A stretch of 64,000 nucleotides of DNA from contig NZ_BONW01000028.1 in assembly GCF_016862915.1 (NCBI RefSeq), positions 62,001 through 126,000 of the forward strand. Reading direction: 5' to 3'. This DNA is from Plantactinospora endophytica. Its GTDB lineage: Bacteria; Actinomycetota; Actinomycetes; Mycobacteriales; Micromonosporaceae. Below, in pieces: positions 1 to 64,000 of this stretch. Under the pieces are notes generated by a model. It searched no databases, had not been told where the DNA came from, and was given only the letters and a program-made list of their open reading frames with translations. A program made the translations under genes and the position numbers. How positions within the stretch are numbered: the first letter of the stretch is position 1; each line of letters starts with the position of its first letter.

Positions 1-1914
1 GTCGGTCCGGACGGCGCCCTCTACACCGGTGGGCTGCACGGCGGCGGCAACTGGGGCCAGGAGGGCAAGCTCAGCCACGGTCTACAGAAGATCGCCACGA
101 ACGGCAGCACCAACTTCGACATGCTGGCGATGCGGGCCCGGTCGGACGGGTTCGAGATCGAGTACACCAAGCCGCTCTCGGCGGCCACCGCGACCGCACT
201 GGCCTCGAAGTACCGCGTCAAGCAGTGGCGGTACGTCCCGACCGCCGCGTACGGCGGGCCGAAGGTGGACGAGGAGACGTTGTCGGTCGCCTCGGCCACG
301 CTCTCCGCCGACGGTAGGAAGGTCACCCTGGTCGTCAACGGGCTCAAGGCCGGCCGGGTCGTGCACGTCCGCTCGCCGCGCCCGTTCAGCGCGACCGACG
401 GCCAGACACTGTGGAGCACCGAGGTCTGGTACACCCTCAACGCCATCCCCGGCCAGGTGCCGCCGGTCAACCTCGCCCTTGGCAAGCCGGCCACGGCCGA
501 CAGCTCCTGCTCGGCGACCGAGAACCCGGCGAAGGCCGTCAACGGCACCACCACCTCGGGCAACCTCGACAAGTGGTGCTCGTCGGGCACCAACCGCTGG
601 TTGCAGGTCGACCTCGGCTCGGCGCAGAGCGTGAACCGGGTCGTCGTCGCGCACGCCGGCGCCGGTGGGGAGAACACCGCCTGGAACACCCGGGACTTCA
701 CCGTCCAGGTCAGCACCAACGGCACCGCGTGGAGTACGGTCGCGACCGTCACCGGCAACACCGCCAACACCACCACGCACCAGTTCACGGCGACCCAGGC
801 CCGGTACGTCCGGCTCGCCGTCACCGCGCCGGGCGGCGACAACGCGGCCCGGATCTACGAGTTCGAGGTCTACGGCGGCACCGCACCGCCGTCGACCAAC
901 CTCGCCCTGGGCCGACCGGCGACGGCGGACAGCTCCTGCTCCGCCAGCGAGGGACCGGCGCAGGCGGTCAACGGCAGCGTGACCGGCGGCAACAGCGACA
1001 AGTGGTGCTCGCTCGGCGGCAGCAAGTGGTTGCAGGTCGACCTCGGCACCACCCAGAGCGTGCAGCGGTTCGTGGTCCGGCACGCGGGCGCCGGTGGGGA
1101 GAACACCGCCTGGAACACCCGCGACTTCACCATCCAGGCCAGCACCAACGGCACCGCCTGGAGCACGGCCGCGACCGTCACCGGCAACACCGCGAACGTC
1201 ACCACCCACGACATCGCGGCCACCCAGGCCAGATACCTGCGGCTGAACGTGACCGCGCCGACCAGCACCACCGACAACGCGGCCCGGATCTACGAGTTCG
1301 AGGCGTACGGCTCCGCCGGCAACCCCGGCCGGATCACCCTCTTCGACGGCACCAACATGAACAACTTCCAGCAGGCCAACGGGGCCAACCCGACCTGGCC
1401 GCTGGGCAACGGCGGGGTGGAGGTGCTCGGCGGCGACATCCGGAGCCGGCAGAGCTTCGGCGACTTCCGGCTGCACATCGAGTTCTGGCTGCCGAACCTG
1501 CCGTCGGACGTCACCGGGCAGGCCCGGGCCAACAGCGGCATCTACCTCCAGGACCGGTACGAGTTGCAGGTGCTCGACTCGTACGGGGACACCACTCCGG
1601 CCACCAACGAGTGCGGCGCGATCTACGAGAAACTGGCGCCGAGGGTGAACGCGGCGACCGCACCGCAGACCTGGCAGACGTACCACGTGACGTTCCGGGC
1701 AGCCCGGTTCAACGCCTCCGGGGTCAAGACGGAGAACGCCCGCGTCACCGTCGTCTGGAACGGCGTCACCGTGCACGACAACGCCGAGATCAACGGGCCG
1801 ACCGGCGGCGGGGCGGCCGAGGGGCCGTCGGTGGGCCCGATCCGGCTCCAGGACCACGGCGACCCCGGACCCAACCTCTACTACCGCAACATCTGGGTCG
1901 AGCCGATCGGCTGA
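1..1914 (+). CDS. Secreted sugar dehydrogenase-like / double discoidin / DUF1080 protein (5' truncated)
   Basis: The reading frame is open from base 1, so the start and N-terminal part lie outside the window. About the first 150 visible residues resemble the end of glucose/sorbosone dehydrogenase-type beta-propellers (motif LHGGGNWGQEGK and a beta-rich tail). Two F5/8 type C (discoidin, CBM32-like) domains follow, at about residues 158-290 and 298-435. Both carry the NLALG-PATADSSCSA start, a WLQVDLG core and an ARIYEFE end. The last ~195 residues form a DUF1080 (3-keto-disaccharide hydrolase) domain, with motifs LFDGTNM and SGIYLQDRYELQVLD. The likely role is extracellular binding and oxidation or hydrolysis of plant or microbial sugars. 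The two discoidin copies are strongly alike at DNA level, which suggests internal duplication. Domain calls are firm; the substrate is unknown. Confidence 0.85.
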   Translation, partial: VGPDGALYTGGLHGGGNWGQEGKLSHGLQKIATNGSTNFDMLAMRARSDGFEIEYTKPLSAATATALASKYRVKQWRYVPTAAYGGPKVDEETLSVASATLSADGRKVTLVVNGLKAGRVVHVRSPRPFSATDGQTLWSTEVWYTLNAIPGQVPPVNLALGKPATADSSCSATENPAKAVNGTTTSGNLDKWCSSGTNRWLQVDLGSAQSVNRVVVAHAGAGGENTAWNTRDFTVQVSTNGTAWSTVATVTGNTANTTTHQFTATQARYVRLAVTAPGGDNAARIYEFEVYGGTAPPSTNLALGRPATADSSCSASEGPAQAVNGSVTGGNSDKWCSLGGSKWLQVDLGTTQSVQRFVVRHAGAGGENTAWNTRDFTIQASTNGTAWSTAATVTGNTANVTTHDIAATQARYLRLNVTAPTSTTDNAARIYEFEAYGSAGNPGRITLFDGTNMNNFQQANGANPTWPLGNGGVEVLGGDIRSRQSFGDFRLHIEFWLPNLPSDVTGQARANSGIYLQDRYELQVLDSYGDTTPATNECGAIYEKLAPRVNAATAPQTWQTYHVTFRAARFNASGVKTENARVTVVWNGVTVHDNAEINGPTGGGAAEGPSVGPIRLQDHGDPGPNLYYRNIWVEPIG

Positions 1915-1922
1915 CCGGTTCC

Positions 1923-2033
1923 CGGTGCACCGTCCGTCGTCCCGTGACGGGCGGTGCACCGTCCACCTGAGAGGTGGACACCGCGGCAGGCGTTGGATGC
2001 GCCGTCCGTCCGACCGCCACGGGCGGTGCACCG
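1923..2033. repeat. Three copies of the palindrome CGGTGCACCG
   Basis: The self-complementary 10-mer CGGTGCACCG occurs at 1923-1932, 1952-1961 and 2024-2033. The last two copies are preceded by similar sequence (ACGGG before the palindrome, CCGTCCGTC further upstream). They fill the 326-bp gap between the secreted sugar enzyme and the ECF sigma gene. They could be operator half-sites or a small intergenic repeat. Confidence 0.5.
1961..1979. terminator. Hairpin downstream of the discoidin/DUF1080 gene
   Basis: GTCCACCT and AGGTGGAC form a perfect 8-bp stem with a 3-nt loop 46 bp after the stop codon. There is no T tract, as is common in high-GC actinomycetes. Confidence 0.45.
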
Positions 2034-2240
2034 CCGTGCCGTCGCCGGGAATCCACGGCCGCTTATTGACTCGGCCGCCGCTGTCCAGCACAGTCAACCA
2101 CCACACCACGGGCGGCTCGGCCCAGGCAAGCTCGGCGTGCACCGGATCCGCCCCCGGTCACGCCGCTCGCCGGGTCGTCCCGTGGCCGGTGATGCCGGCC
2201 CGGTCCACCACCGTCCGGGCACCTGCGACAGCGATGGGAC

Positions 2241-3902
2241 ATGCGAACTACCCGTTTGAACGAGACGGCTCTGGTCGTCGCCGCACAGGCCGGTGACCGG
2301 CCGGCGCTCGACGAGCTGACCAGGGCGTACCTGCCGCTCGTCTACACCGTCGTGCGCCGGGCGCTGGACGGCCATCCGGACGTCGACGACGTCGTGCAGG
2401 AGACCATGCTCCGGGCCCTGCGGGAGCTGGCGACGCTGCGTACCCCGGAGAGCTTCCGGCCCTGGCTGGTGGCGATCGCGTTGCGCCAGATCAGCACGCA
2501 ACTGCACCGACAGCAGGTTGCCGCCGACCGCGCCGTACCCCTCGACGAGGTGGCCGCGGAGCCGGACGCCGACGCCGACTTCGAGGATCTGACGGCGTTG
2601 CGGCTGGACCTGTCCGACCAACGTCGGCAGGTGGTGCGGGCCGGTCGTTGGCTCGACCCGCAGGACCGGACGCTGCTCTCGCTGTGGTGGTTGGAGACGG
2701 CCGGCCGGCTGACCCGGGCGGAGCTGGCGGCGTCGCTGGGCGTCGGGACGGCGCACGCCGGGGTACGCGTCCAGCGGATGCGCGACCAGCTCGAAGCCAG
2801 CCGGGCGATCGTGGCCGCGCTGGACGCCGAGCCCGGCTGCGACCGCCTCGCGGCCGTGCTGACGGACTGGGACGGCCGACCGAATCCGCTCTGGCGCAAG
2901 CGCGTCACGCGGCACGTCCGGTCCTGCCCGGTCTGCCGCCGGCACGCCGACGGGCTGGTCGCGCCGGAGCGACTACTCGTCGGCGTCGCGCTGATCCCCG
3001 TTCCGACGGCGTTGGTGGCGGCACTGACCGGCAAGACCACGGTGGGCGGAACCCTCCTCGGTGCCGTGTCGACGTCGGCGGTCTCCGGTGCGGGCGGGCT
3101 CGGCGGTTCGGCGACCGTGGCCGGTTCGGCGACCGTGGGCGGTTCGGCGGCCGTCGGCGCGGGCGTCAAGGCCGGGTTGATCAGTCAGCTCGGCCAGCTC
3201 GTCGGCGCGCATCCCATCGTGACGGTGGTCGCCGCCGGTACGGTCGTCGCCGGTGCGACGGTCACCACGGCGACCTTGCCGGCGCCGGAACCACGGCCAC
3301 CCGTCCGGATCGTCGCGCCGACGACGGCACGTACGCCAATTCTCCCGCCGACGTCGGCGCCGGTGGTCGTCGTACCGCCGACGTCGGCGCCCCTGGCGAG
3401 CAGGCCGGCGACGAGGCGCCCGACCCCGGCCAGGGCCACGCCGTCGGGCAGCGGTGACCGTCCGATCACGTCCGGGGCGGTGTCGATGGAGTCGGTCAAC
3501 CAGGTGGGGCTGTTCGTCACGACGGCCGACGGCCTGGGCACGCTGGCCCGGGTCGGCGCGGGCAGCGACGGGGCCGTCCGGGCACGGGCGACGTTCGAGG
3601 CGGTACCGGGGCTGGCAGACGCCGAGTGTGTCTCCTTCCGGGCCGAGGACGGCCGTTACCTGCGCCATTCGTCCTGGCGGGTACGGCTGAGCGAGGATGT
3701 GGAGACCCCGCTGTTCCGTGGCGACGCGACGTTCTGCGTACGGCCGGGTGCGGCGGCGGATTCGGTGTCCCTGGAGTCGTCCAACTACCCCGGCTGGTTC
3801 CTGCGCCACCGCAACCTCGAGCTGTGGGTGGACCAGGCGACCGACGACCCGGGGTTCCGGGCTGACGCGTCCTTCCGTACCCGGCCTCCGCTGGGCGGAT
3901 AG
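2241..3902 (+). CDS. ECF sigma factor fused to zinc-finger-like, membrane and AbfB carbohydrate-binding domains
   Basis: Residues 1-200 form an ECF sigma factor. Region 2 holds DVDDVVQETMLRALREL. Region 4 is HTH-like and holds TRAELAASLGVGTAHAGVRVQ. At about 226-235 there is an anti-sigma-type zinc-binding sequence (HVRSCPVC). Two hydrophobic stretches follow, near 250-266 and 324-346, then a Pro/Thr-rich linker. Residues ~410-550 form an AbfB (CBM42, arabinofuranose-binding) beta-trefoil, with motifs VSMESVNQVG, CVSFRAEDGRYLRH and SVSLESSNYPGWFLRH. The layout suggests a membrane-tethered sigma factor that senses arabinose-containing polymer outside the cell and controls sugar-degrading genes. 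The flanking genes for a discoidin/DUF1080 protein and a GH43 enzyme fit this. Carbohydrate-domain extensions are known in some ECF groups, but signalling here is inferred. The ATG start places sigma region 2 at the usual distance. Confidence 0.85.
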   Translation: MRTTRLNETALVVAAQAGDRPALDELTRAYLPLVYTVVRRALDGHPDVDDVVQETMLRALRELATLRTPESFRPWLVAIALRQISTQLHRQQVAADRAVPLDEVAAEPDADADFEDLTALRLDLSDQRRQVVRAGRWLDPQDRTLLSLWWLETAGRLTRAELAASLGVGTAHAGVRVQRMRDQLEASRAIVAALDAEPGCDRLAAVLTDWDGRPNPLWRKRVTRHVRSCPVCRRHADGLVAPERLLVGVALIPVPTALVAALTGKTTVGGTLLGAVSTSAVSGAGGLGGSATVAGSATVGGSAAVGAGVKAGLISQLGQLVGAHPIVTVVAAGTVVAGATVTTATLPAPEPRPPVRIVAPTTARTPILPPTSAPVVVVPPTSAPLASRPATRRPTPARATPSGSGDRPITSGAVSMESVNQVGLFVTTADGLGTLARVGAGSDGAVRARATFEAVPGLADAECVSFRAEDGRYLRHSSWRVRLSEDVETPLFRGDATFCVRPGAAADSVSLESSNYPGWFLRHRNLELWVDQATDDPGFRADASFRTRPPLGG

Positions 3903-4359
3903 CACCCGCCCGGTCCGCCGCTGGCCCCGTCCGGGTCTCGTCCCGGCCGTCCACCCAGCAGCGCCCCGGCGTCGGGCCGGCGGTCGGACGGTTACCGCCC
4001 GGCTGGCCCGGTTCCCGGCTCAGCCAGTGTGCCGACCGTCCGGCGCCGGTGCTGATAACAAAAGACGAGGTGACGCTTCCGGCCGCCGGTTCGTGGTCTC
4101 TGTCGGGAGAAAGTGTTATCCGCCGCGACTATTCGGAGTCGGAATAAGGGCGGGCCCGGTTACGGTCGCCCGCGTGGTCGAGCCGGACACATACATTGAC
4201 GAACCCCCTTGAGGATGCCGAAACACTCTGGCAATATTCCGTACATCCGCCTGAACGGCGCCACTCCGTGTCCAAACTGATCGGTGGGACGCCGGTGTCG
4301 GTTGATGTGAGCGCTCACACTCATGATTCCCGCATTTCCGAGACCAGAGGAGCTACGCC
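3903..4359. other. Intergenic region upstream of the GH43 gene
   Basis: This 457-bp stretch has no convincing gene. It becomes AT-richer from about 4040, as expected of a promoter region, and ends with the LacI-type operator at 4306-4319, 40 bp before the GH43 start. Confidence 0.6.
4306..4319. promoter_or_regulatory. Perfect LacI-family operator palindrome
   Basis: TGTGAGCGCTCACA is a perfect 14-bp palindrome with the central CGCT typical of LacI/GalR operators. It lies 40 bp before the GH43 start codon. No LacI-family gene is in the window, so the regulator must be encoded elsewhere. Confidence 0.75.
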
Positions 4360-6489
4360 ATGAATGTCGTGGCGCACACGCCACCACCCGTACCGGTTCC
4401 GCCGCCGACCCGGCCCGCCCCGGTCCGCGCCCGGCGGCGCCGACGGCGGTTCGCTCTCGTCACCGCCGTGGTGACCGCACTCGCCGCCGCCAGCGCCGCC
4501 GTCGGGCTCGATCCGGTACCGGCGTCGGCGGCGTCGGTGGACACCTCCGCCTGGTACGTGTTGGTCAACCGGAACAGTGGCAAAGCGTTGGACGTGTACA
4601 ACCTGGCGACGAACGACGGCGCTCGGATCACCCAGTGGACGCGCGGTGACGGCGCGTGGCAGCAGTGGCAGTTCGTCGATTCCGGTGGCGGGTACTACCG
4701 GTTGCGGTCGCGGCATTCGGGAAAGGTGTTGGACGTCTACAACCGGTCGACGGCCGACGGTGCGGCGGTCGTGCAGTGGAGTGACGGCAACGGGACGAAC
4801 CAGCAGTTCCGGTTGGCGGACTCGTCCGACGGCCATGTGCGGCTGATCAATCGGAACAGTGGCAAGGCGGTCGAGGTGCAGAACGCGTCGACCGCGGACG
4901 GGGCCAACGTGGTGCAGTATTCGGACTGGGGCGGGAACAACCAGCAGTGGCAGCTCGTCCGGGTCGACGGCGGTGGCAACCCGCCCACCAACCCGCCCGG
5001 CGGCACCTTCACCAACCCGGTGGTGTGGCAGGACTTCGCCGACGTCGACATCATCCGGGTCGGCGAGGTCTACTACATGTCCGCGTCGACCATGCACTAC
5101 TCGCCGGGCGCACCGATCCTGCGCTCGTACGACCTGGTCAACTGGGAGTTCGCCGGGCACTCGGTACCCCGGCTGGAGTTCGGGTCGAAGTACGACCTCT
5201 CCGGCGGCCGGGCGTACGTCGACGGGATCTGGGCGTCCACCCTCAACTACCGGCCGAGCAACCGGACCTACTACTGGGCCGGATGCGTCGACTTCGCCCA
5301 GACCCACATCTACACCGCGTCCGCCGTCGACGGCACCTGGAGCCGGCACACCACCATCCCCAACTGCTACTACGACGCCGGCCTGCTGGTCGACGACAAC
5401 GACACCATGTACGTCGCGTACGGCAACGGCGCCATCAGCGTCGCCCAACTCTCCGCCGACGGCCGCAGCCAGGTACGCAACCAGCAGGTGTTCACCACCC
5501 CGTCGAGTATCGGCACCCTGGAGGGGGCCCGCTTCTACAAGCGCAACGGCAGCTACTACATCTGGCTCACCCGCCCGGCCAACGGCCAGTACGTCCTCAA
5601 GGCGAGCAACCCGTTCGGCCCGTACGAGATCCGTCAGGTCCTGCTCGACCTGCCCGGGCCGATCGCCGGCGGTGGCGTGCCGCACCAGGGCGGTCTGGTC
5701 CAGACCCAGAACGGCCAGTGGTACTACATGGCGTTCACCGACGCGTACCCGGGCGGCCGGATGCCGACGCTGGCCCCGATCAGTTGGACCAGCGACGGCT
5801 GGCCGGTACTCCAGACGGTCAACGGCGTCTGGGGCAGCACGTACCCCAATCCGCTGCCGCTGCGGTCGGTCAGGCCGCTCACCGGCGCGGACACCTTCAC
5901 CGGCACCACCCTCGGGCCGCAGTGGGAGTGGAACCACAACCCCGACAACACGAGATGGTCGGTCGGCAACGGCCTGCGGTTGCAGACCGCGACCGTCACC
6001 GGCGACCTCTACGCGGCCCGCAACACCGTCACCCACCGCATCCAGGGACCGACCTCGACGGCGACGATCGAGCTCGACTACTCCACCATGCGCGACGGTG
6101 ACCGCAGCGGCCTGGCCATGCTGCGCCAGTCCTCGGCCTGGATCGGTGTCCGGCGCGACAACGGGACGACCCGGGTGGTCATGACCAACAACCTGACCAT
6201 GGACAGCAACTGGAACACCACCGGCACCGGCACCGAGGCCGCCGGCGCCGCCGTCTCCGGTGGCCGGATCTGGCTGCGGGCCAGTGCGGACATCCGGCCG
6301 GGCAGCGGTCGGCAGGCCCGCTTCTCCTACAGTACGGACGGCGTCAGCTTCACCACCCTCGGCCCGGCCTTCACGCTGAACAACGCCTGGCAGTTCTTCA
6401 TGGGATACCGGTTCGGGATATTCAACTACGCCACCCAAACGCTCGGCGGCGCGGTGACGGTACGCCGGTTCGACCTGTCCACACCCTGA
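4360..6489 (+). CDS. Secreted GH43 glycosidase with ricin-type lectin domain
   Basis: A signal peptide ends near residue 58 (Arg-rich start, hydrophobic core, ASA-AS). Residues ~62-208 form a ricin-type beta-trefoil (CBM13-like) with repeated NSGKALDVYN, HSGKVLDVYN and NSGKAVEVQN units and QQW/QQF ends. Residues ~220-520 form a GH43 five-bladed propeller. The expected acids are visible: Asp228 or Asp230 in FADVDIIR (base), Asp339 in CYYDAGLLVDD (pKa modulator) and Glu388 in GTLEGARFYK (acid). Residues ~525-709 are the C-terminal beta-sandwich found in beta-xylosidase and arabinofuranosidase members. The enzyme should act outside the cell on arabinoxylan-type side chains. GAGGAGCTACGCC precedes the ATG. 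The AbfB-bearing sigma factor just upstream and the LacI operator suggest substrate-controlled expression. Confidence 0.92.
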   Translation: MNVVAHTPPPVPVPPPTRPAPVRARRRRRRFALVTAVVTALAAASAAVGLDPVPASAASVDTSAWYVLVNRNSGKALDVYNLATNDGARITQWTRGDGAWQQWQFVDSGGGYYRLRSRHSGKVLDVYNRSTADGAAVVQWSDGNGTNQQFRLADSSDGHVRLINRNSGKAVEVQNASTADGANVVQYSDWGGNNQQWQLVRVDGGGNPPTNPPGGTFTNPVVWQDFADVDIIRVGEVYYMSASTMHYSPGAPILRSYDLVNWEFAGHSVPRLEFGSKYDLSGGRAYVDGIWASTLNYRPSNRTYYWAGCVDFAQTHIYTASAVDGTWSRHTTIPNCYYDAGLLVDDNDTMYVAYGNGAISVAQLSADGRSQVRNQQVFTTPSSIGTLEGARFYKRNGSYYIWLTRPANGQYVLKASNPFGPYEIRQVLLDLPGPIAGGGVPHQGGLVQTQNGQWYYMAFTDAYPGGRMPTLAPISWTSDGWPVLQTVNGVWGSTYPNPLPLRSVRPLTGADTFTGTTLGPQWEWNHNPDNTRWSVGNGLRLQTATVTGDLYAARNTVTHRIQGPTSTATIELDYSTMRDGDRSGLAMLRQSSAWIGVRRDNGTTRVVMTNNLTMDSNWNTTGTGTEAAGAAVSGGRIWLRASADIRPGSGRQARFSYSTDGVSFTTLGPAFTLNNAWQFFMGYRFGIFNYATQTLGGAVTVRRFDLSTP

Positions 6490-6510
6490 CAAAGATCGGC
6501 AGTTCACCTG

Positions 6511-6561
6511 CGGACGGCGGATCGGCGCCCGGGCGAGTACCGGTGAAACGTCCGCCGTCCG
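6511..6561. terminator. Inverted repeat after the GH43 gene
   Basis: CGGACGGCGGA (6511-6521) and TCCGCCGTCCG (6551-6561) form a perfect 11-bp stem with a 29-nt loop starting 22 bp after the stop codon. It is the probable GH43 terminator. Confidence 0.6.
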
Positions 6562-7059
6562 AAGGGCGGGCCGCACGCCGACGTCAATTCCGTTGCATCG
6601 GCGGATATGTATGACACATATGACGAGTCTCTTCGGGAGACAATCCTCCTGTCGACCGAGCGACCGAGCGAGCGCTTCGGCGGACGACGTCGGACTCACT
6701 GTCACGCCTGACGGCAGGGCGCGGCATCCGCTCCACGCCCTGCGGTGGCGGAGGCGGACGTCGCGCCCACTGGTCGCATATAGACATTGCCCGATACCGG
6801 GGCGTGCGTGCGCCCGAATCAACCTCACGCTGATCTGTCGATTTCCCAACGTGATCAAGGCATCACAAATTGCGATTTCAGTCTCGGCGCGCGGGCTGCG
6901 TGAGAACTTCGCCGACGCATCGCAACATAATCAGAAATCGTGATCTTATCGGGATGTCCCGGCGTTGTCCCGGCGTCATCTGTCTACATAGGATCTCCGG
7001 CGGTCCGCGTCTTCGGACTTCGGCAGAGCATCCGTTCACGTTCACTTTGGGAGCCTCGC
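6562..7059. other. Gene-free AT-richer intergenic region with two small inverted repeats
   Basis: I see no gene here. ATATGT-N5-ACATAT lies at 6605-6621 and GTGAT-N6-ATCAC at 6851-6866. Both look like possible operator half-site pairs. The promoter for the operon starting at 7060 should be in the second half. Confidence 0.5.
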
Positions 7060-7920
7060 GTGGCCTGGTTTGTCAGCCAGTCTCTTCTCGTTATCCTGGC
7101 GGCTTTTCTGCTGGGAATGGTCGTCGGTTGGCTGGTCTGGGGCAAGCGGAGATCGCCACTGCCGCAGGCTGGCGAGGCCTCGGTCGTCCGGCCGGCCGAC
7201 GCCGAGGGATTCAAGGTCGCGGTGACATCGACGGCGCACGCCGAACCCCGTCCCGCGAACCCCGCGACGATGGTGCGCGGCGAACGGGTCGCGGGCGGCC
7301 AGGACACCCTTACGGCGGCGAAGGACGCCGCCACCCGAACGACCGAGAGCCCGTCGACGACCACGCCCGCCACGACGACGGTCGAGCCGGCCGCGCCGGC
7401 GGTCGCGTCCGTGGCAACAACGGTTGAGCCCGCCACGGCGACCGTCGTGTCTACGGCAACGACGGCCGAGCCTGCCACGGCGACGGGCGTGTCACCGGCA
7501 ACGACGGCCAAGCCCGCCATTACGACGGCCGAGGCGTCGAAGGTCGAGCCTGCCACCACCACGGCCGAGACGGCGAAGGTCGAGTCGGCGGCGACGGCCG
7601 AGCCCGTGGCGACGACGGTCGAGTCGGCGACACCGGCGGTCGGGTCCGCTGACACGCCGGGCGACGAGCTGGAACGCATCGAAGGGATCGGCCCGAAGAT
7701 GGCGACCGCACTACGCGCCGCCGGTATCCACACCTTCCGGCAGCTCGCCGACGCGGACGACGACACGCGGCGGGCAGCCATCGAGGCGGCCGGCCTCACC
7801 TTCGCCCCCAGCCTGGTCACCTGGGGACGGCAGGCCCGACTGCTCGCCAACGGCGACGAGGCCGGCTTCGCCAAACTCACCGAGCTGCTGACCGCCGGCC
7901 GGGACACGGGGCGGTCCTGA
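7060..7920 (+). CDS. Single-pass membrane protein with Ala/Thr/Val-rich repeats and a C-terminal HhH domain
   Basis: I chose GTG 7060 because GGGAG lies 6 bp upstream and the protein then begins at once with a membrane helix (residues ~5-27). An upstream ATG at 6940 would add unlikely residues. Residues ~95-205 are a low-complexity Ala/Thr/Val/Glu linker built from TTVEPAT-like units. Residues ~206-286 contain a helix-hairpin-helix module (ERIEGIGPKMATALRAAGI, then FRQLADAD), as in DUF4332 or ribosomal-L21-type HhH proteins. HhH modules usually bind DNA or act as protein adaptors. Here the module would be cytoplasmic if the linker is too. The stop codon overlaps the next start (TGATG), so the two proteins are translationally coupled. 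Confidence 0.8.
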   Translation: MAWFVSQSLLVILAAFLLGMVVGWLVWGKRRSPLPQAGEASVVRPADAEGFKVAVTSTAHAEPRPANPATMVRGERVAGGQDTLTAAKDAATRTTESPSTTTPATTTVEPAAPAVASVATTVEPATATVVSTATTAEPATATGVSPATTAKPAITTAEASKVEPATTTAETAKVESAATAEPVATTVESATPAVGSADTPGDELERIEGIGPKMATALRAAGIHTFRQLADADDDTRRAAIEAAGLTFAPSLVTWGRQARLLANGDEAGFAKLTELLTAGRDTGRS

Positions 7921-8978
7921 TGACGAGGAAGCTTCTGACGAACGACGGATCCCGTCGGTTCCACCCGCTGGTCGGGTTGATCGTGGCCGTACTCGGTCTG
8001 GCCGTCCTGTTGGCGGTACAGCAACTGCCGAACCGGCACCGGATGGAGGACGATCTGACCCGACGTTCGACGGTGGCGCTGCACTCGGCCGGGCTGTCCG
8101 ACGTACGGGTCACCTTCACCGGACGCGACGGTCGACTGACGGCGGACTCCTCCGCCGAGGCCGAACGCGCCCTCGACATCGTCCAGGCCGTCCGGGGGGT
8201 ACGGGTCGCCGAGGCCGAGGTGCCGGCCGCGTCCGTACCGCCCTCCGTGTTGGTCGCCCGCGACTCCGGTACGACCTCGGTCAGTGGCACCGTGCCCAGC
8301 GAGAGTGCCCGTAGTGCACTGGTCGGGGCGGCGGCCGGCCTCGGTACCGGAAGCGTGCAGGACCGCCTGACGGTCGACGGCGCGGTGACCGACACGGCAC
8401 TGACCGGCGTCACGGACGTGCTGCGGGCCCTCGGTCGGACCTCCGACGGTACGACGGTGAAACTCGACGGCGGCGCGCTGACCGTGGTCGGCCGGGTCTC
8501 CTCCGAGGTGCACCGGAACGCGGTGCTGGCGGCGGCCCGGAACACCGGCGCTCCGGTGACCGAGCAGGTCGAGGTTCCGGACGTCGCGCGACAGTTGGCG
8601 GACCTGCCTCGGCTCACCTTCACCTCCGGCGGCGACGCACTCACCGCCACCTCCCGGGCGAGCCTCGCCACGGTGGCGCAGATCCTCCAGGCCAATCCGA
8701 GCACCCGGCTTCGCATCGAGGGTCATACCGACACCACCGGTACGGCCGAGTCGAACCTCGTCCTCAGCCGGGACCGGGCCGCCGCGGTGCGGCACTTCCT
8801 CACCGGTCAGGGCGTAGCCCCCGACCGGCTGACCGCACAGGGATTCGGGGAGACGCGTCCAAAGGTGACCGAGACCACCACCGACGACCGGGCCGAGAAT
8901 CGACGAGTGGAACTCGTCGCCAGCACCGTTGCGTCGCCACCGGGCTCGCAGCCGACGAGCGGCGGGCCGGCCGGGTGA
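7920..8978 (+). CDS. OmpA-family cell-envelope protein with BON-like domains
   Basis: There is one N-terminal membrane helix (residues ~18-36). Two BON-like alpha/beta units follow, at about 45-110 and 115-215. An OmpA C-terminal peptidoglycan-binding domain ends the protein (~225-335); its key motif is RIEGHTDTTGTAESNLVLS, followed by LTAQGFGETRP and AENRRVEL. The architecture matches mycobacterial ArfA-type proteins, which tether to peptidoglycan and have been linked to acid adaptation. It overlaps the HhH membrane protein gene by one base and probably works with it at the membrane. The ATG at 7920 is fixed by the overlap. The protein ends with a short Ser/Pro/Gly-rich tail. Confidence 0.88.
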   Translation: MTRKLLTNDGSRRFHPLVGLIVAVLGLAVLLAVQQLPNRHRMEDDLTRRSTVALHSAGLSDVRVTFTGRDGRLTADSSAEAERALDIVQAVRGVRVAEAEVPAASVPPSVLVARDSGTTSVSGTVPSESARSALVGAAAGLGTGSVQDRLTVDGAVTDTALTGVTDVLRALGRTSDGTTVKLDGGALTVVGRVSSEVHRNAVLAAARNTGAPVTEQVEVPDVARQLADLPRLTFTSGGDALTATSRASLATVAQILQANPSTRLRIEGHTDTTGTAESNLVLSRDRAAAVRHFLTGQGVAPDRLTAQGFGETRPKVTETTTDDRAENRRVELVASTVASPPGSQPTSGGPAG

Positions 8979-9014
8979 CCCGGACGAGCGGCGGGTGACC
9001 CGGACGAGCGGACG
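8975..9014. repeat. 20-bp tandem duplication over the OmpA-gene stop codon
   Basis: GTGACCCGGACGAGCGGCGG at 8975-8994 is repeated almost exactly at 8995-9014. The first copy contains the stop codon at 8976-8978. Confidence 0.7.
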
Positions 9015-9150
9015 GCGCCCCGGCCGCCGCCGCCCGCGCGACCTCCGATCCCGTCCTGTCGGGTCGTCAGCGTCGCAGGGCGGCGGGCGAGTCCGGTACG
9101 GCCCGACCGCAGGCGTACGTCGCCGGCCTGGCCGGGGTGACCGGGGCGCT

Positions 9151-9216
9151 GACCGGTGACCCGGACCTTGTCACGGCGCTGCGGATCGTCGCACCGTGCA
9201 GTCCGGGTCACCGGTC
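9151..9216. terminator. Bidirectional terminator between convergent OmpA and RidA genes
   Basis: A perfect 16-bp inverted repeat (GACCGGTGACCCGGAC at 9151-9166, its complement at 9201-9216) has a 34-nt loop. It lies between two converging genes. Confidence 0.75.
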
Positions 9217-9229
9217 GGTCGTGAGCCGC

Positions 9230-9607
9230 TCAGCCGACGTAGGCGATCGCCTCGACCTCGACCCGCACGTCGGGGTGGCCGAAGGCGACCACCACGGTGG
9301 TACGGGCCGGCGGAGCCTCCGGGAAGCGGCGGCGGTAGATCTCGTTGAACGGCGCGAACAGCGTCGCGTTGGACAGGAACGCGCCGATCTTGACGATCTG
9401 GTCGGGGCGGGCGCCCGCCGAGGCCAGTGCCGCCTCCACGTTGTCCAGGGTGCTCTCCACCTCGCGGGCGAAGTCGCCGATGAAGATCTTGTTGTCGGCG
9501 TCGGTGGCGACCTGGCCGGAGACGAAGACGAAACCGCCCGCCCGGGTGGCGTGGGACAGCGGTACGGCGGGCACGGGGAACCCCTCGGGGTGGAACCTCT
9601 CAATCAT
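9230..9607 (-). CDS. RidA family (YjgF/YER057c/UK114) enamine/imine deaminase
   Basis: The 125-residue protein has the compact RidA fold with motifs FVFVSGQVA, ESTLDNVEAALASAG and the conserved active-site Arg in PPARTTV. Family members hydrolyse reactive enamine/imine intermediates such as 2-aminoacrylate, or act on related substrates. The start at 9607 (MIERFHPEGF) is chosen from the family's usual length. In-frame ATGs at 9625 and 9643 are possible, and none has a strong ribosome-binding site. It converges on the OmpA gene and has no operon partner. Confidence 0.88.
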   Translation of the reverse strand: MIERFHPEGFPVPAVPLSHATRAGGFVFVSGQVATDADNKIFIGDFAREVESTLDNVEAALASAGARPDQIVKIGAFLSNATLFAPFNEIYRRRFPEAPPARTTVVVAFGHPDVRVEVEAIAYVG

Positions 9608-9842
9608 CCGCACATGGAAGCACATTCCACGCGAGCTGCTCATACGTGGTGACCCGCTGCCCTGGGCGGGCCCCGCCCGGCGGCTGGTTCGGCCTCCGGG
9701 ACGGTCCCCGCTGGCACGTGACCAGCGCCGCCCCGAGGGCGACCGGAGCGGGGACACGCCTCGGTCGTTTCGGCGCGCGTCGGACCGGCTGGCGTGGTTG
9801 AGTGAATCTGCCGGGGCCCGCCACGCGAAGGGATCGGAAGAC

Positions 9843-10346
9843 GTGAACGGTGCGCAGCTACTCGTCGACGGGTTCGGCCGGGTACGCGAGGAACTGCACG
9901 CGACGGTCGAAGGGCTCAGCGCCGAGCAGCTCGGCTACCGCCCCACGCCGGACGCCAACTCGATCGGCTGGTTGGTCTGGCACCTGACCCGGATCCAGGA
10001 CGACCACGTCGCCGACGTCGCCGGCACCGAGCAGGTCTGGACGGCGGCCGGCTGGGCCGACGAGTTCGCGCTCCCATTCGACGCCTCGGCGACCGGCTGG
10101 CAGCACACCAGCGCGGACGTCGGCGCGGTTCGGCCCCGGGCGCAACTGTTGCACGGCTACCACGACGCGGTGCACGACCGCACCGTCGAGTTCCTGTCCG
10201 GCGTCGCCGACGGCGACTTCGACGCGATCGTCGACACCTCCTGGGATCCGCCGGTGAGCCTGGGCGCCCGCCTGGTCAGCGTGCTCGCCGACGACCTGCA
10301 GCACATCGGCCAGGCGGCGTACGTACGCGGCATACTGCCCCGCTGA
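9843..10346 (+). CDS. DinB-family (DUF664) putative metal- and mycothiol-dependent enzyme
   Basis: The 167-residue four-helix-bundle protein carries the DinB/DUF664 signature WLVWHLTRIQDDH and a C-terminal DDLQHIGQAAYVRG. These give the three His residues that bind a metal. Actinobacterial relatives are often mycothiol-dependent S-transferases or isomerases; the substrate here is unknown. GTG 9843 is chosen because GAAGGGATCGGAAGAC directly precedes it and the product then starts with the first family helix. The open frame extends far upstream, but that part looks non-coding. A strong hairpin terminator follows. Confidence 0.82.
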   Translation: MNGAQLLVDGFGRVREELHATVEGLSAEQLGYRPTPDANSIGWLVWHLTRIQDDHVADVAGTEQVWTAAGWADEFALPFDASATGWQHTSADVGAVRPRAQLLHGYHDAVHDRTVEFLSGVADGDFDAIVDTSWDPPVSLGARLVSVLADDLQHIGQAAYVRGILPR

Positions 10347-10415
10347 CCCCCGTCCCGCCGCACCACCCGGCCCGCGCCGTCACGTGAGCGGGGCGGACCG
10401 ATTCGGAATGCCCAG

Positions 10416-10447
10416 GAGCCCCGGCCCGGATCGCCAGGCCGGGGCTC
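10416..10447. terminator. Strong hairpin terminator after the DinB gene
   Basis: GAGCCCCGGCC (10416-10426) pairs perfectly with GGCCGGGGCTC (10437-10447), giving an 11-bp GC-rich stem with a 10-nt loop. It separates the DinB gene from the two-component system. Confidence 0.75.
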
Positions 10448-10560
10448 GGGTCCCGCCCGGAGACGATCAGGCAGCCGTAACCCAGCACGTGTCCCGGGGG
10501 ACGAATCGGTCGTACTTTGGGCCGATCTGGAAGTGGCACCGCCGTTCGTACGATGGGCTC

Positions 10561-11700
10561 GTGCATCCTCGTCTGCGCGCCGTGCTGGTCGAGCCGCCTG
10601 CCCCGCACGCCCCGGCCCTGGTGTGGCGGGACTGGGTGCTGCTCGCCGTCCTCGCACCGGCGATCGTGCTGGAGGGGATCCTCCGGCCCGACCTGCCGTG
10701 GCGGGTCGGCTGCGTCGTCGTCGCGCTCGCGCTGTTGCCGACCCTGCTGTGGCGGCGGACCCAGCCGCTCGCGGTGGTGGTGGGGGTGTTCGGCTTCACT
10801 GCGGTCGCCCCGTTCGTGCTGCCCGGCGACCCCTGCCGGATGTACACGACGAGTTTTCTGCCCCTGCTCTGCTACGCGCTGTTCCGCTGGGGCTCCGGCC
10901 GCGACGTGGTGGTCGGCGCGGTGTTCGTGGCGGCCAAGGTGGGCGTCGCCGGCCTGGCCGGTTCGATCGGCGGCGGCGAGGTGGTCGCCGGCTTCGCGGT
11001 GATGTTCGCCGTCGCCACGCTCGGCGTCGCGGTCCGGTTCCGCGCCTCCGCCCGGCTGCGCGAACTCGACCGGGTCAAGCTGCTGGAGCGCGAACGGCTC
11101 GCCCGCGACCTGCACGACACCGTGGCACACCACGTCTCGGCGATGGCGATCCGCGCCCAGGCCGGCATCGCCGCCTCGGCCAGCCAGCCGGGAGCCGCCG
11201 TCGAGGCGCTCCGGGTGATCGAGGCCGAGGCGTCCCGCGCGCTCGCCGAGATGCGCGCGATGGTCCGCGTCCTGCGCCGCGACCAGCCCGCCGACCTGGC
11301 GCCGAACCCGCAGGTCGCCGACATCGGGCAACTCGCCGGCCGGTTCCGCGCCGGCCCGGCCGTCGACGTGGAGATCCGCGGCGACCTCGACGACATTCCG
11401 CCGACGGTCGGCTCCGCGCTCTACCGCCTGGCGCAGGAGTCGGTCACCAACGCCCGCCGGCACGCCCGGCACGCCACCCGGATCGAGGTCAGCGTCGCGG
11501 CCGACGACACCTTCGTGCGCCTGCGGGTCAGCGACGACGGCGAGGCCGGTGCCGCCCGCCCCGGCGCCGCGCCCGGGTTCGGCCTGCTCGGCATGATGGA
11601 GCGCGCCGGCCTGCTCGGCGGCACCTGCGAGGCCGGCCCGAACCCCGACCGTGGCTGGACCGTGACGGCCGTGTTGCCGCGTGCCGGGGCCGGCGCGTGA
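10561..11700 (+). CDS. Sensor histidine kinase (NarX/DesK type)
   Basis: The N-terminal half holds about five membrane helices (residues ~18-165) with no large extracellular domain. HisKA_3 follows with phospho-acceptor His185 in LARDLHDTVAHHVSAM. A HATPase domain ends the protein, with the N-box-like ALYRLAQESVTNARRHA, VSDDG and GFGLLGMMERAGLLGG. It should autophosphorylate on an unknown membrane signal and pass phosphate to the response regulator whose start overlaps its stop. I chose GTG 10561: TACGAT lies 6 bp upstream in the -10 position, suggesting leaderless transcription, and the hydrophobic domain begins soon after. An in-frame start at 10384 would add 59 unlikely residues and run through the upstream terminator. 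Confidence 0.9.
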   Translation: MHPRLRAVLVEPPAPHAPALVWRDWVLLAVLAPAIVLEGILRPDLPWRVGCVVVALALLPTLLWRRTQPLAVVVGVFGFTAVAPFVLPGDPCRMYTTSFLPLLCYALFRWGSGRDVVVGAVFVAAKVGVAGLAGSIGGGEVVAGFAVMFAVATLGVAVRFRASARLRELDRVKLLERERLARDLHDTVAHHVSAMAIRAQAGIAASASQPGAAVEALRVIEAEASRALAEMRAMVRVLRRDQPADLAPNPQVADIGQLAGRFRAGPAVDVEIRGDLDDIPPTVGSALYRLAQESVTNARRHARHATRIEVSVAADDTFVRLRVSDDGEAGAARPGAAPGFGLLGMMERAGLLGGTCEAGPNPDRGWTVTAVLPRAGAGA

Positions 11701-12359
11701 CGGTGCGCGTGCTGGTCGCGGACGACCAGGAGATCGTCCGTACCGGCCTCACCATGATCCTGAACGCGCAGCCCGGCATCGAGGTCGTCGGCGAGGCCGG
11801 CGATGGTCGCCGGGCCGTCGACCTCGCCCGGCGGCTCCGCCCCGACGTGTGCCTCTTCGACATCCGCATGCCCGGCATGGACGGCATCGAGGCCACCCGG
11901 GCGCTCGCCGGGCCGGCGGTCGCGGAGCCGCTCGCGGTGGTCGTCATCACGACCTTCGACCTCGACGAGTACGTCTACGCCGCACTGCGCGCCGGCGCCC
12001 GTGGCTTCCTGCTCAAGGAGGCCGGCCCCGACCTGCTCGCCCAGGCTGTGCACGCCGCTGCCAACGGGGACGCGCTGATCGCGCCGAGCGTCACCACCCG
12101 ACTGCTGAAGGCGTTCGCCGACGCGGGTCCCACCGCCCCGCCGAGGCAGCCGGTGGAGGCGCTCACCGACCGGGAGGAGCAGGTGCTGGTGGCGGTCGCG
12201 CGGGGGCGTACCAACCGGGAGATCGCCGACGAGCTGTACATCACGCTGAGCACGGTCAAGTCGCACATCACCAGCCTGATGACCAAGCTCGGGCTGCGTA
12301 ACCGGGTCGAGATCGCCATGTGGGCGTACGAGACCAACCGCAACCGCACGCGCGGCTGA
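11697..12359 (+). CDS. NarL/FixJ-family response regulator
   Basis: The receiver domain (residues 1-~120) has the acidic pocket VADDQE, phospho-acceptor Asp55 in LFDIRMPGMDG, Thr in ITTFD and Lys in LLKEAGP. A LuxR-type HTH covers ~150-215, with LTDREEQVLVAVARG, NREIADELYITLSTVKSHI and LMTKLGLRNRVE. GTG 11697 overlaps the kinase stop (GTGA), so kinase and regulator are translationally coupled. The targets are unknown. The next gene, a DUF2306 membrane protein, is a candidate because in this group regulators often control a neighbouring membrane protein or transporter. Confidence 0.93.
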   Translation: MTVRVLVADDQEIVRTGLTMILNAQPGIEVVGEAGDGRRAVDLARRLRPDVCLFDIRMPGMDGIEATRALAGPAVAEPLAVVVITTFDLDEYVYAALRAGARGFLLKEAGPDLLAQAVHAAANGDALIAPSVTTRLLKAFADAGPTAPPRQPVEALTDREEQVLVAVARGRTNREIADELYITLSTVKSHITSLMTKLGLRNRVEIAMWAYETNRNRTRG

Positions 12360-12501
12360 CGACACCCCGGCAGGGTCGGTGAGCGGTGGCTGCCGACCGG
12401 CGACCGCCGAAAGTACGACGACGGCGTACGACCATGGACCGGCCCGATCGCGGCCCATGTGCCGATGAGTCGGGGCGGGTGCCCCGGCCACCATCATTGG
12501 C

Positions 12502-13158
12502 ATGACGAGGCGAGAATGGCGGCTGCCGGCCGCGTTGATCCTGCTGGGCCTGGTACCGGTGATCGCCGGAGTGGCCCGGGTGACCGAGCTGGGCTCCGGT
12601 CCGGAGGTTACTCCGGCGAACGCCCGTTTCGTCGCCGACCCGCTGCCGGTGCTGCTGCACATCGTCGGCGCGGTGACCTACACGCTGCTCGGCGCCTTCC
12701 AGTTCGTACCCAGCCTGCGGCGGTTCCGGTGGCACCGGATCGCCGGCCGGGTACTCGTCCCCTGTGGACTGACGGTTGCCCTCACCGGCGTGTGGATGGC
12801 GTTCGCGTACGACCTGCCGGCGCACGACAACGACGTACTCGCCGGTTTTCGGCTCGTCTTCGGATCGGCGATGGCCGCCTCGATCGTGCTCGGCCTCGCC
12901 GCCGCGCTGCGCCGTGACTTCACCCGGCACCGGCCGTGGATGGTGCGTGGCTACGCGATCGGTCTCGGCGCCGGCACGCAGGCGTTCACCCACGCGCCGT
13001 ACTTCGCGGCGACCGGCGAGCAGCCCGACGGGAACGTCCGGGCCGCACTGGTACTCGCCGGTTGGCTGATCAACCTGGCCGTCGCCGAGTGGTACCTGCG
13101 CCGCCCGGCCCGCACCGCGCGTTCCCGGTCGACGCGTCGGCCGGCCGCCGCCCGATGA
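12502..13158 (+). CDS. DUF2306 membrane protein
   Basis: The 218-residue protein has about six membrane helices and the DUF2306 pattern: HIVGAVTYTLLGAFQF, the RRFRWHRIAGR loop, RHRPWMVRGYAIGLGAGTQ and a late GWLINLAVAEW helix. Conserved His residues (H53-type, WH and RHR) recall haem- or quinone-related four-helix membrane domains, but the function is not established. It lies 142 bp after the response regulator. The ribosome-binding site before ATG 12502 is weak. Its basic, Arg-rich C-terminus is cytoplasmic by the positive-inside rule. Confidence 0.8.
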   Translation: MTRREWRLPAALILLGLVPVIAGVARVTELGSGPEVTPANARFVADPLPVLLHIVGAVTYTLLGAFQFVPSLRRFRWHRIAGRVLVPCGLTVALTGVWMAFAYDLPAHDNDVLAGFRLVFGSAMAASIVLGLAAALRRDFTRHRPWMVRGYAIGLGAGTQAFTHAPYFAATGEQPDGNVRAALVLAGWLINLAVAEWYLRRPARTARSRSTRRPAAAR

Positions 13159-13287
13159 CGGCTCTGCTCGGCGGGAGCCGCGACGGGAGCGGCCACCGAC
13201 CGGCTGCCCGCTCTTAACCTGCCCCATGTCCGGCGTGCGTGTCGGCGTGCGCCGCCCGCCACGGTGCCTCCGTAGCGTGCACACCCT

Positions 13288-13692
13288 GTGACGATCGATA
13301 ACGGCGAGTTCGACCAGGCAGGACCCCGGCACCGGGTGCCGGGGCGCAGCCGCTGGCGGGTGGTGCCGACCGTACTGGTGGGGCTGGCCGTGCTCGGGCT
13401 GCCGGCGTACGCGGTCGCGGCGCCGAGCCCCGGACCGGGCGGTGCGGGGCTGGACGTCACGGTCGAGGTGGCGCCCTCCGGCAGTCCGAGTCCCACGGTC
13501 GGCCCGACTCCGACGGAGAGCCCGGGACCGACGGCGAGTCCGACGCCGACGCGTACCCCGGCGGGTGGGTCCGGCGGGAACCTGCCGCGTACCGGTTGGT
13601 CGCTGGTGTCGTTCTTCCTGGGCGGCGCGCTTCTGCTGGCGGCCGGGATCGGTCTGCGGATCCTGGCGCGTCGACGGCCGGCGTCGCCATGA
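13288..13692 (+). CDS. Small LPXTG-type surface protein
   Basis: The 134-residue protein has a signal/anchor helix at ~24-45 ending AYAVAAP. A Ser/Pro/Thr spacer covers ~60-95. The sorting signal follows: LPRTG at residues 99-103, then a hydrophobic helix (~105-127) and the basic tail RRRP. It should be a sortase-anchored cell-wall protein with no folded domain. GTG 13288 lies 10 bp after TAGCGT, consistent with a leaderless transcript. It sits just upstream of the Pst/surface-protein locus. In Firmicutes csc clusters a small LPXTG protein is a standard member, so it may belong there, but this is inference. Confidence 0.75.
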   Translation: MTIDNGEFDQAGPRHRVPGRSRWRVVPTVLVGLAVLGLPAYAVAAPSPGPGGAGLDVTVEVAPSGSPSPTVGPTPTESPGPTASPTPTRTPAGGSGGNLPRTGWSLVSFFLGGALLLAAGIGLRILARRRPASP

Positions 13693-13834
13693 GCCGGAAT
13701 TCCCGTGTTCGCGCCGATCGAGGACCGGAACGGTGCCCTGGGCAGATCATCGGAATAAGGGGTGGCAAGTCGGCTACCGGCGTTATCTAGTGAATGCAGA
13801 ATACGTCCGGTTTCGGGACTCCGGGTGAACTGAT

Positions 13835-13867
13835 GTTTACCCCGTGCACGTCTGGCGTGAGCATTCG
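13835..13867 (+). promoter_or_regulatory. Possible degenerate PHO box upstream of the pst operon
   Basis: Three 11-bp units at 13835-13845, 13846-13856 and 13857-13867 partly match the better PHO boxes in this window. The third unit, GTGAGCATTCG, shares AGCATT-G with unit 3 at 24299-24309. On the other strand GTTCACCCGG (13820-13829) also fits a PHO half-unit. The box lies ~100 bp before the first gene of the pst operon. Confidence 0.4.
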
Positions 13868-13962
13868 GCTTCGCGGTGCGTCATTGGTCGTGCAGAACAT
13901 GATCGCGGTTGCCCGATCGGGACCATACAAATGGGCGTGTGAAGCCCTCACGGGAGGATCCG

Positions 13963-14508
13963 GTGCACCAGCCGAGCTTTGTCTTCCTGGCCATGTCCGC
14001 GGGGTCGGGTGCCCGGGCGGACGAAGCCGCTGAGGAGGTCATCTGGATGCTCATCTCGCCGAACAACCGGAAGCTCGGTCGGGGCGAGGTGGGCTACCGG
14101 ACGTACGTGGAATGTCGGGCGGCCGTCAAGCGGTTGCGCGAGCAGCACCACCGGACCAGTGCGCTGGCCCTGACCGACGAGTTCACCGGCCAGTGGGCGT
14201 GGCGGCTGGATCTCGACGGCGAGACGGTGGCCATTTCCAGCCGGTCCTACCTGCGGGCCCGCGAGTGCAACTACAACCTCGAACGGTTCCTCGCCGCCGT
14301 CCCGCTGGCCGAGATCGTCGAGGGCACCCGCCTGGTACGCAAGGGGCGGCGGGTGGCGTCGCAGGGTGACCGGGCGGCCGGGCGTGCCGCGCCGCGGGTC
14401 CTGCCGCCCCGGTTGGGCGACGGTCCGGTCGACCTGCGGCGGCCACCGGCGACCGAGGTCGGCCGCCGGGCCGGCGCCGAGCTGCGGGCACAGCGATGGC
14501 CCCGGTAG
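13963..14508 (+). CDS. DUF1508 (YegP)-like protein leading the pst operon
   Basis: The 181-residue soluble protein has a central region (~50-120) resembling the YegP/DUF1508 fold: WRLDLDGETVAISSRSYL followed by a helix with ECNYNLERFLAAVP. That beta-hairpin-plus-helix repeat is usually found as short stand-alone stress proteins. The C-terminus is basic and probably disordered. I chose GTG 13963 because GGGAGGA lies 4 bp upstream; the alternative ATG at 13909 has no such site. The gene overlaps pstC by 13 bp, so it is co-translated with a phosphate permease, an unusual partner for this fold. The link to phosphate control is inferred from position only. Confidence 0.65.
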   Translation: MHQPSFVFLAMSAGSGARADEAAEEVIWMLISPNNRKLGRGEVGYRTYVECRAAVKRLREQHHRTSALALTDEFTGQWAWRLDLDGETVAISSRSYLRARECNYNLERFLAAVPLAEIVEGTRLVRKGRRVASQGDRAAGRAAPRVLPPRLGDGPVDLRRPPATEVGRRAGAELRAQRWPR

Positions 14509-15533
14509 ACACGCCCCGGACCACGATCCCGGGCGCCGCGACCGGGCCGGCGGACGCGCCCCGCCGGGTGCGGGAGCGGCGGGGCGGTGCCGACCTGCTG
14601 TTCCGGGCCCTGGCCCGAGGCGGCGGTGTCGTGGTGCTGTGCGTGATGCTGCTGGTCGGCGGCTTCCTGCTGTACCGGGCCCAGGACGCGCTCGGTGTCG
14701 CCGGGTGGTCGTTCCTGACCACCCAGGAGTGGGACCCGGACGCGGGCGCCGGACGGTTCGGGATCGCCGCCGTGCTGACCGGCACCGTGCTGATCGCCAT
14801 GGTGGCGATCGTGGTCGCGGTACCGCTGGCGACCGGAGCGGCGCTCTACATCTCCGAGTACGCGCCGAGGCGGATCAGGCAGACGCTGATCAGCCTGGTC
14901 GACCTGATGGCCGCCGTACCGAGTGTGGTGTACGGGCTGTGGGGATTCTTCCTGCTTCAGGACAACGTGCTCGGGTTGAGCAATTGGATCACCACCTATT
15001 TCGGGTGGATTCCGATTTTCGACGTGAAGGACTCCGATCCGCGCGATCCGCTCTCGACGATGACGGTCTACACCTCGTCGACATTTGTCGCCGGTCTGGT
15101 CGTGGGCATGATGATCACGCCTATCGTCTGCTCGATCATGCGGGAGGTCTTCTCCCAGGCGCCGCCCGGGGAACGGGAGGGCGCGTACGCGCTCGGCGCG
15201 ACGAAGTGGGGCATGATCCGGGCCGTCGTCCTGCCGTTCGGCCGGGGCGGCATGATCGGCGGCACGATGCTGGGGCTGGGCCGGGCGCTCGGCGAGACGA
15301 TCGCCATCGTCATGATCATTTCTCCGGTCTTCAAGATCCAGCCGCACATCCTGGAGAACGGGGCCAGCTCGGTCGCGGCGTTGATCGCGCTGCGCTACGG
15401 CGACTCCACCGAGGCCGGCATCTCGGCGCTCTTCGCCGCCGGGCTGGCCCTCTTCGTCATGACCCTGATCGTGAACTTCCTCGCCTCGATGATCATCGCT
15501 CGCAGCCGCTCCGGCGCGGCGAGCGAGGTCTGA
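14496..15533 (+). CDS. pstC: Phosphate ABC transporter permease PstC
   Basis: The 345-residue protein has six membrane helices in the PstC layout. The periplasmic loop after helix 3-4 is long (QDNVLGLSNWITTYFGW and on). The cytoplasmic EAA loop that docks the ATPase, about residues 225-246, contains EREGAYALGATKWGMIRAVV. Motifs AAVPSVVYGLWG and LGRALGETIAIVMI are typical. It should pair with PstA and use the PstB ATPase encoded ~13 kb downstream. The gene overlaps the DUF1508-like gene, and pstA follows. The cytoplasmic N-terminus (~35 residues, Arg-rich) is longer than in E. coli. Confidence 0.93.
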   Translation: MAPVDTPRTTIPGAATGPADAPRRVRERRGGADLLFRALARGGGVVVLCVMLLVGGFLLYRAQDALGVAGWSFLTTQEWDPDAGAGRFGIAAVLTGTVLIAMVAIVVAVPLATGAALYISEYAPRRIRQTLISLVDLMAAVPSVVYGLWGFFLLQDNVLGLSNWITTYFGWIPIFDVKDSDPRDPLSTMTVYTSSTFVAGLVVGMMITPIVCSIMREVFSQAPPGEREGAYALGATKWGMIRAVVLPFGRGGMIGGTMLGLGRALGETIAIVMIISPVFKIQPHILENGASSVAALIALRYGDSTEAGISALFAAGLALFVMTLIVNFLASMIIARSRSGAASEV

Positions 15534-15546
15534 CGGGCACCGACGA

Positions 15547-15635
15547 TGAACAGCACGACACGCAGCACGACAGCCAGCACGAGCAGCACGACCGGCACGA
15601 CGACCGGCACAGGCAGCACGACCAGCACGACGAAC
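15547..15635 (+). repeat. Degenerate AGCACGAC-type tandem repeat between pstC and pstA
   Basis: About ten imperfect copies of AGCACGAC/GGCACGAC fill 15547-15635. Read in the pstA frame they encode an almost pure Ser/Thr/Gly stretch. They lie between two candidate pstA starts (15546 and 15651), so they are either a leader or a low-complexity N-terminus. Confidence 0.7.
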
Positions 15636-15650
15636 AAGGGGCGCCCGACG

Positions 15651-17051
15651 ATGAGCCCGAAGCACCCGGTGGACGTCCCGACCGGGACACCGACCGACGC
15701 ACCGGCCGATTCGGCGGTCCGGGTCGCGCGGGCGCGGTCGGGAGGTGGCGGCAGCACCATCCTGCCGGTACGCCGGGAGCAGCCGGACGCGGTCGAGGTG
15801 CGCCGGGTCACCGCCACGGTACGGCGCACCGACGTCTTCGCAGCGGTCGGCGCGACGGTCGCCGCGCTGAGCGTGACCACGCTGCTCTACACCCAACTCG
15901 CCCCGTTCGACGGCGTACTCGGCTTCGTCGTGCTCGGCTACCTGGCGTTCCTCGGCTTCTACGGCCTGCTGGTGTCGCTGGACGAGGACGGCCCCGCCGT
16001 ACGCGACCGGCTGGTCGGTGCCGTCGTGCACAGCCTCGGCTTCCTGGTCCTCGCCGTACTGGCGCTGGTGGTCCTCTACACCTTCGCCGAGGGCTGGCGA
16101 CCGTTGACGCACCTGAACTTCCTCACCGAGGACATGTCGGTCACCGGTCCGCTCGAACCGCTGACCCAGGGCGGCGCCCTGCACGCCATCGTCGGCACCC
16201 TCCAGCAGATCGGCCTGGCGCTGCTGTTCACCGTGCCGCTCGCGATGATCTGCGCGGTCTTCCTCAGCGAGATCCCGGGCCGGCTGAGCCGGCTGGTCCG
16301 GACGATCGCGGAGGCGATGACCGCGCTGCCGTCCATCGTGGCCGGCCTGTTCGTCTACGCGACAGTGATCCTCGCGCTCGGCTACCGCCACTCCAGCTTT
16401 GCCACGTCGCTGGCGATCAGCGTGATGATGCTGCCGATCATCATCCGCGCCGCCGACGTGGTGATCCGGCTGGTACCCGGAAGCCTGCGCGAGGCCGCGC
16501 TGGCGCTGGGCGCCTCGCAGTGGCGGACGGTCTGGCACGTGGTACTGCCGACCGCGCGGTCCGGGCTGACCACCGCAGTGATCCTGGGCACCGCGCGGGG
16601 CATCGGCGAGACCTCCCCGGTACTGCTGACCGCAGGCGGCGCGACAAGCGTCAACCTGAACCCGTTCGACGGCTGGAACAACTCGCTGCCGCTGGTCACC
16701 TACGCGCTCACCCGGTCGCCCGAGGAGAGCTTCATCGTCCGGGGCTTCGGCACCGCCGCGACCCTGATGGTGCTGGTACTGCTGCTTTTCGTGCTGGCCC
16801 GGCTGGTCGGCGGACGCGGCCCGGGACAGTTGAGCCGGCGGCAACTGCGACGCCGGGCCCGCGAGTCGGCCCGGGACGTGACCCGGTACGCCCGACGCGC
16901 CGGACCGCCTCCCGCCGTCCGCGCCGTCGGACCCGCGCCCGCCGTCCGCTCCGCCGGACCTCCGCCCGCGCCGCGCCCCGGGACGGCCGGCGCCGACCGG
17001 CACGGTGTGCCCGCCGTGTCCCCACCCGAAAAGGAGAACCGTGATGGCTGA
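15651..17051 (+). CDS. pstA: Phosphate ABC transporter permease PstA
   Basis: This PstA-type permease has a ~60-residue polar N-terminus, a pair of helices (~65-115), then the six-helix permease core. The EAA loop is REAALALGASQWRTVWHVVLP-like, near residue 280. Other typical motifs are MTALPSIVAGLF, GTARGIGETSPVLL and NPFDGWNNSLPLVTY. It forms the membrane channel with PstC. I chose ATG 15651 because AAGGGG lies 10 bp upstream. ATG 15546, 12 bp after pstC, is in frame but adds only the Ser/Thr repeat. The Pro/Ala/Arg-rich C-terminal extension (~60 residues) is unusual for PstA. The stop overlaps the pstS start. Confidence 0.92.
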   Translation: MSPKHPVDVPTGTPTDAPADSAVRVARARSGGGGSTILPVRREQPDAVEVRRVTATVRRTDVFAAVGATVAALSVTTLLYTQLAPFDGVLGFVVLGYLAFLGFYGLLVSLDEDGPAVRDRLVGAVVHSLGFLVLAVLALVVLYTFAEGWRPLTHLNFLTEDMSVTGPLEPLTQGGALHAIVGTLQQIGLALLFTVPLAMICAVFLSEIPGRLSRLVRTIAEAMTALPSIVAGLFVYATVILALGYRHSSFATSLAISVMMLPIIIRAADVVIRLVPGSLREAALALGASQWRTVWHVVLPTARSGLTTAVILGTARGIGETSPVLLTAGGATSVNLNPFDGWNNSLPLVTYALTRSPEESFIVRGFGTAATLMVLVLLLFVLARLVGGRGPGQLSRRQLRRRARESARDVTRYARRAGPPPAVRAVGPAPAVRSAGPPPAPRPGTAGADRHGVPAVSPPEKENRDG

Positions 17052-18708
17052 GACCGCAACCCGGATGCGTCGGGGGGTGGCCCGGCTGCTCGCGCTCGCC
17101 CTGGTCGCGGCGTCGGTGCTGCTCGGCACGCCGGCCACCGCCGCGCCCCGGCTCGTCTCGATCACCGGCTCCGGTTCGACCTGGAGCCAGAACGCGCTCG
17201 ACCAGTGGCGGGCCGACGTCCGGCAGAACAACATCACCGTGCACTACAGCGGCGTCGGCTCGACGGCGGGTCGCAACGCCTTCGCGCAGGGCACCGTCGA
17301 CTTCGCGGTCTCCGAGATCGAGTTCGGTGCGGAGGCGAACGAGGCCATCCCGCGCCGCAGGTTCGCGTACATGCCGATCGTGGCCGGTGGCACCTCGTTC
17401 ATGTACAACCTGAAGATCGGCGGTCGGCGGGTGACGAACCTGCGGCTCTCCGGGGACGTGATCGCCAAGATCTTCACCGGTTCGATCCGGATGTGGAACG
17501 ACGCCGCGATCCGGGCCGACAATCCCGGGCTCAACCTGCCGGCCCGGCGGATCGTGCCGGTGGTCCGCTCCGACGGCTCCGGCACCACCGCCCAGTTCGT
17601 CAAGTGGATGAACAACCAGTACCCGTCGATCTGGCGCCCCTGGTGCCGGTCCAAGGGTCGGACCGAGGCGCAGTGCAACGTGCTGTCGTTCTACCCGCCC
17701 GGGTTCACCGCGCAGGCCGGGTCGAGCCAGATCGCCGGGTACGTCGCGGGCAGCAACGCCGAGGGCGCCATCACCTACGTCGAGTACTCGTACGCCAAGG
17801 AGAACGGGTTTCCGGTGGTGAAGGTGCTCAACAAGGCCGGGTACTACGTGGAGCCGACCGCCAACAGTGTCGCGGTGGCGCTGACCAGGGCGCAGATCGA
17901 GACCGGCAACCCGAACGCGCAGAACTACCTGACCCAGAAGCTGGAAGGCGTCTACAACGACCGGGACAAGCGCACCTATCCGCTCTCCTCCTACTCGTAC
18001 ATGGTCATCCCGTTGGCGCACGAGAACGGCGTGACCGAGGGCAAGGCGTACACGCTGGGCCGGTTCGCCTACTACTTCCTCTGTCAGGGCCAGCAGAAGG
18101 TCGACCTGCTCGGCTACTCGCCGCTGCCGATCAACCTGGTGGAGGCGGGTTTCAACCAGGTGAAGCGGATTCCCGGCGTGGTGCAGGAGGCGCGGCCGAT
18201 CCGGAGCTGCAACAACCCGACGTTCTCCACCGACGGCACCAACACCCTCGCCCGGACCGCCGTCAACCCGCCGGAGTGCGACAAGAAAGGGAACGGTCAA
18301 CAGTGCACGGCCGGTACCGGTGGCGCCGCCGGCACCCCGACCGAGAACAGCAACAACAACTCCGGCGGCAGCGGCACCGGCAACGGCAGCGCCGGTACTC
18401 CCGGCGGAACCGGCAACCCGGGCGGCACCGGTACCAGCCCCAGCGTCGCACCGACCGCCAGCCAGTCGGCCGGACCGGGGCTGGTCGACCCGGCCACCGG
18501 AGAGGTGATCGGCAACGGCAACGGCGGCGGGGGTGAGCAGTTCGTCGCGGGCGTACCCGTCTCGCTCGCCGGCGAGGGCGGCTGGCGACTGCGGCACACC
18601 ATGATGGTGCTGGCCGGGATCGTGCTGCTCGCCCTGGTGGTCGGCCCACCGTTGATCTTCCGGCGGTCCGGGGTCACCCGCACCGGCACCGAAGGACCGA
18701 AGCGATGA
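17044..18708 (+). CDS. pstS: Membrane-anchored phosphate-binding protein PstS
   Basis: A signal peptide (residues 1-34, ATAAP) leads into a two-lobed phosphate-binding domain. Ligand motifs are TGSGSTW (41-47), TVDFAVSEIEF and RSDGSGTT (175-182), so phosphate contacts look intact. After ~residue 395 comes a Gly/Asn/Thr-rich spacer of ~90 residues, then a C-terminal membrane helix (~518-540) and a basic tail. The protein is therefore anchored by its C-terminus rather than as a lipoprotein; there is no lipobox. The start (GTG 17041 or ATG 17044, after AAGGAGAACC) overlaps the pstA stop. The next gene overlaps its stop by ATGA. All four genes from pstC on form one coupled operon. Confidence 0.9.
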   Translation: MAETATRMRRGVARLLALALVAASVLLGTPATAAPRLVSITGSGSTWSQNALDQWRADVRQNNITVHYSGVGSTAGRNAFAQGTVDFAVSEIEFGAEANEAIPRRRFAYMPIVAGGTSFMYNLKIGGRRVTNLRLSGDVIAKIFTGSIRMWNDAAIRADNPGLNLPARRIVPVVRSDGSGTTAQFVKWMNNQYPSIWRPWCRSKGRTEAQCNVLSFYPPGFTAQAGSSQIAGYVAGSNAEGAITYVEYSYAKENGFPVVKVLNKAGYYVEPTANSVAVALTRAQIETGNPNAQNYLTQKLEGVYNDRDKRTYPLSSYSYMVIPLAHENGVTEGKAYTLGRFAYYFLCQGQQKVDLLGYSPLPINLVEAGFNQVKRIPGVVQEARPIRSCNNPTFSTDGTNTLARTAVNPPECDKKGNGQQCTAGTGGAAGTPTENSNNNSGGSGTGNGSAGTPGGTGNPGGTGTSPSVAPTASQSAGPGLVDPATGEVIGNGNGGGGEQFVAGVPVSLAGEGGWRLRHTMMVLAGIVLLALVVGPPLIFRRSGVTRTGTEGPKR

Positions 18709-21320
18709 GGCTCCGGACGCGTGCCGCCGGGCCGGCACCGGTCCCGTCGCCAGGTCGCCCGTCACCGTTGCGGCGTTGGGTGGCGGCGGTGGCGGCGGTG
18801 CTGGTCGCGCCGACGGCGCTGCTGGCCGTCGGCGGCGCGGACCTGCGGCAACCGGCGCAGGCAGCCGTACCGGGGGACCGGCTCACCGAGTCGGCCCTGA
18901 CGCAGCACGGCCGGCGCGGCCAGTACGAGGACTTCTCCGGGCTGCGGGTCACCGTCTCGCAGACCCGCAACCTCGTCACCCAGGGCATCGAGGTCAGCTG
19001 GACCGGCGGCCGGGCGACCGCCCCGGAGAGCGCGTACGGCACCAGTTACCTCCAGGTCATGCAGTGCTGGGGGCCCGATCCCGACGCCCCGGACTTCCGG
19101 GAGACCTGCCAGTTCGGCGGCCTGACCGCCAAGGGCGAGGTCAGCGAGGAACTCGAACTCCAGGTGGGCGTCTCGGCCTCCAGCCGCTCGGTCGACTTCA
19201 ACCTCGACGCCAACGGGAATCCGGCCGGACGCGACCCGGCCGAACGGCTGCCGGCCGACGCGCAGGTCATCCCGTTCCGCTCCTCGGACGGCGAACGCAC
19301 CCGGATGAAGGACTTCCCGCCGGCCGGGGCGCCCGACGACGGTGTCCCGGACGTGGAGGACTTCTTCCGGCGGGACGAGACCAACGAGGTGGTGGCCGCC
19401 CGGACCAGCTCGGACGGGGCCGGCCGGATCATCTTCGAGGTGCAGCGCGGATCGGACGCCAAGGGACTCAACTGCGGCGAGGTGCTCGCCGACGCCCCCG
19501 CCGGCCGGCGCTGCTGGCTGGTGGTCGTACCCCGGGGCGATCGGGACTTCCACGGCGACGTCTACCAGAGCACGCGACGGGCCAGCGGTTCCCCGCTGCT
19601 GCCCAGCTACTTCGCCAACCGGATCGTCTTCCCGCTGGACTTCGAGCCGGTCCGCCCGCCGTGCCCGTTGGGCGGGGAGGTCTTCGACACCGTCGGCTCC
19701 GAGATGGTGGCACCGGCCGCGGTGAGCTGGCAGGCCAGCCTGTGCGCGGGTGGCCGGGCCGCCTTCTCGCACACCGTCACCACCGAGTCGACGGCGGGCG
19801 CGGCCGTACTCTCGCCCGGCGCCCAGGGCCGGGGCGTCGCGTACGTCGACGAACCGGTGCTGCGCGCGGAGACCGATCCGATGGTGCTGCACGCCCCGAT
19901 CACGGTGAACGCGGCGGTGATCGCCTTCCAGGTGGAGGCCCGGACGTCGAAGTCGGAGGTGCCGGGCTCGACCCCGGACGCGCAGCGGCTCAACGGCCAG
20001 CCGCTGCCGGAGCTGAAACTGACGCCTCGACTGGTGGCCAAGCTGCTGACCCAGTCGTACCAGCAGGACGTGCCCGACCCCAGCGACAACCCGGACATCG
20101 CGAAGAATCCACGGTCGATCCGGGTCGACGACGAGTTCGTCAGGCTGAACCCGGTATTCGACAGCTTCTTCCCGACCTCGCGGCACTATCCGATCCAGTT
20201 GCCGGACGGCGAGTCGGTGCTGGCCCGCCGGGTGTGGCAGTGGGTACTGGCGGACGAGGCGGCCCGACGGTGGCTGTCCGGGGTACCCGACGAGAAGGGG
20301 ATGCGGGTGAACCCCGCGTACGTGCCGCTGGTGTTCGGCGACGGCCAGGGCCTGCCACGGTTCCCGAAGGAGGATCCGAGCTGCCGCACGGGGGAGCCCA
20401 CGAACGGGGTACCGAAGTTCGAGTACTGCATGCCGGGCTTCGCGCCTTGGGCGGAGAGCCTGGAGGTCGCCGCGCGGCAGACGCTGCGCAGTGACGCCCG
20501 GCAGCGGATCGTCTGGGACGAGACCGCCGGTGGCATCGACCCGGAGAATCCCCAGGCACGACTGGGCGACTACAAGGCGGCCCCACCGCCGTTGCCCGGT
20601 CGCAAGTTCGGCCTCGGGATCACCGACGCGGCATCGGCGGCCCGGTACGGGCTGGCCACCGCGAGCCTGTGCGACGCCGCCGGCCAGGGGTGCGTCACGG
20701 CGAACGGCGCCGGTCTGCTGGCCGGGGTCGGCGCGATGGAACCCAGTCCCGTCGACGGGGTTCTGCAAGCCAACCCGACCCGGTCCGTGCCCGGTGCCTA
20801 TCCGCTCACCATGCTGACCTACGCCGCCGCCAACCTCGACCGGGCCGAGCCGGCCCGCCGCGAGTACGCCCGGCTGTTGCGCTTCATCGCCACCGACGGG
20901 CAGACGATCGGGTCCAAGCCCGGACAGCTACCACCCGGGTACGCGCCCCTGCCGCAGTCGCTGCGGAACCAGACCCTCGCGGTGGCCACCGAACTCGCGA
21001 AGGTCGTCCCCTCGTCGCCCACGCCGACCGGTTCCGCCCCGGGGTCCTCGTCGGACCCGCCGCCCTCGACGTCGCCGTCGCCGTCCACCCCGGCGGGCGG
21101 GGCGACGCCGAGCCCGGCCGGCACCCCGTCGGCCACCCCGACGCCGCCGGCCGCCGTGGTTCCGGTCGCCGCCACGACGCCGACCCCGGGCGAGCCGGTC
21201 GGCTGGCTGCGGTTCCTGCTGCTCGGCGTGCTCGGGGCCGGGATGGCGAGCGGCATCGCGGGTCCGGTCATGCTGACGCTCGGGTACCGCCGCTCCACTT
21301 CGGACGGAACCGGGACGTGA
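18705..21320 (+). CDS. Large secreted, C-terminally anchored protein with PstS-like C-terminal half
   Basis: The 871-residue protein has a signal peptide (~20-54) and a unique beta-rich N-terminal half containing Cys pairs (MQCWGPDPDAPDFRETCQFGG region). At about residues 395-770 the sequence recalls phosphate-binding proteins: APITVNAAVIAF, then LKLTPRLVAKLLT like the PstS 'LTxxxLAKIFTG' segment, then paired RLNPVF and YAAANLD/ARREYARLLRF segments as in PstS C-termini. A Ser/Pro/Thr spacer and one membrane helix (~828-855) end it. It overlaps pstS by ATGA. I infer a divergent solute-binding or surface scaffold component of the same transporter. I do not recognise the N-terminal half, and the ligand is unknown. 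Confidence 0.7.
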   Translation: MRLRTRAAGPAPVPSPGRPSPLRRWVAAVAAVLVAPTALLAVGGADLRQPAQAAVPGDRLTESALTQHGRRGQYEDFSGLRVTVSQTRNLVTQGIEVSWTGGRATAPESAYGTSYLQVMQCWGPDPDAPDFRETCQFGGLTAKGEVSEELELQVGVSASSRSVDFNLDANGNPAGRDPAERLPADAQVIPFRSSDGERTRMKDFPPAGAPDDGVPDVEDFFRRDETNEVVAARTSSDGAGRIIFEVQRGSDAKGLNCGEVLADAPAGRRCWLVVVPRGDRDFHGDVYQSTRRASGSPLLPSYFANRIVFPLDFEPVRPPCPLGGEVFDTVGSEMVAPAAVSWQASLCAGGRAAFSHTVTTESTAGAAVLSPGAQGRGVAYVDEPVLRAETDPMVLHAPITVNAAVIAFQVEARTSKSEVPGSTPDAQRLNGQPLPELKLTPRLVAKLLTQSYQQDVPDPSDNPDIAKNPRSIRVDDEFVRLNPVFDSFFPTSRHYPIQLPDGESVLARRVWQWVLADEAARRWLSGVPDEKGMRVNPAYVPLVFGDGQGLPRFPKEDPSCRTGEPTNGVPKFEYCMPGFAPWAESLEVAARQTLRSDARQRIVWDETAGGIDPENPQARLGDYKAAPPPLPGRKFGLGITDAASAARYGLATASLCDAAGQGCVTANGAGLLAGVGAMEPSPVDGVLQANPTRSVPGAYPLTMLTYAAANLDRAEPARREYARLLRFIATDGQTIGSKPGQLPPGYAPLPQSLRNQTLAVATELAKVVPSSPTPTGSAPGSSSDPPPSTSPSPSTPAGGATPSPAGTPSATPTPPAAVVPVAATTPTPGEPVGWLRFLLLGVLGAGMASGIAGPVMLTLGYRRSTSDGTGT

Positions 21321-21366
21321 AGATCGGCGATTCCGAACTGCGGTCGTTGAATATATATCGCCGACG

Positions 21367-21410
21367 ATTCATTCGGCCTACATGTTGGCGAAATTTTGCG
21401 CACTGAACGT
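21367..21410 (+). promoter_or_regulatory. PHO box (four 11-bp units) upstream of the first PstS-like paralogue
   Basis: Consecutive units are at 21367-21377 (ATTCATTCGGC), 21378-21388, 21389-21399 and 21400-21410 (GCACTGAACGT). Unit 1 fits the PhoP direct-repeat consensus G/A-TTCA-N4-GG of actinomycetes. The whole element recurs at 22720 and 24277. Confidence 0.75.
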
Positions 21411-21464
21411 TCCCACGATCCAGGTATCGCGTCCCCGGCCCGGCGATCGATGCTCCAGTCGGCT

Positions 21465-21499
21465 CAGAAAGAGCAACGAGCCAAACCTCTTTCTGGAGG
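21465..21499 (+). promoter_or_regulatory. Leader hairpin next to the ribosome-binding site
   Basis: CAGAAAGAG (21465-21473) pairs perfectly with CTCTTTCTG (21487-21495). The stem ends on the first G of GGAGG (21495-21499), the ribosome-binding site of the gene at 21512. It could modulate initiation or stability. Confidence 0.4.
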
Positions 21500-21511
21500 A
21501 AAGGGAGAACC

Positions 21512-22564
21512 ATGCAGGTGAGGATAATTGTCGCGACGGTGGGCGCGGCCCTCGTCGCGGCCGTCGGTGCCGTGGCGGTGGCCGGCCCGGCCGCCGCCGA
21601 CCCGAGTCCGGTGACCGACTACCGGACGCTGGCGGGGGTCGGTTCGGACACCACCCAGGACGTGCTCAACGGGCTGGGCGAGGCGATCACCGTCGGCGGC
21701 CAGAAGGCGATCGCGTCCTGGGACGCGCGGGGCACCGCGACCGTCAAGACCAAGGCGACGGGCTGCGAGCTGGCCCGGCCGAACGGCTCGTCGGCGGGTC
21801 GCACGGCGCTGCGGGACTCGGAGCTGCCCGGCAGCCCCACCGCCGGCTGCGTCGACTTCGCCCGGTCGTCGAGCGGTACCACGAACGTCCCGTCCGGCAC
21901 CGGAACCTGGGTACCGTTCGCCGTGGACGCGGTCAGCTTCGCGATCAACCGGAACAGCGACCTGCCGATCAACATGTCGGTGGCGCTGCTGCAGAACATC
22001 TACAAGTGCGTGATCAGCCACATCGGCGGCATCCCGATCCAGCCGCTGCTGCTACAGGCCGGCTCCGGCACCCGGCAGTTCTGGAACGGGCAGATGTCCA
22101 TCACCGACCAGGAGATCGCCCTCGGCGACTACCCGTGCCTGGTGCCGGCGTCGCCGACGGTGCCGGACGGTAGCGGACTTCCGGAGGTGCAGGAGCACGA
22201 CGCCCGGGTACTCGAGGGGCACACCGACTACCTCATGCCGTACTCGATCGCCCAGCACATCGCCCAGGGCAACAGCCTGGCCGGGGTCGAGGACCGGCGT
22301 GGCCCGTCGGAACTCGGCCGGATCAACACCGTGTCGCCGTACGCGGCCGGGACGGCTCCGCCGAACGAGGTACTGAACGTCAACTTCCCGCTGCGCCGGA
22401 CGGTGTACAACATCGTTCCGACCGCCGACCTGAACAACAGCGTGATCGACCAGGTGTTCACCGGCGCCGACTCGCTGATCTGTCAGCGGGCCGCCCTCAT
22501 CCAGCAGTACGGCTTCGGCGTCGCCGCCGACTGTGGTTCCGTCGCGCTGCGCGGCAACCTCTGA
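21512..22564 (+). CDS. Secreted PstS-like substrate-binding protein, paralogue 1
   Basis: A signal peptide (1-29, AAADP) is followed by a periplasmic-binding-type fold. Possible ligand loops are GVGSDTTQDVLNGLG near the N-terminus, DFARSSSGTT in the middle and QAGSGTRQFW, which occupies the place of PstS's RSDGSGTT. There is no lipobox and no C-terminal anchor, so the protein is released or held non-covalently. It is closely related to the next gene. Both sit behind near-identical PHO boxes, so phosphate control is likely. Replacement of the PstS Asp-containing loop suggests a changed ligand. GGAGGAAAGGGAGAACC precedes the ATG. A strong hairpin terminator follows, so it is monocistronic. Confidence 0.8.
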   Translation: MQVRIIVATVGAALVAAVGAVAVAGPAAADPSPVTDYRTLAGVGSDTTQDVLNGLGEAITVGGQKAIASWDARGTATVKTKATGCELARPNGSSAGRTALRDSELPGSPTAGCVDFARSSSGTTNVPSGTGTWVPFAVDAVSFAINRNSDLPINMSVALLQNIYKCVISHIGGIPIQPLLLQAGSGTRQFWNGQMSITDQEIALGDYPCLVPASPTVPDGSGLPEVQEHDARVLEGHTDYLMPYSIAQHIAQGNSLAGVEDRRGPSELGRINTVSPYAAGTAPPNEVLNVNFPLRRTVYNIVPTADLNNSVIDQVFTGADSLICQRAALIQQYGFGVAADCGSVALRGNL

Positions 22565-22594
22565 CAACCGGCAACCAACCCGCACCGAACCGCT

Positions 22595-22630
22595 CGTGCT
22601 CGTGGCCGACGTCCGTCGGTCACGAGCACG
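22595..22630. terminator. Long hairpin terminator after paralogue 1
   Basis: CGTGCTCGTG (22595-22604) pairs perfectly with CACGAGCACG (22621-22630), and an inner GCCGAC/GTCGGT stem extends it. It lies 30 bp after the stop. Confidence 0.75.
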
Positions 22631-22719
22631 ACCGTATTCGGGCGTACTCCCGGACACCCCGTTCCGCTGCTCCTCGTGCCAGTGGCCGCAAGGGTGCGCC
22701 GGCGCTGTCCGCCGAAGCG

Positions 22720-22763
22720 ATTCATCTGGCCTTCATGCGGGCGAAGGATTGGGCACGGAACGT
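22720..22763 (+). promoter_or_regulatory. PHO box upstream of the second PstS-like paralogue
   Basis: Units are at 22720-22730 (ATTCATCTGGC), 22731-22741 (CTTCATGCGGG), 22742-22752 and 22753-22763 (GCACGGAACGT). The element lies 106 bp before the start codon. It is nearly identical to the elements at 21367 and 24277. Confidence 0.78.
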
Positions 22764-22869
22764 TTTCTGAATACCGGTGTCGATGTCTGCGGGAATCAGG
22801 GAATGCTGATTGCAGCCCATTCATACAGGGGAATGGGTCGACCTCCTGTCTGGCGTGAAAGGGAGAACG

Positions 22870-23982
22870 ATGCAGGTTAAGTCCCTCGGGAAGGCGGTGG
22901 GGACGGCGCTCGCGGCCGTACTCGCCGTCACGGCGGTGGCCACCCCGGCCTCGGCCGACCCGTTCACCGGGTTCCCCCCGTACCCGACCGACCCTGCCGC
23001 CTACCGGATCCTGGCCGGCACCGGCTCGGACACCACCCAGGACGTGCTGAACGGTCTCGGCGCGGCGATCGGCGGCGGCACCGTGCTGGCCTCCTGGGAC
23101 GCGCGCGGCACCTCGCCCATCAAGACCAAGGCCACCAACTGCGTGTTCCAGCGGCCGAACGGCTCCACGGAGGGCAACCGCTCGCTGTGGGCCTCGAAGG
23201 TGCAGGCCCCGGCGGCCAGCACCATCGAGGAGTGCGTCGACTTCGCCCGCTCGTCCAGCGGTACGACCCTGGTCGCCGGGGGCAACGGGACCTGGATCCC
23301 GTTCGCCCTGGACGCGGTGACGTACGCGATCAACGAGAACAGCGACCTGCCGACCAACATGTCGCTGTCGCTGCTGCAGAACATCTACAAGTGCGTCACC
23401 AGGACCGTCGGCTCCTTCCCGGTCCAGCCGCTGCTGATCCAGCCCGGCTCGGGTACCCGGCAGTTCTGGAACCAGCAGATGGGCATCACCGACGCGGAGA
23501 TTGCCGCCGGTGACTACCCCTGCCTGGTGCCGGCGTCGGCGACCGTGCCGGACGGTACCGGCGTCGCGCCGGTGCAGGAGCACGACGGTCGGGAACTGAC
23601 CGGACACAACTCCTACGTCATGCCGTTCTCGATCGCCCAGCACATCGCCCAGGGCAACAGCATGGCGGGGGTCGAGGACCGGCGCGGTCCGGCACTGCTC
23701 GGCAGCATCAACACCGTCTCGCCGTACGCCGCCGGCAGCAACCCGCCGAACGAGGTGCTCAACCCCGCCTTCCCGCTGAACCGGCGCGTCTACAACATCG
23801 TCGCGTCCAGTGAGCTGACCGAGGAGTGGATCGACCGGGTCTTCACCGCCGGTGGGTCCTTCGGTTCGCTGCTCTGCGCGCAGAGCGGGGTCATCACCAG
23901 CTACGGGTTCGCGACCATCGGCGACTGCGGGTCGACCGCACTGACCGGCAACCTGAACACCACCGGCTGGCCGCCGGCCTGA
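22870..23982 (+). CDS. Secreted PstS-like substrate-binding protein, paralogue 2
   Basis: The 370-residue protein has a signal peptide (1-~31, ASADP) and the same binding fold as the gene at 21512. It shares GTGSDTTQDVLNGLG, DFARSSSGTT, LLQNIYKCV, QPGSGTRQFWNQQMGITD and VEDRRGP, and ends with a longer tail. ATG 22870 follows AAAGGGAGAACG; an in-frame ATG at 22810 has no good site. Two paralogues, each with its own PHO box and terminator, look like a recent tandem duplication followed by divergence. I infer that both bind phosphate or a phosphorylated compound outside the cell and feed the Pst permease, but no ligand can be read from the sequence. Confidence 0.8.
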   Translation: MQVKSLGKAVGTALAAVLAVTAVATPASADPFTGFPPYPTDPAAYRILAGTGSDTTQDVLNGLGAAIGGGTVLASWDARGTSPIKTKATNCVFQRPNGSTEGNRSLWASKVQAPAASTIEECVDFARSSSGTTLVAGGNGTWIPFALDAVTYAINENSDLPTNMSLSLLQNIYKCVTRTVGSFPVQPLLIQPGSGTRQFWNQQMGITDAEIAAGDYPCLVPASATVPDGTGVAPVQEHDGRELTGHNSYVMPFSIAQHIAQGNSMAGVEDRRGPALLGSINTVSPYAAGSNPPNEVLNPAFPLNRRVYNIVASSELTEEWIDRVFTAGGSFGSLLCAQSGVITSYGFATIGDCGSTALTGNLNTTGWPPA

Positions 23983-24000
23983 CCTCCGGGTGGCCGGCGG
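23971..24000. terminator. Hairpin terminator overlapping the stop of paralogue 2
   Basis: CCGCCGGCC (23971-23979) pairs perfectly with GGCCGGCGG (23992-24000) across a 12-nt loop that includes the stop codon. Confidence 0.7.
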
Positions 24001-24633
24001 TCTCGGTGTAGACGGTTGCCAGCCGGGGCAGCGGGAAACGGCCGGCGCTCACGCCCCATCGATTCCAACCCGCACTCGTGGCCGGCGTTCCGCGCCGGTC
24101 GCGAGTGCGACCTCGGGCGCTCCGCTGCTCCGCCGAACACCCGTCGACGGAACGGCCGTTTCGGCGGTCCGCCGGGCACCGGTCGACGGGACGGACGGAT
24201 CGCGGTGACTGTCCGGTCTCGACGGTCGGTCGAATGGCCGATCGCGAATTCCGCCCCTCGTCGGAAAGCGCTTCGGGTTCATCTGGCCTTCATGTTGGCG
24301 AAGCATTGGGCACGAAACGTTTCCGGAGCGCGGGTGTCGACGTACCCGATGGGCAGGGAATGCTGGTCGCGGTCCATTCGGCGAAGGTCGGACGGACCGG
24401 TCTTGGCACTTCGCTCCATCGACCCGGCGTAATTGGTCCGGCGCAATTGTCCGGATCGCGGGTCGACGCAGAGAACCTCAGTGGAGTCCGGCCGGTGGAA
24501 ACCACACCGGATTCAGCGTTTTTCCGACGTTTGCGCACCATCACGGCGGCGCTTCCGGCCGCCGGACCGAGGCCCCGGGTAACGACCCGGGAACGGCGAA
24601 CCCGCGAAACCGCACCGAGAGAGGAAGTGCTTC
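23983..24633. other. Long intergenic/leader region with PHO box
   Basis: This 651-bp stretch has no supportable gene. It holds the terminator of the upstream gene, GC-rich low-complexity sequence with GTCGACGG and GTCGACGGGACGG repeats near 24133-24195, and the PHO box at 24277. A leader of roughly 300 nt then runs to the start at 24634. Confidence 0.6.
24277..24320 (+). promoter_or_regulatory. PHO box upstream of the surface-protein/pstB operon
   Basis: Units are at 24277-24287 (GTTCATCTGGC), 24288-24298 (CTTCATGTTGG), 24299-24309 (CGAAGCATTGG) and 24310-24320 (GCACGAAACGT). This is the best match of the three to the actinomycete PhoP direct-repeat pattern. It precedes the gene run 24634-29194, which includes pstB. 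Confidence 0.8.
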
Positions 24634-25377
24634 GTGAGCAAGGCCAAGTCTCTGTTCGTCCGGACGGCGGCGGTGCTGTCGACCGTCACGGTCGCGACGC
24701 TGGCGCTGCTGACCGCCCCCGCGCAGGCGGAGAGCCCGATCCTGGGCACCGTCGCGCTGGCGCCCGGCGGCGGCGGCGTCAACGACAACCCGTTCGTGAC
24801 CGGGGCCACCACCTCGGCGGCCTGCCCGAGCGGCTTCGGCGAGAACGCCGCGCTGAAGGTCGGCCCCGTCGGCGGCCCGTACAGCCCGCTGGCCCGGATC
24901 GGCGGCCTGGCGAACTACGACCAGGCGCCGTTCACCCTCGCGGCGAACCGTTCGCTCGCCACCGCCCTCGGGGCGGCCCCGGCGGACGGCACCTACGAGG
25001 TGGCGATCTCCTGCTCCGGTACGACCGGGGCGGCCGCCAAGGACTTCTCGACCCTGATCACCGTCACCGGCGACACCTGGGCGGTGAAGAACGCGGCGGC
25101 CACCACCACCCGGCTGAACGCCAAGCCGGTGCTGTTCGCCTTCGAGGGCCAGCGGGTGACGCTGACCGCGACGGTGCGGCGCAACGCCGCCGGCAGCGTC
25201 GAGTTCTTCGCCGATTCCAGCAGCGTCGGCACCGCGCCCGTGGTCGACGGCAGCGCCGTACTCGCCACCACCACCCTGCCGAGCGGCCTGCTCCGGCTCA
25301 CGGCCACCTTCACCCCCGAGGACCCGCGGCTGTTCGCGCCCTCCACGTCGCAGATCTGCTACCTCGTGATCGGTTGA
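24634..25377 (+). CDS. Secreted surface protein: novel Cys-pair domain plus Ig-like repeat (paralogue A)
   Basis: A signal peptide (1-32) is followed by a ~110-residue domain (38-150) shared with the genes at 25472, 26501 and 29495. Shared features are a GTV/TLxP start, SAACPSGFG with Cys64, KVGPVGGPY, YDQAPFTLAANRSLATAL and a second Cys127. The Cys pair probably forms a disulfide. Residues ~155-247 form a bacterial Ig-like (Big_3/Big_5 type) domain with RVTLTATVRR and GSVEFF. There is no anchor. The gene starts with GTG after GAGAGGAAG and is the first gene after the PHO box. I do not recognise the N-terminal domain. A cell-surface structural or binding role is inferred. Confidence 0.8.
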   Translation: MSKAKSLFVRTAAVLSTVTVATLALLTAPAQAESPILGTVALAPGGGGVNDNPFVTGATTSAACPSGFGENAALKVGPVGGPYSPLARIGGLANYDQAPFTLAANRSLATALGAAPADGTYEVAISCSGTTGAAAKDFSTLITVTGDTWAVKNAAATTTRLNAKPVLFAFEGQRVTLTATVRRNAAGSVEFFADSSSVGTAPVVDGSAVLATTTLPSGLLRLTATFTPEDPRLFAPSTSQICYLVIG

Positions 25378-25471
25378 GTCAGCGCGTCCGAGACGCGTGC
25401 CACCCGGGTGGCCGGAGGTCCTCTGTGGACGTCCGGCCACACGCCCGTGTTGTCGACAGGAAAGGAACACT

Positions 25472-26365
25472 GTGCAGACGCCACCCCGCCGGCTCGGCCG
25501 GACCGGCGCGACGCTCCTCGCGGTCGCGCTGACCTTCGGTGCCGGCATGACCGCCGCGGCGATGGTCGCCCTCACCCCGCCGGCCCAGGCGGCACCCTCG
25601 CTCGGCACCCTCACCATCTCGCCGACCAGCGGCAGCGTGACCGAGGGTACGCGGGACGCGCCCGCCTTCACCGCTGGCACCTCGGCGGCCTGCCCGGCCG
25701 GCTCGGGCGCCCAGGCACAGCTCAGGATCAGCCCGGCCGGTCAGCCGGGCCGGCCGGCGGGCGGCAACCTCGCCCGGATCGCCAGCGACACCAACTACGA
25801 CCGCGCGCCGTTCACCCTCCGCACCGACCGGTCGATCGCCAGGGCGCTGGACCCGACTCCCGACGACGGCAACCATCCGGCGCCGGCGGACGGCGACTAC
25901 CGGATCACCGTCGAGTGCATGACCGAGCTGGCCGAGGTGCACGAACACTGGTTCCAGGCGCTGGTCACGATCAGCGGACCGACCTGGCAGGTCAAGCAGG
26001 CCCCGAGCGGCTCGCCCACCCCGACCGGTTCGGCCGACCCGACCCCGACCGCCAGCCCGACGGCGACGCCGACCGCGAGCCCGACGGCCAGTCCCACGCC
26101 GACGCCGACGGAGCCGGCCAGCCCGACGCCGACTCCCACGGAGACGGCCAGCCCCACACCCACCCCGACGGAGACGGCCAGCCCCACGCCGACCCCGACC
26201 GAGTCGGAGAGCCCGAGTCCGAGCCCCAGCCAGACCGAGGGAGGCGGTGGCGGCAACCTCGCGCTGACCGGTACCTCACTGCCGACCCTGCTGACCGGCG
26301 GTCTCGTCCTCGTCGTCGTCGGCGTGGCCGCGATGCTGCTGGCCCGGCGCCGCGACCACCCGTAA
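25472..26365 (+). CDS. LAXTG-anchored surface protein with the Cys-pair domain (paralogue B)
   Basis: A signal peptide (~12-41) leads into the same Cys-pair domain, with TSAACPAGSG (Cys74) and ITVECM (Cys149). Here it has a ~10-residue insertion before the second Cys. A Pro/Thr/Ser wall spacer of ~75 residues (PTPT and ETASPTPTPT repeats) follows. The sorting signal is LALTG at 263-267, a hydrophobic helix and an RRRDHP tail, the LAXTG type preferred by class E sortases. GTG 25472 follows AGGAAAGGA. It is a predicted covalently wall-anchored protein. The sortase-like gene 1 kb downstream lacks the catalytic Cys, so a housekeeping sortase elsewhere would have to attach it. Confidence 0.82.
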   Translation: MQTPPRRLGRTGATLLAVALTFGAGMTAAAMVALTPPAQAAPSLGTLTISPTSGSVTEGTRDAPAFTAGTSAACPAGSGAQAQLRISPAGQPGRPAGGNLARIASDTNYDRAPFTLRTDRSIARALDPTPDDGNHPAPADGDYRITVECMTELAEVHEHWFQALVTISGPTWQVKQAPSGSPTPTGSADPTPTASPTATPTASPTASPTPTPTEPASPTPTPTETASPTPTPTETASPTPTPTESESPSPSPSQTEGGGGGNLALTGTSLPTLLTGGLVLVVVGVAAMLLARRRDHP

Positions 26366-26500
26366 GCCATGGCAGGAGCGCGGACCGGCACGGAAAGGCC
26401 GGCAGCCGGAGGTCGACGTGACCGGTCGGGAGCCGCGCCCGTCGGGCGACAACCCAAACCGGAGCGGCCGTCGGTCCGCCGGGGCGCGAGGAAGGAAACC

Positions 26501-27367
26501 ATGTCCGTACTGGGACCAGTGCAGTACCGAGGACCGGCGCTGCTGCTCTCGGCGTTGCTGCTCGCCGCAGCCGGGTCGGCGGTACCGGCGTCGGGCGCCC
26601 CCGCCCTGCCGACCGGCCGCGACGCGGCCCTCGGCACACTCACCGTCACCCCGAGCAGCGGGACCGTCGACGGCAATCCGATGCTCGCCTCGGCGACCAC
26701 GTCGGCACCGTGCCCGGCCCGGTACGGCTCCGCCGCGCTGCTGCGGGTCGGGCCGGTCGGCGGCCCGTACAGCAACATCGCCCGACCGGGCGGGGCCGGC
26801 GGCTACGACACGGCGCCGGTCACCATGAACCCGAACCGGTCGATGGCGATGTCCCAGGGCCGGCCGCCCGTCGACGGCGAGTACGCGATCGTCGTCGAGT
26901 GCGTCAGCGACACCCTGGGCACCCATCCGGACCGCTTCGAGTTCCGGATCGTCGTGACCGGCGGCACCTGGCGGGTCGACACCCGCGCCGCCGGCCGGCC
27001 CGCACCGTCGGGCACCGCCGCCCGGGGCACGACCGACCCGACCGACGGCTCCGACGGTGGCGCGACGGGCCCGGCCAGCGACTCCGACGGCGCGACGGGC
27101 CCGGCCAGCGACTCCGACGGCGCGACGGGCACGGCGGGCGGTTCCGACGGCGACACGACCGGCACGGCACCGCCCGCGCCGGCCGACGCGCCCGGGGAGC
27201 GGGCCGCCGCGACCAGCCCGCCATCGGCTCCGGCCCCGGCCGACCTGGCCGGTAGACCGGAGCAGACCGGCTCGCCGCTGCCCTGGCTGCTCGGTGGCGC
27301 CGCCCTGCTGGCGTGCGTGGCGGTCGTGGTCCCACTGGTCCGCAGGCGGGGGAGGAGACAGCCGTGA
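26501..27367 (+). CDS. Membrane-anchored surface protein with the Cys-pair domain (paralogue C)
   Basis: A signal peptide (~11-33) precedes the shared Cys-pair domain: SAPCPARYG (Cys71), LRVGPVGGPYSN, YDTAPVTMNPNRSMAM and VVECVS (Cys134). The spacer contains 10-residue repeats (GATGPASDSD twice, then GATGTAGGSD), encoded by a 30-bp DNA repeat. The C-terminus is PEQTG (253-257), a hydrophobic helix and RRRGRRQP. This looks like a degenerate sorting signal and may act only as a membrane anchor. ATG 26501 follows GAGGAAGGAAACC. The stop overlaps the start of the sortase-like gene (GTGA), tying the two products together. Confidence 0.8.
   Translation: MSVLGPVQYRGPALLLSALLLAAAGSAVPASGAPALPTGRDAALGTLTVTPSSGTVDGNPMLASATTSAPCPARYGSAALLRVGPVGGPYSNIARPGGAGGYDTAPVTMNPNRSMAMSQGRPPVDGEYAIVVECVSDTLGTHPDRFEFRIVVTGGTWRVDTRAAGRPAPSGTAARGTTDPTDGSDGGATGPASDSDGATGPASDSDGATGTAGGSDGDTTGTAPPAPADAPGERAAATSPPSAPAPADLAGRPEQTGSPLPWLLGGAALLACVAVVVPLVRRRGRRQP
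27059..27148 (+). repeat. 30-bp tandem repeat within paralogue C
   Basis: A 30-bp unit is perfect at 27059-27088 and 27089-27118 and degenerate at 27119-27148. It encodes the repeated spacer GATGPASDSD. Confidence 0.85.
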
Positions 27368-28350
27368 CCGCCACCGTCCAACCGCCGACCGTGTCACCGA
27401 CCGATCTCGGTCCGCCACCACCGGCCGGCCCACCCCGCTCGGCATCCGCGTCCGGCGGTTCGCCGTCCCGACCCGCTCCGACCCGGCCGCCCCGATCGGT
27501 CGAGATCCCGGCCGTACGCGTCACCGGCACCGTGCTGACCCTGCTCGGGGTGCTGCTGCTGGCCTTCGTCGTACACCTGACGCTGATCTCCCAGCTCCGC
27601 TACGAGCGGGCCCAGCAGACGGCGTACGCCGACTTCCGCAAGGAACTGGCCGAGGGGATCGCACCGGTCGGCCAGACCGACCTCGACGGCGAACTGCTGC
27701 GTCCGGGCGCCTCGGTGGCGGTACTCCGGATCCCCGCGCTCGGCACCCGGCAGGTGGTCTTCGAGGGGACCGGCGCAGGCGTGTTGCAGAACGGTCCTGG
27801 GCACCGCCGCGACACGGTACTGCCCGGCCAGCCCGGCACGAGCGTGCTGCTGGGCCGGCATGCGGGGTACGGCGGTCCGTTCGCCGGGCTGGCACTGCTG
27901 AACCCCGGCGACGAGATCGTGGTGGTGACCGGGCAGGGCGAGCACCGGTACCGGATCACCGGCCTGCGCCGCCCCGGCGATCCGCTGCCGTCCCGGCTGG
28001 CCGAGGGGGCGGGCCGGCTCACCCTGGTCACCGCCGACGGCCGGCCGTACCTGCCAAACGACGTCCTGTACGCCGACGCCGACCTCGTCTCGCCGGCCCA
28101 ACCCGCGCCGCAGCGGCGGTTCGGGGCGCAGTCGCTGACCCCGGCCGAGCAGGCGATGGCCGGCGACCCGGACGCCTGGGTGCCGCTGGTGCTGTGGGGC
28201 CAGGCGCTGCTGATCGCCGCCTACGCGGTGAGCTGGGCCTGGGCCCGCTGGGGCGGTTGGCAGGCGTGGGTGTCCGGCATGCCGCTGCTCGCCGTCCTCG
28301 GCCTCACCGTGGCGGACCAGGCCGTCCGACTCCTGCCCAACCTCTACTGA
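27364..28350 (+). CDS. Sortase-fold membrane protein lacking the catalytic cysteine
   Basis: The 328-residue protein has a Pro-rich cytoplasmic N-terminus, a membrane helix (~53-75), a sortase beta-barrel (~110-245) and two further helices near the C-terminus (~280-325). The barrel shows class E/D hallmarks: [28 protein letters not shown] with the catalytic-type His166, and LTLVTADGR. In active sortases the last motif reads TLVTC. Here the Cys is Ala224, and the Arg expected ~10 residues later (R-x-V-V) appears as Asn in PNDVLYADA. Transpeptidation is therefore unlikely, and a binding or scaffolding role is inferred. GTG 27364 overlaps the stop of a sorting-signal protein, and pstB starts 13 bp after its stop. 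Confidence 0.82.
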
Positions 28351-28363
28351 CGACGGAGCCGAG

Positions 28364-29194
28364 ATGAGCCTCGACAGCACCTCCCTGATGCCCACCGCCC
28401 CGCCCGGCCCGTACGGCGGCCTGGCAGCCCTGGAAGCCAGCGCGATATCCGCGTGGTTCGGCCAGCACAAGGTGCTCGACCGGGTGTCGCTGACCATGGC
28501 GGCCGGCGAGGTCACCGCCCTGATCGGGCCGTCGGGCTGCGGGAAGTCCACCTTCCTGCGGATCCTCAACCGGATGCACGAACTGATCCCCGGGGCGTCG
28601 CTGGCCGGCGAGGTGATGCTCGACGGCCAGGACCTGTACGCGCCGGTCCGCCGGATCACCGACGCCCGCCGGCAGGTCGGGATGGTCTTCCAGAAGCCCA
28701 ACCCGTTCCCGACGATGTCCATCTACGACAACGTCGTCGCCGGACTGCGGCTCACCGGTACCCGGATCAACCGTGCCGACCGGGACGCCCTGGTCGAGGA
28801 GTGCCTGACCAAGGCCGGCCTCTGGAAGGAGGTACGGGATCGGCTCCGCTCGCCGGGCGGTGCGCTCTCCGGCGGGCAGCAACAGCGGCTCTGCATCGCC
28901 CGCTCGCTGGCGGTACGGCCCCGGGTGCTGCTGATGGACGAGCCCTGCTCCGCGCTCGACCCGACCTCGACCCGGCGGATCGAGGAGACCATCGCCGAAC
29001 TGGTGGCCGAGGTGACGATCGTGATCGTCACGCACAACATGCAGCAGGCAGCGCGGGTTTCCGACCAGTGCGCGTTCTTCCTCGCCGAACACGGTACGCC
29101 CGGCGCCATCGTCGAGCACGGGCCGACCGAGGTGATGTTCGACAGCCCGCAGGACTCTCGTACCTACGACTATGTGCACGGACGGTTCGGATAG
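28364..29194 (+). CDS. pstB: Phosphate ABC transporter ATP-binding protein PstB
   Basis: It is a complete ABC ATPase with Walker [19 protein letters not shown]-loop VFQKPNPFP, signature [17 protein letters not shown], Walker [14 protein letters not shown] and switch His in [19 protein letters not shown] and [16 protein letters not shown] are PstB-specific. It should energise PstC/PstA. It is separated from pstCA-pstS by ~10 kb and lies 13 bp after the sortase-like gene, so it is transcribed with surface-protein genes. This odd placement links that block to phosphate import. The N-terminus is ~20 residues longer than in E. coli. No phoU is present. Confidence 0.95.
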
Positions 29195-29285
29195 GCCGAT
29201 CCGCCGACCGGTCGATGGCGTTCACCGGGTCGGCGACGGCAACGAAAAGGTGAACCGGCTGCTCGCGCCGGCTCTGACATCTGCC

Positions 29286-29318
29286 ATTCATGCGGTGGAT
29301 CAACTCGATTCTTTCCGC
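29286..29318 (+). promoter_or_regulatory. Weak PHO-box-like element upstream of the WxL protein gene
   Basis: ATTCATGCGGT (29286-29296) matches unit 1 of the box at 21367 in 9 of 11 positions. The two following 11-mers match poorly. GTTCACCGGGT at 29220-29230 is a second lone half-unit. Treat it as a candidate only. Confidence 0.25.
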
Positions 29319-29494
29319 TGTCGATCCCGTGTCAGTTCGGCCGTAACCCGCAATTTTCCTGCTGCATGTCCGGCCTTGGCGTTGGCCTGCACGACGGGTC
29401 ACGGCCCGTGTGCAGCCTGATCGAGGTCGCGGCAGGTGACTGCTCCCGACGGGGGAGAGCCGCCGCACCGCATTCCTCGCGAAGGAAGTGATTC

Positions 29495-30718
29495 ATGAAG
29501 GCAACGAAGACCCTGCTCGGTCGGGCGGCCGCCCTGGCCGGCGCGGTCGCGCTGACCACGGTCGGCCTGGTCGGCGTCGCGGCGCCGGCCCAGGCCGCCG
29601 CAGCGGGCACCATTACCCTCAACCCCACCAGCGGCAGCGTCACCGACAACCCGATGCTGTCCCAGGCCACCACCTCGGCGGCCTGCCCCACCGGCTTCGG
29701 CGACCAGGCCGCCCTGCGGGTCGGCCCGGTCGGCGGTCAGGTGGCCAACCTCAACCGGATCGCCAGCGACACCGGCTACGACACGGCTCCGTTCACCCTG
29801 GCGGCCAACCGGTCGATGGCGACGGCGCTGGCCGGCACTCCGGCCAACGGCGACTACGTCGTCGTGATCGAGTGCCTCAGCGAACTCAACGGGGTCCACC
29901 CGGACCGCTTCGAGACCGTGATCACGGTCAACGGAGGTAACTGGCGGGCCAAGGGCGCGGTCGACCCGGTCGTCCCGACCACCACCGTGCTGGGCGCCAG
30001 CCCGGCCGGACCGGTCGAGGCCGGCACCGCCGTGACCCTCACCGCCACCGTGGACCCGGCCGCTGCGGCCGGTACGGTCTCCTTCCGCAACGGCAGCACG
30101 GCGGTCGGCACCGCGCCGGTGTCGGGTGGTACGGCCGCGATCACCATCTCCACCCTTCCGGTGGGGAGCAACTCGCTCACCGCCCAGTTCACCCCGGCTG
30201 ACCCGGCGGCCTTCGGGCCGTCGACGTCGACCGAGGTGAACGTCCAGGTGACCGCACCGGGTGCCGTCAACAAGGGGCAGGAGATCACGGCCGAGATCGT
30301 CGGCGGTGGCCTCTCGCTGGAGGTGGCGGGTACCGCTGTCGCCCTCTCCGGCGGTGTGGTCGGCGGTACGGCCACCGGCACGCTGAACACGGCGACGGTG
30401 ACCGACCTGCGCGGCACCAGCGCCGGGTGGAACCTCACCGGGCAGGTGGAGGACTTCGTCGGCCCGGCCGGCGCCACCATCGACGGCAACCAGCTCGGCT
30501 GGACGCCGAACGCCGGCAAGGTCAGCGGCAGCGGCACCGCCACCGCGGGCGCCGCCGCGGCGCCGGGTACCGGCCTGGGGGAGACCAGGACCCTCTGCCG
30601 GGCCGACGAGGGCAGCAGCGCCGGCACCTTCGAGTGCGGCGCCGGTCTGGGCCTCGGCATCCCGGACACCACCACGCCGGGCAGCTACGCCGGCACCCTC
30701 ACCCTGACGCTGGTCTGA
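29495..30718 (+). CDS. Secreted surface protein: Cys-pair domain, Ig-like domain and WxL-like domain (paralogue D)
   Basis: The signal peptide (1-34) is followed by the shared Cys-pair domain, with Cys64 and Cys127 at exactly the positions seen in the gene at 24634. An Ig-like domain covers ~160-250. A C-terminal region (~255-407) resembles WxL cell-wall-binding domains: GWNLTGQVEDF with Trp312-Asn-Leu314, GNQLGWTPNAGK, a Cys pair and the closing SYAGTLTLTL strand. In Firmicutes, WxL domains bind peptidoglycan and DUF916-type partners. A DUF916 protein is encoded immediately downstream. GCGAAGGAAG precedes the ATG. A strong terminator follows. The WxL call is by eye; the second WxL motif is degenerate (LTL). 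Confidence 0.8.
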   Translation: MKATKTLLGRAAALAGAVALTTVGLVGVAAPAQAAAAGTITLNPTSGSVTDNPMLSQATTSAACPTGFGDQAALRVGPVGGQVANLNRIASDTGYDTAPFTLAANRSMATALAGTPANGDYVVVIECLSELNGVHPDRFETVITVNGGNWRAKGAVDPVVPTTTVLGASPAGPVEAGTAVTLTATVDPAAAAGTVSFRNGSTAVGTAPVSGGTAAITISTLPVGSNSLTAQFTPADPAAFGPSTSTEVNVQVTAPGAVNKGQEITAEIVGGGLSLEVAGTAVALSGGVVGGTATGTLNTATVTDLRGTSAGWNLTGQVEDFVGPAGATIDGNQLGWTPNAGKVSGSGTATAGAAAAPGTGLGETRTLCRADEGSSAGTFECGAGLGLGIPDTTTPGSYAGTLTLTLV

Positions 30719-30737
30719 CCGGCCGACGGTCGAGGCG

Positions 30738-30782
30738 ACGGCGGGGGTACCACGGGCATCCGGTCCGTGGCGCCCCCGCCGT
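30738..30782. terminator. Strong hairpin terminator after the WxL protein gene
   Basis: ACGGCGGGGG (30738-30747) pairs with CCCCCGCCGT (30773-30782), with an inner CACGG/CCGTG stem. It lies 20 bp after the stop. Confidence 0.8.
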
Positions 30783-30902
30783 ACCACCGTTTGAAGAACC
30801 AACCACGACGCAGTGCTGCCGGACAAGCCGTGACCGAGCACAGCGCGGACCTCGGCCCGCTCGGCCGCCCAGGTCGTCGCGCTGAGGAGCGAGGAGCCAA
30901 CA

Positions 30903-31979
30903 ATGACCGTCATCCGATTCCGCCGCGTCTTCGCCGCCTCGGTCGTCGCCGTCGCCCTGCTGGCCGCGCCGGCCGGCCCGGCCGCTGCCGCCCCCGGCGA
31001 CGAGTTCCGGTGGACCGTGGAGCCGGCCGACGCGACCGGCGCCGCTCCACCCGGCCAGTTCGGTTACGACCTCGCCCCCGGGCAGCAGCGCGACGACCGG
31101 GTGGCGGTGACCAACCGGTCGGTCCGGCCGCTCACCGTGACCGTGTACGCCACCGACGCGTCCACCTCGGGCGACGGCGCGTTCGCGCTGCCGCCGGCCA
31201 GCCAGCCCGCGCGCGAGGCCGGTGCCTGGATCGGCCTGGAGCGCCAGGTCCGGACCCTGCGCCCCGGGGAGCGGGCCGTCCTGCCGTTCCGGGTGACCGT
31301 CCCCCGTGACGCGACGCCGGGCGATCACGCGGCCGGGATCGTCGCCTCGGTCGCCGAGCAGCGTACCGACGCCGAGGGGCAGCGGGTCAACGTGGAGCGT
31401 CGGGTCGGCGCGCGGATCTACCTGCGGGTGAACGGGCCGCTCGCGCCGATGGTCGACGTCGAGTCGGTGCAGGTCGGGTACGCGAACTCGGCGGTGCCGT
31501 TCGCCCGTGGCCCGGCGACGGTCACCTACCGGCTGCGCAACCCCGGCAATGTCCGGGTCGGCGGCACCGCCAAACTGCGCACCACCGGCCTGTTCGGCGT
31601 ACCGCTCGCCAGCGGTCAGGACGTCACCCTGCCGGAGTTGCTGCCCGGTGCCCGGGTGACGCTGGTCCGCCGGATCGACGGGGTACCGTCGGCCGGCATG
31701 GTCACCGCCACGGTACGGGTCGAGGCCACCAGCAGCGAGGGACCGCTGCCCGTCGTGACCCGTACCGGAACGGTCTGGACCTTTCCCTGGACGATGCTCT
31801 ATCTCCTCGTGGTGATCGGCGCGGTGCTGGCCCTGCTCTGGTGGCGTCGACGTCGGCGGCGTGCGGCCGGAGTCGACGCCACGCCGGCCGACGATCCGGT
31901 CGAGCCGGCCGAGGTCGCCGACCCGGACACCGGCCGGGCGGACGACGGAGAGGCCGTCCCGCTGGCCGCCCCGCGCTGA
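30903..31979 (+). CDS. DUF916-type WxL-interacting membrane protein
   Basis: The 358-residue protein has a signal peptide (~10-31), two beta-sandwich domains (~35-155 and ~160-290), a membrane helix (~298-320) and a basic cytoplasmic tail. The first domain has DUF916 (WxLIP peptidoglycan-binding) features: a FRWTVEPAD start, GYDLAPGQQRDDRVAVTNRS, GAWIGLERQVRTLRPGERA and VPRDATPGDHAAGIVAS. In the csc clusters of Lactobacillales such proteins pair with WxL proteins at the wall. The WxL-like gene just upstream makes the same pairing here. GAGGAGCGAGGAGCC precedes the ATG. No close partner follows. Confidence 0.85.
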   Translation: MTVIRFRRVFAASVVAVALLAAPAGPAAAAPGDEFRWTVEPADATGAAPPGQFGYDLAPGQQRDDRVAVTNRSVRPLTVTVYATDASTSGDGAFALPPASQPAREAGAWIGLERQVRTLRPGERAVLPFRVTVPRDATPGDHAAGIVASVAEQRTDAEGQRVNVERRVGARIYLRVNGPLAPMVDVESVQVGYANSAVPFARGPATVTYRLRNPGNVRVGGTAKLRTTGLFGVPLASGQDVTLPELLPGARVTLVRRIDGVPSAGMVTATVRVEATSSEGPLPVVTRTGTVWTFPWTMLYLLVVIGAVLALLWWRRRRRRAAGVDATPADDPVEPAEVADPDTGRADDGEAVPLAAPR

Positions 31980-32078
31980 TATCGATATGGGCGCCAATCG
32001 CCGCGCTCTCCTCGACACCTGTTCTGCACCTTCGTAGGGTGGGCCGCACACAGGAGGCGGTGCAGGAGGGCTGGTCCG

Positions 32079-32399
32079 ATGCCCAACACCCTGGTGGACG
32101 TGTCGACGGTCGTGGACGGCACGCTCGTGGTGCAGCCGCACGGGCAGGTCGGCATCGACTGTGCCGCCGAGTTGCGGCACATTCTCGTACGCGTGGTGCG
32201 TAAGGTCCGGCCGTGGCGGGTGATGGTGGACCTGTCCGACGTGTCCACCGTCGATCCGATCGGTGTCGGGACGCTCGCCGCCGCGTGCCACGTCGGCGAC
32301 GACGACAACGTCGTGGTCTCGTTCCGGACCAACTCCGCGACGTTGGCCCGCCGGCTCACCGCCGCAGGGGTGCCGCCGCAGCGACTGCGGAGCTGTTAG
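32079..32399 (+). CDS. STAS-domain protein (anti-sigma factor antagonist-like)
   Basis: The 106-residue protein is a single STAS domain: VVDGTLVVQPHGQVGIDCAAEL, then VMVDLSDVSTVDPIGVGTL. In SpoIIAA/RsbV proteins the segment after the strand is D-S-S-G with the phosphorylated Ser. Here it is D-P-I-G (residues 59-62), so the usual switch Ser is missing. It may work without phosphorylation or serve another partner. AGGAGGGC lies upstream of the ATG. No anti-sigma kinase or sigma-B-type gene is adjacent. Confidence 0.8.
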   Translation: MPNTLVDVSTVVDGTLVVQPHGQVGIDCAAELRHILVRVVRKVRPWRVMVDLSDVSTVDPIGVGTLAAACHVGDDDNVVVSFRTNSATLARRLTAAGVPPQRLRSC

Positions 32400-32450
32400 C
32401 CGGCGCGGGCCGGCTGTCGCCCGGCCCCTGGCCCTGCGACCCGACGTGAC

Positions 32451-32594
32451 CGTCGGCGCTGCGGCCAGCCTCCCTGCACGGAGAACTCGTTGCCGTATCG
32501 TCGGCGCTGCGGTCAGCTTTCCTGCACAGAGAACTCGTTGCCCTACCGTCGGCGCTGCGGTCAGCTTTCCTGCACGGAGAACTCGTTGCCGTCC
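32451..32594. repeat. 48-bp tandem triplication of the end of the VOC gene
   Basis: Three copies with exact 48-bp period lie at 32451-32498, 32499-32546 and 32547-32594. The third contains the last codons and stop of the minus-strand VOC gene. Copies 1 and 2 are its decayed duplicates beyond the stop. Copy 1 has lost the stop codon through substitutions. Confidence 0.85.
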
Positions 32595-33265
32595 GGATCG
32601 GCCAGCTCGACGGTGCCGTCCGCGCCGGGTTCGAGCCGGGTGGCTCCGAGGGCGACCAGCCGATCGACCTCCGCCTGCCGGTCGCCAGCGACGGGGACGA
32701 GGTGGAAGCGCTGCCGGTTCCGCGCCTTCTTCGGGGCCACGGGCGGTCCGCCCCAGGCGACCTTCGTGCCGCCGGCCGGCGACTGGACGGCGGTCTCCTG
32801 GTCCTGGTCCCACACCAGCGGCCAGCCCAGCGTTTCGCTCCAGAACAGGCCGACCGCCCGGGTACCGTCGCAGGCGAGTTCGCCGAGCAGGCCGCATCCG
32901 GCGAGGAAGTTGTTGCCCGGCTCGGTCACGCAGAACTCGTTGCCCTCGGGGTCGGCCAGAACGATGTGTCCCTCCTCGGGGCGTTGCCCGACGTCGAGGT
33001 GGCTGGCGCCGAGTTCCAGCGCCGTCGCCACCCGGTGCTGCTGGTCGGCGGGGCTGTCGCTGGTCAGGTGCAGGTGCACGCGGTTGGGCCCCTCCTTCTC
33101 CGTGTCGCTCGCGACGAATTCGAGGCCGAGCTGGGTGTCGTCGCCGGGCAGGAACAGGGCTCCGGCATGCTCGACGACCTGCCGGCCGAGCATGCCGGCC
33201 CAGAACGTCGCCAGCCGGGTCGGGGCGTGCGCGTCGAAGGTCACCGCCACCAGTCGCGAGAGCAT
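32561..33265 (-). CDS. Two-domain VOC (glyoxalase/bleomycin-resistance-like) protein
   Basis: The 234-residue protein consists of two vicinal-oxygen-chelate modules (~1-115 and ~120-234). Each ends with the DPEGNEF/DPDGNEF signature (ADPEGNEFCV, ADPDGNEFSV). Such glyoxalase-like pairs are common in actinomycetes; their substrates are mostly unknown. Start ATG 33265 (MLSRLVAVTFDAHAP) matches the family N-terminus. TACTCT lies ~10 bp upstream, suggesting a near-leaderless transcript. The open frame continues further upstream without support. Its 3' end is triplicated at DNA level. Confidence 0.85.
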   Translation of the reverse strand: MLSRLVAVTFDAHAPTRLATFWAGMLGRQVVEHAGALFLPGDDTQLGLEFVASDTEKEGPNRVHLHLTSDSPADQQHRVATALELGASHLDVGQRPEEGHIVLADPEGNEFCVTEPGNNFLAGCGLLGELACDGTRAVGLFWSETLGWPLVWDQDQETAVQSPAGGTKVAWGGPPVAPKKARNRQRFHLVPVAGDRQAEVDRLVALGATRLEPGADGTVELADPDGNEFSVQES

Positions 33266-33338
33266 CGTCGCAGAGTAGACACGGGCCGCCGGGACGACAA
33301 GCCAGTTTGCGAGCCGATATCTGTCGTACTCGTACGGC

Positions 33339-34439
33339 ATGGTGTCGGGCATGATCGAGCGGCTTGACGAGGTCGACTGGTCCGGGCTCACGCACGCGTA
33401 CGGGGCAGCCGACGACGTGCCGGAGTTGATCCGTGGGCTGTTGTCGCCGGATGCCGGCCAACGCGAGGAGATCCGGCACGAGCTGTATTCGTGCATCGCC
33501 CACCAGGGCACCCGTTATCCGGCCAGCGCGCGGGCCGTGCCGTTCCTGCTCGCGCTCGTCGCCGACCCGGCCACGCCGGACCGTGGTGACCTCGTCGACT
33601 TCCTGGAGTTCGTCGCCACCGGGACGGGGCAGCGGTACTGGAAACGGTATCCGATCGCCGAGGAGCGGGCGGCGGGGTCGTCACCCGCGCTGGACGCCTA
33701 CGACGCGGTCGCCGACGCTGTCCCGTTGTTCGTGACGCTGCTCGGCGACACCGACGCGGAGGTCGCCGGCCCGGCGGCGCAGGCGCTCGCGGTCTTCCCG
33801 GAGCACGCGGACCGCACCGCGCCGGCGCTCGCCGCCGTCGCGGCCGACGACGACTCACCCGTCGCGCTGGTCACCACGGCACTGCTGGCCCTCGGCGCGA
33901 TCGTGCCGATCGGCACGCCCGAGCACGACGCACTGCTGCGTCGGCGAGCGCGCGACGACGACGAGAACGTCCGGTGGGCCGCCTCGCTGACCGTATGCCG
34001 GCTGCGTCGACCGGGCCTGCTGCCGGCAGCCACCGCCGAGCTACGCCGCTGGGCCGTCCGACTGGCCGCGCGGGACGACCACAGTGCGCCCTGGTACGGG
34101 CTCCGTGAAGAGCTCGCACTCGACGAACTGGCCGCCCTCGACCCCGACGGACACCACGCGCGGCTCCAGCCGATCCTGGACCGGATGCTCGGCGAGACCC
34201 CGTCGTCCAACTGGCACAACCACCTGCTGTCCATCCTCGACCGGGCCGGCCTGCTGGTCAGGGCGGATCCTGACCGCGCACCGGTACCGGTGGAGGCCCT
34301 GCACCCTGCCCAGCGCCAGCTCGTCGAGCGGCTCTGCGAGCGGCCCGACATTTTCGCCGCCGATCGCGTCCTGATGCCGCTGGCCTGGGCCGGACTGCCG
34401 GACACGCTGGCCGGACTGCGGCAGTACGCGGGCCGGTAA
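33339..34439 (+). CDS. HEAT-repeat protein
   Basis: The 366-residue soluble protein is all-alpha, with HEAT-like helical pairs. Examples are ARAVPFLLALVADP, AVPLFVTLLGDTDAEVAGPAAQALAVF, TTALLALGAIVPIG and DENVRWAASLTVCRLRRPG. It has no catalytic motif, signal or membrane helix. Proteins of this type act as adaptors or scaffolds, and no partner is evident. ATG 33339 or ATG 33351 could be the start. It is divergent from the VOC gene across a 73-bp gap that must hold both promoters. It converges on the NTF2-like gene with a shared terminator. Confidence 0.82.
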   Translation: MVSGMIERLDEVDWSGLTHAYGAADDVPELIRGLLSPDAGQREEIRHELYSCIAHQGTRYPASARAVPFLLALVADPATPDRGDLVDFLEFVATGTGQRYWKRYPIAEERAAGSSPALDAYDAVADAVPLFVTLLGDTDAEVAGPAAQALAVFPEHADRTAPALAAVAADDDSPVALVTTALLALGAIVPIGTPEHDALLRRRARDDDENVRWAASLTVCRLRRPGLLPAATAELRRWAVRLAARDDHSAPWYGLREELALDELAALDPDGHHARLQPILDRMLGETPSSNWHNHLLSILDRAGLLVRADPDRAPVPVEALHPAQRQLVERLCERPDIFAADRVLMPLAWAGLPDTLAGLRQYAGR

Positions 34440-34442
34440 CCT

Positions 34443-34467
34443 CACCCTGCCAGGCGCCGGCAGGGTG
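34443..34467. terminator. Bidirectional terminator between convergent genes
   Basis: CACCCTGCC (34443-34451) pairs perfectly with GGCAGGGTG (34459-34467) across a 7-nt loop. It sits 3 bp after the HEAT gene stop and faces the NTF2-like gene. Confidence 0.78.
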
Positions 34468-34542
34468 TCCGGGACCTTGCCGCCGGGGTCACGCCGGCCC
34501 GGCAGGGCGGTCGGCTACCGCGCCGGATCCGTTCCCGCGTAC

Positions 34543-35256
34543 TCATCTGGCCTCGGGCATCTTCGAGGAGTGGTGGTTGACGATCAGGCACTTCTTGTCG
34601 ATCACCTGGTAGACGAAGGTGTAGCGGGCCATCACCGTCGCGGGCTGCTGGCCGTCGCCGAAGGTGAACGTGTAGAGGCCGGTGTCGAGCGCCGAGGTCT
34701 TGTCCAGGATGACGACCTTCCGGTCCGTGACGCTCGCCTGCGGCTTGCGCTTGAGGAAGTCGACGAAGTAGCCACGGATCTCGGCACGGCCCTTGAACAC
34801 CTTGTCCTTGAGTGTCGACAGCAGGACGGCGTCCGTCGTGTAGCGCTCCGCGACCTTGTCGGCGTCGTTGGCCAGCGCGTCGTTCCAACCCGTGAAGACC
34901 GCCTCGATCTCGGCCACCGTCGGGGGTTCGCTGCAGTTCGGCGGTGCCGGTACGGGCCGAGGGGGTGGCGCGGTCTCGATCGGTGTGGCGGTCGGCGGCG
35001 GGGTCGACGGGGTACCCGATGGGGTCCAGGTCGGCGGGCAGGTGGGAGTCGGCGTACCCGTCGGGGACGGCCAGGTGGGCGACGGCGGAGTCGGAACCGT
35101 GCTGTACGTCCGCAGTGGTGCGCTCCAGGTGACCGTCTCGCACGGCAGCGGATCCCCGGTGCGGGCGGGAAGGCCGGTGGCCAGGCTCACACCGCCCCAG
35201 GCGACCAGCGTGGCGCTGACCGCACCGGCGACGACGGATCGGATTGTCGCTCGCAT
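34543..35256 (-). CDS. Secreted NTF2-like (SnoaL/SgcJ/EcaC type) domain protein
   Basis: A signal peptide or anchor (~6-27) is followed by a Pro/Thr/Ser linker (~55-108) and an NTF2-like cone-fold domain (~110-237). Its motifs are VAEIEAVFTGWNDALANDAD, VAERYTTDAVLLSTLKDKVFKG and a terminal VIDKKCLIVNHHSSKMPE. This matches the SgcJ/EcaC or DUF4440-like group, which includes small enzymes and binding proteins. Exported forms with a long linker are uncommon. ATG 35256 is preceded by GGGAGGGAGCACG. The function is unknown. Confidence 0.8.
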   Translation of the reverse strand: MRATIRSVVAGAVSATLVAWGGVSLATGLPARTGDPLPCETVTWSAPLRTYSTVPTPPSPTWPSPTGTPTPTCPPTWTPSGTPSTPPPTATPIETAPPPRPVPAPPNCSEPPTVAEIEAVFTGWNDALANDADKVAERYTTDAVLLSTLKDKVFKGRAEIRGYFVDFLKRKPQASVTDRKVVILDKTSALDTGLYTFTFGDGQQPATVMARYTFVYQVIDKKCLIVNHHSSKMPEAR

Positions 35257-35401
35257 CGTGCTCCCTCCCAGGGTTCCCGTTGGCGCTATCAACCTAGCGT
35301 CGAACGTGAATGCGAGGGGATCTTGCGACTGGGTGCGGGTCGACTCGGCAACGGGCGCAGCTGTCCGGTGAGACATTTACAGTCGTCACTACATGGCCTA
35401 G

Positions 35402-35415
35402 TGTTAACGCTCACA
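35402..35415. promoter_or_regulatory. Imperfect LacI-type operator upstream of the beta-helix gene
   Basis: TGTTAACGCTCACA is an imperfect palindrome sharing CGCTCACA with the perfect operator at 4306. It lies 66 bp before the start of a secreted beta-helix protein. Confidence 0.55.
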
Positions 35416-35481
35416 TATCCGACTCCTCCTCGTGCGGTCACCGACCACCACCAGACCCGTCCCGACACCCAGGAGAGCACC

Positions 35482-36666
35482 ATGACCAGTACCACCAAGG
35501 GCTTACCCGGCCGATGGGCCGGCAGGTGCCGGCGGGCGGCCGTCATGACCGTGGCCGTCACGCTGATCGCAGGCGCCGCCGTCGGTCTCGGCTCCTCGCC
35601 GGCCTCCGCCGCCTGCGGTGACGGCTCCTTCAACGCCGACGCGACGCTCAGCGGAAGCACCTGGACCTCCCGCAACGGGAGCCGCACCGTCTACACCGGC
35701 AGCGACATGCGCGCCGCCGTACAGGCCGCGCTCGACAGCCTCACGGCCGGGCGGACCTCGAAGCAGTCGGTCGTGGTACGCGGCTCGGGCACGGTCAGCG
35801 CCGGGTCCCGGATCTCCGTACCCAGTCAGACGATCCTCGACGTCTGCGGCACCATCACGGTGAGCGGCAGCGGCTCCGGGGACCAGGCCCCGATCTACTC
35901 CCGTGGCACCAGCAACATCGAGGTGCGCTACCTGACCCTGCGCGGCGCACCCCTCTACGGCATCTTCATGCGCAACGTCAACAACCTCGTCCTCGGCCAG
36001 ATCAACATGCAACTGACCGGCGGCCTCGGGGTACGCATCGACAACCACGGTGGAGACCGGGCCGTGAAGGTGCGCAACATCCGCATCGACAACGTGTACG
36101 TCTCCGGCGCGACCAGCCAGGGCGTGGAGACGTACGGCGTCGACGGGATCACCGTCGGGACGGTGACCGCCCGCAACGTCGGCAACTCCGGACTCCTGCT
36201 CAACGACACCATCAACGCCACGGTCGGCACCGTCGACGCCGAGAACACCGGCACCGGTACCGGCTATGCCGCCTTCCGGATGGCCAACCGCAACGGCCGG
36301 GTCGGCAGCAGCTACCCGGCGAACATCCGGGTGGGCACCGTCCGGGCCCGGGGCGGCGGTCGGGGGATCTTCTGCGTCTCCGAGAGTGGTGGCGCCGTCA
36401 TCGACCGGGTCGACATCGCGAACACCGGCAACAACTCGGTACTGATCGAGAACTGCTACAACGTTACCCTTGCCGGCGCCTCCGGCACGATCAGCGGCGG
36501 GGGAGAGATGCGGATCGCCGCTCGGACCGAGTTCCCGCCCTCGTCCGGTATCCGCTTCCAGAACCTGACGGTCAGCAACACCAACATCAGATGGAGCCCG
36601 TGCACCGGCAGCAACAACACGGTCAGCAACGTCACCCGCTCCAACTCCACACTCACCTGGTGCTGA
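35482..36666 (+). CDS. Secreted right-handed parallel beta-helix protein (polysaccharide lyase/hydrolase-like)
   Basis: A long signal peptide (1-44, ASAAC) is followed by a right-handed parallel beta-helix. It has many short strand-turn coils such as NIEVRYLTLRGAPLYGIFMRN, NLVLGQINMQL and IRIDNVYVSGATSQG. Asn ladders and four or more Cys (two near the end) are visible. The overall shape recalls pectate-lyase-like or GH28/PL enzymes, but I cannot assign a catalytic triad. The protein probably acts on a plant or microbial polysaccharide outside the cell. AGGAGAGCACC precedes ATG 35482, and a LacI-type operator lies upstream. Start sites further upstream in the same frame run through the divergent gene's promoter and are rejected. 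Confidence 0.82.
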   Translation: MTSTTKGLPGRWAGRCRRAAVMTVAVTLIAGAAVGLGSSPASAACGDGSFNADATLSGSTWTSRNGSRTVYTGSDMRAAVQAALDSLTAGRTSKQSVVVRGSGTVSAGSRISVPSQTILDVCGTITVSGSGSGDQAPIYSRGTSNIEVRYLTLRGAPLYGIFMRNVNNLVLGQINMQLTGGLGVRIDNHGGDRAVKVRNIRIDNVYVSGATSQGVETYGVDGITVGTVTARNVGNSGLLLNDTINATVGTVDAENTGTGTGYAAFRMANRNGRVGSSYPANIRVGTVRARGGGRGIFCVSESGGAVIDRVDIANTGNNSVLIENCYNVTLAGASGTISGGGEMRIAARTEFPPSSGIRFQNLTVSNTNIRWSPCTGSNNTVSNVTRSNSTLTWC

Positions 36667-36897
36667 CCGCCAGCCCGGTGGCCACCCGGACGCGGGCGGC
36701 CACCGGGGCCACGGCGACCGGACGGCCGAGGCGTGCCGCCGACGTGTCTGCCGGGGCACCGACGGCGGCAACCCGGAGACCTGGGGCCGCGTCCGGGCGG
36801 ACGCGTCGGCGTGGTCCTGACGTACCGGACGTCAGTCGCGCGACCTCGCGGTAAACAGTCTTGTCCTTCTGCCCGGTCTCAGTCGTCCTGCCCGGTC

Positions 36898-39129
36898 TCA
36901 GTCGCCCGGCCGGTAGCGCCGTTCGATGTGTCCCCTGAGGTCCTCGGGGTAGAAGTAGACGGGCCGAAGGTTGCCGCTCGCGTACCGCTCGGCCTGGTCG
37001 TTGAAGTGCGGCGAGTCGGGGTGTCCGCTCGCGCCCCCGGCGGTCACCGCCCAGGCGCGCAGCTTCGGCCCGAACTCCACCACCGCCACGAAGCTGTTGC
37101 CGCTGGTGCCGTAGTAGCGCCTGGTCCCGGGCCAACGCCTCGCGCCGAAGGAGGCGAGGGAGCCGAACGTCGCGGAGGTGAAGGGTACCGGGACGCTCGG
37201 CTTGGCGTCGTCGAAAGTCTGGACGATCGCGCCGTCGTTGCGTTGGAAGCGGTTGATCTCGCCCCAGGGTACCTGCCAGGTGCCGAAGTCCTGGACGAGG
37301 CGCCTCGTCGCCTCGGTGAGCGCCGTGAGCCGCTGCGAATCGGTGACCCGCTCTGCCAGGAAGTCCCACATGGACATCCCGGACTCCCGTGCCGCCTGGG
37401 CCACTGCCGCCCAGAGCGCCTCGCCCCAGAACACGGCCAGGGAGGTCGGGATCGAATCCGTAGCCCAGCAATGGTCCCAGCCGCGCAGCCGGTCGACCGG
37501 CCCGCCGAGCTCCGCCTTCGACCGGTCGCCTTCTGGCAGTGCGTCCCAGGCCGCGACGAGCTGTGGCACGAGCCGGGCGAAGACGTTGAGGTGCGGGTCG
37601 AAGGCGGCTGCGATCAGCGCCTCCGGGGTGAACGGGCGCTGCGCGGTGAGTACCGCCGTCGCCTGTGGCCCGCGCGGGTTCTCGCCGGCCTGGTCGAAGT
37701 AGCGCGGGTAGTCGGCGGCGTCGGGGCTGTCGGCGCCGGCCGCGGTCCAGGGCCAGTTGTTCGTGTTGAACGCCCAGCCGGTCGTCGGGTTCACCGCCTG
37801 TGGCAGGCTGGCGAGGCTGTGCAGCCCACGCCAGTCGGTCGCCGGGTCGCTGCCGTCGATGGGCCGGCGGTAGTCGAAGCGGTCGTCGCGGATCGGCATG
37901 AACTGCGGCACGAGGAAGGCGATCGCGCCCTTCGAGTCGGCGAAGAGGGTGTTGTTCGAGCTGTTGGCCCGAAGGTCCGCCACCTCGATGTAGTCCGCGT
38001 AGTCCCGCGTCTTGGTACGCAGGAAGCTCTGCCGCAGCGCCTCGACGGGCCGGTTCATCAGCGCGAACGCGATCCACTTCCCGTCCGCCTCGCGCACGAT
38101 CGGACCGTGGTGCGTGGCGAGGGTACGGAAGCTGCGTTTCGCCTGCCCACCGTCTGGCGTGCGGTACGAGAGCGTGACCGTCCTGGTCGTCACCGGGCGC
38201 AGCGCGTTGCCGTAGCGGTAGGAGTGTCTGCCGTCCGCTCCGGTCACGATCGTTTCGGCGAACTCGTCGACGTTGTCGACGCCGCTCGACGTGTGCATCC
38301 AGCCGGTGTCGGCGTTGAAGCCCTGGTAGACGAAGAACTGGCCCCAGGTGGCCGCGCCGTACACGTTCAGCCCTTCACCGCTGGTCACGTGCTGCTCGGA
38401 GCGGAAGAAGAAGCTGGTGTGCGGGTTGATCAGCAGCAGTGCGTGCCCGTCCCGGGTGTGGCTCGGCGCGATCGCCATCCCGTTGGAGCCGCTGGGCTCG
38501 CGGAACAGCAGCCCGCGTTCGTCGTCGGTCATCGGCAGCGTGCGGCTGGTGTAGAAGGCTTCGAGCTGGGTGAGGGGTACCCGCTCGATGTCGCCGCCGA
38601 TGCTGCCCTCGGAGAAGCTCAGCGGCATCCACGGCTCGAACCGCGTTATCACTCGCGGTCGCACCTCGGGGTGGGTAGCGAGGAAGTAGTTCAACCCGTC
38701 CGCCCAGGCCCGCATCAGCTTGCGCAACCAGGCCGGACTCTTCGCGTACTCCCTCTTCAGCACCTCGGGATCGACGAACAGCCGCTGGCGCAGGTCCTGC
38801 CAGATCGCACTCTCGCCCTCGGCCTCGGCGAGCCGGCCGAGGCTTACCAGGTAGTTGCGTTCGATCCGGTTGAAGTCGTCCTCGGCCTGGGCGTACATCA
38901 TCCCGAACACCGCGTCCGCGTCGGTCCTGCCCCACACGTGCGGGATTCCCCAGTCGTCCCGGGTGATCGTCACCCGGGACGACTGTCGCCGCCAGCGGAC
39001 GAGGTCGGATCCGGTCCGCGCGGCAGCGGCGGACACGCCGTACGGCATGCCCACCGCGACGGCCGCGGCTCCGGCGGCCAGCCCGACCGCACCGCCCAGA
39101 ACCCGACGCCGTTGCAGCCCTCGGCTCAT
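36898..39129 (-). CDS. Tat-exported penicillin acylase family N-terminal-nucleophile amidohydrolase
   Basis: The 743-residue precursor starts with a twin-Arg-like signal (RRRVLGGAVGLAAG) ending near residue 37. The alpha region carries ITRDDWGIPHVWG and AQAEDDFNRIE. A linker leads to the autoproteolytic site EPSGSNGMAI. Ser215 after Gly214 would be the N-terminal nucleophile of the beta chain and Asn216 its neighbour. NPHTSFFF and later GWAFNTNNWPW are further family motifs. Relatives cleave beta-lactam side chains, acyl-homoserine lactones (PvdQ/QuiP type) or cyclic lipopeptide acyl groups. The order and length are closest to the aculeacin/AHL acylase type, but the substrate is not decided. 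GAAAGGTGAACC precedes the ATG. Confidence 0.9.
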   Translation of the reverse strand: MSRGLQRRRVLGGAVGLAAGAAAVAVGMPYGVSAAAARTGSDLVRWRRQSSRVTITRDDWGIPHVWGRTDADAVFGMMYAQAEDDFNRIERNYLVSLGRLAEAEGESAIWQDLRQRLFVDPEVLKREYAKSPAWLRKLMRAWADGLNYFLATHPEVRPRVITRFEPWMPLSFSEGSIGGDIERVPLTQLEAFYTSRTLPMTDDERGLLFREPSGSNGMAIAPSHTRDGHALLLINPHTSFFFRSEQHVTSGEGLNVYGAATWGQFFVYQGFNADTGWMHTSSGVDNVDEFAETIVTGADGRHSYRYGNALRPVTTRTVTLSYRTPDGGQAKRSFRTLATHHGPIVREADGKWIAFALMNRPVEALRQSFLRTKTRDYADYIEVADLRANSSNNTLFADSKGAIAFLVPQFMPIRDDRFDYRRPIDGSDPATDWRGLHSLASLPQAVNPTTGWAFNTNNWPWTAAGADSPDAADYPRYFDQAGENPRGPQATAVLTAQRPFTPEALIAAAFDPHLNVFARLVPQLVAAWDALPEGDRSKAELGGPVDRLRGWDHCWATDSIPTSLAVFWGEALWAAVAQAARESGMSMWDFLAERVTDSQRLTALTEATRRLVQDFGTWQVPWGEINRFQRNDGAIVQTFDDAKPSVPVPFTSATFGSLASFGARRWPGTRRYYGTSGNSFVAVVEFGPKLRAWAVTAGGASGHPDSPHFNDQAERYASGNLRPVYFYPEDLRGHIERRYRPGD

Positions 39130-39971
39130 AGCTGGTTCACCTTTCTCGCGGATCGAGGAATCGGGTGCGTGCCTTTCCGGAGGACCTCGTCGGCCCCGGA
39201 GCTGTGATTACTGCGGCCGGCAATGGCCCGGCCAGGCGACCGGACGGTCGGGTTCGGCTACCGCTCCGGTCGATGCGGCCGGAAGGCGGACCCGACACGA
39301 CGGTGCGGCAGGGTGTGGCTCCGCCATTCGCAGGTCGCTGTCCGGGATGCCGCACGGCGGCCGACCGGCAGCGTGCGGTCGCGGGAGGCCGCGCACGCCA
39401 GGAGAGCAGGGCTGCGACGCGCGAAACGAAGTGAGGTGGTCTGCGGTCGCGCGCTCTTGATCTGCCTCCTGCGAACTCGTGGTGCGAGGAATTCGAGGGT
39501 AGGCAACCTGACTACACCTGGGATACACGGCGAGGTTCGCACGGGCGGATCAGCCAAACCTCGGCCGGCAGGCCCGGATCGGCGCGCTACCGACCCACTC
39601 ACCGTGACGCGAGCCGTCGATCAGGCGAGCGCCTTGCTGAACCCCGACTCCGAGCCGTAGACGGTGAATCCCGACCGCTCGGCCAGGAAAGCGCTTCCCA
39701 GGCGTTGCCGCCCGGATGCGAACCCTGGCACTCGTGCGAGGCGACCCCGCTGGGCCCGCCCGTGGACATGGATCGGGTCAGGGCCGACACGATGAAGCAC
39801 ACGAGCTGGGTCGTGGCGCGCGCGGTGTTGCCTCTGCTCTGAGCTGGTCGGATCGTCGGTGCTGCCGGACGACGGTGGTCGTCCGGCGTAGCGCACGTAA
39901 TGATCCCGTCGGATGAGCAGCAGCCGCCGATGACCCGGCGTTGTACTGGTTATGACCGATGGGAACCCCGG
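39130..39971. other. Gene-poor region, possible decayed coding remnant
   Basis: This 842-bp region has no supportable gene. Several open frames overlap in all directions with Arg/Ser/Pro-rich translations typical of non-coding high-GC DNA. On the minus strand, 39621-39730 reads GSAFLAERSGFTVYG before a stop, which looks protein-like. A neighbouring frame (GGNAWEALSW) could continue it after a frameshift, so a broken gene end is possible. Confidence 0.4.
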
Positions 39972-40622
39972 ATGAACTCTGAGCAGCAGCAGGAGTTCAC
40001 CGATTTCGTCGAGGCCCGTTCCGCCTCGCTGTTCCGTACCGCACTGGCGCTGACCGGGCACCGGCAGCAGGCCGAGGACCTGTTGCAGACGGTGCTGGCC
40101 CGCGCGGCGCGGCACTGGGGGCGGATCCGGACCGGCCAGCCGGAGGCGTACGTCCGTACCGCCCTGTACCGGGAGCGGACGAGTTGGTGGCGTAGCCTTC
40201 GGCGCCGGCCCGAGACGAGCCTCGACCCGGTGCCGGAACGCAGTAGCGGTACCGACGAGATGGCGCTGGTGGACCTGAACCTGGCCCTACGGCAGGCGCT
40301 CGGCCAACTCGCCCCGAAGCACCGTGCCGTCCTGGTACTGCGTTACCTGGAGGACCTTCCGGACAGCGAGATCGCCGAGATTCTCCGCTGCACCGAGTCG
40401 ACGGTACGCAGCCAGGCCGCCCGGGCCCTGGCCCGGCTCCGCGACCTCTGTCCCGGGCTCGACCTCGTCGCCGGGCCAACCCGGCCGACCGAGGAGCGCC
40501 GGCCCGGCGGCGCGGGTACGCACCGGGTCGGTGCCGTCGTGCGCGGCAACGGCGTACGGCGGGTCGGCGACGCGGCACCGGCCAGGAGTGGTCACCGGAT
40601 CGGCAGAGAGGCGGCACAGTGA
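39972..40622 (+). CDS. SigE-family (SigE-type ECF) RNA polymerase sigma factor
   Basis: The 216-residue protein has sigma region 2 (FVEARSASLFRTALALTG, QQAEDLLQTVLARAARHW) and region 4 (LAPKHRAVLVLRYLEDLPD, SEIAEILRCTESTVRSQAARAL). This is the standard actinomycete SigE family layout, plus a ~45-residue basic tail. ATG 39972 gives the usual family N-terminus; in-frame ATGs at 39900 and 39930 are less likely. The stop overlaps the next start, so a membrane-bound propeller protein is co-translated and probably acts as its anti-sigma factor. The stimulus is unknown. Confidence 0.9.
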   Translation: MNSEQQQEFTDFVEARSASLFRTALALTGHRQQAEDLLQTVLARAARHWGRIRTGQPEAYVRTALYRERTSWWRSLRRRPETSLDPVPERSSGTDEMALVDLNLALRQALGQLAPKHRAVLVLRYLEDLPDSEIAEILRCTESTVRSQAARALARLRDLCPGLDLVAGPTRPTEERRPGGAGTHRVGAVVRGNGVRRVGDAAPARSGHRIGREAAQ

Positions 40623-41815
40623 TGAGTACCCAGATCAGCGATGTCCTGCGGGTCGCGCTCGACGAGGGCGCCGAGGCCGTCCCGCCGACGGGCCTGGCCG
40701 CAGCGGCGCTGCACCGGGCCCGGCGGCAGCGGCTCGCCCGACGCGCCGCGAGCGGTTTCCTCGCCGTGGTCGCCGTGCTGGTCGGCGGCACCGTCCACCT
40801 CGGCAGTTCCGGCACCGGCGATCTCGCCGACGACGTCGCCGCGCTCCGGCCGCCGGGCGGGATGCGACCGATGGTGGTCACCGCGTACAGCGGCATCCGG
40901 GATCCGAAGGTCGCCGACGGCAGTCCCGCCTTCAACTACTCGCTGCTGCTCGACCGGAAGACCGGGAACTACGACCGGATGCCGTACCGGTCGGTGATCC
41001 CGGCACCGGACGGCACCCGGGCGCTGGTCCGCACCGGCGACAACAGCGAGATGCAGCCGAGCCGGTTCGGCATCCTGGAGATCGGCAGCGGCGAGGTCCG
41101 CTGGATCCCCGGCTTCGGCACCGGTTCCGCCGGCTTCCCCGGCGCGAGCAACGGCGGACACTGGTCTCCGGACGGCCGCACACTGCTCTTCGACTACTCG
41201 CCCCGCACCGGGGCGGAGCCCGGGTTCGTGCTGGTCGACGCCGAGACCCTGCACCCCACCAAGGTCACCGTGCCGGGCCTGCCCGGGCTGGACAGCCAGG
41301 GAATCGGACCGGTCTGGGCTCCCGACGGCCGGCAGGTGGTGGTGAACCTCTCCCACTCCGAACGGGAGGACCAGCCGGACGTGGTGACCGGGCTCCGCTT
41401 CTACGACCTCGCCGGCCGGCGCGTCCGCGACCTGCCGGTCACCGCCACCCTGCGGTCCGGGTCCGCCTACGCACCGGACGGCAGCCGGATGGCCCTGTCC
41501 GCAGCCGGCCAGGGTACGCCGCTCCGGCTGCTGCTGACCGAGGTGACCAGTGGGAAGGTCCTGCGGACGATCGAACTGGACCGCCCGGCGACGCTGCTCG
41601 GCTGGCACGACGACGAGCACCTGGTGCTGCGGTTCTCGCCGGGACCGGGCGATGCGGGTCGGCCAGCCGGTCACGACGAACTGGCCGTCGTCGACCTGAC
41701 CGGCCGGGTGACGGAACGGCTGACGTTCCCGGCGGAGACGGCACTCGGCGTCGCCGAGGTCCACCTCGGCTCCTCGGCCGACCTGCCCGGCGGGGCCGCC
41801 CGGATCACCTTCTGA
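40622..41815 (+). CDS. Membrane-anchored beta-propeller protein, probable partner of the SigE-type factor
   Basis: A ~40-residue cytoplasmic N-terminus is followed by one membrane helix (~43-62). The large extracytoplasmic part looks like a PD40/WD40-like propeller: repeats such as HWSPDGRTLLFDYS, VWAPDGRQVVVNLS and AYAPDGSRMALSAA. Genes directly after SigE-type sigma genes often encode such proteins, with the short inner segment contacting sigma and the propeller outside. No zinc-finger motif is seen. The start (GTG 40619 or ATG 40622) overlaps the sigma stop. Two hairpins follow the stop. Confidence 0.85.
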   Translation: MSTQISDVLRVALDEGAEAVPPTGLAAAALHRARRQRLARRAASGFLAVVAVLVGGTVHLGSSGTGDLADDVAALRPPGGMRPMVVTAYSGIRDPKVADGSPAFNYSLLLDRKTGNYDRMPYRSVIPAPDGTRALVRTGDNSEMQPSRFGILEIGSGEVRWIPGFGTGSAGFPGASNGGHWSPDGRTLLFDYSPRTGAEPGFVLVDAETLHPTKVTVPGLPGLDSQGIGPVWAPDGRQVVVNLSHSEREDQPDVVTGLRFYDLAGRRVRDLPVTATLRSGSAYAPDGSRMALSAAGQGTPLRLLLTEVTSGKVLRTIELDRPATLLGWHDDEHLVLRFSPGPGDAGRPAGHDELAVVDLTGRVTERLTFPAETALGVAEVHLGSSADLPGGAARITF

Positions 41816-41824
41816 CCGACCACC

Positions 41825-41889
41825 GGCCCGGCGGATCGTCCGCCGGGCCCCGACCCCTCCGGGTGCCGGCGCGTCACGCGTCGGCACCC
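41825..41889. terminator. Double hairpin terminator
   Basis: GGCCCGGCGGA/TCCGCCGGGCC (41825-41849, 3-nt loop) is followed by GGGTGCCG/CGGCACCC (41861-41889). Both stems are perfect. They separate the sigma operon from the converging hydrolase gene. Confidence 0.8.
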
Positions 41890-41989
41890 GGACCCTTGGG
41901 GTACCGACAACGCCCCGGACCGCCACCAACAGGGCGAACGTGCGTGCGAGGCGGGGTCAGCCGACCGGGAGACATCCGTCCGGCTGGAG

Positions 41990-42838
41990 TCACGCGGTGC
42001 TGATGAGCCGACCGACCCGTTCGGGCTCGTCCACCTGTACGTAGTGCCGGGCATCGGGCAGTAGGTGCAGGTCCGCATTCGGGAACAGCGCGGTGAAGCG
42101 CCGGGCCACCCGGGCGTTGAGATACCGGTCCCGCGCGCCGAACACCACCCGCACGGGTGGGTTGAAGCGGCGCATGTCCGCGATCCGGCGGCGCCGCCGC
42201 AGCAGCGTGCCGAGCAGGTCCTGGTTGAGCCGGAAGAACGCGGGCTGCGCCGGTGGGAAGTCCCGTAACAGTTGCGGGACCACCTCGCCGCGTACCGTGG
42301 GGTCGCTGATGAACTCGCCGACCTGCCAGGCGTAGAGACGCCCCTGCACGGCAGGGCGACGGCGGGCCAGGGTACGGGCGACGGCGCCGATCCCCGGGGT
42401 GGAGAAGATCGCGATCACCGGTGGACGCCGGATGCCGGGCAGCCAGTGGTAGTACGTGTTGAGCAGCACCAGCGCCGCGACCCGCTCGGGATTGCGCATC
42501 GCCCAGTCGATGGCGGGCGGCCCGGACGCGTCGTGCGCCACGAGCACCGCCCGGGTCTGGCCCAGGTGGTCCGACACCGCGTCCAGTACCGCGGCCACGT
42601 CGCGGGTCTGGTTGTCGGCCGTGTACGGGTAGCCTGCCGGCTTGTCGGAGCGACCCCAGCCGAGGAAGTCGAACCGCACCACCGGCCGCACCGGGTCCAG
42701 ATGCGGCAGCAGCCGGTCGTACAGGTGGAGGTTGTCGGGAAAGCCGTGCATCAACACGATGGGCACCCCGGTGCCCGGCCTCACCTCGGCGTGCAGCCGA
42801 TGCCCGCCGCGCACCACCGGCAGCGGGTTCGCGGTCAC
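41990..42838 (-). CDS. Alpha/beta hydrolase, haloalkane dehalogenase/epoxide hydrolase-like
   Basis: The 282-residue protein has the alpha/beta-hydrolase core with HGFPDN (oxyanion region, 31-36), DFLGWGRSDKP and a nucleophile elbow VLVAHDASGPP. Asp103 occupies the nucleophile position, as in haloalkane dehalogenases and epoxide hydrolases rather than Ser esterases. ARHYVQVDEPE near the end supplies the catalytic His. The general acid and the substrate cannot be fixed by eye. GTG 42838 gives the normal family start; the frame is open further upstream. It lies alone between the sigma operon and the LysR gene. Confidence 0.85.
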   Translation of the reverse strand: MTANPLPVVRGGHRLHAEVRPGTGVPIVLMHGFPDNLHLYDRLLPHLDPVRPVVRFDFLGWGRSDKPAGYPYTADNQTRDVAAVLDAVSDHLGQTRAVLVAHDASGPPAIDWAMRNPERVAALVLLNTYYHWLPGIRRPPVIAIFSTPGIGAVARTLARRRPAVQGRLYAWQVGEFISDPTVRGEVVPQLLRDFPPAQPAFFRLNQDLLGTLLRRRRRIADMRRFNPPVRVVFGARDRYLNARVARRFTALFPNADLHLLPDARHYVQVDEPERVGRLISTA

Positions 42839-43037
42839 CAGGCGACCGTAACAGCGGCGACTCGCCTGCTCAGGGCGGTCGCCGCAGGTCCGCCGATCGT
42901 GTCCGGGCCGGCCGCCCGGCACACCACGAACGGGTGACCCTGAACGTGCGACGGTGCCCGAGGTGGGACCTGCACCGGCCGGCGGTCGAACACGAGGGCG
43001 ATGCCGCTGGCCGGTCGGACCGTGCGCGACATCGGGA

Positions 43038-43988
43038 TCATGACGTCGGGGCCGGCGGCTGTGCCCAGTTCGGCAGCCACACCTGCTCGCCCGGCGTCTC
43101 CACCCGACTGGAGCCGAGGTGGTCGCGCAGGCTGCCGAGCGCGGGGTGCGGGTTGTCGTCGCGCCAGATCAGTGAGATCGGGTATACCGGCGCCGGGTCC
43201 CGTACCGGTATGCGCCGCAGGTCGTAGCTGTCCGGCCACAGGTACCGCGAGTGTTCGCCGACCAACGTCGCCAGTTCTGCGGAGTCGGCGATCTCGGCCA
43301 TCAGCACCTCGTTCCCGAAGACCGGCCCGACCAGGTCGATGGTGAGACCGAACGCGGCGGCGAGTTCGTCGTAGTAGGCGGCCCATTCCGTACCGGTGGC
43401 CATGCCGGGCATCCAGATCCGGTGTTCGGCGAGTTGTGTGGGCGTGACGGTGCGGGCGTCGGCGAGCGCGTGACGTGGCCCGACGAGGATCTCGTGGTGT
43501 TCGTCGATCACCCGGGCGGTCCTGATCGCGTCCGGCAGTTGGCGCGCGGGGACGGTGACGGCGTGGAAGGTGGCGTCGACCGACCCCGCCTCGACGGCGG
43601 CGGTCGCGGCGTGCGCGTCGGCATCGAGGGTGACGACGTCCAGCTCGATCCGCGGATGCGCACGGTGGAAGTCCTGTAGCAGTACCGCCGAGGCGATTCG
43701 TCGACTGTGGACGTCGACGCGGAGCGCGCGCCGCCCGGGGCGTACGGAGGCGTCGGCCCGCGCCTCGACCCGGAGCAGTTCCCGGGCGTGGGGCAGGAAC
43801 GCCTGACCGTCGATCGTGAGTCGGGCACCGCGAGCGGTGCGGGTGAACAGCCGTACCTCCAGGTCTTTCTCCAGGCCGGCGATGCGCTTGGACACGGCCT
43901 GCTGGGTGATCGACAGCGCGGAGGCGGCGTCCTGGAACTGGCCGGCGTCGGCGGCGGCGACGAAGGTACGGACGGCGTCGAGATCCAC
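43038..43988 (-). CDS. LysR-family transcriptional regulator
   Basis: The N-terminal winged HTH (residues 1-62) has VDLDAVRTFVAAADAGQF, ALSITQQAVSKRIAGLEKDL and RLFTRTARGARLT. The effector-binding domain follows (~90-300). Start GTG 43988 gives the canonical family N-terminus. It is divergent from an MFS exporter gene, the usual arrangement in which a LysR protein controls the neighbour. A matching inverted repeat lies in the 128-bp gap. Confidence 0.9.
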   Translation of the reverse strand: MDLDAVRTFVAAADAGQFQDAASALSITQQAVSKRIAGLEKDLEVRLFTRTARGARLTIDGQAFLPHARELLRVEARADASVRPGRRALRVDVHSRRIASAVLLQDFHRAHPRIELDVVTLDADAHAATAAVEAGSVDATFHAVTVPARQLPDAIRTARVIDEHHEILVGPRHALADARTVTPTQLAEHRIWMPGMATGTEWAAYYDELAAAFGLTIDLVGPVFGNEVLMAEIADSAELATLVGEHSRYLWPDSYDLRRIPVRDPAPVYPISLIWRDDNPHPALGSLRDHLGSSRVETPGEQVWLPNWAQPPAPTS

Positions 43989-44006
43989 GGACCGGATCCT
44001 ACGCAC

Positions 44007-44021
44007 ACAACGATTGGTTGT
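44007..44021. promoter_or_regulatory. Candidate LysR operator in the divergent promoter
   Basis: ACAAC-GATTG-GTTGT is a perfect inverted repeat with a 5-bp spacer between the LysR and MFS genes. Confidence 0.5.
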
Positions 44022-44116
44022 GGCTCGCGGTCGTTTTAGTTGTTTGATCCGTCCTCTCACCTCCTGCTTTGATCGCGGCGGTCAACGGCAGGTTGTCCGA
44101 ACGGGAGGTGTGGGAC

Positions 44117-45442
44117 GTGGCGGCGAGACGCTCCCTGGGGCGGCGGTTCGGCTGGTTGTGGGCGGCGTACGCGGTCAGTGCCTACGGCTCCGGGCTGGGG
44201 TTCGGTGCCCTGCCGCTGATCGCCGTGCTGGTGCTGGACGCCAGCCCCACCCAGGTCTCCGCGCTGTCCGCCGTGGGGCCGGCGGTCGGCGCACTGATCG
44301 CCGTGCCGCTCGGACCGTGGGTGGAGTTACACCGCAAGCGGCCCGTGATGATCGTGACGGACCTGGCCCGGTTCGCGGTCCTGCTGACGATCCCCGTCGC
44401 GTACGCCCTCGGCCGGCTCACCTTCGTCCAGTTGCTCGTCATCTCGGCGGTGCTCGCCGCCGCCAAGATCACCTTCGCCGCGGCCGGCGGCGCCTACCTC
44501 AGGGCCCTCGTCCGGCCGGACGACCTGCTCGTGGCCAACACGCGGTTCGAGTCGACGACGTGGAGTTCGATCGCGGTCGGGCCGCCGCTGGGCGGGGCGG
44601 CGGTCGGCCTGTTCGGACCGGTCGCCACCGTCCTGGCCGACGCACTCAGCTACCTGCTCTCCGCGCTGGGCATCACGGCGATTCGCGGCCGGGAGGAACA
44701 CCCGCAGCGCACCGCCAGGCGCCGGCTCCGGGCCGGCGACCTGTTCGACGGCTGGCGGCACCTGCTGACCCATCCCGGCCTGCGGCCGCTCTACCTCAAC
44801 CAGTTGCTAGTCAACGGACTGATCATGGCCACCGAGCCGCTGCTGGCCGTACTGCTGCTCGGCGAACTCGGCTTCGCACCCTGGCAGTACGGCCTCGCCT
44901 TCGCCGCCCCCTGCGTCGGCGGACTCCTCGGCTCACGCCTGGCCCCCCGTGTCGTGGCCCGGTACGGCCAGCGCCGCGTCCTCGGTACCGTCGGCACACT
45001 CCGCGCGATCTGGCTGATCGGCCTCGCCTCCGTCCAGCCCGGCGTCACCGGTCTCGTTACGGTGATCGCGGTCGAACTCGCGATCGTCGTCAGCATGAGC
45101 CTCTACAACCCGGTGCTCGCCACGTATCGGCTCGAACACACCCCCGAGGACCGCATCGCCCGTACGCTGTCGGCCTGGTCGATCAGTAGCAGCGCGGTCA
45201 TCGCCATCTTCACCGCGCTGGGCGGACTACTCGCCGCAGCCACCAGTCCACGCACGGCCCTCACGGTCGCGGGACTGCTCATCCTGACCAGCCCACTGCT
45301 GCTACCCCGTTGCCCGGACCACCACCGAGACGGTCGGGCGGGTCCTGCGCGAGCGGGGCGTGCCGCGACGCCCGTGGCCGGGCCGGTTGGGCGCGCGGCG
45401 ATCCTGCCCATCGCTGAAAGCGATGTGAAAGGCGTCAGGTGA
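44117..45442 (+). CDS. MFS exporter (EntS-like drug/siderophore efflux type)
   Basis: The 441-residue protein has about twelve membrane helices and a motif-A-like loop (LGPWVELHRKRPVMIV) after helix 2. The fold resembles the EntS/MefA-type MFS_3 group. GTG 44117 is chosen because GGGAGG lies 8 bp upstream; GTG 44108 and TTG 44069 are in frame but less suited. The LysR gene divergent from it is the likely regulator. It lies 422 bp before the NRPS cluster and could export its product, but it could also be independent, as the cluster has its own exporter. Confidence 0.87.
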   Translation: MAARRSLGRRFGWLWAAYAVSAYGSGLGFGALPLIAVLVLDASPTQVSALSAVGPAVGALIAVPLGPWVELHRKRPVMIVTDLARFAVLLTIPVAYALGRLTFVQLLVISAVLAAAKITFAAAGGAYLRALVRPDDLLVANTRFESTTWSSIAVGPPLGGAAVGLFGPVATVLADALSYLLSALGITAIRGREEHPQRTARRRLRAGDLFDGWRHLLTHPGLRPLYLNQLLVNGLIMATEPLLAVLLLGELGFAPWQYGLAFAAPCVGGLLGSRLAPRVVARYGQRRVLGTVGTLRAIWLIGLASVQPGVTGLVTVIAVELAIVVSMSLYNPVLATYRLEHTPEDRIARTLSAWSISSSAVIAIFTALGGLLAAATSPRTALTVAGLLILTSPLLLPRCPDHHRDGRAGPARAGRAATPVAGPVGRAAILPIAESDVKGVR

Positions 45443-45864
45443 TTAGCTCGGCGCGATGTCGCGGCGTTGGCTGCCTGCGGAAACGCCTGATCGGTCTGCG
45501 GGTTCCGGGCGCCATTGTCGCATGTGGACCGAGGATGCCAGACATAGGCGCGTGCCGACGGCACGGAACCCGACACTGGCGGATCAAAACGCCGTCGTGT
45601 AATACTGGCCAACGAACGGGGGTTCAGCATTCCGCACCGCGCCAGGCGACGATCATTCGGCCGTTGGTTCCGGTGCTGGTCGCAACCGGGCGGATGCCAC
45701 GGGTCCTGGTTCTGGATCATTAGTTACGGTGTGTCCGGCAATGTTGCCCGCAATGCAAGATTCGTTTAGGACAGTCCAGCACGGAGCGGCGCGCCGACGG
45801 AAACGTACGAAAGACCGACCACGGGGGTGTTTCGGATGAGCGATCCGACGAATGACAGTGCCAA
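45443..45864. other. Intergenic region before the NRPS cluster
   Basis: This 422-bp region has no supportable gene. The last ~150 bp are lower in GC and probably carry the promoter of the carrier-protein gene. Confidence 0.5.
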
Positions 45865-46131
45865 ATGACGGGGGAAGCCGCGCGTGACGCGCTGCGTCAG
45901 CAGATTTTCGCACTGCTGTCCGATGTGACCGGTGGCGCTCTGGGCAGTGACCACATCGATGCCGATGCGGATTTCGCCGAGACCGGCATGAGTTCCATCG
46001 AGTATCTCGAGCTCGTCGAGCGGATCGAGACCGAGTTCGACGTGGTCATCGACCTGTCGGCGGGCGACGGGTCACTGACCAGCGTCGACAGGTTCCTGGA
46101 CGTCCTGCTCGACCAAGGCGTGTCGGTGTAG
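45865..46131 (+). CDS. Free-standing acyl/peptidyl carrier protein
   Basis: The 88-residue acidic four-helix protein carries the phosphopantetheine site in ETGMSSIEYLELVERIE, with Ser44 as the attachment residue. The usual Asp just before it is Ser. Acidic helix 2 and length fit a discrete carrier protein. In this cluster the free adenylation protein at 48711 lacks a carrier domain, so this protein is its likely partner. It could hold the first amino acid, possibly for oxidation, before transfer to the synthetase. It stands 162 bp ahead of the main operon. GGGGGAAG lies upstream of the ATG. Confidence 0.85.
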   Translation: MTGEAARDALRQQIFALLSDVTGGALGSDHIDADADFAETGMSSIEYLELVERIETEFDVVIDLSAGDGSLTSVDRFLDVLLDQGVSV

Positions 46132-46293
46132 TCGACGGCAGTTGTCATCCAGTCCGGTCGCGTACGGCGGTCCGGAAATGGCGGAGTGCCCTGGCGGCGG
46201 TGATCGCCGTACCCATGACTGCTGCCGGTGACGGTACTGCACGGAGTCGTCTGTCCGCAGAGCCGTCGACCTAGAGTCGTTAGGTGTCGAATC

Positions 46294-47421
46294 ATGTATT
46301 CAACCGAGTTCGGCTGCTTCCTGCCGCCACTCCACGATCCGACCGTCAGTCCCTACGCGGCACTGCAACACGACATCGAACTCTGCGGCCTGGTCGACGA
46401 CCTCGGGTTCGACGAGATCTGGCTGGGCGAGCACCATTCCAGCGGCTGGAGTACGCTGAGTGCTCCCGATCTGCTCATCGCGGCGCTGGCGCGCGAAACG
46501 CGTCGGATTCGGTTCGCGACCGGTGTGATTCCGCTTCCTTACCACCATCCGGTGCACATTGCGGAGCGGATTCTTCTGCTGGACCATCTCACGGCGGGTC
46601 GGGTGATTCTGGGCTGCGGTACGGGCACCTACGTCCACGACATGGAGATGATCGGGGTGGATGCCGGTTCTCTCCGCGCCCACTTCCGTGCGGCGCTGGA
46701 GGTCGTGCAGGCGCTGCTCGACGGGCAGGTCGTCGACGTCACGACACCGTGGTTCACCGCGAAGAGGGCGGTACTGCAACTCCGGCCGGTGAGGCGCCCG
46801 ATCGAGACCGTTGTCGCGTCCTCGCTCGGCGAGGAGGCGATCGACCTTCTGACGGCCACCGGGACGACTCCGACCGTCCACGTCGTGCCGCCCTGGGGCG
46901 CCGTTCGGCCGGGGCTGGACGCGGATCCACTCTCCTCGCTGGTCCAGCGCGTCGCGACGTACCGGAACAAGGCGGGTGGTACCGCGGCGAGGATTCGGTG
47001 CAACGTCTTCGTCCACCTCGCGGACTCGGCGGCCAGGGGTGTCGACGAACTGTTGCCGGGCTGGAGCGCGCAGCGCCGCGACCTTTACCGCAACATCCTG
47101 GGCATGCCGATCCCGGACTCCCCGGCCGCGCACCGCAGGACGCTGGAGAGCCTCGTCGACTCGGGCGCGTTCGTCGTCGGGGACACCGCCGCATGTGCCC
47201 GGCAGATCCGGGAGCTCGTCGGTTCCCTGGGTGGCCCGGTCACGTTGGTGTTCCTCGTCCCGGGCTGGCTGACGCACCGGGCAACGCTCGACCAGGTGAC
47301 CGCGATCGCCAACGAGGTCATCCCGACCGTCCTCGGAGGATTCGAGGGTACGGCCGAATCCATCAGGCTCACCTCGGCGGAGGCGGGTCGGCAGATGAAG
47401 CGTAGGGCCGCGCTCCGATAG
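46294..47421 (+). CDS. LLM-class (bacterial luciferase-like) flavin-dependent oxidoreductase
   Basis: The 375-residue TIM-barrel protein has LLM motifs: DLGFDEIWLGEHHSSGW, RIRFATGVIPLPYHHPVHIAE, LLDHLTAGRVILGCGTG and a late VFLVPGWLTHRATLDQ. Such enzymes use reduced flavin, often F420 or FMN, to oxygenate or oxidise substrates. In NRPS clusters they can act on carrier-bound amino acids. Its place between the carrier protein and the P450 suggests early tailoring. ATG 46294 gives the family N-terminus; the ribosome-binding site is weak. It is the first gene of the tight run to 59381. Confidence 0.87.
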   Translation: MYSTEFGCFLPPLHDPTVSPYAALQHDIELCGLVDDLGFDEIWLGEHHSSGWSTLSAPDLLIAALARETRRIRFATGVIPLPYHHPVHIAERILLLDHLTAGRVILGCGTGTYVHDMEMIGVDAGSLRAHFRAALEVVQALLDGQVVDVTTPWFTAKRAVLQLRPVRRPIETVVASSLGEEAIDLLTATGTTPTVHVVPPWGAVRPGLDADPLSSLVQRVATYRNKAGGTAARIRCNVFVHLADSAARGVDELLPGWSAQRRDLYRNILGMPIPDSPAAHRRTLESLVDSGAFVVGDTAACARQIRELVGSLGGPVTLVFLVPGWLTHRATLDQVTAIANEVIPTVLGGFEGTAESIRLTSAEAGRQMKRRAALR

Positions 47422-47479
47422 GCGCGAGCTCCAGGAAATTTCCGGTCGCCGGCGTACCGCCGGCAGAGGGAGTGCATCC

Positions 47480-48718
47480 ATGAGCACCGCCGAGACGGTT
47501 ACCAGGCTGGACTTCAGCTCCGACGAGTTCCTCGCCGATCCCTGGCCCATCTACAAGGAGCTGCGGAAGTCGGATCCGGTGCACTGGTCGAGGGCGTTCA
47601 AAGCCTTCCTGATCACGAAGAACGAGGATGTCGTCGCCGCGCTGGCCGACCGGCGCGTCGTCAGCGGGTTTCCCATGCGCAGCAGTCGCCGGCTGTTCGG
47701 CCCGACGTTGTTGGACGCCGACGGGCCGAGCCATCGCGAGCTGCGGGCGATGTTCATGCCGCTGTTCAAGGGTGCCGCGGTACGGCGGCTGCGCACCGAG
47801 GTACTCGTTCCGGCGGTGGACCAGGTGCTCGACTCGATCTCGGCGGAGCTGGGGTCCGCCGGCCAGGTGGAGATCGACTTCATGGAGCGGGTCGCGGTCG
47901 GGGTTCCGTACGCGATGGTCACGCGGCTGTTCGGCCTGCCACCCGAGGACGCGGCCTGGCTGCGGCCCAGGGTCCTTCCGCTCGCCGGGGCGATCGAGTT
48001 CCCGCCGACCTCGTTGGACACGGCCCTGGCGGCCAAGGCCGAGCTGATCGACTACCTGGTGGTGGCGCTCGCCGATCGCCGGCCGAGCGACCGGCTGACC
48101 CTGCTCGACCTCCTCTTTCCGCCGGACCGGCCGGTCGACCGGTCCCTGCTGGGCACGGCGACGCTGTTCCTGCTGGCCGGTACCGAGACGAGCGTGGCCA
48201 CCATCGGCAAGATCATGTATGCCGTCCTCGCCCACGGTGTGGAACTCGCGGCGCTGGCGGACGACGAGTTCCGCCAACAGGTGATCCGGGAGACCCTGCG
48301 GTGGGAGCCGCCGAGCCACACCATCCTCAGGTACGCCGCCAGTGACATCACCATTCGTGGCGTCGACATCCCGCGCCGGTCCGCGCTTCTGCTGTCGCTG
48401 GGCAGTGCCAGCCGCGACGAGGATGTCTTCGTCGACCCGGACAGCTGGCGTCCGGGCCGTCCGGAACAGCGCATGTTGGCCTTCTCGGCCGGCCCGCACA
48501 CCTGCCTCGGGATCCAGCTCGCCCTGGCGGAGTTCGACACGCTGTTCGAGCGGATGTCGCTCCGGTTCGGCGGGGTGCGGCGCAGCGGCGCGCTGGACGG
48601 CATCCGGCCCGGCTTCTGGCGGCTGCGCGAACGAGGTCACGTCTTCCGCCGGCCGGACCGCCTTCCCGTGGTGTTGGAGCGCCGGGGCGATGCGGAGGGA
48701 ATCGGGAGCGATGTCTGA
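47480..48718 (+). CDS. Cytochrome P450
   Basis: The 412-residue bacterial P450 has the I-helix AGTET (233-237) with the acid-alcohol pair, ETLR (271-274) as the E-x-x-R motif and the haem loop FSAGPHTCLG (335-344) with axial Cys342. It is soluble and lacks a fused reductase. A free adenylation protein, a free carrier protein and a P450 together are the classic set for beta-hydroxylation of a carrier-bound amino acid (as in NikP1/NikQ or NovH/NovI). I infer that role here, on Val; other oxidations are possible. The stop overlaps the adenylation gene by 8 bp. Confidence 0.92.
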   Translation: MSTAETVTRLDFSSDEFLADPWPIYKELRKSDPVHWSRAFKAFLITKNEDVVAALADRRVVSGFPMRSSRRLFGPTLLDADGPSHRELRAMFMPLFKGAAVRRLRTEVLVPAVDQVLDSISAELGSAGQVEIDFMERVAVGVPYAMVTRLFGLPPEDAAWLRPRVLPLAGAIEFPPTSLDTALAAKAELIDYLVVALADRRPSDRLTLLDLLFPPDRPVDRSLLGTATLFLLAGTETSVATIGKIMYAVLAHGVELAALADDEFRQQVIRETLRWEPPSHTILRYAASDITIRGVDIPRRSALLLSLGSASRDEDVFVDPDSWRPGRPEQRMLAFSAGPHTCLGIQLALAEFDTLFERMSLRFGGVRRSGALDGIRPGFWRLRERGHVFRRPDRLPVVLERRGDAEGIGSDV

Positions 48719-50750
48719 CGCGCCCGCCGCGCCCTACGACCTGACGGCCGAGCTGACGGTTGGCGCCGCCGATGCCGACGACGTGCCGGCGCTGGTGCTG
48801 GCGGCGTTCGCGGTGACCATGTGCCGGTGGACGGCGGCCAGCGAGGTCGCGATCGCGGTCACCGGCAGCAGTCAGCGCGCCGCTGCGACGCGGGTGATCC
48901 GGCTCCGGGTCGACGACCAGGCGGACATCGGCGACTTCGTGAGATCGGCCGCGACGGCGCGGGACGCCGGAGCCGGCGGTGACCCGGTGGACCTCGTCAT
49001 CGCGTCCGACCATCCGGAGCTGCGGTCCGGAGAGCTCCGCTTCGTCACCGAGGTGCCGGATGCCGCGTACGGGTTCCTCGCCGATGTCGCCACCGCGCTG
49101 CACGAGCTGACGTCCCTGGACGGCGCCCTGCACCGGGTGCGCTGCATCGGGCCGGAACGCCGCGAACTACTCGACTCCCTCACCGGCGCCGACGTGCCCG
49201 TGGTCGACATCGAGACCCTGTTCCTGGAGCAGGTGCGTCGCCGTCCGGGCCGGATCGCGGTACGGGACGCGACCGCCGAGTTGACCTACGAGCAGCTCGC
49301 ACACGCGTCCGACCAGCATGCCGAGGCGCTGCGGAGCGCCGGTGTCCGGCCCGGCGACACCGTCCTCGTCGCGACCCGGCGCTCGGTCGGCGAGGTGGTG
49401 GCGCTGGTCGCGATCGTGCGGATGGGCGCCGCCTACGCGGGCTTCGACGACGACGCACCGCAGGCCCGGGCAGAACGGATCATCAGCCGGCTGGCCCCGG
49501 CCGCCGTGGTGGCCGACGCGGCCACGGCCGGTCATCCTGCGCTGCGCCGCCTCACCCACGTCGGCGCCTGGACCCCCGGACGGCATCCCGACCCCGGCAC
49601 CGGGCCGCCCACCAGGCGACTCGGGTCGGACGATCCACGGCGTGCGGCGTACGTCGCGTTCACCTCCGGGTCTACCGGAGAGCCGAAGGGCGTCGTCGTC
49701 CCGCACCGGGCGGTCGCCCGACTCGCGCTCACGCCCGAGCTGCGGATCCGCCCAGACGACCGGGTACTGCGGATGGCGCCGCTGGCCTTCGACGCATCGA
49801 CGTTCGAGGTCTGGGTGACCCTGGTCGCCGGCGCGACGCTGGAGGTGTTCCCGGCGAAGCTTCCGTCGGTCGGCATGCTCGGCGCGTTCCTCGCCGAGCG
49901 TGCCGTCTCGGTCGCCTGGCTGCCGGCCAGCGTGTTCCGGCTGGTCGCCACATCCCGGCCGGCGGCGCTCGCCGGACTCCGCTGGATCGTCAGCGGTGGC
50001 GAGGTCGTCCCGCACGACTCCGTGGCGCGCATGCTCGACCTGCACCCGGGGATGGTGATCACGAACGGGTACGGGCCCACCGAGAACACCACCTTCACCA
50101 CCACCCACACCGTGCGAAACAGCGGGGAGGTCGACGGGCCCCTTCCGATCGGCCGGCCGATCGCCGGTACCCGAATCTGCGTGCTGGACCGGTACGGCCG
50201 CCTCGTCCCGCCCGGCGCGGTCGGCGAGCTGTACGTGACCGGACTCGGGCTGGCCGACGGGTACCTCGGTGACGAGGCGGGCACGGCGAGCCGGTTCGGC
50301 CACTTCTGTCCCGACGTCGACGAGCGCCTGTACCGGACGGGTGACCTGGTCCGCGTCGACCCCCGGGGCCGCCTGCTGTTCCTCGGCCGGGCGGACAGCC
50401 AGGTCAAGATCAACGGGCACCGCATCGAAACCGAGGAGATCAGCGGCGCCCTCGCCGGTCATCCCGACGTCCGCGACGCCGTGATCGTCATCGCGCCGCG
50501 CGAGCGCAGGGACACCCAACTCGTCGCGGCCGTCGCCCTGCGACCCGGGGCCGAGGCCGACCCGCGATCCCTCCGGGCGTACCTGGCGCGGCTGCTGCCG
50601 AGCTACGCGATACCCGCCCGGTGGGTCGTGGTGGACGAGATCCCCCTGACCCGCAACGGAAAGGTCGACGCGGAATCCCTGATCAGGTCCGCCTCGCCGC
50701 TGGCACCCGCTGGAGGGAGTCGTGATGTCGTCGCCGCTCGACGACCCTGA
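48711..50750 (+). CDS. Free-standing NRPS adenylation protein with condensation-domain remnant (predicted Val)
   Basis: Residues 1-~165 recall the second half of a condensation domain without HHxxxDG, probably a structural remnant. Residues ~168-660 form an adenylation domain: core A3 [14 protein letters not shown] (from Phe317), A4 FDASTFEVW, A5 NGYGPTENTTF, A7 YRTGD, A8 GRADSQVKINGHRIETEEI and A10 NGKVD. Manual alignment to GrsA gives the pocket code D-A-F-W-V-G-G-T-F, close to the Val code DAFWIGGTF. No carrier domain follows, so the free carrier protein at 45865 is the likely acceptor. ATG 48711 after GGGAGCG overlaps the P450 gene. Confidence 0.9.
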   Translation: MSDAPAAPYDLTAELTVGAADADDVPALVLAAFAVTMCRWTAASEVAIAVTGSSQRAAATRVIRLRVDDQADIGDFVRSAATARDAGAGGDPVDLVIASDHPELRSGELRFVTEVPDAAYGFLADVATALHELTSLDGALHRVRCIGPERRELLDSLTGADVPVVDIETLFLEQVRRRPGRIAVRDATAELTYEQLAHASDQHAEALRSAGVRPGDTVLVATRRSVGEVVALVAIVRMGAAYAGFDDDAPQARAERIISRLAPAAVVADAATAGHPALRRLTHVGAWTPGRHPDPGTGPPTRRLGSDDPRRAAYVAFTSGSTGEPKGVVVPHRAVARLALTPELRIRPDDRVLRMAPLAFDASTFEVWVTLVAGATLEVFPAKLPSVGMLGAFLAERAVSVAWLPASVFRLVATSRPAALAGLRWIVSGGEVVPHDSVARMLDLHPGMVITNGYGPTENTTFTTTHTVRNSGEVDGPLPIGRPIAGTRICVLDRYGRLVPPGAVGELYVTGLGLADGYLGDEAGTASRFGHFCPDVDERLYRTGDLVRVDPRGRLLFLGRADSQVKINGHRIETEEISGALAGHPDVRDAVIVIAPRERRDTQLVAAVALRPGAEADPRSLRAYLARLLPSYAIPARWVVVDEIPLTRNGKVDAESLIRSASPLAPAGGSRDVVAARRP

Positions 50751-50952
50751 CCTCGACTATCTGACGCTCGTGAACGCCGAACAGCAGCACAGCCTGTGGC
50801 CCGCGTCGGTCGCCGTGCCGGCGGGGTGGACGGTCGTCCACGGCCCGGCCGCCCGGGACGCGTGTCTCGGCTACGTGCGGGAGAACTGGACCGACATCCG
50901 CCCGGTGAGTGCCCGGACCATCCACCACGACCACCGGGTCCGAGGGAGCTGA
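50722..50952 (+). CDS. MbtH-like protein
   Basis: The 76-residue protein has the family core N-x-E-x-QHSLWP, [21 protein letters not shown] and NWTDIRP, including the invariant Trp residues. MbtH proteins bind adenylation domains and support their folding and activity. The gene overlaps the upstream adenylation gene by 29 bp and ends 5 bp before the large synthetase, so it probably serves both. GTG 50722 or ATG 50725 (after GGAGGGAGTC) is the start. Confidence 0.93.
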
Positions 50953-50957
50953 GCACG

Positions 50958-57917
<6,960 letters not shown>

Positions 57918-57929
57918 CAGAGGGAACGC

Positions 57930-59381
57930 ATGCTGCACACGCAGGAGGTCGAGGCGCCGGCATCCGCCCACCGGACGATCGTCTCCGCCTGCGCCCTGAT
58001 GTTCCTGATCTCACTCGACGTCACCATCGTCAACGTCGCCCTACCGGTCATCCAGCGCGGACTGGACGTGCCGACCGCGTCACTCGGCTGGACGGCCGTG
58101 GCGTACACGATTCCGTTCGCCACGTTGATGCTCTCCGGCGGCGCGCTCTCTGACCGGTTCGGCCCGGCGCGGGTCTACCTCGGCGGCGTCGTCGTCTTCG
58201 GAGTCGGCTCGCTGATCGACGCGGCCGCCCCGAACTTCGCACTCCTGCTGGTCGGGCGCGTCGTCCAGGGTGTCGGCGCCGCCCTGTGCATGCCGTCGGC
58301 GATGGCGGTGCTGCGCTCCAGCGTCCCGGCGAGACAACTGGGGCAGGCGATCGCCCTGTGGACCTTCTCCGCATCGGTGGCCATCTCGGCGGGGCCGATC
58401 GTGAGCGGTGCCCTCGTGGAGTTCCTGAGCTGGCGCAGCGTCTTCATGATCAATATTCCGGTCGTCGCGCTGGCCGCCTGGCTGATCCTGCCGGAGGTAC
58501 AGCGCGGCGAGCGGCGGCCACCCGTCCCGAAGCGGGCGATGGACGTTCTCGGGCAGTCCCTCTACGTCGTGTCGTCCGGCCTGCTGATCGGCGGCCTGAT
58601 CTTCCTGCGCGACGGGGTCGACGCCGCCCGATGGCACCTTCCGGTGACCCTGCTGGCACTGTCCGCGGGCGGACTCGTCGCCTTCTTCCTGTTCGAACGA
58701 CGGGCGGCCGATCCGGTGCTGCCGACGTCCCTGCTGCGGCACCGGGTGTTCCAGTCCGCCGCGATCGCCGGAGTGGCGATCAGCGTGGTGAACTTCGGCC
58801 TGGTCTACTGCCTCGGCCTGTACTACGGCGGCGCCCACCGATTCACCCCCCTCCAGGCGGGGGCGCTGTTCCTGCCGATGATGGTCGCCTGCGGCGTCTC
58901 GTCCGCCATCGTGGAGCGGACCCGGCGGGCACTGGGCGACCGGGCGACGGTCACCGCCGGCCTCGCCGTGCAGCTCGCCGGCACCCTCCTCATCTGCGTC
59001 CGGCCCGACCACGTCGGCTGGGTCTCCGCCAACGCGGCGTTCCTCGGGTTCGGGGTCGGGCTCTGCGTCCCGCCGATCACCGCCGGGCTGCTCGGCGCGG
59101 TGGACGCGAAGATCTCCGGCGTGGCCGGCGGGGCACTCAGCTCGGTACGCCAGTTCGGTAGCGCACTCGGGGTCGCCGTACTGGGGCTCATGGTGCAGGG
59201 AACCAGCGGCTCGATCCGGGTGGACCTCCGCCTGATCGGCGCGGTCTGCACGGTCGTACTGCTCGTCGCGCTCGTCGCGTACCTGTCGAACTCCAAGCTG
59301 ACCGGGCGGGCCGGCGAGGCGGAGCGGGCCACGGTCGGGTCCGGGCGGACCGGAGGGCGTCCGCGAGCGGGCGCCGGGTGA
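57930..59381 (+). CDS. MFS multidrug exporter, DHA2 (EmrB/QacA) 14-helix type
   Basis: The 483-residue protein has ~14 membrane helices. Typical DHA2 motifs are LDVTIVNVALPVIQ in helix 1, the motif-A loop GGALSDRFGPARVYLGG and the motif-C-type GPIVSGALVEFLSWRSVFMINIP. It lies 12 bp after the synthetase gene and is last in the operon, so it most likely exports the peptide or gives self-resistance. CAGAGGGAACGC precedes the ATG. It converges on the DeoR gene, which probably marks the cluster's right edge. Confidence 0.92.
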   Translation: MLHTQEVEAPASAHRTIVSACALMFLISLDVTIVNVALPVIQRGLDVPTASLGWTAVAYTIPFATLMLSGGALSDRFGPARVYLGGVVVFGVGSLIDAAAPNFALLLVGRVVQGVGAALCMPSAMAVLRSSVPARQLGQAIALWTFSASVAISAGPIVSGALVEFLSWRSVFMINIPVVALAAWLILPEVQRGERRPPVPKRAMDVLGQSLYVVSSGLLIGGLIFLRDGVDAARWHLPVTLLALSAGGLVAFFLFERRAADPVLPTSLLRHRVFQSAAIAGVAISVVNFGLVYCLGLYYGGAHRFTPLQAGALFLPMMVACGVSSAIVERTRRALGDRATVTAGLAVQLAGTLLICVRPDHVGWVSANAAFLGFGVGLCVPPITAGLLGAVDAKISGVAGGALSSVRQFGSALGVAVLGLMVQGTSGSIRVDLRLIGAVCTVVLLVALVAYLSNSKLTGRAGEAERATVGSGRTGGRPRAGAG

Positions 59382-59432
59382 CGGCGAGGGCGGGGTTGAC
59401 GAACAGGTCGAGGAGCACGTGTCCGCGATCGG

Positions 59433-60191
59433 TCACACCCTCCGTACGACGACGCCGGCCGCGCCCAGCGCGTCGGTCTCGTCGTCCGGGGCGTCGTCGC
59501 CGGTCACCACGCCGTGCAGCGCGGATGCCGGTGCGACGAAGGCGAGGGCGGTGCGGGAGAACTTGGCCGCCTCGGTGACGGCGATGACGCGCCGGGCCGA
59601 GGCGATCGCGGCACGCTTGATCGCGGCGTCGGCCAGGTCGTACGCGGTCAGGCCGTCCGAGGCGGTCAGGCCGCAACAGCCGATGATCGCGGTGTCGAAG
59701 CGCAGTGCGGCGAGCGACGCCTCCGCCAGGGGGCCGGTGAGTGCCAGCTCGCCGGGGCGTGGTTCCCCGCCGGGCAGCAGAAGTTTCAGTTGGGGCGCAC
59801 CGACCAGCGCGTTGGCCGCGTGCAGGGACAGCGGCATGACGGTCAGGCGGCGGTGGGTCAGGGCGCGGGCCACTTCGAGACAGGTGGTGCCGCTGTCGAC
59901 GACGACCGCCTCGCCGTCGGCGATCATGTCGGCCACCGCCGCGGCGATGCGCTGCTTGATCTCCAGGCCGTCGTGCTCACGGAGCGCGAACGGCGGCTCC
60001 TCGCCGCGCAGCAGCAAGCTTCTGGCCCCGCCACGGTAACGCTCCAGGAGGCCCTGTTCGGCCAGGATCTCCAGGTCCCGCCGGACGGTCATCTCCGAGG
60101 TGCCGGTCAGTTCCGCCAGCTCCGTCACGCTGCGCTGCCCGGTCTGCCGTACGGCATCGGTGATCTGTCGGTGTCGGTCCGCGCTCGCCAT
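59433..60191 (-). CDS. DeoR/GlpR-family transcriptional regulator
   Basis: The 252-residue protein has a DeoR-type HTH (~5-55: RHRQITDAVRQTGQRSVTEL, TSEMTVRRDLEILAEQGLLE, RYRGGA) and a sugar-phosphate-sensing DeoRC domain (~75-235) with VVDSGTT and FDTAIIGCCGL. Such proteins usually repress sugar-use genes and respond to phosphorylated sugars. It is divergent from an MFS transporter with a shared 74-bp promoter region carrying an inverted repeat, so it probably controls that gene and itself. ATG 60191 gives the family N-terminus. Confidence 0.9.
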   Translation of the reverse strand: MASADRHRQITDAVRQTGQRSVTELAELTGTSEMTVRRDLEILAEQGLLERYRGGARSLLLRGEEPPFALREHDGLEIKQRIAAAVADMIADGEAVVVDSGTTCLEVARALTHRRLTVMPLSLHAANALVGAPQLKLLLPGGEPRPGELALTGPLAEASLAALRFDTAIIGCCGLTASDGLTAYDLADAAIKRAAIASARRVIAVTEAAKFSRTALAFVAPASALHGVVTGDDAPDDETDALGAAGVVVRRV

Positions 60192-60231
60192 GCCGTCGAT
60201 TGAACACCAGCAACGTTCGAAGGACAACTAT

Positions 60232-60252
60232 TCAAACAAGAAACACGTTTGA
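60232..60252. promoter_or_regulatory. Candidate DeoR operator in the divergent promoter
   Basis: TCAAAC (60232-60237) and GTTTGA (60247-60252) form an inverted repeat with a 9-bp spacer in the DeoR/MFS gap. ACGTTCGA and ATACGTTCG flank it as extra half-sites. Confidence 0.5.
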
Positions 60253-60265
60253 TACGTTCGGAGCC

Positions 60266-61555
60266 ATGACGAGATCCTTGCAGAGCGCTCGACTGGCCAC
60301 CTTCGCCTACTTCGCCCTCAATGGTTTCGTCCTGGGTGTCTGGATCGTCCATATCCCTGCCATCGAACACCGGGTCGGGATCAGCCATGCCGTACTCGGC
60401 TGGCTCCTGCTGCTGCTCGGCGCCGGTGCCTTCGTGGGCATGCAACTGGTCGGGCCGCTCACCGACCGGTTCGGTGCCCGCCGGGTCGTACCGCTGAGCG
60501 CGGCACTGTGCTCCGCGGCGCTCGTCCTGCCGGCGCTCGCCGGGAACGCGTGGACGCTGGGCGTGGCCCTACTGGTGTTCGGCGTCGGCAACGGCAGCCT
60601 GGACGTCAGCATGAACGCCCACGCCGTACAGGTCGAAGCCGGGTACCGGCGCCCGATCATGTCCGCGTTCCACGCCGTGTTCTCCATCGGCGGGGTCCTC
60701 GCCGCGCTGGTCGGCGCGCGGACCCTCGGCTGGGGCTGGAGCACCACAGCCACCCTCGGCGTCGTCAGCCTGCTCGCCCTCGCCGTGGCCACGGTCGCGG
60801 CACCCGCACTCCTGTCCGGGCGCGCAGCCGCCAGCACACCGGACCGCGTCACCGGCAGGGCCGGCACCTGGCGGACCACGCCGCTGCGGATCTGGGCACT
60901 CGCCGCCCTCGCCCTCATGCTGATGCTCAGCGAAGGCGTCGCCAACGACTGGAGCGTGCTGGCGATGCGCGACGTACTCGACGCACCCGCCGCCACCGCA
61001 GCCCTGGCCTACGGCACCTTCGCCACCGCCATGACGATCGGGCGGCTCCTCACCGATCGCGTCGCCGCACGCTTCGGCCCCGTCGCCATCGTCCGCTACG
61101 GATCGGCACTGGCCGCACTCGCCCTCGTAGCGGTCGCGGTCGCACCGTCGATCCCGCTGGCCATCGCCGGATGGACACTGTTCGGTATCGGACTGTCGGG
61201 CACCATTCCGCAACTCTTCAGCGCGGCCGGCCACGCCGATCCCACCGCCGCCGGAGCCAACGTCTCCCGCGTCGCCGGCCTCGGTTACCTCGGCGTGCTC
61301 GCCGGGCCCGCCGTCATCGGACCCCTCACCCACTTCATGCCGCTGAACCACACGTTCTTCCTGCCCGCGGCCTTCTGCGTGGTCGCCGCCCTCAGCGCCC
61401 ACATCCTCCGACCCGCCACCGCAGAGCTACGACCGCCAAGTGACGAACGTCCGGCGGCCAGCGTCCGCACCGGTCCCGTCGAAAGCGCCCGCACGGGATC
61501 GGCCGGGCGGGTGGGTGACCGGCCTCGGCGGATCGACCACAATATGGTCGAGTGA
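60266..61555 (+). CDS. MFS transporter (sugar/fucose-permease-like)
   Basis: The 429-residue protein has 12 membrane helices. The motif-A loop is VGPLTDRFGARRVVP, and NGSLDVSMNAHAVQVE, the HAVFSIGGVLAALVG helix and SEGVANDWSVL are typical of the YbjJ/FucP-like MFS group. A sugar substrate fits the divergent DeoR regulator but is inferred. ATG 60266 after GGAGCC is used; an upstream ATG at 60200 lies inside the regulatory region. The stop overlaps the next gene (GTGA). Confidence 0.88.
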   Translation: MTRSLQSARLATFAYFALNGFVLGVWIVHIPAIEHRVGISHAVLGWLLLLLGAGAFVGMQLVGPLTDRFGARRVVPLSAALCSAALVLPALAGNAWTLGVALLVFGVGNGSLDVSMNAHAVQVEAGYRRPIMSAFHAVFSIGGVLAALVGARTLGWGWSTTATLGVVSLLALAVATVAAPALLSGRAAASTPDRVTGRAGTWRTTPLRIWALAALALMLMLSEGVANDWSVLAMRDVLDAPAATAALAYGTFATAMTIGRLLTDRVAARFGPVAIVRYGSALAALALVAVAVAPSIPLAIAGWTLFGIGLSGTIPQLFSAAGHADPTAAGANVSRVAGLGYLGVLAGPAVIGPLTHFMPLNHTFFLPAAFCVVAALSAHILRPATAELRPPSDERPAASVRTGPVESARTGSAGRVGDRPRRIDHNMVE

Positions 61556-62559
61556 CAACGGGCCCAGTCCGACGGCGGCCCAACGGGGGAGGCGTCTTGC
61601 GCGGCGGATGGGACCGGCTCGGTCGAATGGCCGAGTCGGGGATGAGGGGCGCGAAGGCTCTCGGAGACAAAGCCCGGGAACTGCGCGAGGAGCTCGCGGA
61701 GGCGCAGCGCGACGACCCCGAGCGGGTCCTGGTCGAGCCGCTGCTGCCCGGCCAGAACCTCCGGTACGTCGGTCTCTCGACCTTCCGGCTGCCCGAGCTG
61801 CACAAGGCGGGCAGCCAGTTCGTCGACGGCATGACCAAGGAGCTTGCCGAGACGTTCGACCCCCGGGTGCTGTTCGGTCTGCTCAACATCGTCAACCCGG
61901 TGCTCTGGGTCGAGGCGGTGATCTGGCCGGTTCGGCGGGCGGCCGAGTTCGTGATGCTCCCGATCGGACTCGCCACGACGGCGACCCAGCAGGCGGTGCA
62001 GGGTACGGGCGACGCCGGCACGCCGGAGCGGCCCGAGTCCGAGGCGGACGAGGAGCGGCAGGTGCCGTTGACGCTGACCGCCGAGCAGGAGGCGTTCCGG
62101 GCGATGTTCCGGCTCAGTCGTCACCGACCGCTCGCCGAGCAGTTGGCCGAAATCGCCTACAAATGGCGGTACGTCTTCAGCGGCGAACTCGCCAGCTCGG
62201 CCGGAAGCCTGCTGCTGTTCCTCGTCCGCCACGCCCAGGAGGAGCGTGGAGTGGGTGCCGGCGCGTTCGCGGTCACCGACACCCACCTGCACCTGCTGCT
62301 GGACATGGGGCAGCGTCCCGTCGACGGAGGGCCCGACACGCGCAGGCCGCGTCTGTCGTGGAGCCTGGACCGGCGGCACATCGTCCGGATCGACGCACAC
62401 CACGGCGCGACCCGGCTGGTGGTCTTCCCGTTCACCATCACCTTCGACGACGGCTCCTGGATCCGGCTGGGCAACTTCGCGGGCCGGAAGGACCAGTGGC
62501 GCTTCTACGCCGCCTTCAACGATATCCCCGGTAACCGCCCCCGACCCGGGCCGGCGTAG
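61552..62559 (+). CDS. Protein of unknown function with a central hydrophobic segment
   Basis: I do not recognise a family for this 335-residue protein. The N-terminal ~60 residues are charged and helical (ALGDKARELREELAEAQRDD). A hydrophobic stretch at ~110-145 (LFGLLNIVNPVLWVEAVIW, FVMLPIGLATTA) may sit in or on the membrane. The C-terminal ~120 residues are beta-rich: AFAVTDTHLHLLLDMG, HIVRIDAHHGATRLVVFPF and TFDDGSWIRLGNF. The last part recalls PH-like or cargo-binding beta-barrels. GTG 61552 overlaps the MFS stop, so the two may be coupled. Confidence 0.7.
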   Translation: MTTGPVRRRPNGGGVLRGGWDRLGRMAESGMRGAKALGDKARELREELAEAQRDDPERVLVEPLLPGQNLRYVGLSTFRLPELHKAGSQFVDGMTKELAETFDPRVLFGLLNIVNPVLWVEAVIWPVRRAAEFVMLPIGLATTATQQAVQGTGDAGTPERPESEADEERQVPLTLTAEQEAFRAMFRLSRHRPLAEQLAEIAYKWRYVFSGELASSAGSLLLFLVRHAQEERGVGAGAFAVTDTHLHLLLDMGQRPVDGGPDTRRPRLSWSLDRRHIVRIDAHHGATRLVVFPFTITFDDGSWIRLGNFAGRKDQWRFYAAFNDIPGNRPRPGPA

Positions 62560-62647
62560 CCCGGCAACCCGTCACGGCCCGGCCGGGACCGGCCTGCGGC
62601 GGGGGAGACCGCCGTCGACGGAACGATCGGCGTGTGCTCGGCGCCCG

Positions 62648-63010
62648 TCATCCGTCTTCCGGGAGATCTGTGGTCTCGACGCGGGCGATGAGCTGCTTGA
62701 GTCGCCTGATCTCGTCCGAGAGTGCGGTGCCGCCGGCGGCGGTGAGGGTGATCCAGGTCCGGCCGCGCTTGCCGGCGTACCCCTTCTCGACGTCGATCAG
62801 CCCGGCCGCCTCCAGCACGCTCAGGTGCTTGGAGAGGTTTCCGGCGGTCAGGTCCAGTTGGCTGCGCAGGTAGCCGAACTCCGCCCGGCGGGCCTCGTGG
62901 GCGATGGTGAGGATGCCCAGTCGTACCCGCTGGTGCACCACCTCGTCCAGCCCGGTGACCGGGTGGTCGGTCGCCACCTGGGGGTCCGGTGCCCCCGTCT
63001 CGGCGGTCAC
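62648..63010 (-). CDS. Winged-helix transcriptional regulator (HTH_34 type)
   Basis: The 120-residue protein has the HTH_34/MarR-like pattern: VVHQRVRLGILTIAHEA, EFGYLRSQLDLTAGNLSKHL, LEAAGLIDVEKG and RTWITLTAAGG. Such small regulators are often encoded with a membrane protein they control. The start overlaps the stop of the upstream membrane-protein gene (GTGA), making a two-gene operon. The GGAAAC repeats upstream of that operon are a candidate target. Confidence 0.88.
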   Translation of the reverse strand: MTAETGAPDPQVATDHPVTGLDEVVHQRVRLGILTIAHEARRAEFGYLRSQLDLTAGNLSKHLSVLEAAGLIDVEKGYAGKRGRTWITLTAAGGTALSDEIRRLKQLIARVETTDLPEDG

Positions 63011-63684
63011 CGGCGCCGCCGGCCGGCCAGCGCGAAGCCGATCGCGCCCAGCAGCAGTACGGTGCCGTTGACGATCTGCTGCGGCAGGAACGCCGTGTCG
63101 TCCCGGCCCTGCCAGTGCCAGCCGAAGTCGATCGGTACCAGCGCCACCGTCAGGTATCCGAGGGTGAACACCAGCAGCCCGACGTTGCGTTCGAGCCGGG
63201 CCAGCACCAGCAGCGCCACCCCGATCGTGCCCCACGGTGCGATCAGCCGGTCCAGCACGAGAACCCACTCCGGGAACTGTTGCGGGTGGGTCGGGAAGTA
63301 CATCCGGGCCGCGATCCAGGCGGCGGTGAACAGGACGGTGAGCCCGACCCCGGTGAGCGCGTACGGCAGCACCCGGGCGCCCACACCTCGGGCGCGGGCG
63401 ACGCGCAGGTAGCAGACGGCGATCGCCGCGTACGCCAGCAGCAGCGCCGGGGGCCAGTAGTACAGCACGCCCTGACGCGAGAACTGGCAACCGGTGCCGT
63501 CGCCCACGCAGCGGAGGACGAGGAAGTAGTAATCGAACGGGATCCCCACGAACGTCACCGCGGCCAGCACCAGCAGTGCGAACCAGGTCACCCGCTGGTC
63601 GACCCGTACGCGGTGGGCGAGGGTGCGTACGTCGGACAGTAACCGGCGGGGGTCCGCGCCGGCAGGTACCGGATCAGTGGTCAT
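63007..63684 (-). CDS. Multi-pass membrane protein of unknown function
   Basis: The 225-residue protein has about five or six membrane helices: FALLVLAAVTFVGIPFDYYF, WPPALLLAYAAIAVCYLRVA, VLPYALTGVGLTVLFTAAWI, IGVALLVLARL and a final ILLLGAIGFALAG-like helix. A Cys pair (LRCVGDGTGC) sits in the first external loop. I do not recognise a family. Proteins of this type are common next to HTH_34 regulators. It is co-translated with the regulator and preceded by a GGAAAC repeat array. Confidence 0.8.
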   Translation of the reverse strand: MTTDPVPAGADPRRLLSDVRTLAHRVRVDQRVTWFALLVLAAVTFVGIPFDYYFLVLRCVGDGTGCQFSRQGVLYYWPPALLLAYAAIAVCYLRVARARGVGARVLPYALTGVGLTVLFTAAWIAARMYFPTHPQQFPEWVLVLDRLIAPWGTIGVALLVLARLERNVGLLVFTLGYLTVALVPIDFGWHWQGRDDTAFLPQQIVNGTVLLLGAIGFALAGRRRR

Positions 63685-63737
63685 GCCAATAGGTTTCCAT
63701 CACAAACCAGTTTCCGCTAGTACCAGTTTCCTGGTTG
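63685..63737 (-). promoter_or_regulatory. GGAAAC repeat array upstream of the membrane-protein operon
   Basis: On the minus strand, GGAAACTGGT occurs twice (complement of 63706-63715 and 63722-63731, 16-bp period). A third GGAAACC lies ~17 bp nearer the ATG (complement of 63692-63698). The regular spacing on one face of the helix suggests regulator binding. Confidence 0.5.
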
Positions 63738-64000
63738 ATCGAACAATCCACCCCAAAGTGGTACCAGTCCGCCCGACACCTCGTCGGCGAGCATCGTCGG
63801 CATCGGCATCGGCATCGGCATCTGGTAGCGGCTCGGACGGTGCGACCCGTTGGCGCAGCCGCCGGCTCCGTGCCGGCGCGGCCGGCGCACCAGATTCCTC
63901 GCCGATCCGTCGAACACCTGCCGGTCGACCGATTTTCCCGCACGGACGGCCAATGAGTCGATCTCTCTTTCCTCATACAATTTGATCGCCCTTGGGGAAA
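63738..64000. other. Window end: no supportable gene
   Basis: Four perfect GGCATC hexamers lie at 63799-63822. Read on the minus strand they give a Met-Pro repeat in a weak open frame, which I do not accept as a gene. The last ~50 bp are AT-rich and may be a promoter. Confidence 0.45.

Follow-up and report, generated by a model that had tools for sequence, protein, structure and literature searches.

A second pst operon of actinobacteria that carries genes for PstS-fold accessory proteins and a pseudosortase

The Pst system is the textbook phosphate pump. Within the window, the 64,000-nucleotide stretch of Plantactinospora endophytica DNA analyzed here, genes for a Pst system stand among genes for secreted and membrane-anchored proteins, including a sortase without its Cys, and the question is whether these genes belong together and, if so, what they might do for the importer.

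A second pst operon and its PHO boxes

The window contains a complete second pst operon, encoding PstC, PstA, an anchored PstS, and PstB, interleaved with surface genes (Table 1), and canonical pst genes are present at another place in the same genome. All of the elements listed in a preliminary description of this DNA were recovered at the same positions, as was the start of pstB 13 bp past the sortase stop (28364 and 28350, respectively). A phage origin was dropped, with 0 PHROGs matches for five proteins.

Table 1. Features of the pst-pseudosortase cluster in the window
Feature	Coordinates	Strand	Evidence or remark
Small cytoplasmic protein, weakly DUF1508-like	13963..14508	+	13 nt shared with pstC; PF07411 15.6 bits, under cut-off 22
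PstC permease	14496..15533	+	TIGR02138 263.6 bits, cut-off 196.45
PstA permease	15546..17051	+	TIGR00974 195.2 bits, cut-off 193.45; true start may be ~15651
PstS with phosphate-binding motifs	17044..18708	+	PF12849 E 9.5e-44; motifs
Pseudo-PstS (871 aa)	18705..21320	+	AlphaFold and Foldseek; hhalign
PHO box (11-bp direct repeat), 5' of first PstS-like gene	21367..21388	+	
Secreted PstS-fold protein 1	21512..22564	+	Model, Foldseek; phosphate-site acid replaced by Ser
PHO box, 5' of second PstS-like gene	22720..22741	+	
Secreted PstS-like protein 2	22867..23982	+	Paralogue, 65% identical to protein 1
PHO box, 5' of Cys-pair genes	24277..24298	+	
Secreted Cys-pair domain and Ig-like domain (Big_3_5)	24634..25377	+	Cys-pair profile
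Cys-pair domain, Pro/Thr linker, LALTG-type sorting signal	25466..26365	+	Cys-pair profile; NCBIfam LAXTG-type models matched below their cut-offs
Cys-pair domain, C-terminal TM, basic tail	26501..27367	+	Cys-pair profile; sequence
Pseudosortase, class-E-like	27403..28350	+	PF04203; start may be 27313
PstB ATPase	28364..29194	+	TIGR00972 336.2 bits, slightly below cut-off 343.2
Cys-pair, Ig-like, and WxL-like domains, optional cargo	29495..30718	+	Pfam; homologues
WxLIP/DUF916 protein, C-terminal TM, optional cargo	30903..31979	+	PF06030 31.1 bits, cut-off 27.3

Related clusters were recovered by searching with the Cys-less sortase alone, and their gene content was scored by profile searches over all open reading frames of the loci. 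The resulting set of 121 loci, 41 from the window's family and 80 named ones (the best 80 of 323), comprises 107 distinct loci by sortase sequence.

PstC and PstA of the window exceed the phosphate equivalog cut-offs, and the cluster PstB of two other genomes (G061 and G015) scored above the TIGR00972 cut-off. The window PstB retains its ABC ATPase domain, and in a tree the cluster PstB proteins form their own clade apart from canonical PstB with a support of 100/100. At least two pstB genes were found in 19 of the 20 cluster-bearing genomes tested and exactly one in 4/4 cluster-less genomes; only the cluster pstB was found in G052, which is therefore an exception to the cluster always being a second copy.

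The window PstS scored 204.6 bits against TIGR00975 (cut-off, 205). No lipobox was seen in it, and its sequence reads as a long low-complexity linker followed by a C-terminal TM segment. The motifs G.GST, VDFxVSE, and RSDGSGT are retained over 87 distinct homologues, with R and SG in 87/87 and the G and S of G.GST in 86/86. For the binding residues we take the numbering and roles to be those of Asp56, Arg135, and SGT; the phosphate-site acid is Asp in the canonical PstS of the same genome, while the cluster homologues have Glu in 77/86 and Asp in only 9/86, which counts against reading the operon as a phosphate importer. The predicted import function of the cluster is well supported by families and motifs. 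Like PstSCAB, the phosphate ABC importer, the window combines a phosphate-motif PstS with PstC, PstA, and PstB; it differs in holding PstS by a C-terminal TM segment, in adding PstS-fold proteins, one of them without binding motifs, and a pseudosortase gene, and in having a PstB from a distinct clade.

The preliminary description had also proposed a link to the Pho system. Scans with the general 11-bp PHO consensus, written as the direct repeat TTCAY-N6-TWCAY, found three strict boxes inside the window cluster where 0.01 was expected. The pattern had 23 matches genome-wide, and its reversed control had 1. Of the 23, 3 fall within the cluster and 1 precedes the canonical pstS, which bears the proposed link out. 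Two further sites lie between a sigma-like gene and a DUF47-pit pair, and another precedes a phosphodiesterase-like gene, which makes seven assigned sites. As in the Streptomyces PHO box regulon, the window boxes are 11-bp direct repeats, but they sit inside the operon, before secreted genes, and not before the first gene. The third resembles the EMSA-tested A. balhimycina ppk box (PMC3004843). The cluster region contains strict boxes in only 15 of the 107 distinct loci, a count that speaks against our best explanation; among these 15, the L093 boxes lie at an apparent neighboring minus-strand pst operon and the L111 boxes lie past the last cluster gene. No strict box precedes the first genes of the window cluster, and strict boxes before pstC were seen in L082 and L145 only. 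A degenerate scan before pstC, over the 55 loci with enough flank, gave no more for the window than for the control and little elsewhere. From the three boxes, the window operon is very probably under PhoP control.

The Glu at the anion-site acid could instead mean that the operon imports another phosphorus compound (a phosphate ester, pyrophosphate, or phosphonate) or an oxyanion, the altered receptor sites reflecting that ligand. The secreted PstS-like family, in which this acid is replaced by Ser and the Arg is also lost, would fit such a ligand, as would the canonical-type pstB kept in parallel in 19/20 genomes. We consider this unlikely given that both permeases exceed phosphate equivalog cut-offs, that PstS retains its R, SG(T), and G.GS(T) motifs, that PHO boxes are present, and that the shared genes show no phosphatase or phosphonate family among the named profiles searched.

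Pseudo-PstS, PstS-like proteins, and pseudosortase

The 871-residue pseudo-PstS belongs to no Pfam family, and NCBIfam gave a single chance-level line (E 0.06). It has a Cys-containing, beta-rich N-terminal part, a C-terminal half with the PstS fold, and a C-terminal TM segment. For its AlphaFold model (mean pLDDT, 73.7), all 28 Foldseek matches at an E value of ≤1e-3 are to phosphate-binding proteins, PstS among them, and hhalign aligned it to the PstS family with a probability of 99.4 and an E value of 3.8e-20, so that the large anchored protein with a PstS-like half proposed earlier is borne out. This half is without the phosphate-binding motifs, whereas PstS retains them. The two free PstS-like proteins were likewise confirmed, one by a model (pLDDT, 85.7) whose best PstS structure match has an E value of 5.2e-11 and the other by its identity to the modeled protein.

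The preliminary description had noted a sortase without Cys, and both the PF04203 match (E 3.4e-13) and the catalytic columns agree. These columns were placed by alignment to 5uus and 5go6, the best matches among PDB sortases (E values down to 3.2e-18). The catalytic His, Cys, and Arg of a class-E-like sortase are replaced in all 107 distinct sequences: the His column is always Arg; the Cys column is Ala (96), Gly (5), Thr (3), Ser (2), or Val (1), with no Cys within two residues in any sequence; and the Arg column holds V, L, I, T, A, S, F, or Y, never Arg. A functional class E sortase is ruled out by the absence of these residues. An Arg two residues past the lost catalytic Arg in 83/107 sequences counts against our best explanation. 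The GPGH, PGQ, GxPF, and PN motifs are nearly or fully invariant over the same 107 sequences, the invariant Pro-Asn lying near the C terminus.

The pseudosortase resembles class E sortases, with a match to S. coelicolor SrtE1 (5cuw; E 7.4e-10), and it scores 79.9 to 80.6 bits against the class E model NF033747, below the NCBIfam cut-off of 160. Besides the lost catalytic residues, what sets it apart from class E is its architecture as read from sequence, an N-terminal TM segment, the sortase domain, and two extra C-terminal TM segments. SCO1906, a candidate relative from S. coelicolor, showed no link.

Alternatively, the pseudosortase might still bind C-terminal sorting signals, leave them uncleaved, and thereby keep cargo of the LPxTG/LAxTG type in the membrane next to Pst. 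The conserved GPGH and PGQ speak for this, as do the LALTG or LPxTG-like tails of cargo proteins encoded in the window and in several loci and the class E sortase, above its cut-off, encoded elsewhere in the same genome, away from the cluster. In six loci, however, the PstS-like gene and the pseudosortase domain are just 111 to 351 nt apart, and the accessory genes are therefore kept even with no cargo in between. Moreover, class E sortases are proposed (PMC5148588) to read LAXTG through a loop Tyr, perhaps another Tyr than the one after GPGH, and the residue after GPGH is Arg in 97/107 pseudosortases and Tyr in two solved relatives. We regard uncleaved binding as improbable.

The complex might also be mainly a cell-wall phosphate sensor, with pseudo-PstS and pseudosortase relaying receptor occupancy via PstCAB to PhoU/PhoR instead of feeding the cell. 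PstSCAB does signal in other bacteria, the accessory subunits appear non-catalytic, and a small conserved cytoplasmic protein opens the operon in most family loci: among the 41 loci, window included, whose pstC domain is preceded by at least 1.2 kb, 34 gave a tblastn match to it, mostly 30 to 540 nt 5' of that domain, the exceptions being L059, where it is 14.8 kb off on the other side, and L068 and L069, at ~1.1 kb. The window operon, however, is without a kinase, response regulator, or phoU, and PstB retains its ATPase domain, which makes a mainly sensory role quite improbable.

Constant core and optional cargo

PstB is encoded in 41/41 family loci and in 80/80 named loci (the best 80 of 323), which include Streptomyces, Amycolatopsis, Jiangella, Microbacterium, and others. 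Its gene lies directly 3' of the sortase gene in 117/121 loci, or 79/80 of the named ones (best 80 of 323); L068, L069, L070, and L138 have a different order. PstC, PstA, PstS, pseudo-PstS, PstS-like protein, pseudosortase, and PstB are each encoded in 41/41 family loci. Among named loci with enough flank (best 80 of 323), the PstS-like protein was found in 68/68, pseudo-PstS in 66/66, pstS in 61/66, pstA in 57/66, and pstC in 53/63; the absent pst genes are probably outside the stored 10 kb. The constant pst partners are thus pseudo-PstS, a PstS-fold secreted protein with an altered site, and the pseudosortase. A chance neighborhood is ruled out by the recurrence of the linkage in 121 loci, of which 107 are distinct, and the earlier proposal of a conserved surface system physically merged with the Pst importer holds to that extent.

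Three kinds of protein, WxL, WxLIP, and Cys-pair, are optional cargo. The four Cys-pair proteins of the window, noted earlier as paralogues, served as seeds of a profile that found 96 open reading frames in 36/41 loci, 92 besides the seeds. Of the WxL-like and DUF916 proteins named in the preliminary description, the latter stood (31.1 bits versus 27.3), with DUF916 also met in 3/5 homologues, while the former is sub-threshold in the window (PF13731, 23.1 bits versus 25), with the cut-off exceeded in 2/5 tested homologues. Clusters of the csc type were taken to have a WxL domain with two Trp-x-Leu motifs and a WxLIP with DUF916, DUF3324, and a TM segment. Like those of Firmicutes, the window has its WxL-like and DUF916 genes side by side and a WxLIP with a C-terminal TM segment; unlike them, its type of WxL shows one conserved GWx(V/L) motif, no second Trp-x-Leu being visible in the sequence of the window protein, DUF3324 had no match in the window WxLIP or five tested homologues, and the pair is merely optional.

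WxL and WxLIP occur in 36/41 family loci; among the 60 named loci with enough flank (best 80 of 323), WxLIP is present in 28 and absent from 32, and all three cargo types are undetected in 9 at an E value of ≤1e-5 or in 22 at 50 bits, the pst-pseudosortase core staying in place. More than 15 kb from any cluster sortase, 110 WxLIP places were found among the 150 matches listed, and 12/12 regions fetched from these have a WxL-WxLIP pair, no pst genes, and only distant ABC ATPases. WxL/DUF916 as the core is thereby rejected, and the claim of a WxL/csc cluster wired into Pst is not supported in that form. That WxL and WxLIP are the working core of a csc-type adhesion or wall-binding cluster lying by chance in a pst operon is very improbable on these absences and on the pst-less pairs, despite the frequency of both in the window's family and the proposed binding of WxLIP to WxL and peptidoglycan (PMC10599100).

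A proposed surface-extended Pst importer

We favor, as the probable reading, a dedicated second Pst importer of actinobacteria that is Pho-linked, extended at the surface, and equipped with non-catalytic accessory subunits. The model builds on the observed gene set, families, folds, residue losses, and window PHO boxes. PstCA-PstB would be the pump and PstS the phosphate receptor, tethered by its long flexible linker and C-terminal membrane helix and not by lipid. For the pseudo-proteins we infer a role as non-catalytic membrane subunits that would attach to PstCA or next to it and keep both the receptor and the secreted PstS-like proteins on the wall-facing side of the membrane; phosphate caught in the wall could in this way be passed to PstCA. 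The lineage-specific Cys-pair, Ig-like, WxL, and WxLIP wall proteins may widen or position the capture zone. A surface complex that captures or presents phosphate compounds to Pst, as first suggested, is plausible. More tentatively, and with somewhat less confidence than an even chance, a sortase and a PstS may each have lost their activity in actinobacteria and become permanent parts of an ABC importer's structure, forming a wall-spanning phosphate relay to which different lineages attach their own wall-binding proteins.

Literature searches found no description of such a pst-pseudosortase system, and a Pst with a surface-built extension appears undescribed. Phosphate control influences antibiotic production in actinobacteria, and the operon, which many soil actinobacteria carry, occurs in many cultured, named genera and is therefore open to testing. 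If the model is true, the set of components known for a model ABC importer would change, a conserved sortase pseudoenzyme would be gained, and the organization of receptors in the thick Gram-positive wall would become testable.

Composition and conservation of the cluster

The cluster, in a source genome of 9.68 Mb, encodes an entire ABC importer, whose receptor is of the phosphate type, accompanied by constant partners that carry no catalytic or binding motifs, by optional wall proteins and by PHO boxes, the 11-bp direct repeats bound by PhoP. Several of its gene borders overlap or nearly touch, suggesting an arrangement as in an operon.

Features of the window, with the cluster genes in order
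Feature	Position (nt)	Remarks
Secreted protein, 134 aa	13288-13692	Just upstream of the operon; NLPRTG-type C-terminal sorting signal; under all family cut-offs
Cluster	13963-31979	All genes on one strand
Small cytoplasmic protein	13963-14508	Weakly DUF1508-like; opens the operon; kept before pstC in most family loci
PstC		
PstA		
PstS		
871-aa protein	18705-21320	Pseudo-PstS
Two PstS-like proteins		
Three Cys-pair proteins		
Sortase-like protein	27403-28350	Pseudosortase
PstB		
WxL-like protein		Bears a fourth Cys-pair domain
DUF916 protein		WxLIP
Gene overlaps or near-contacts	14496/14508, 17044/17051, 18705/18708, 28350/28364	
PHO-box copies	21367-21430, 22720-22783, 24277-24340	Likeness continues for about 30 bp downstream of the box, TTGGCGAA..ATTGGGCAC..AACGTT
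Open frame, 2373 codons	50796-57917	Strong coding signal

We searched 150 Micromonosporaceae genomes with the sortase-like protein as the only query and obtained matches in 42 of them, covering 23 of 44 genera (E ≤ 1e-10). About 20 kb was fetched around 40 of these places, making 41 family loci with the window, and homologues of pstC, pstA, pstS, the 871-aa protein, the PstS-like protein and pstB were present in all 41. The start of pstB lies no more than 700 nt downstream of the sortase-like gene in 38 of the 41; in L068 and L069 a PstS-like gene on the opposite strand sits between the two, and in L070 pstB is upstream of the sortase-like gene. In another family locus, L037 (genome G091), the pstC, pseudo-PstS, PstS-like and WxLIP genes are each broken into two open frames, through either decay or sequencing error.

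A scan of named genomes with the pattern RDT[VP]LPGQxG, which is biased toward the sortase-like family and neutral as to its neighbours, confirmed 323 loci, and the best 80 of these were used. All 80 contain pstB, directly after the sortase-like gene in 79 (the exception is L138). Where these best 80 had enough flank, the PstS-like protein (68/68) and the 871-aa protein (66/66) were always found, and pstS, pstA and pstC were found in 61/66, 57/66 and 53/63, the misses being read as genes outside the stored 10 kb. Hosts among the best 80 include Micromonospora, Dactylosporangium, Actinoplanes, Streptomyces, Streptacidiphilus, Amycolatopsis, Jiangella, Nakamurella, Galbitalea, Microbacterium and one Catenulispora bin, and the one closest to the window is Plantactinospora mayteni, with 89% identity in the sortase-like protein. 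The family and named sets share some genomes, and their 121 loci yield 107 sortase sequences once duplicates are removed. In a thin class-wide sample, the protein match, taken alone and regardless of neighbours, was obtained in 20 of 98 genomes and 15 of 63 genera (E ≤ 1e-20). The preliminary description took a lack of adjoining pst genes next to the surface genes of other genomes as grounds for refutation; in the loci examined, the outcome is split, since the sortase-like and PstS-like genes do adjoin pst and the WxL and DUF916 genes often do not.

Conserved partners and the motifs they have lost

The sortase-like protein aligns to solved sortases and has two added hydrophobic segments in its C-terminal part. 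In every one of the 107 distinct sequences, Arg occupies the column of the catalytic His; the Cys column holds Ala (96), Gly (5), Thr (3), Ser (2) or Val (1); no Cys lies within two residues of that column in any of them, and 37 have one elsewhere in the chain. The catalytic Arg column never holds Arg (Val 59, Leu 16, Ile 13, Thr 12, Ala 4, also Ser, Phe and Tyr), and 83 sequences have an Arg two residues past it. The Pro and Asn of the C-terminal LLPNL are invariant. Since the family is so conserved without its catalytic residues, these alignments suggest selection for a non-catalytic role; a rival reading is that the pseudosortase retains sorting signals. A separate class E sortase scores over the cut-off elsewhere in the source genome (243 bits).

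The C-terminal half of the 871-aa protein has a PstS fold in its AlphaFold model, as judged by Foldseek, and aligns to the PstS family with an hhalign probability of 99.4, both motifs being lost in the segments aligned to VDFxVSE and RSDGSGT of PstS. No Pfam family names it, apart from a weak PBP match to a single member out of 22, and we call it a pseudo-PstS. The PstS-like protein also adopts the PstS fold when its structure model is compared with PstS structures; it retains GSDT and SGT, and has the acid replaced by Ser and the Arg lost (hhalign probability 95.3).

PHO boxes and variable cargo

A 22-bp motif is matched three times in the window with no mismatch, against 0.01 expected; the sites precede each of the PstS-like genes and the Cys-pair gene that comes first. 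Because this motif was written from the window sites themselves, the looser TTCAY-N6-TWCAY served as an independent test, and it gave 23 sites in the source genome compared to 1 for the reversed control. Seven of the 23 were assigned to genes: three lie in the cluster and, by gene names read from the sequence, one precedes the lipoprotein pstS, two fall in the gap that separates a DUF47-pit pair from a sigma-like gene, and one precedes a secreted phosphodiesterase-like gene. Of the window boxes, the third closely resembles the EMSA-tested Amycolatopsis balhimycina ppk box (PMC3004843). Among the 107 distinct loci there are 22 sites (21 noncoding) spread over 15 loci, against 0 for the control. 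Two of the 22 lie in L093 (Streptomyces aidingensis), where a second pst set with pstS- and pstB-like frames is found on the minus strand near the cluster, at about 17.5-20.8 kb; these two seem to belong to that neighbouring opposite-strand operon. Since most of the 107 loci lack the strict box, Pho control of the cluster is likely for the window and some relatives and possible for the rest. The extended likeness around the three window boxes is possibly a shared promoter module.

WxL systems have been described mostly from Firmicutes. Here the variable secreted genes sit in the gap that separates the pseudosortase from the PstS-like gene or downstream of pstB; in six loci (L085, L087, L127, L139, L145 and L150) the former gap is only 111-351 nt and therefore holds no cargo gene. 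WxLIP is found in 36 of 41 family loci, whereas among the best 80 of 323 named loci it is found in 28 of the 60 with both flanks. In 9 of these 60, WxL, WxLIP and Cys-pair proteins all go undetected at E ≤ 1e-5 (22 of 60 at 50 bits), and some such loci have other secreted genes at the cargo place. By this sequence survey, the three are optional cargo. WxLIP relatives occur in 94 of the 150 family genomes, and among the matches listed, 40 of 150 WxLIP places are no more than 15 kb from a cluster sortase; seen from the other side, a WxLIP lies at that range from 40 of the 47 strong sortase places. All 12 fetched WxLIP places away from cluster sortases are WxL-WxLIP pairs, with only distantly related ABC ATPases (77-98 bits) or none in the vicinity. 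Such pairs without pst (L176-L187) are frequent in this actinobacterial family.

A second Pst system and its proposed working

The source genome has two pstB genes at E ≤ 1e-70, the canonical one at 376 bits, over the cut-off, and the cluster copy at 336. At E ≤ 1e-80, at least two were found in 19 of 20 cluster-bearing genomes tested; the four cluster-less genomes tested had exactly one each. In the near-complete genome G052 (locus L052), the cluster-type pstB is the sole copy over that threshold, and this organism may rely on the cluster importer alone. In a PstB tree of 49 sequences, the 28 cluster copies group in a single clade, separated from the 21 others with support of 100/100, subject to the tool's warning of long branches coming together and of a bootstrap that had not settled. 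Given the copy counts and the separate clade, the cluster Pst fits an old paralogous system and not a recent duplication.

No description of the operon was found in the titles and abstract openings of open-licence literature on WxL/WxLIP, sortase pseudoenzymes, pst and phosphate starvation, and the portion covered of a review on phosphate transport in actinobacteria, published in 2021, gave no hit for a second, two, several or additional pst (PMC7866108). Because the literature covered was open-licence papers only, this absence is not proof of novelty.

The importer might take another ligand, or the complex might serve as a sensor. On our reading as a phosphate importer, PstCA would form one membrane assembly with the pseudosortase, the pseudo-PstS and the receptor tethered by its C-terminus, the secreted PstS-like proteins would capture phosphate further out, and the cargo would anchor or space the assembly within the wall.
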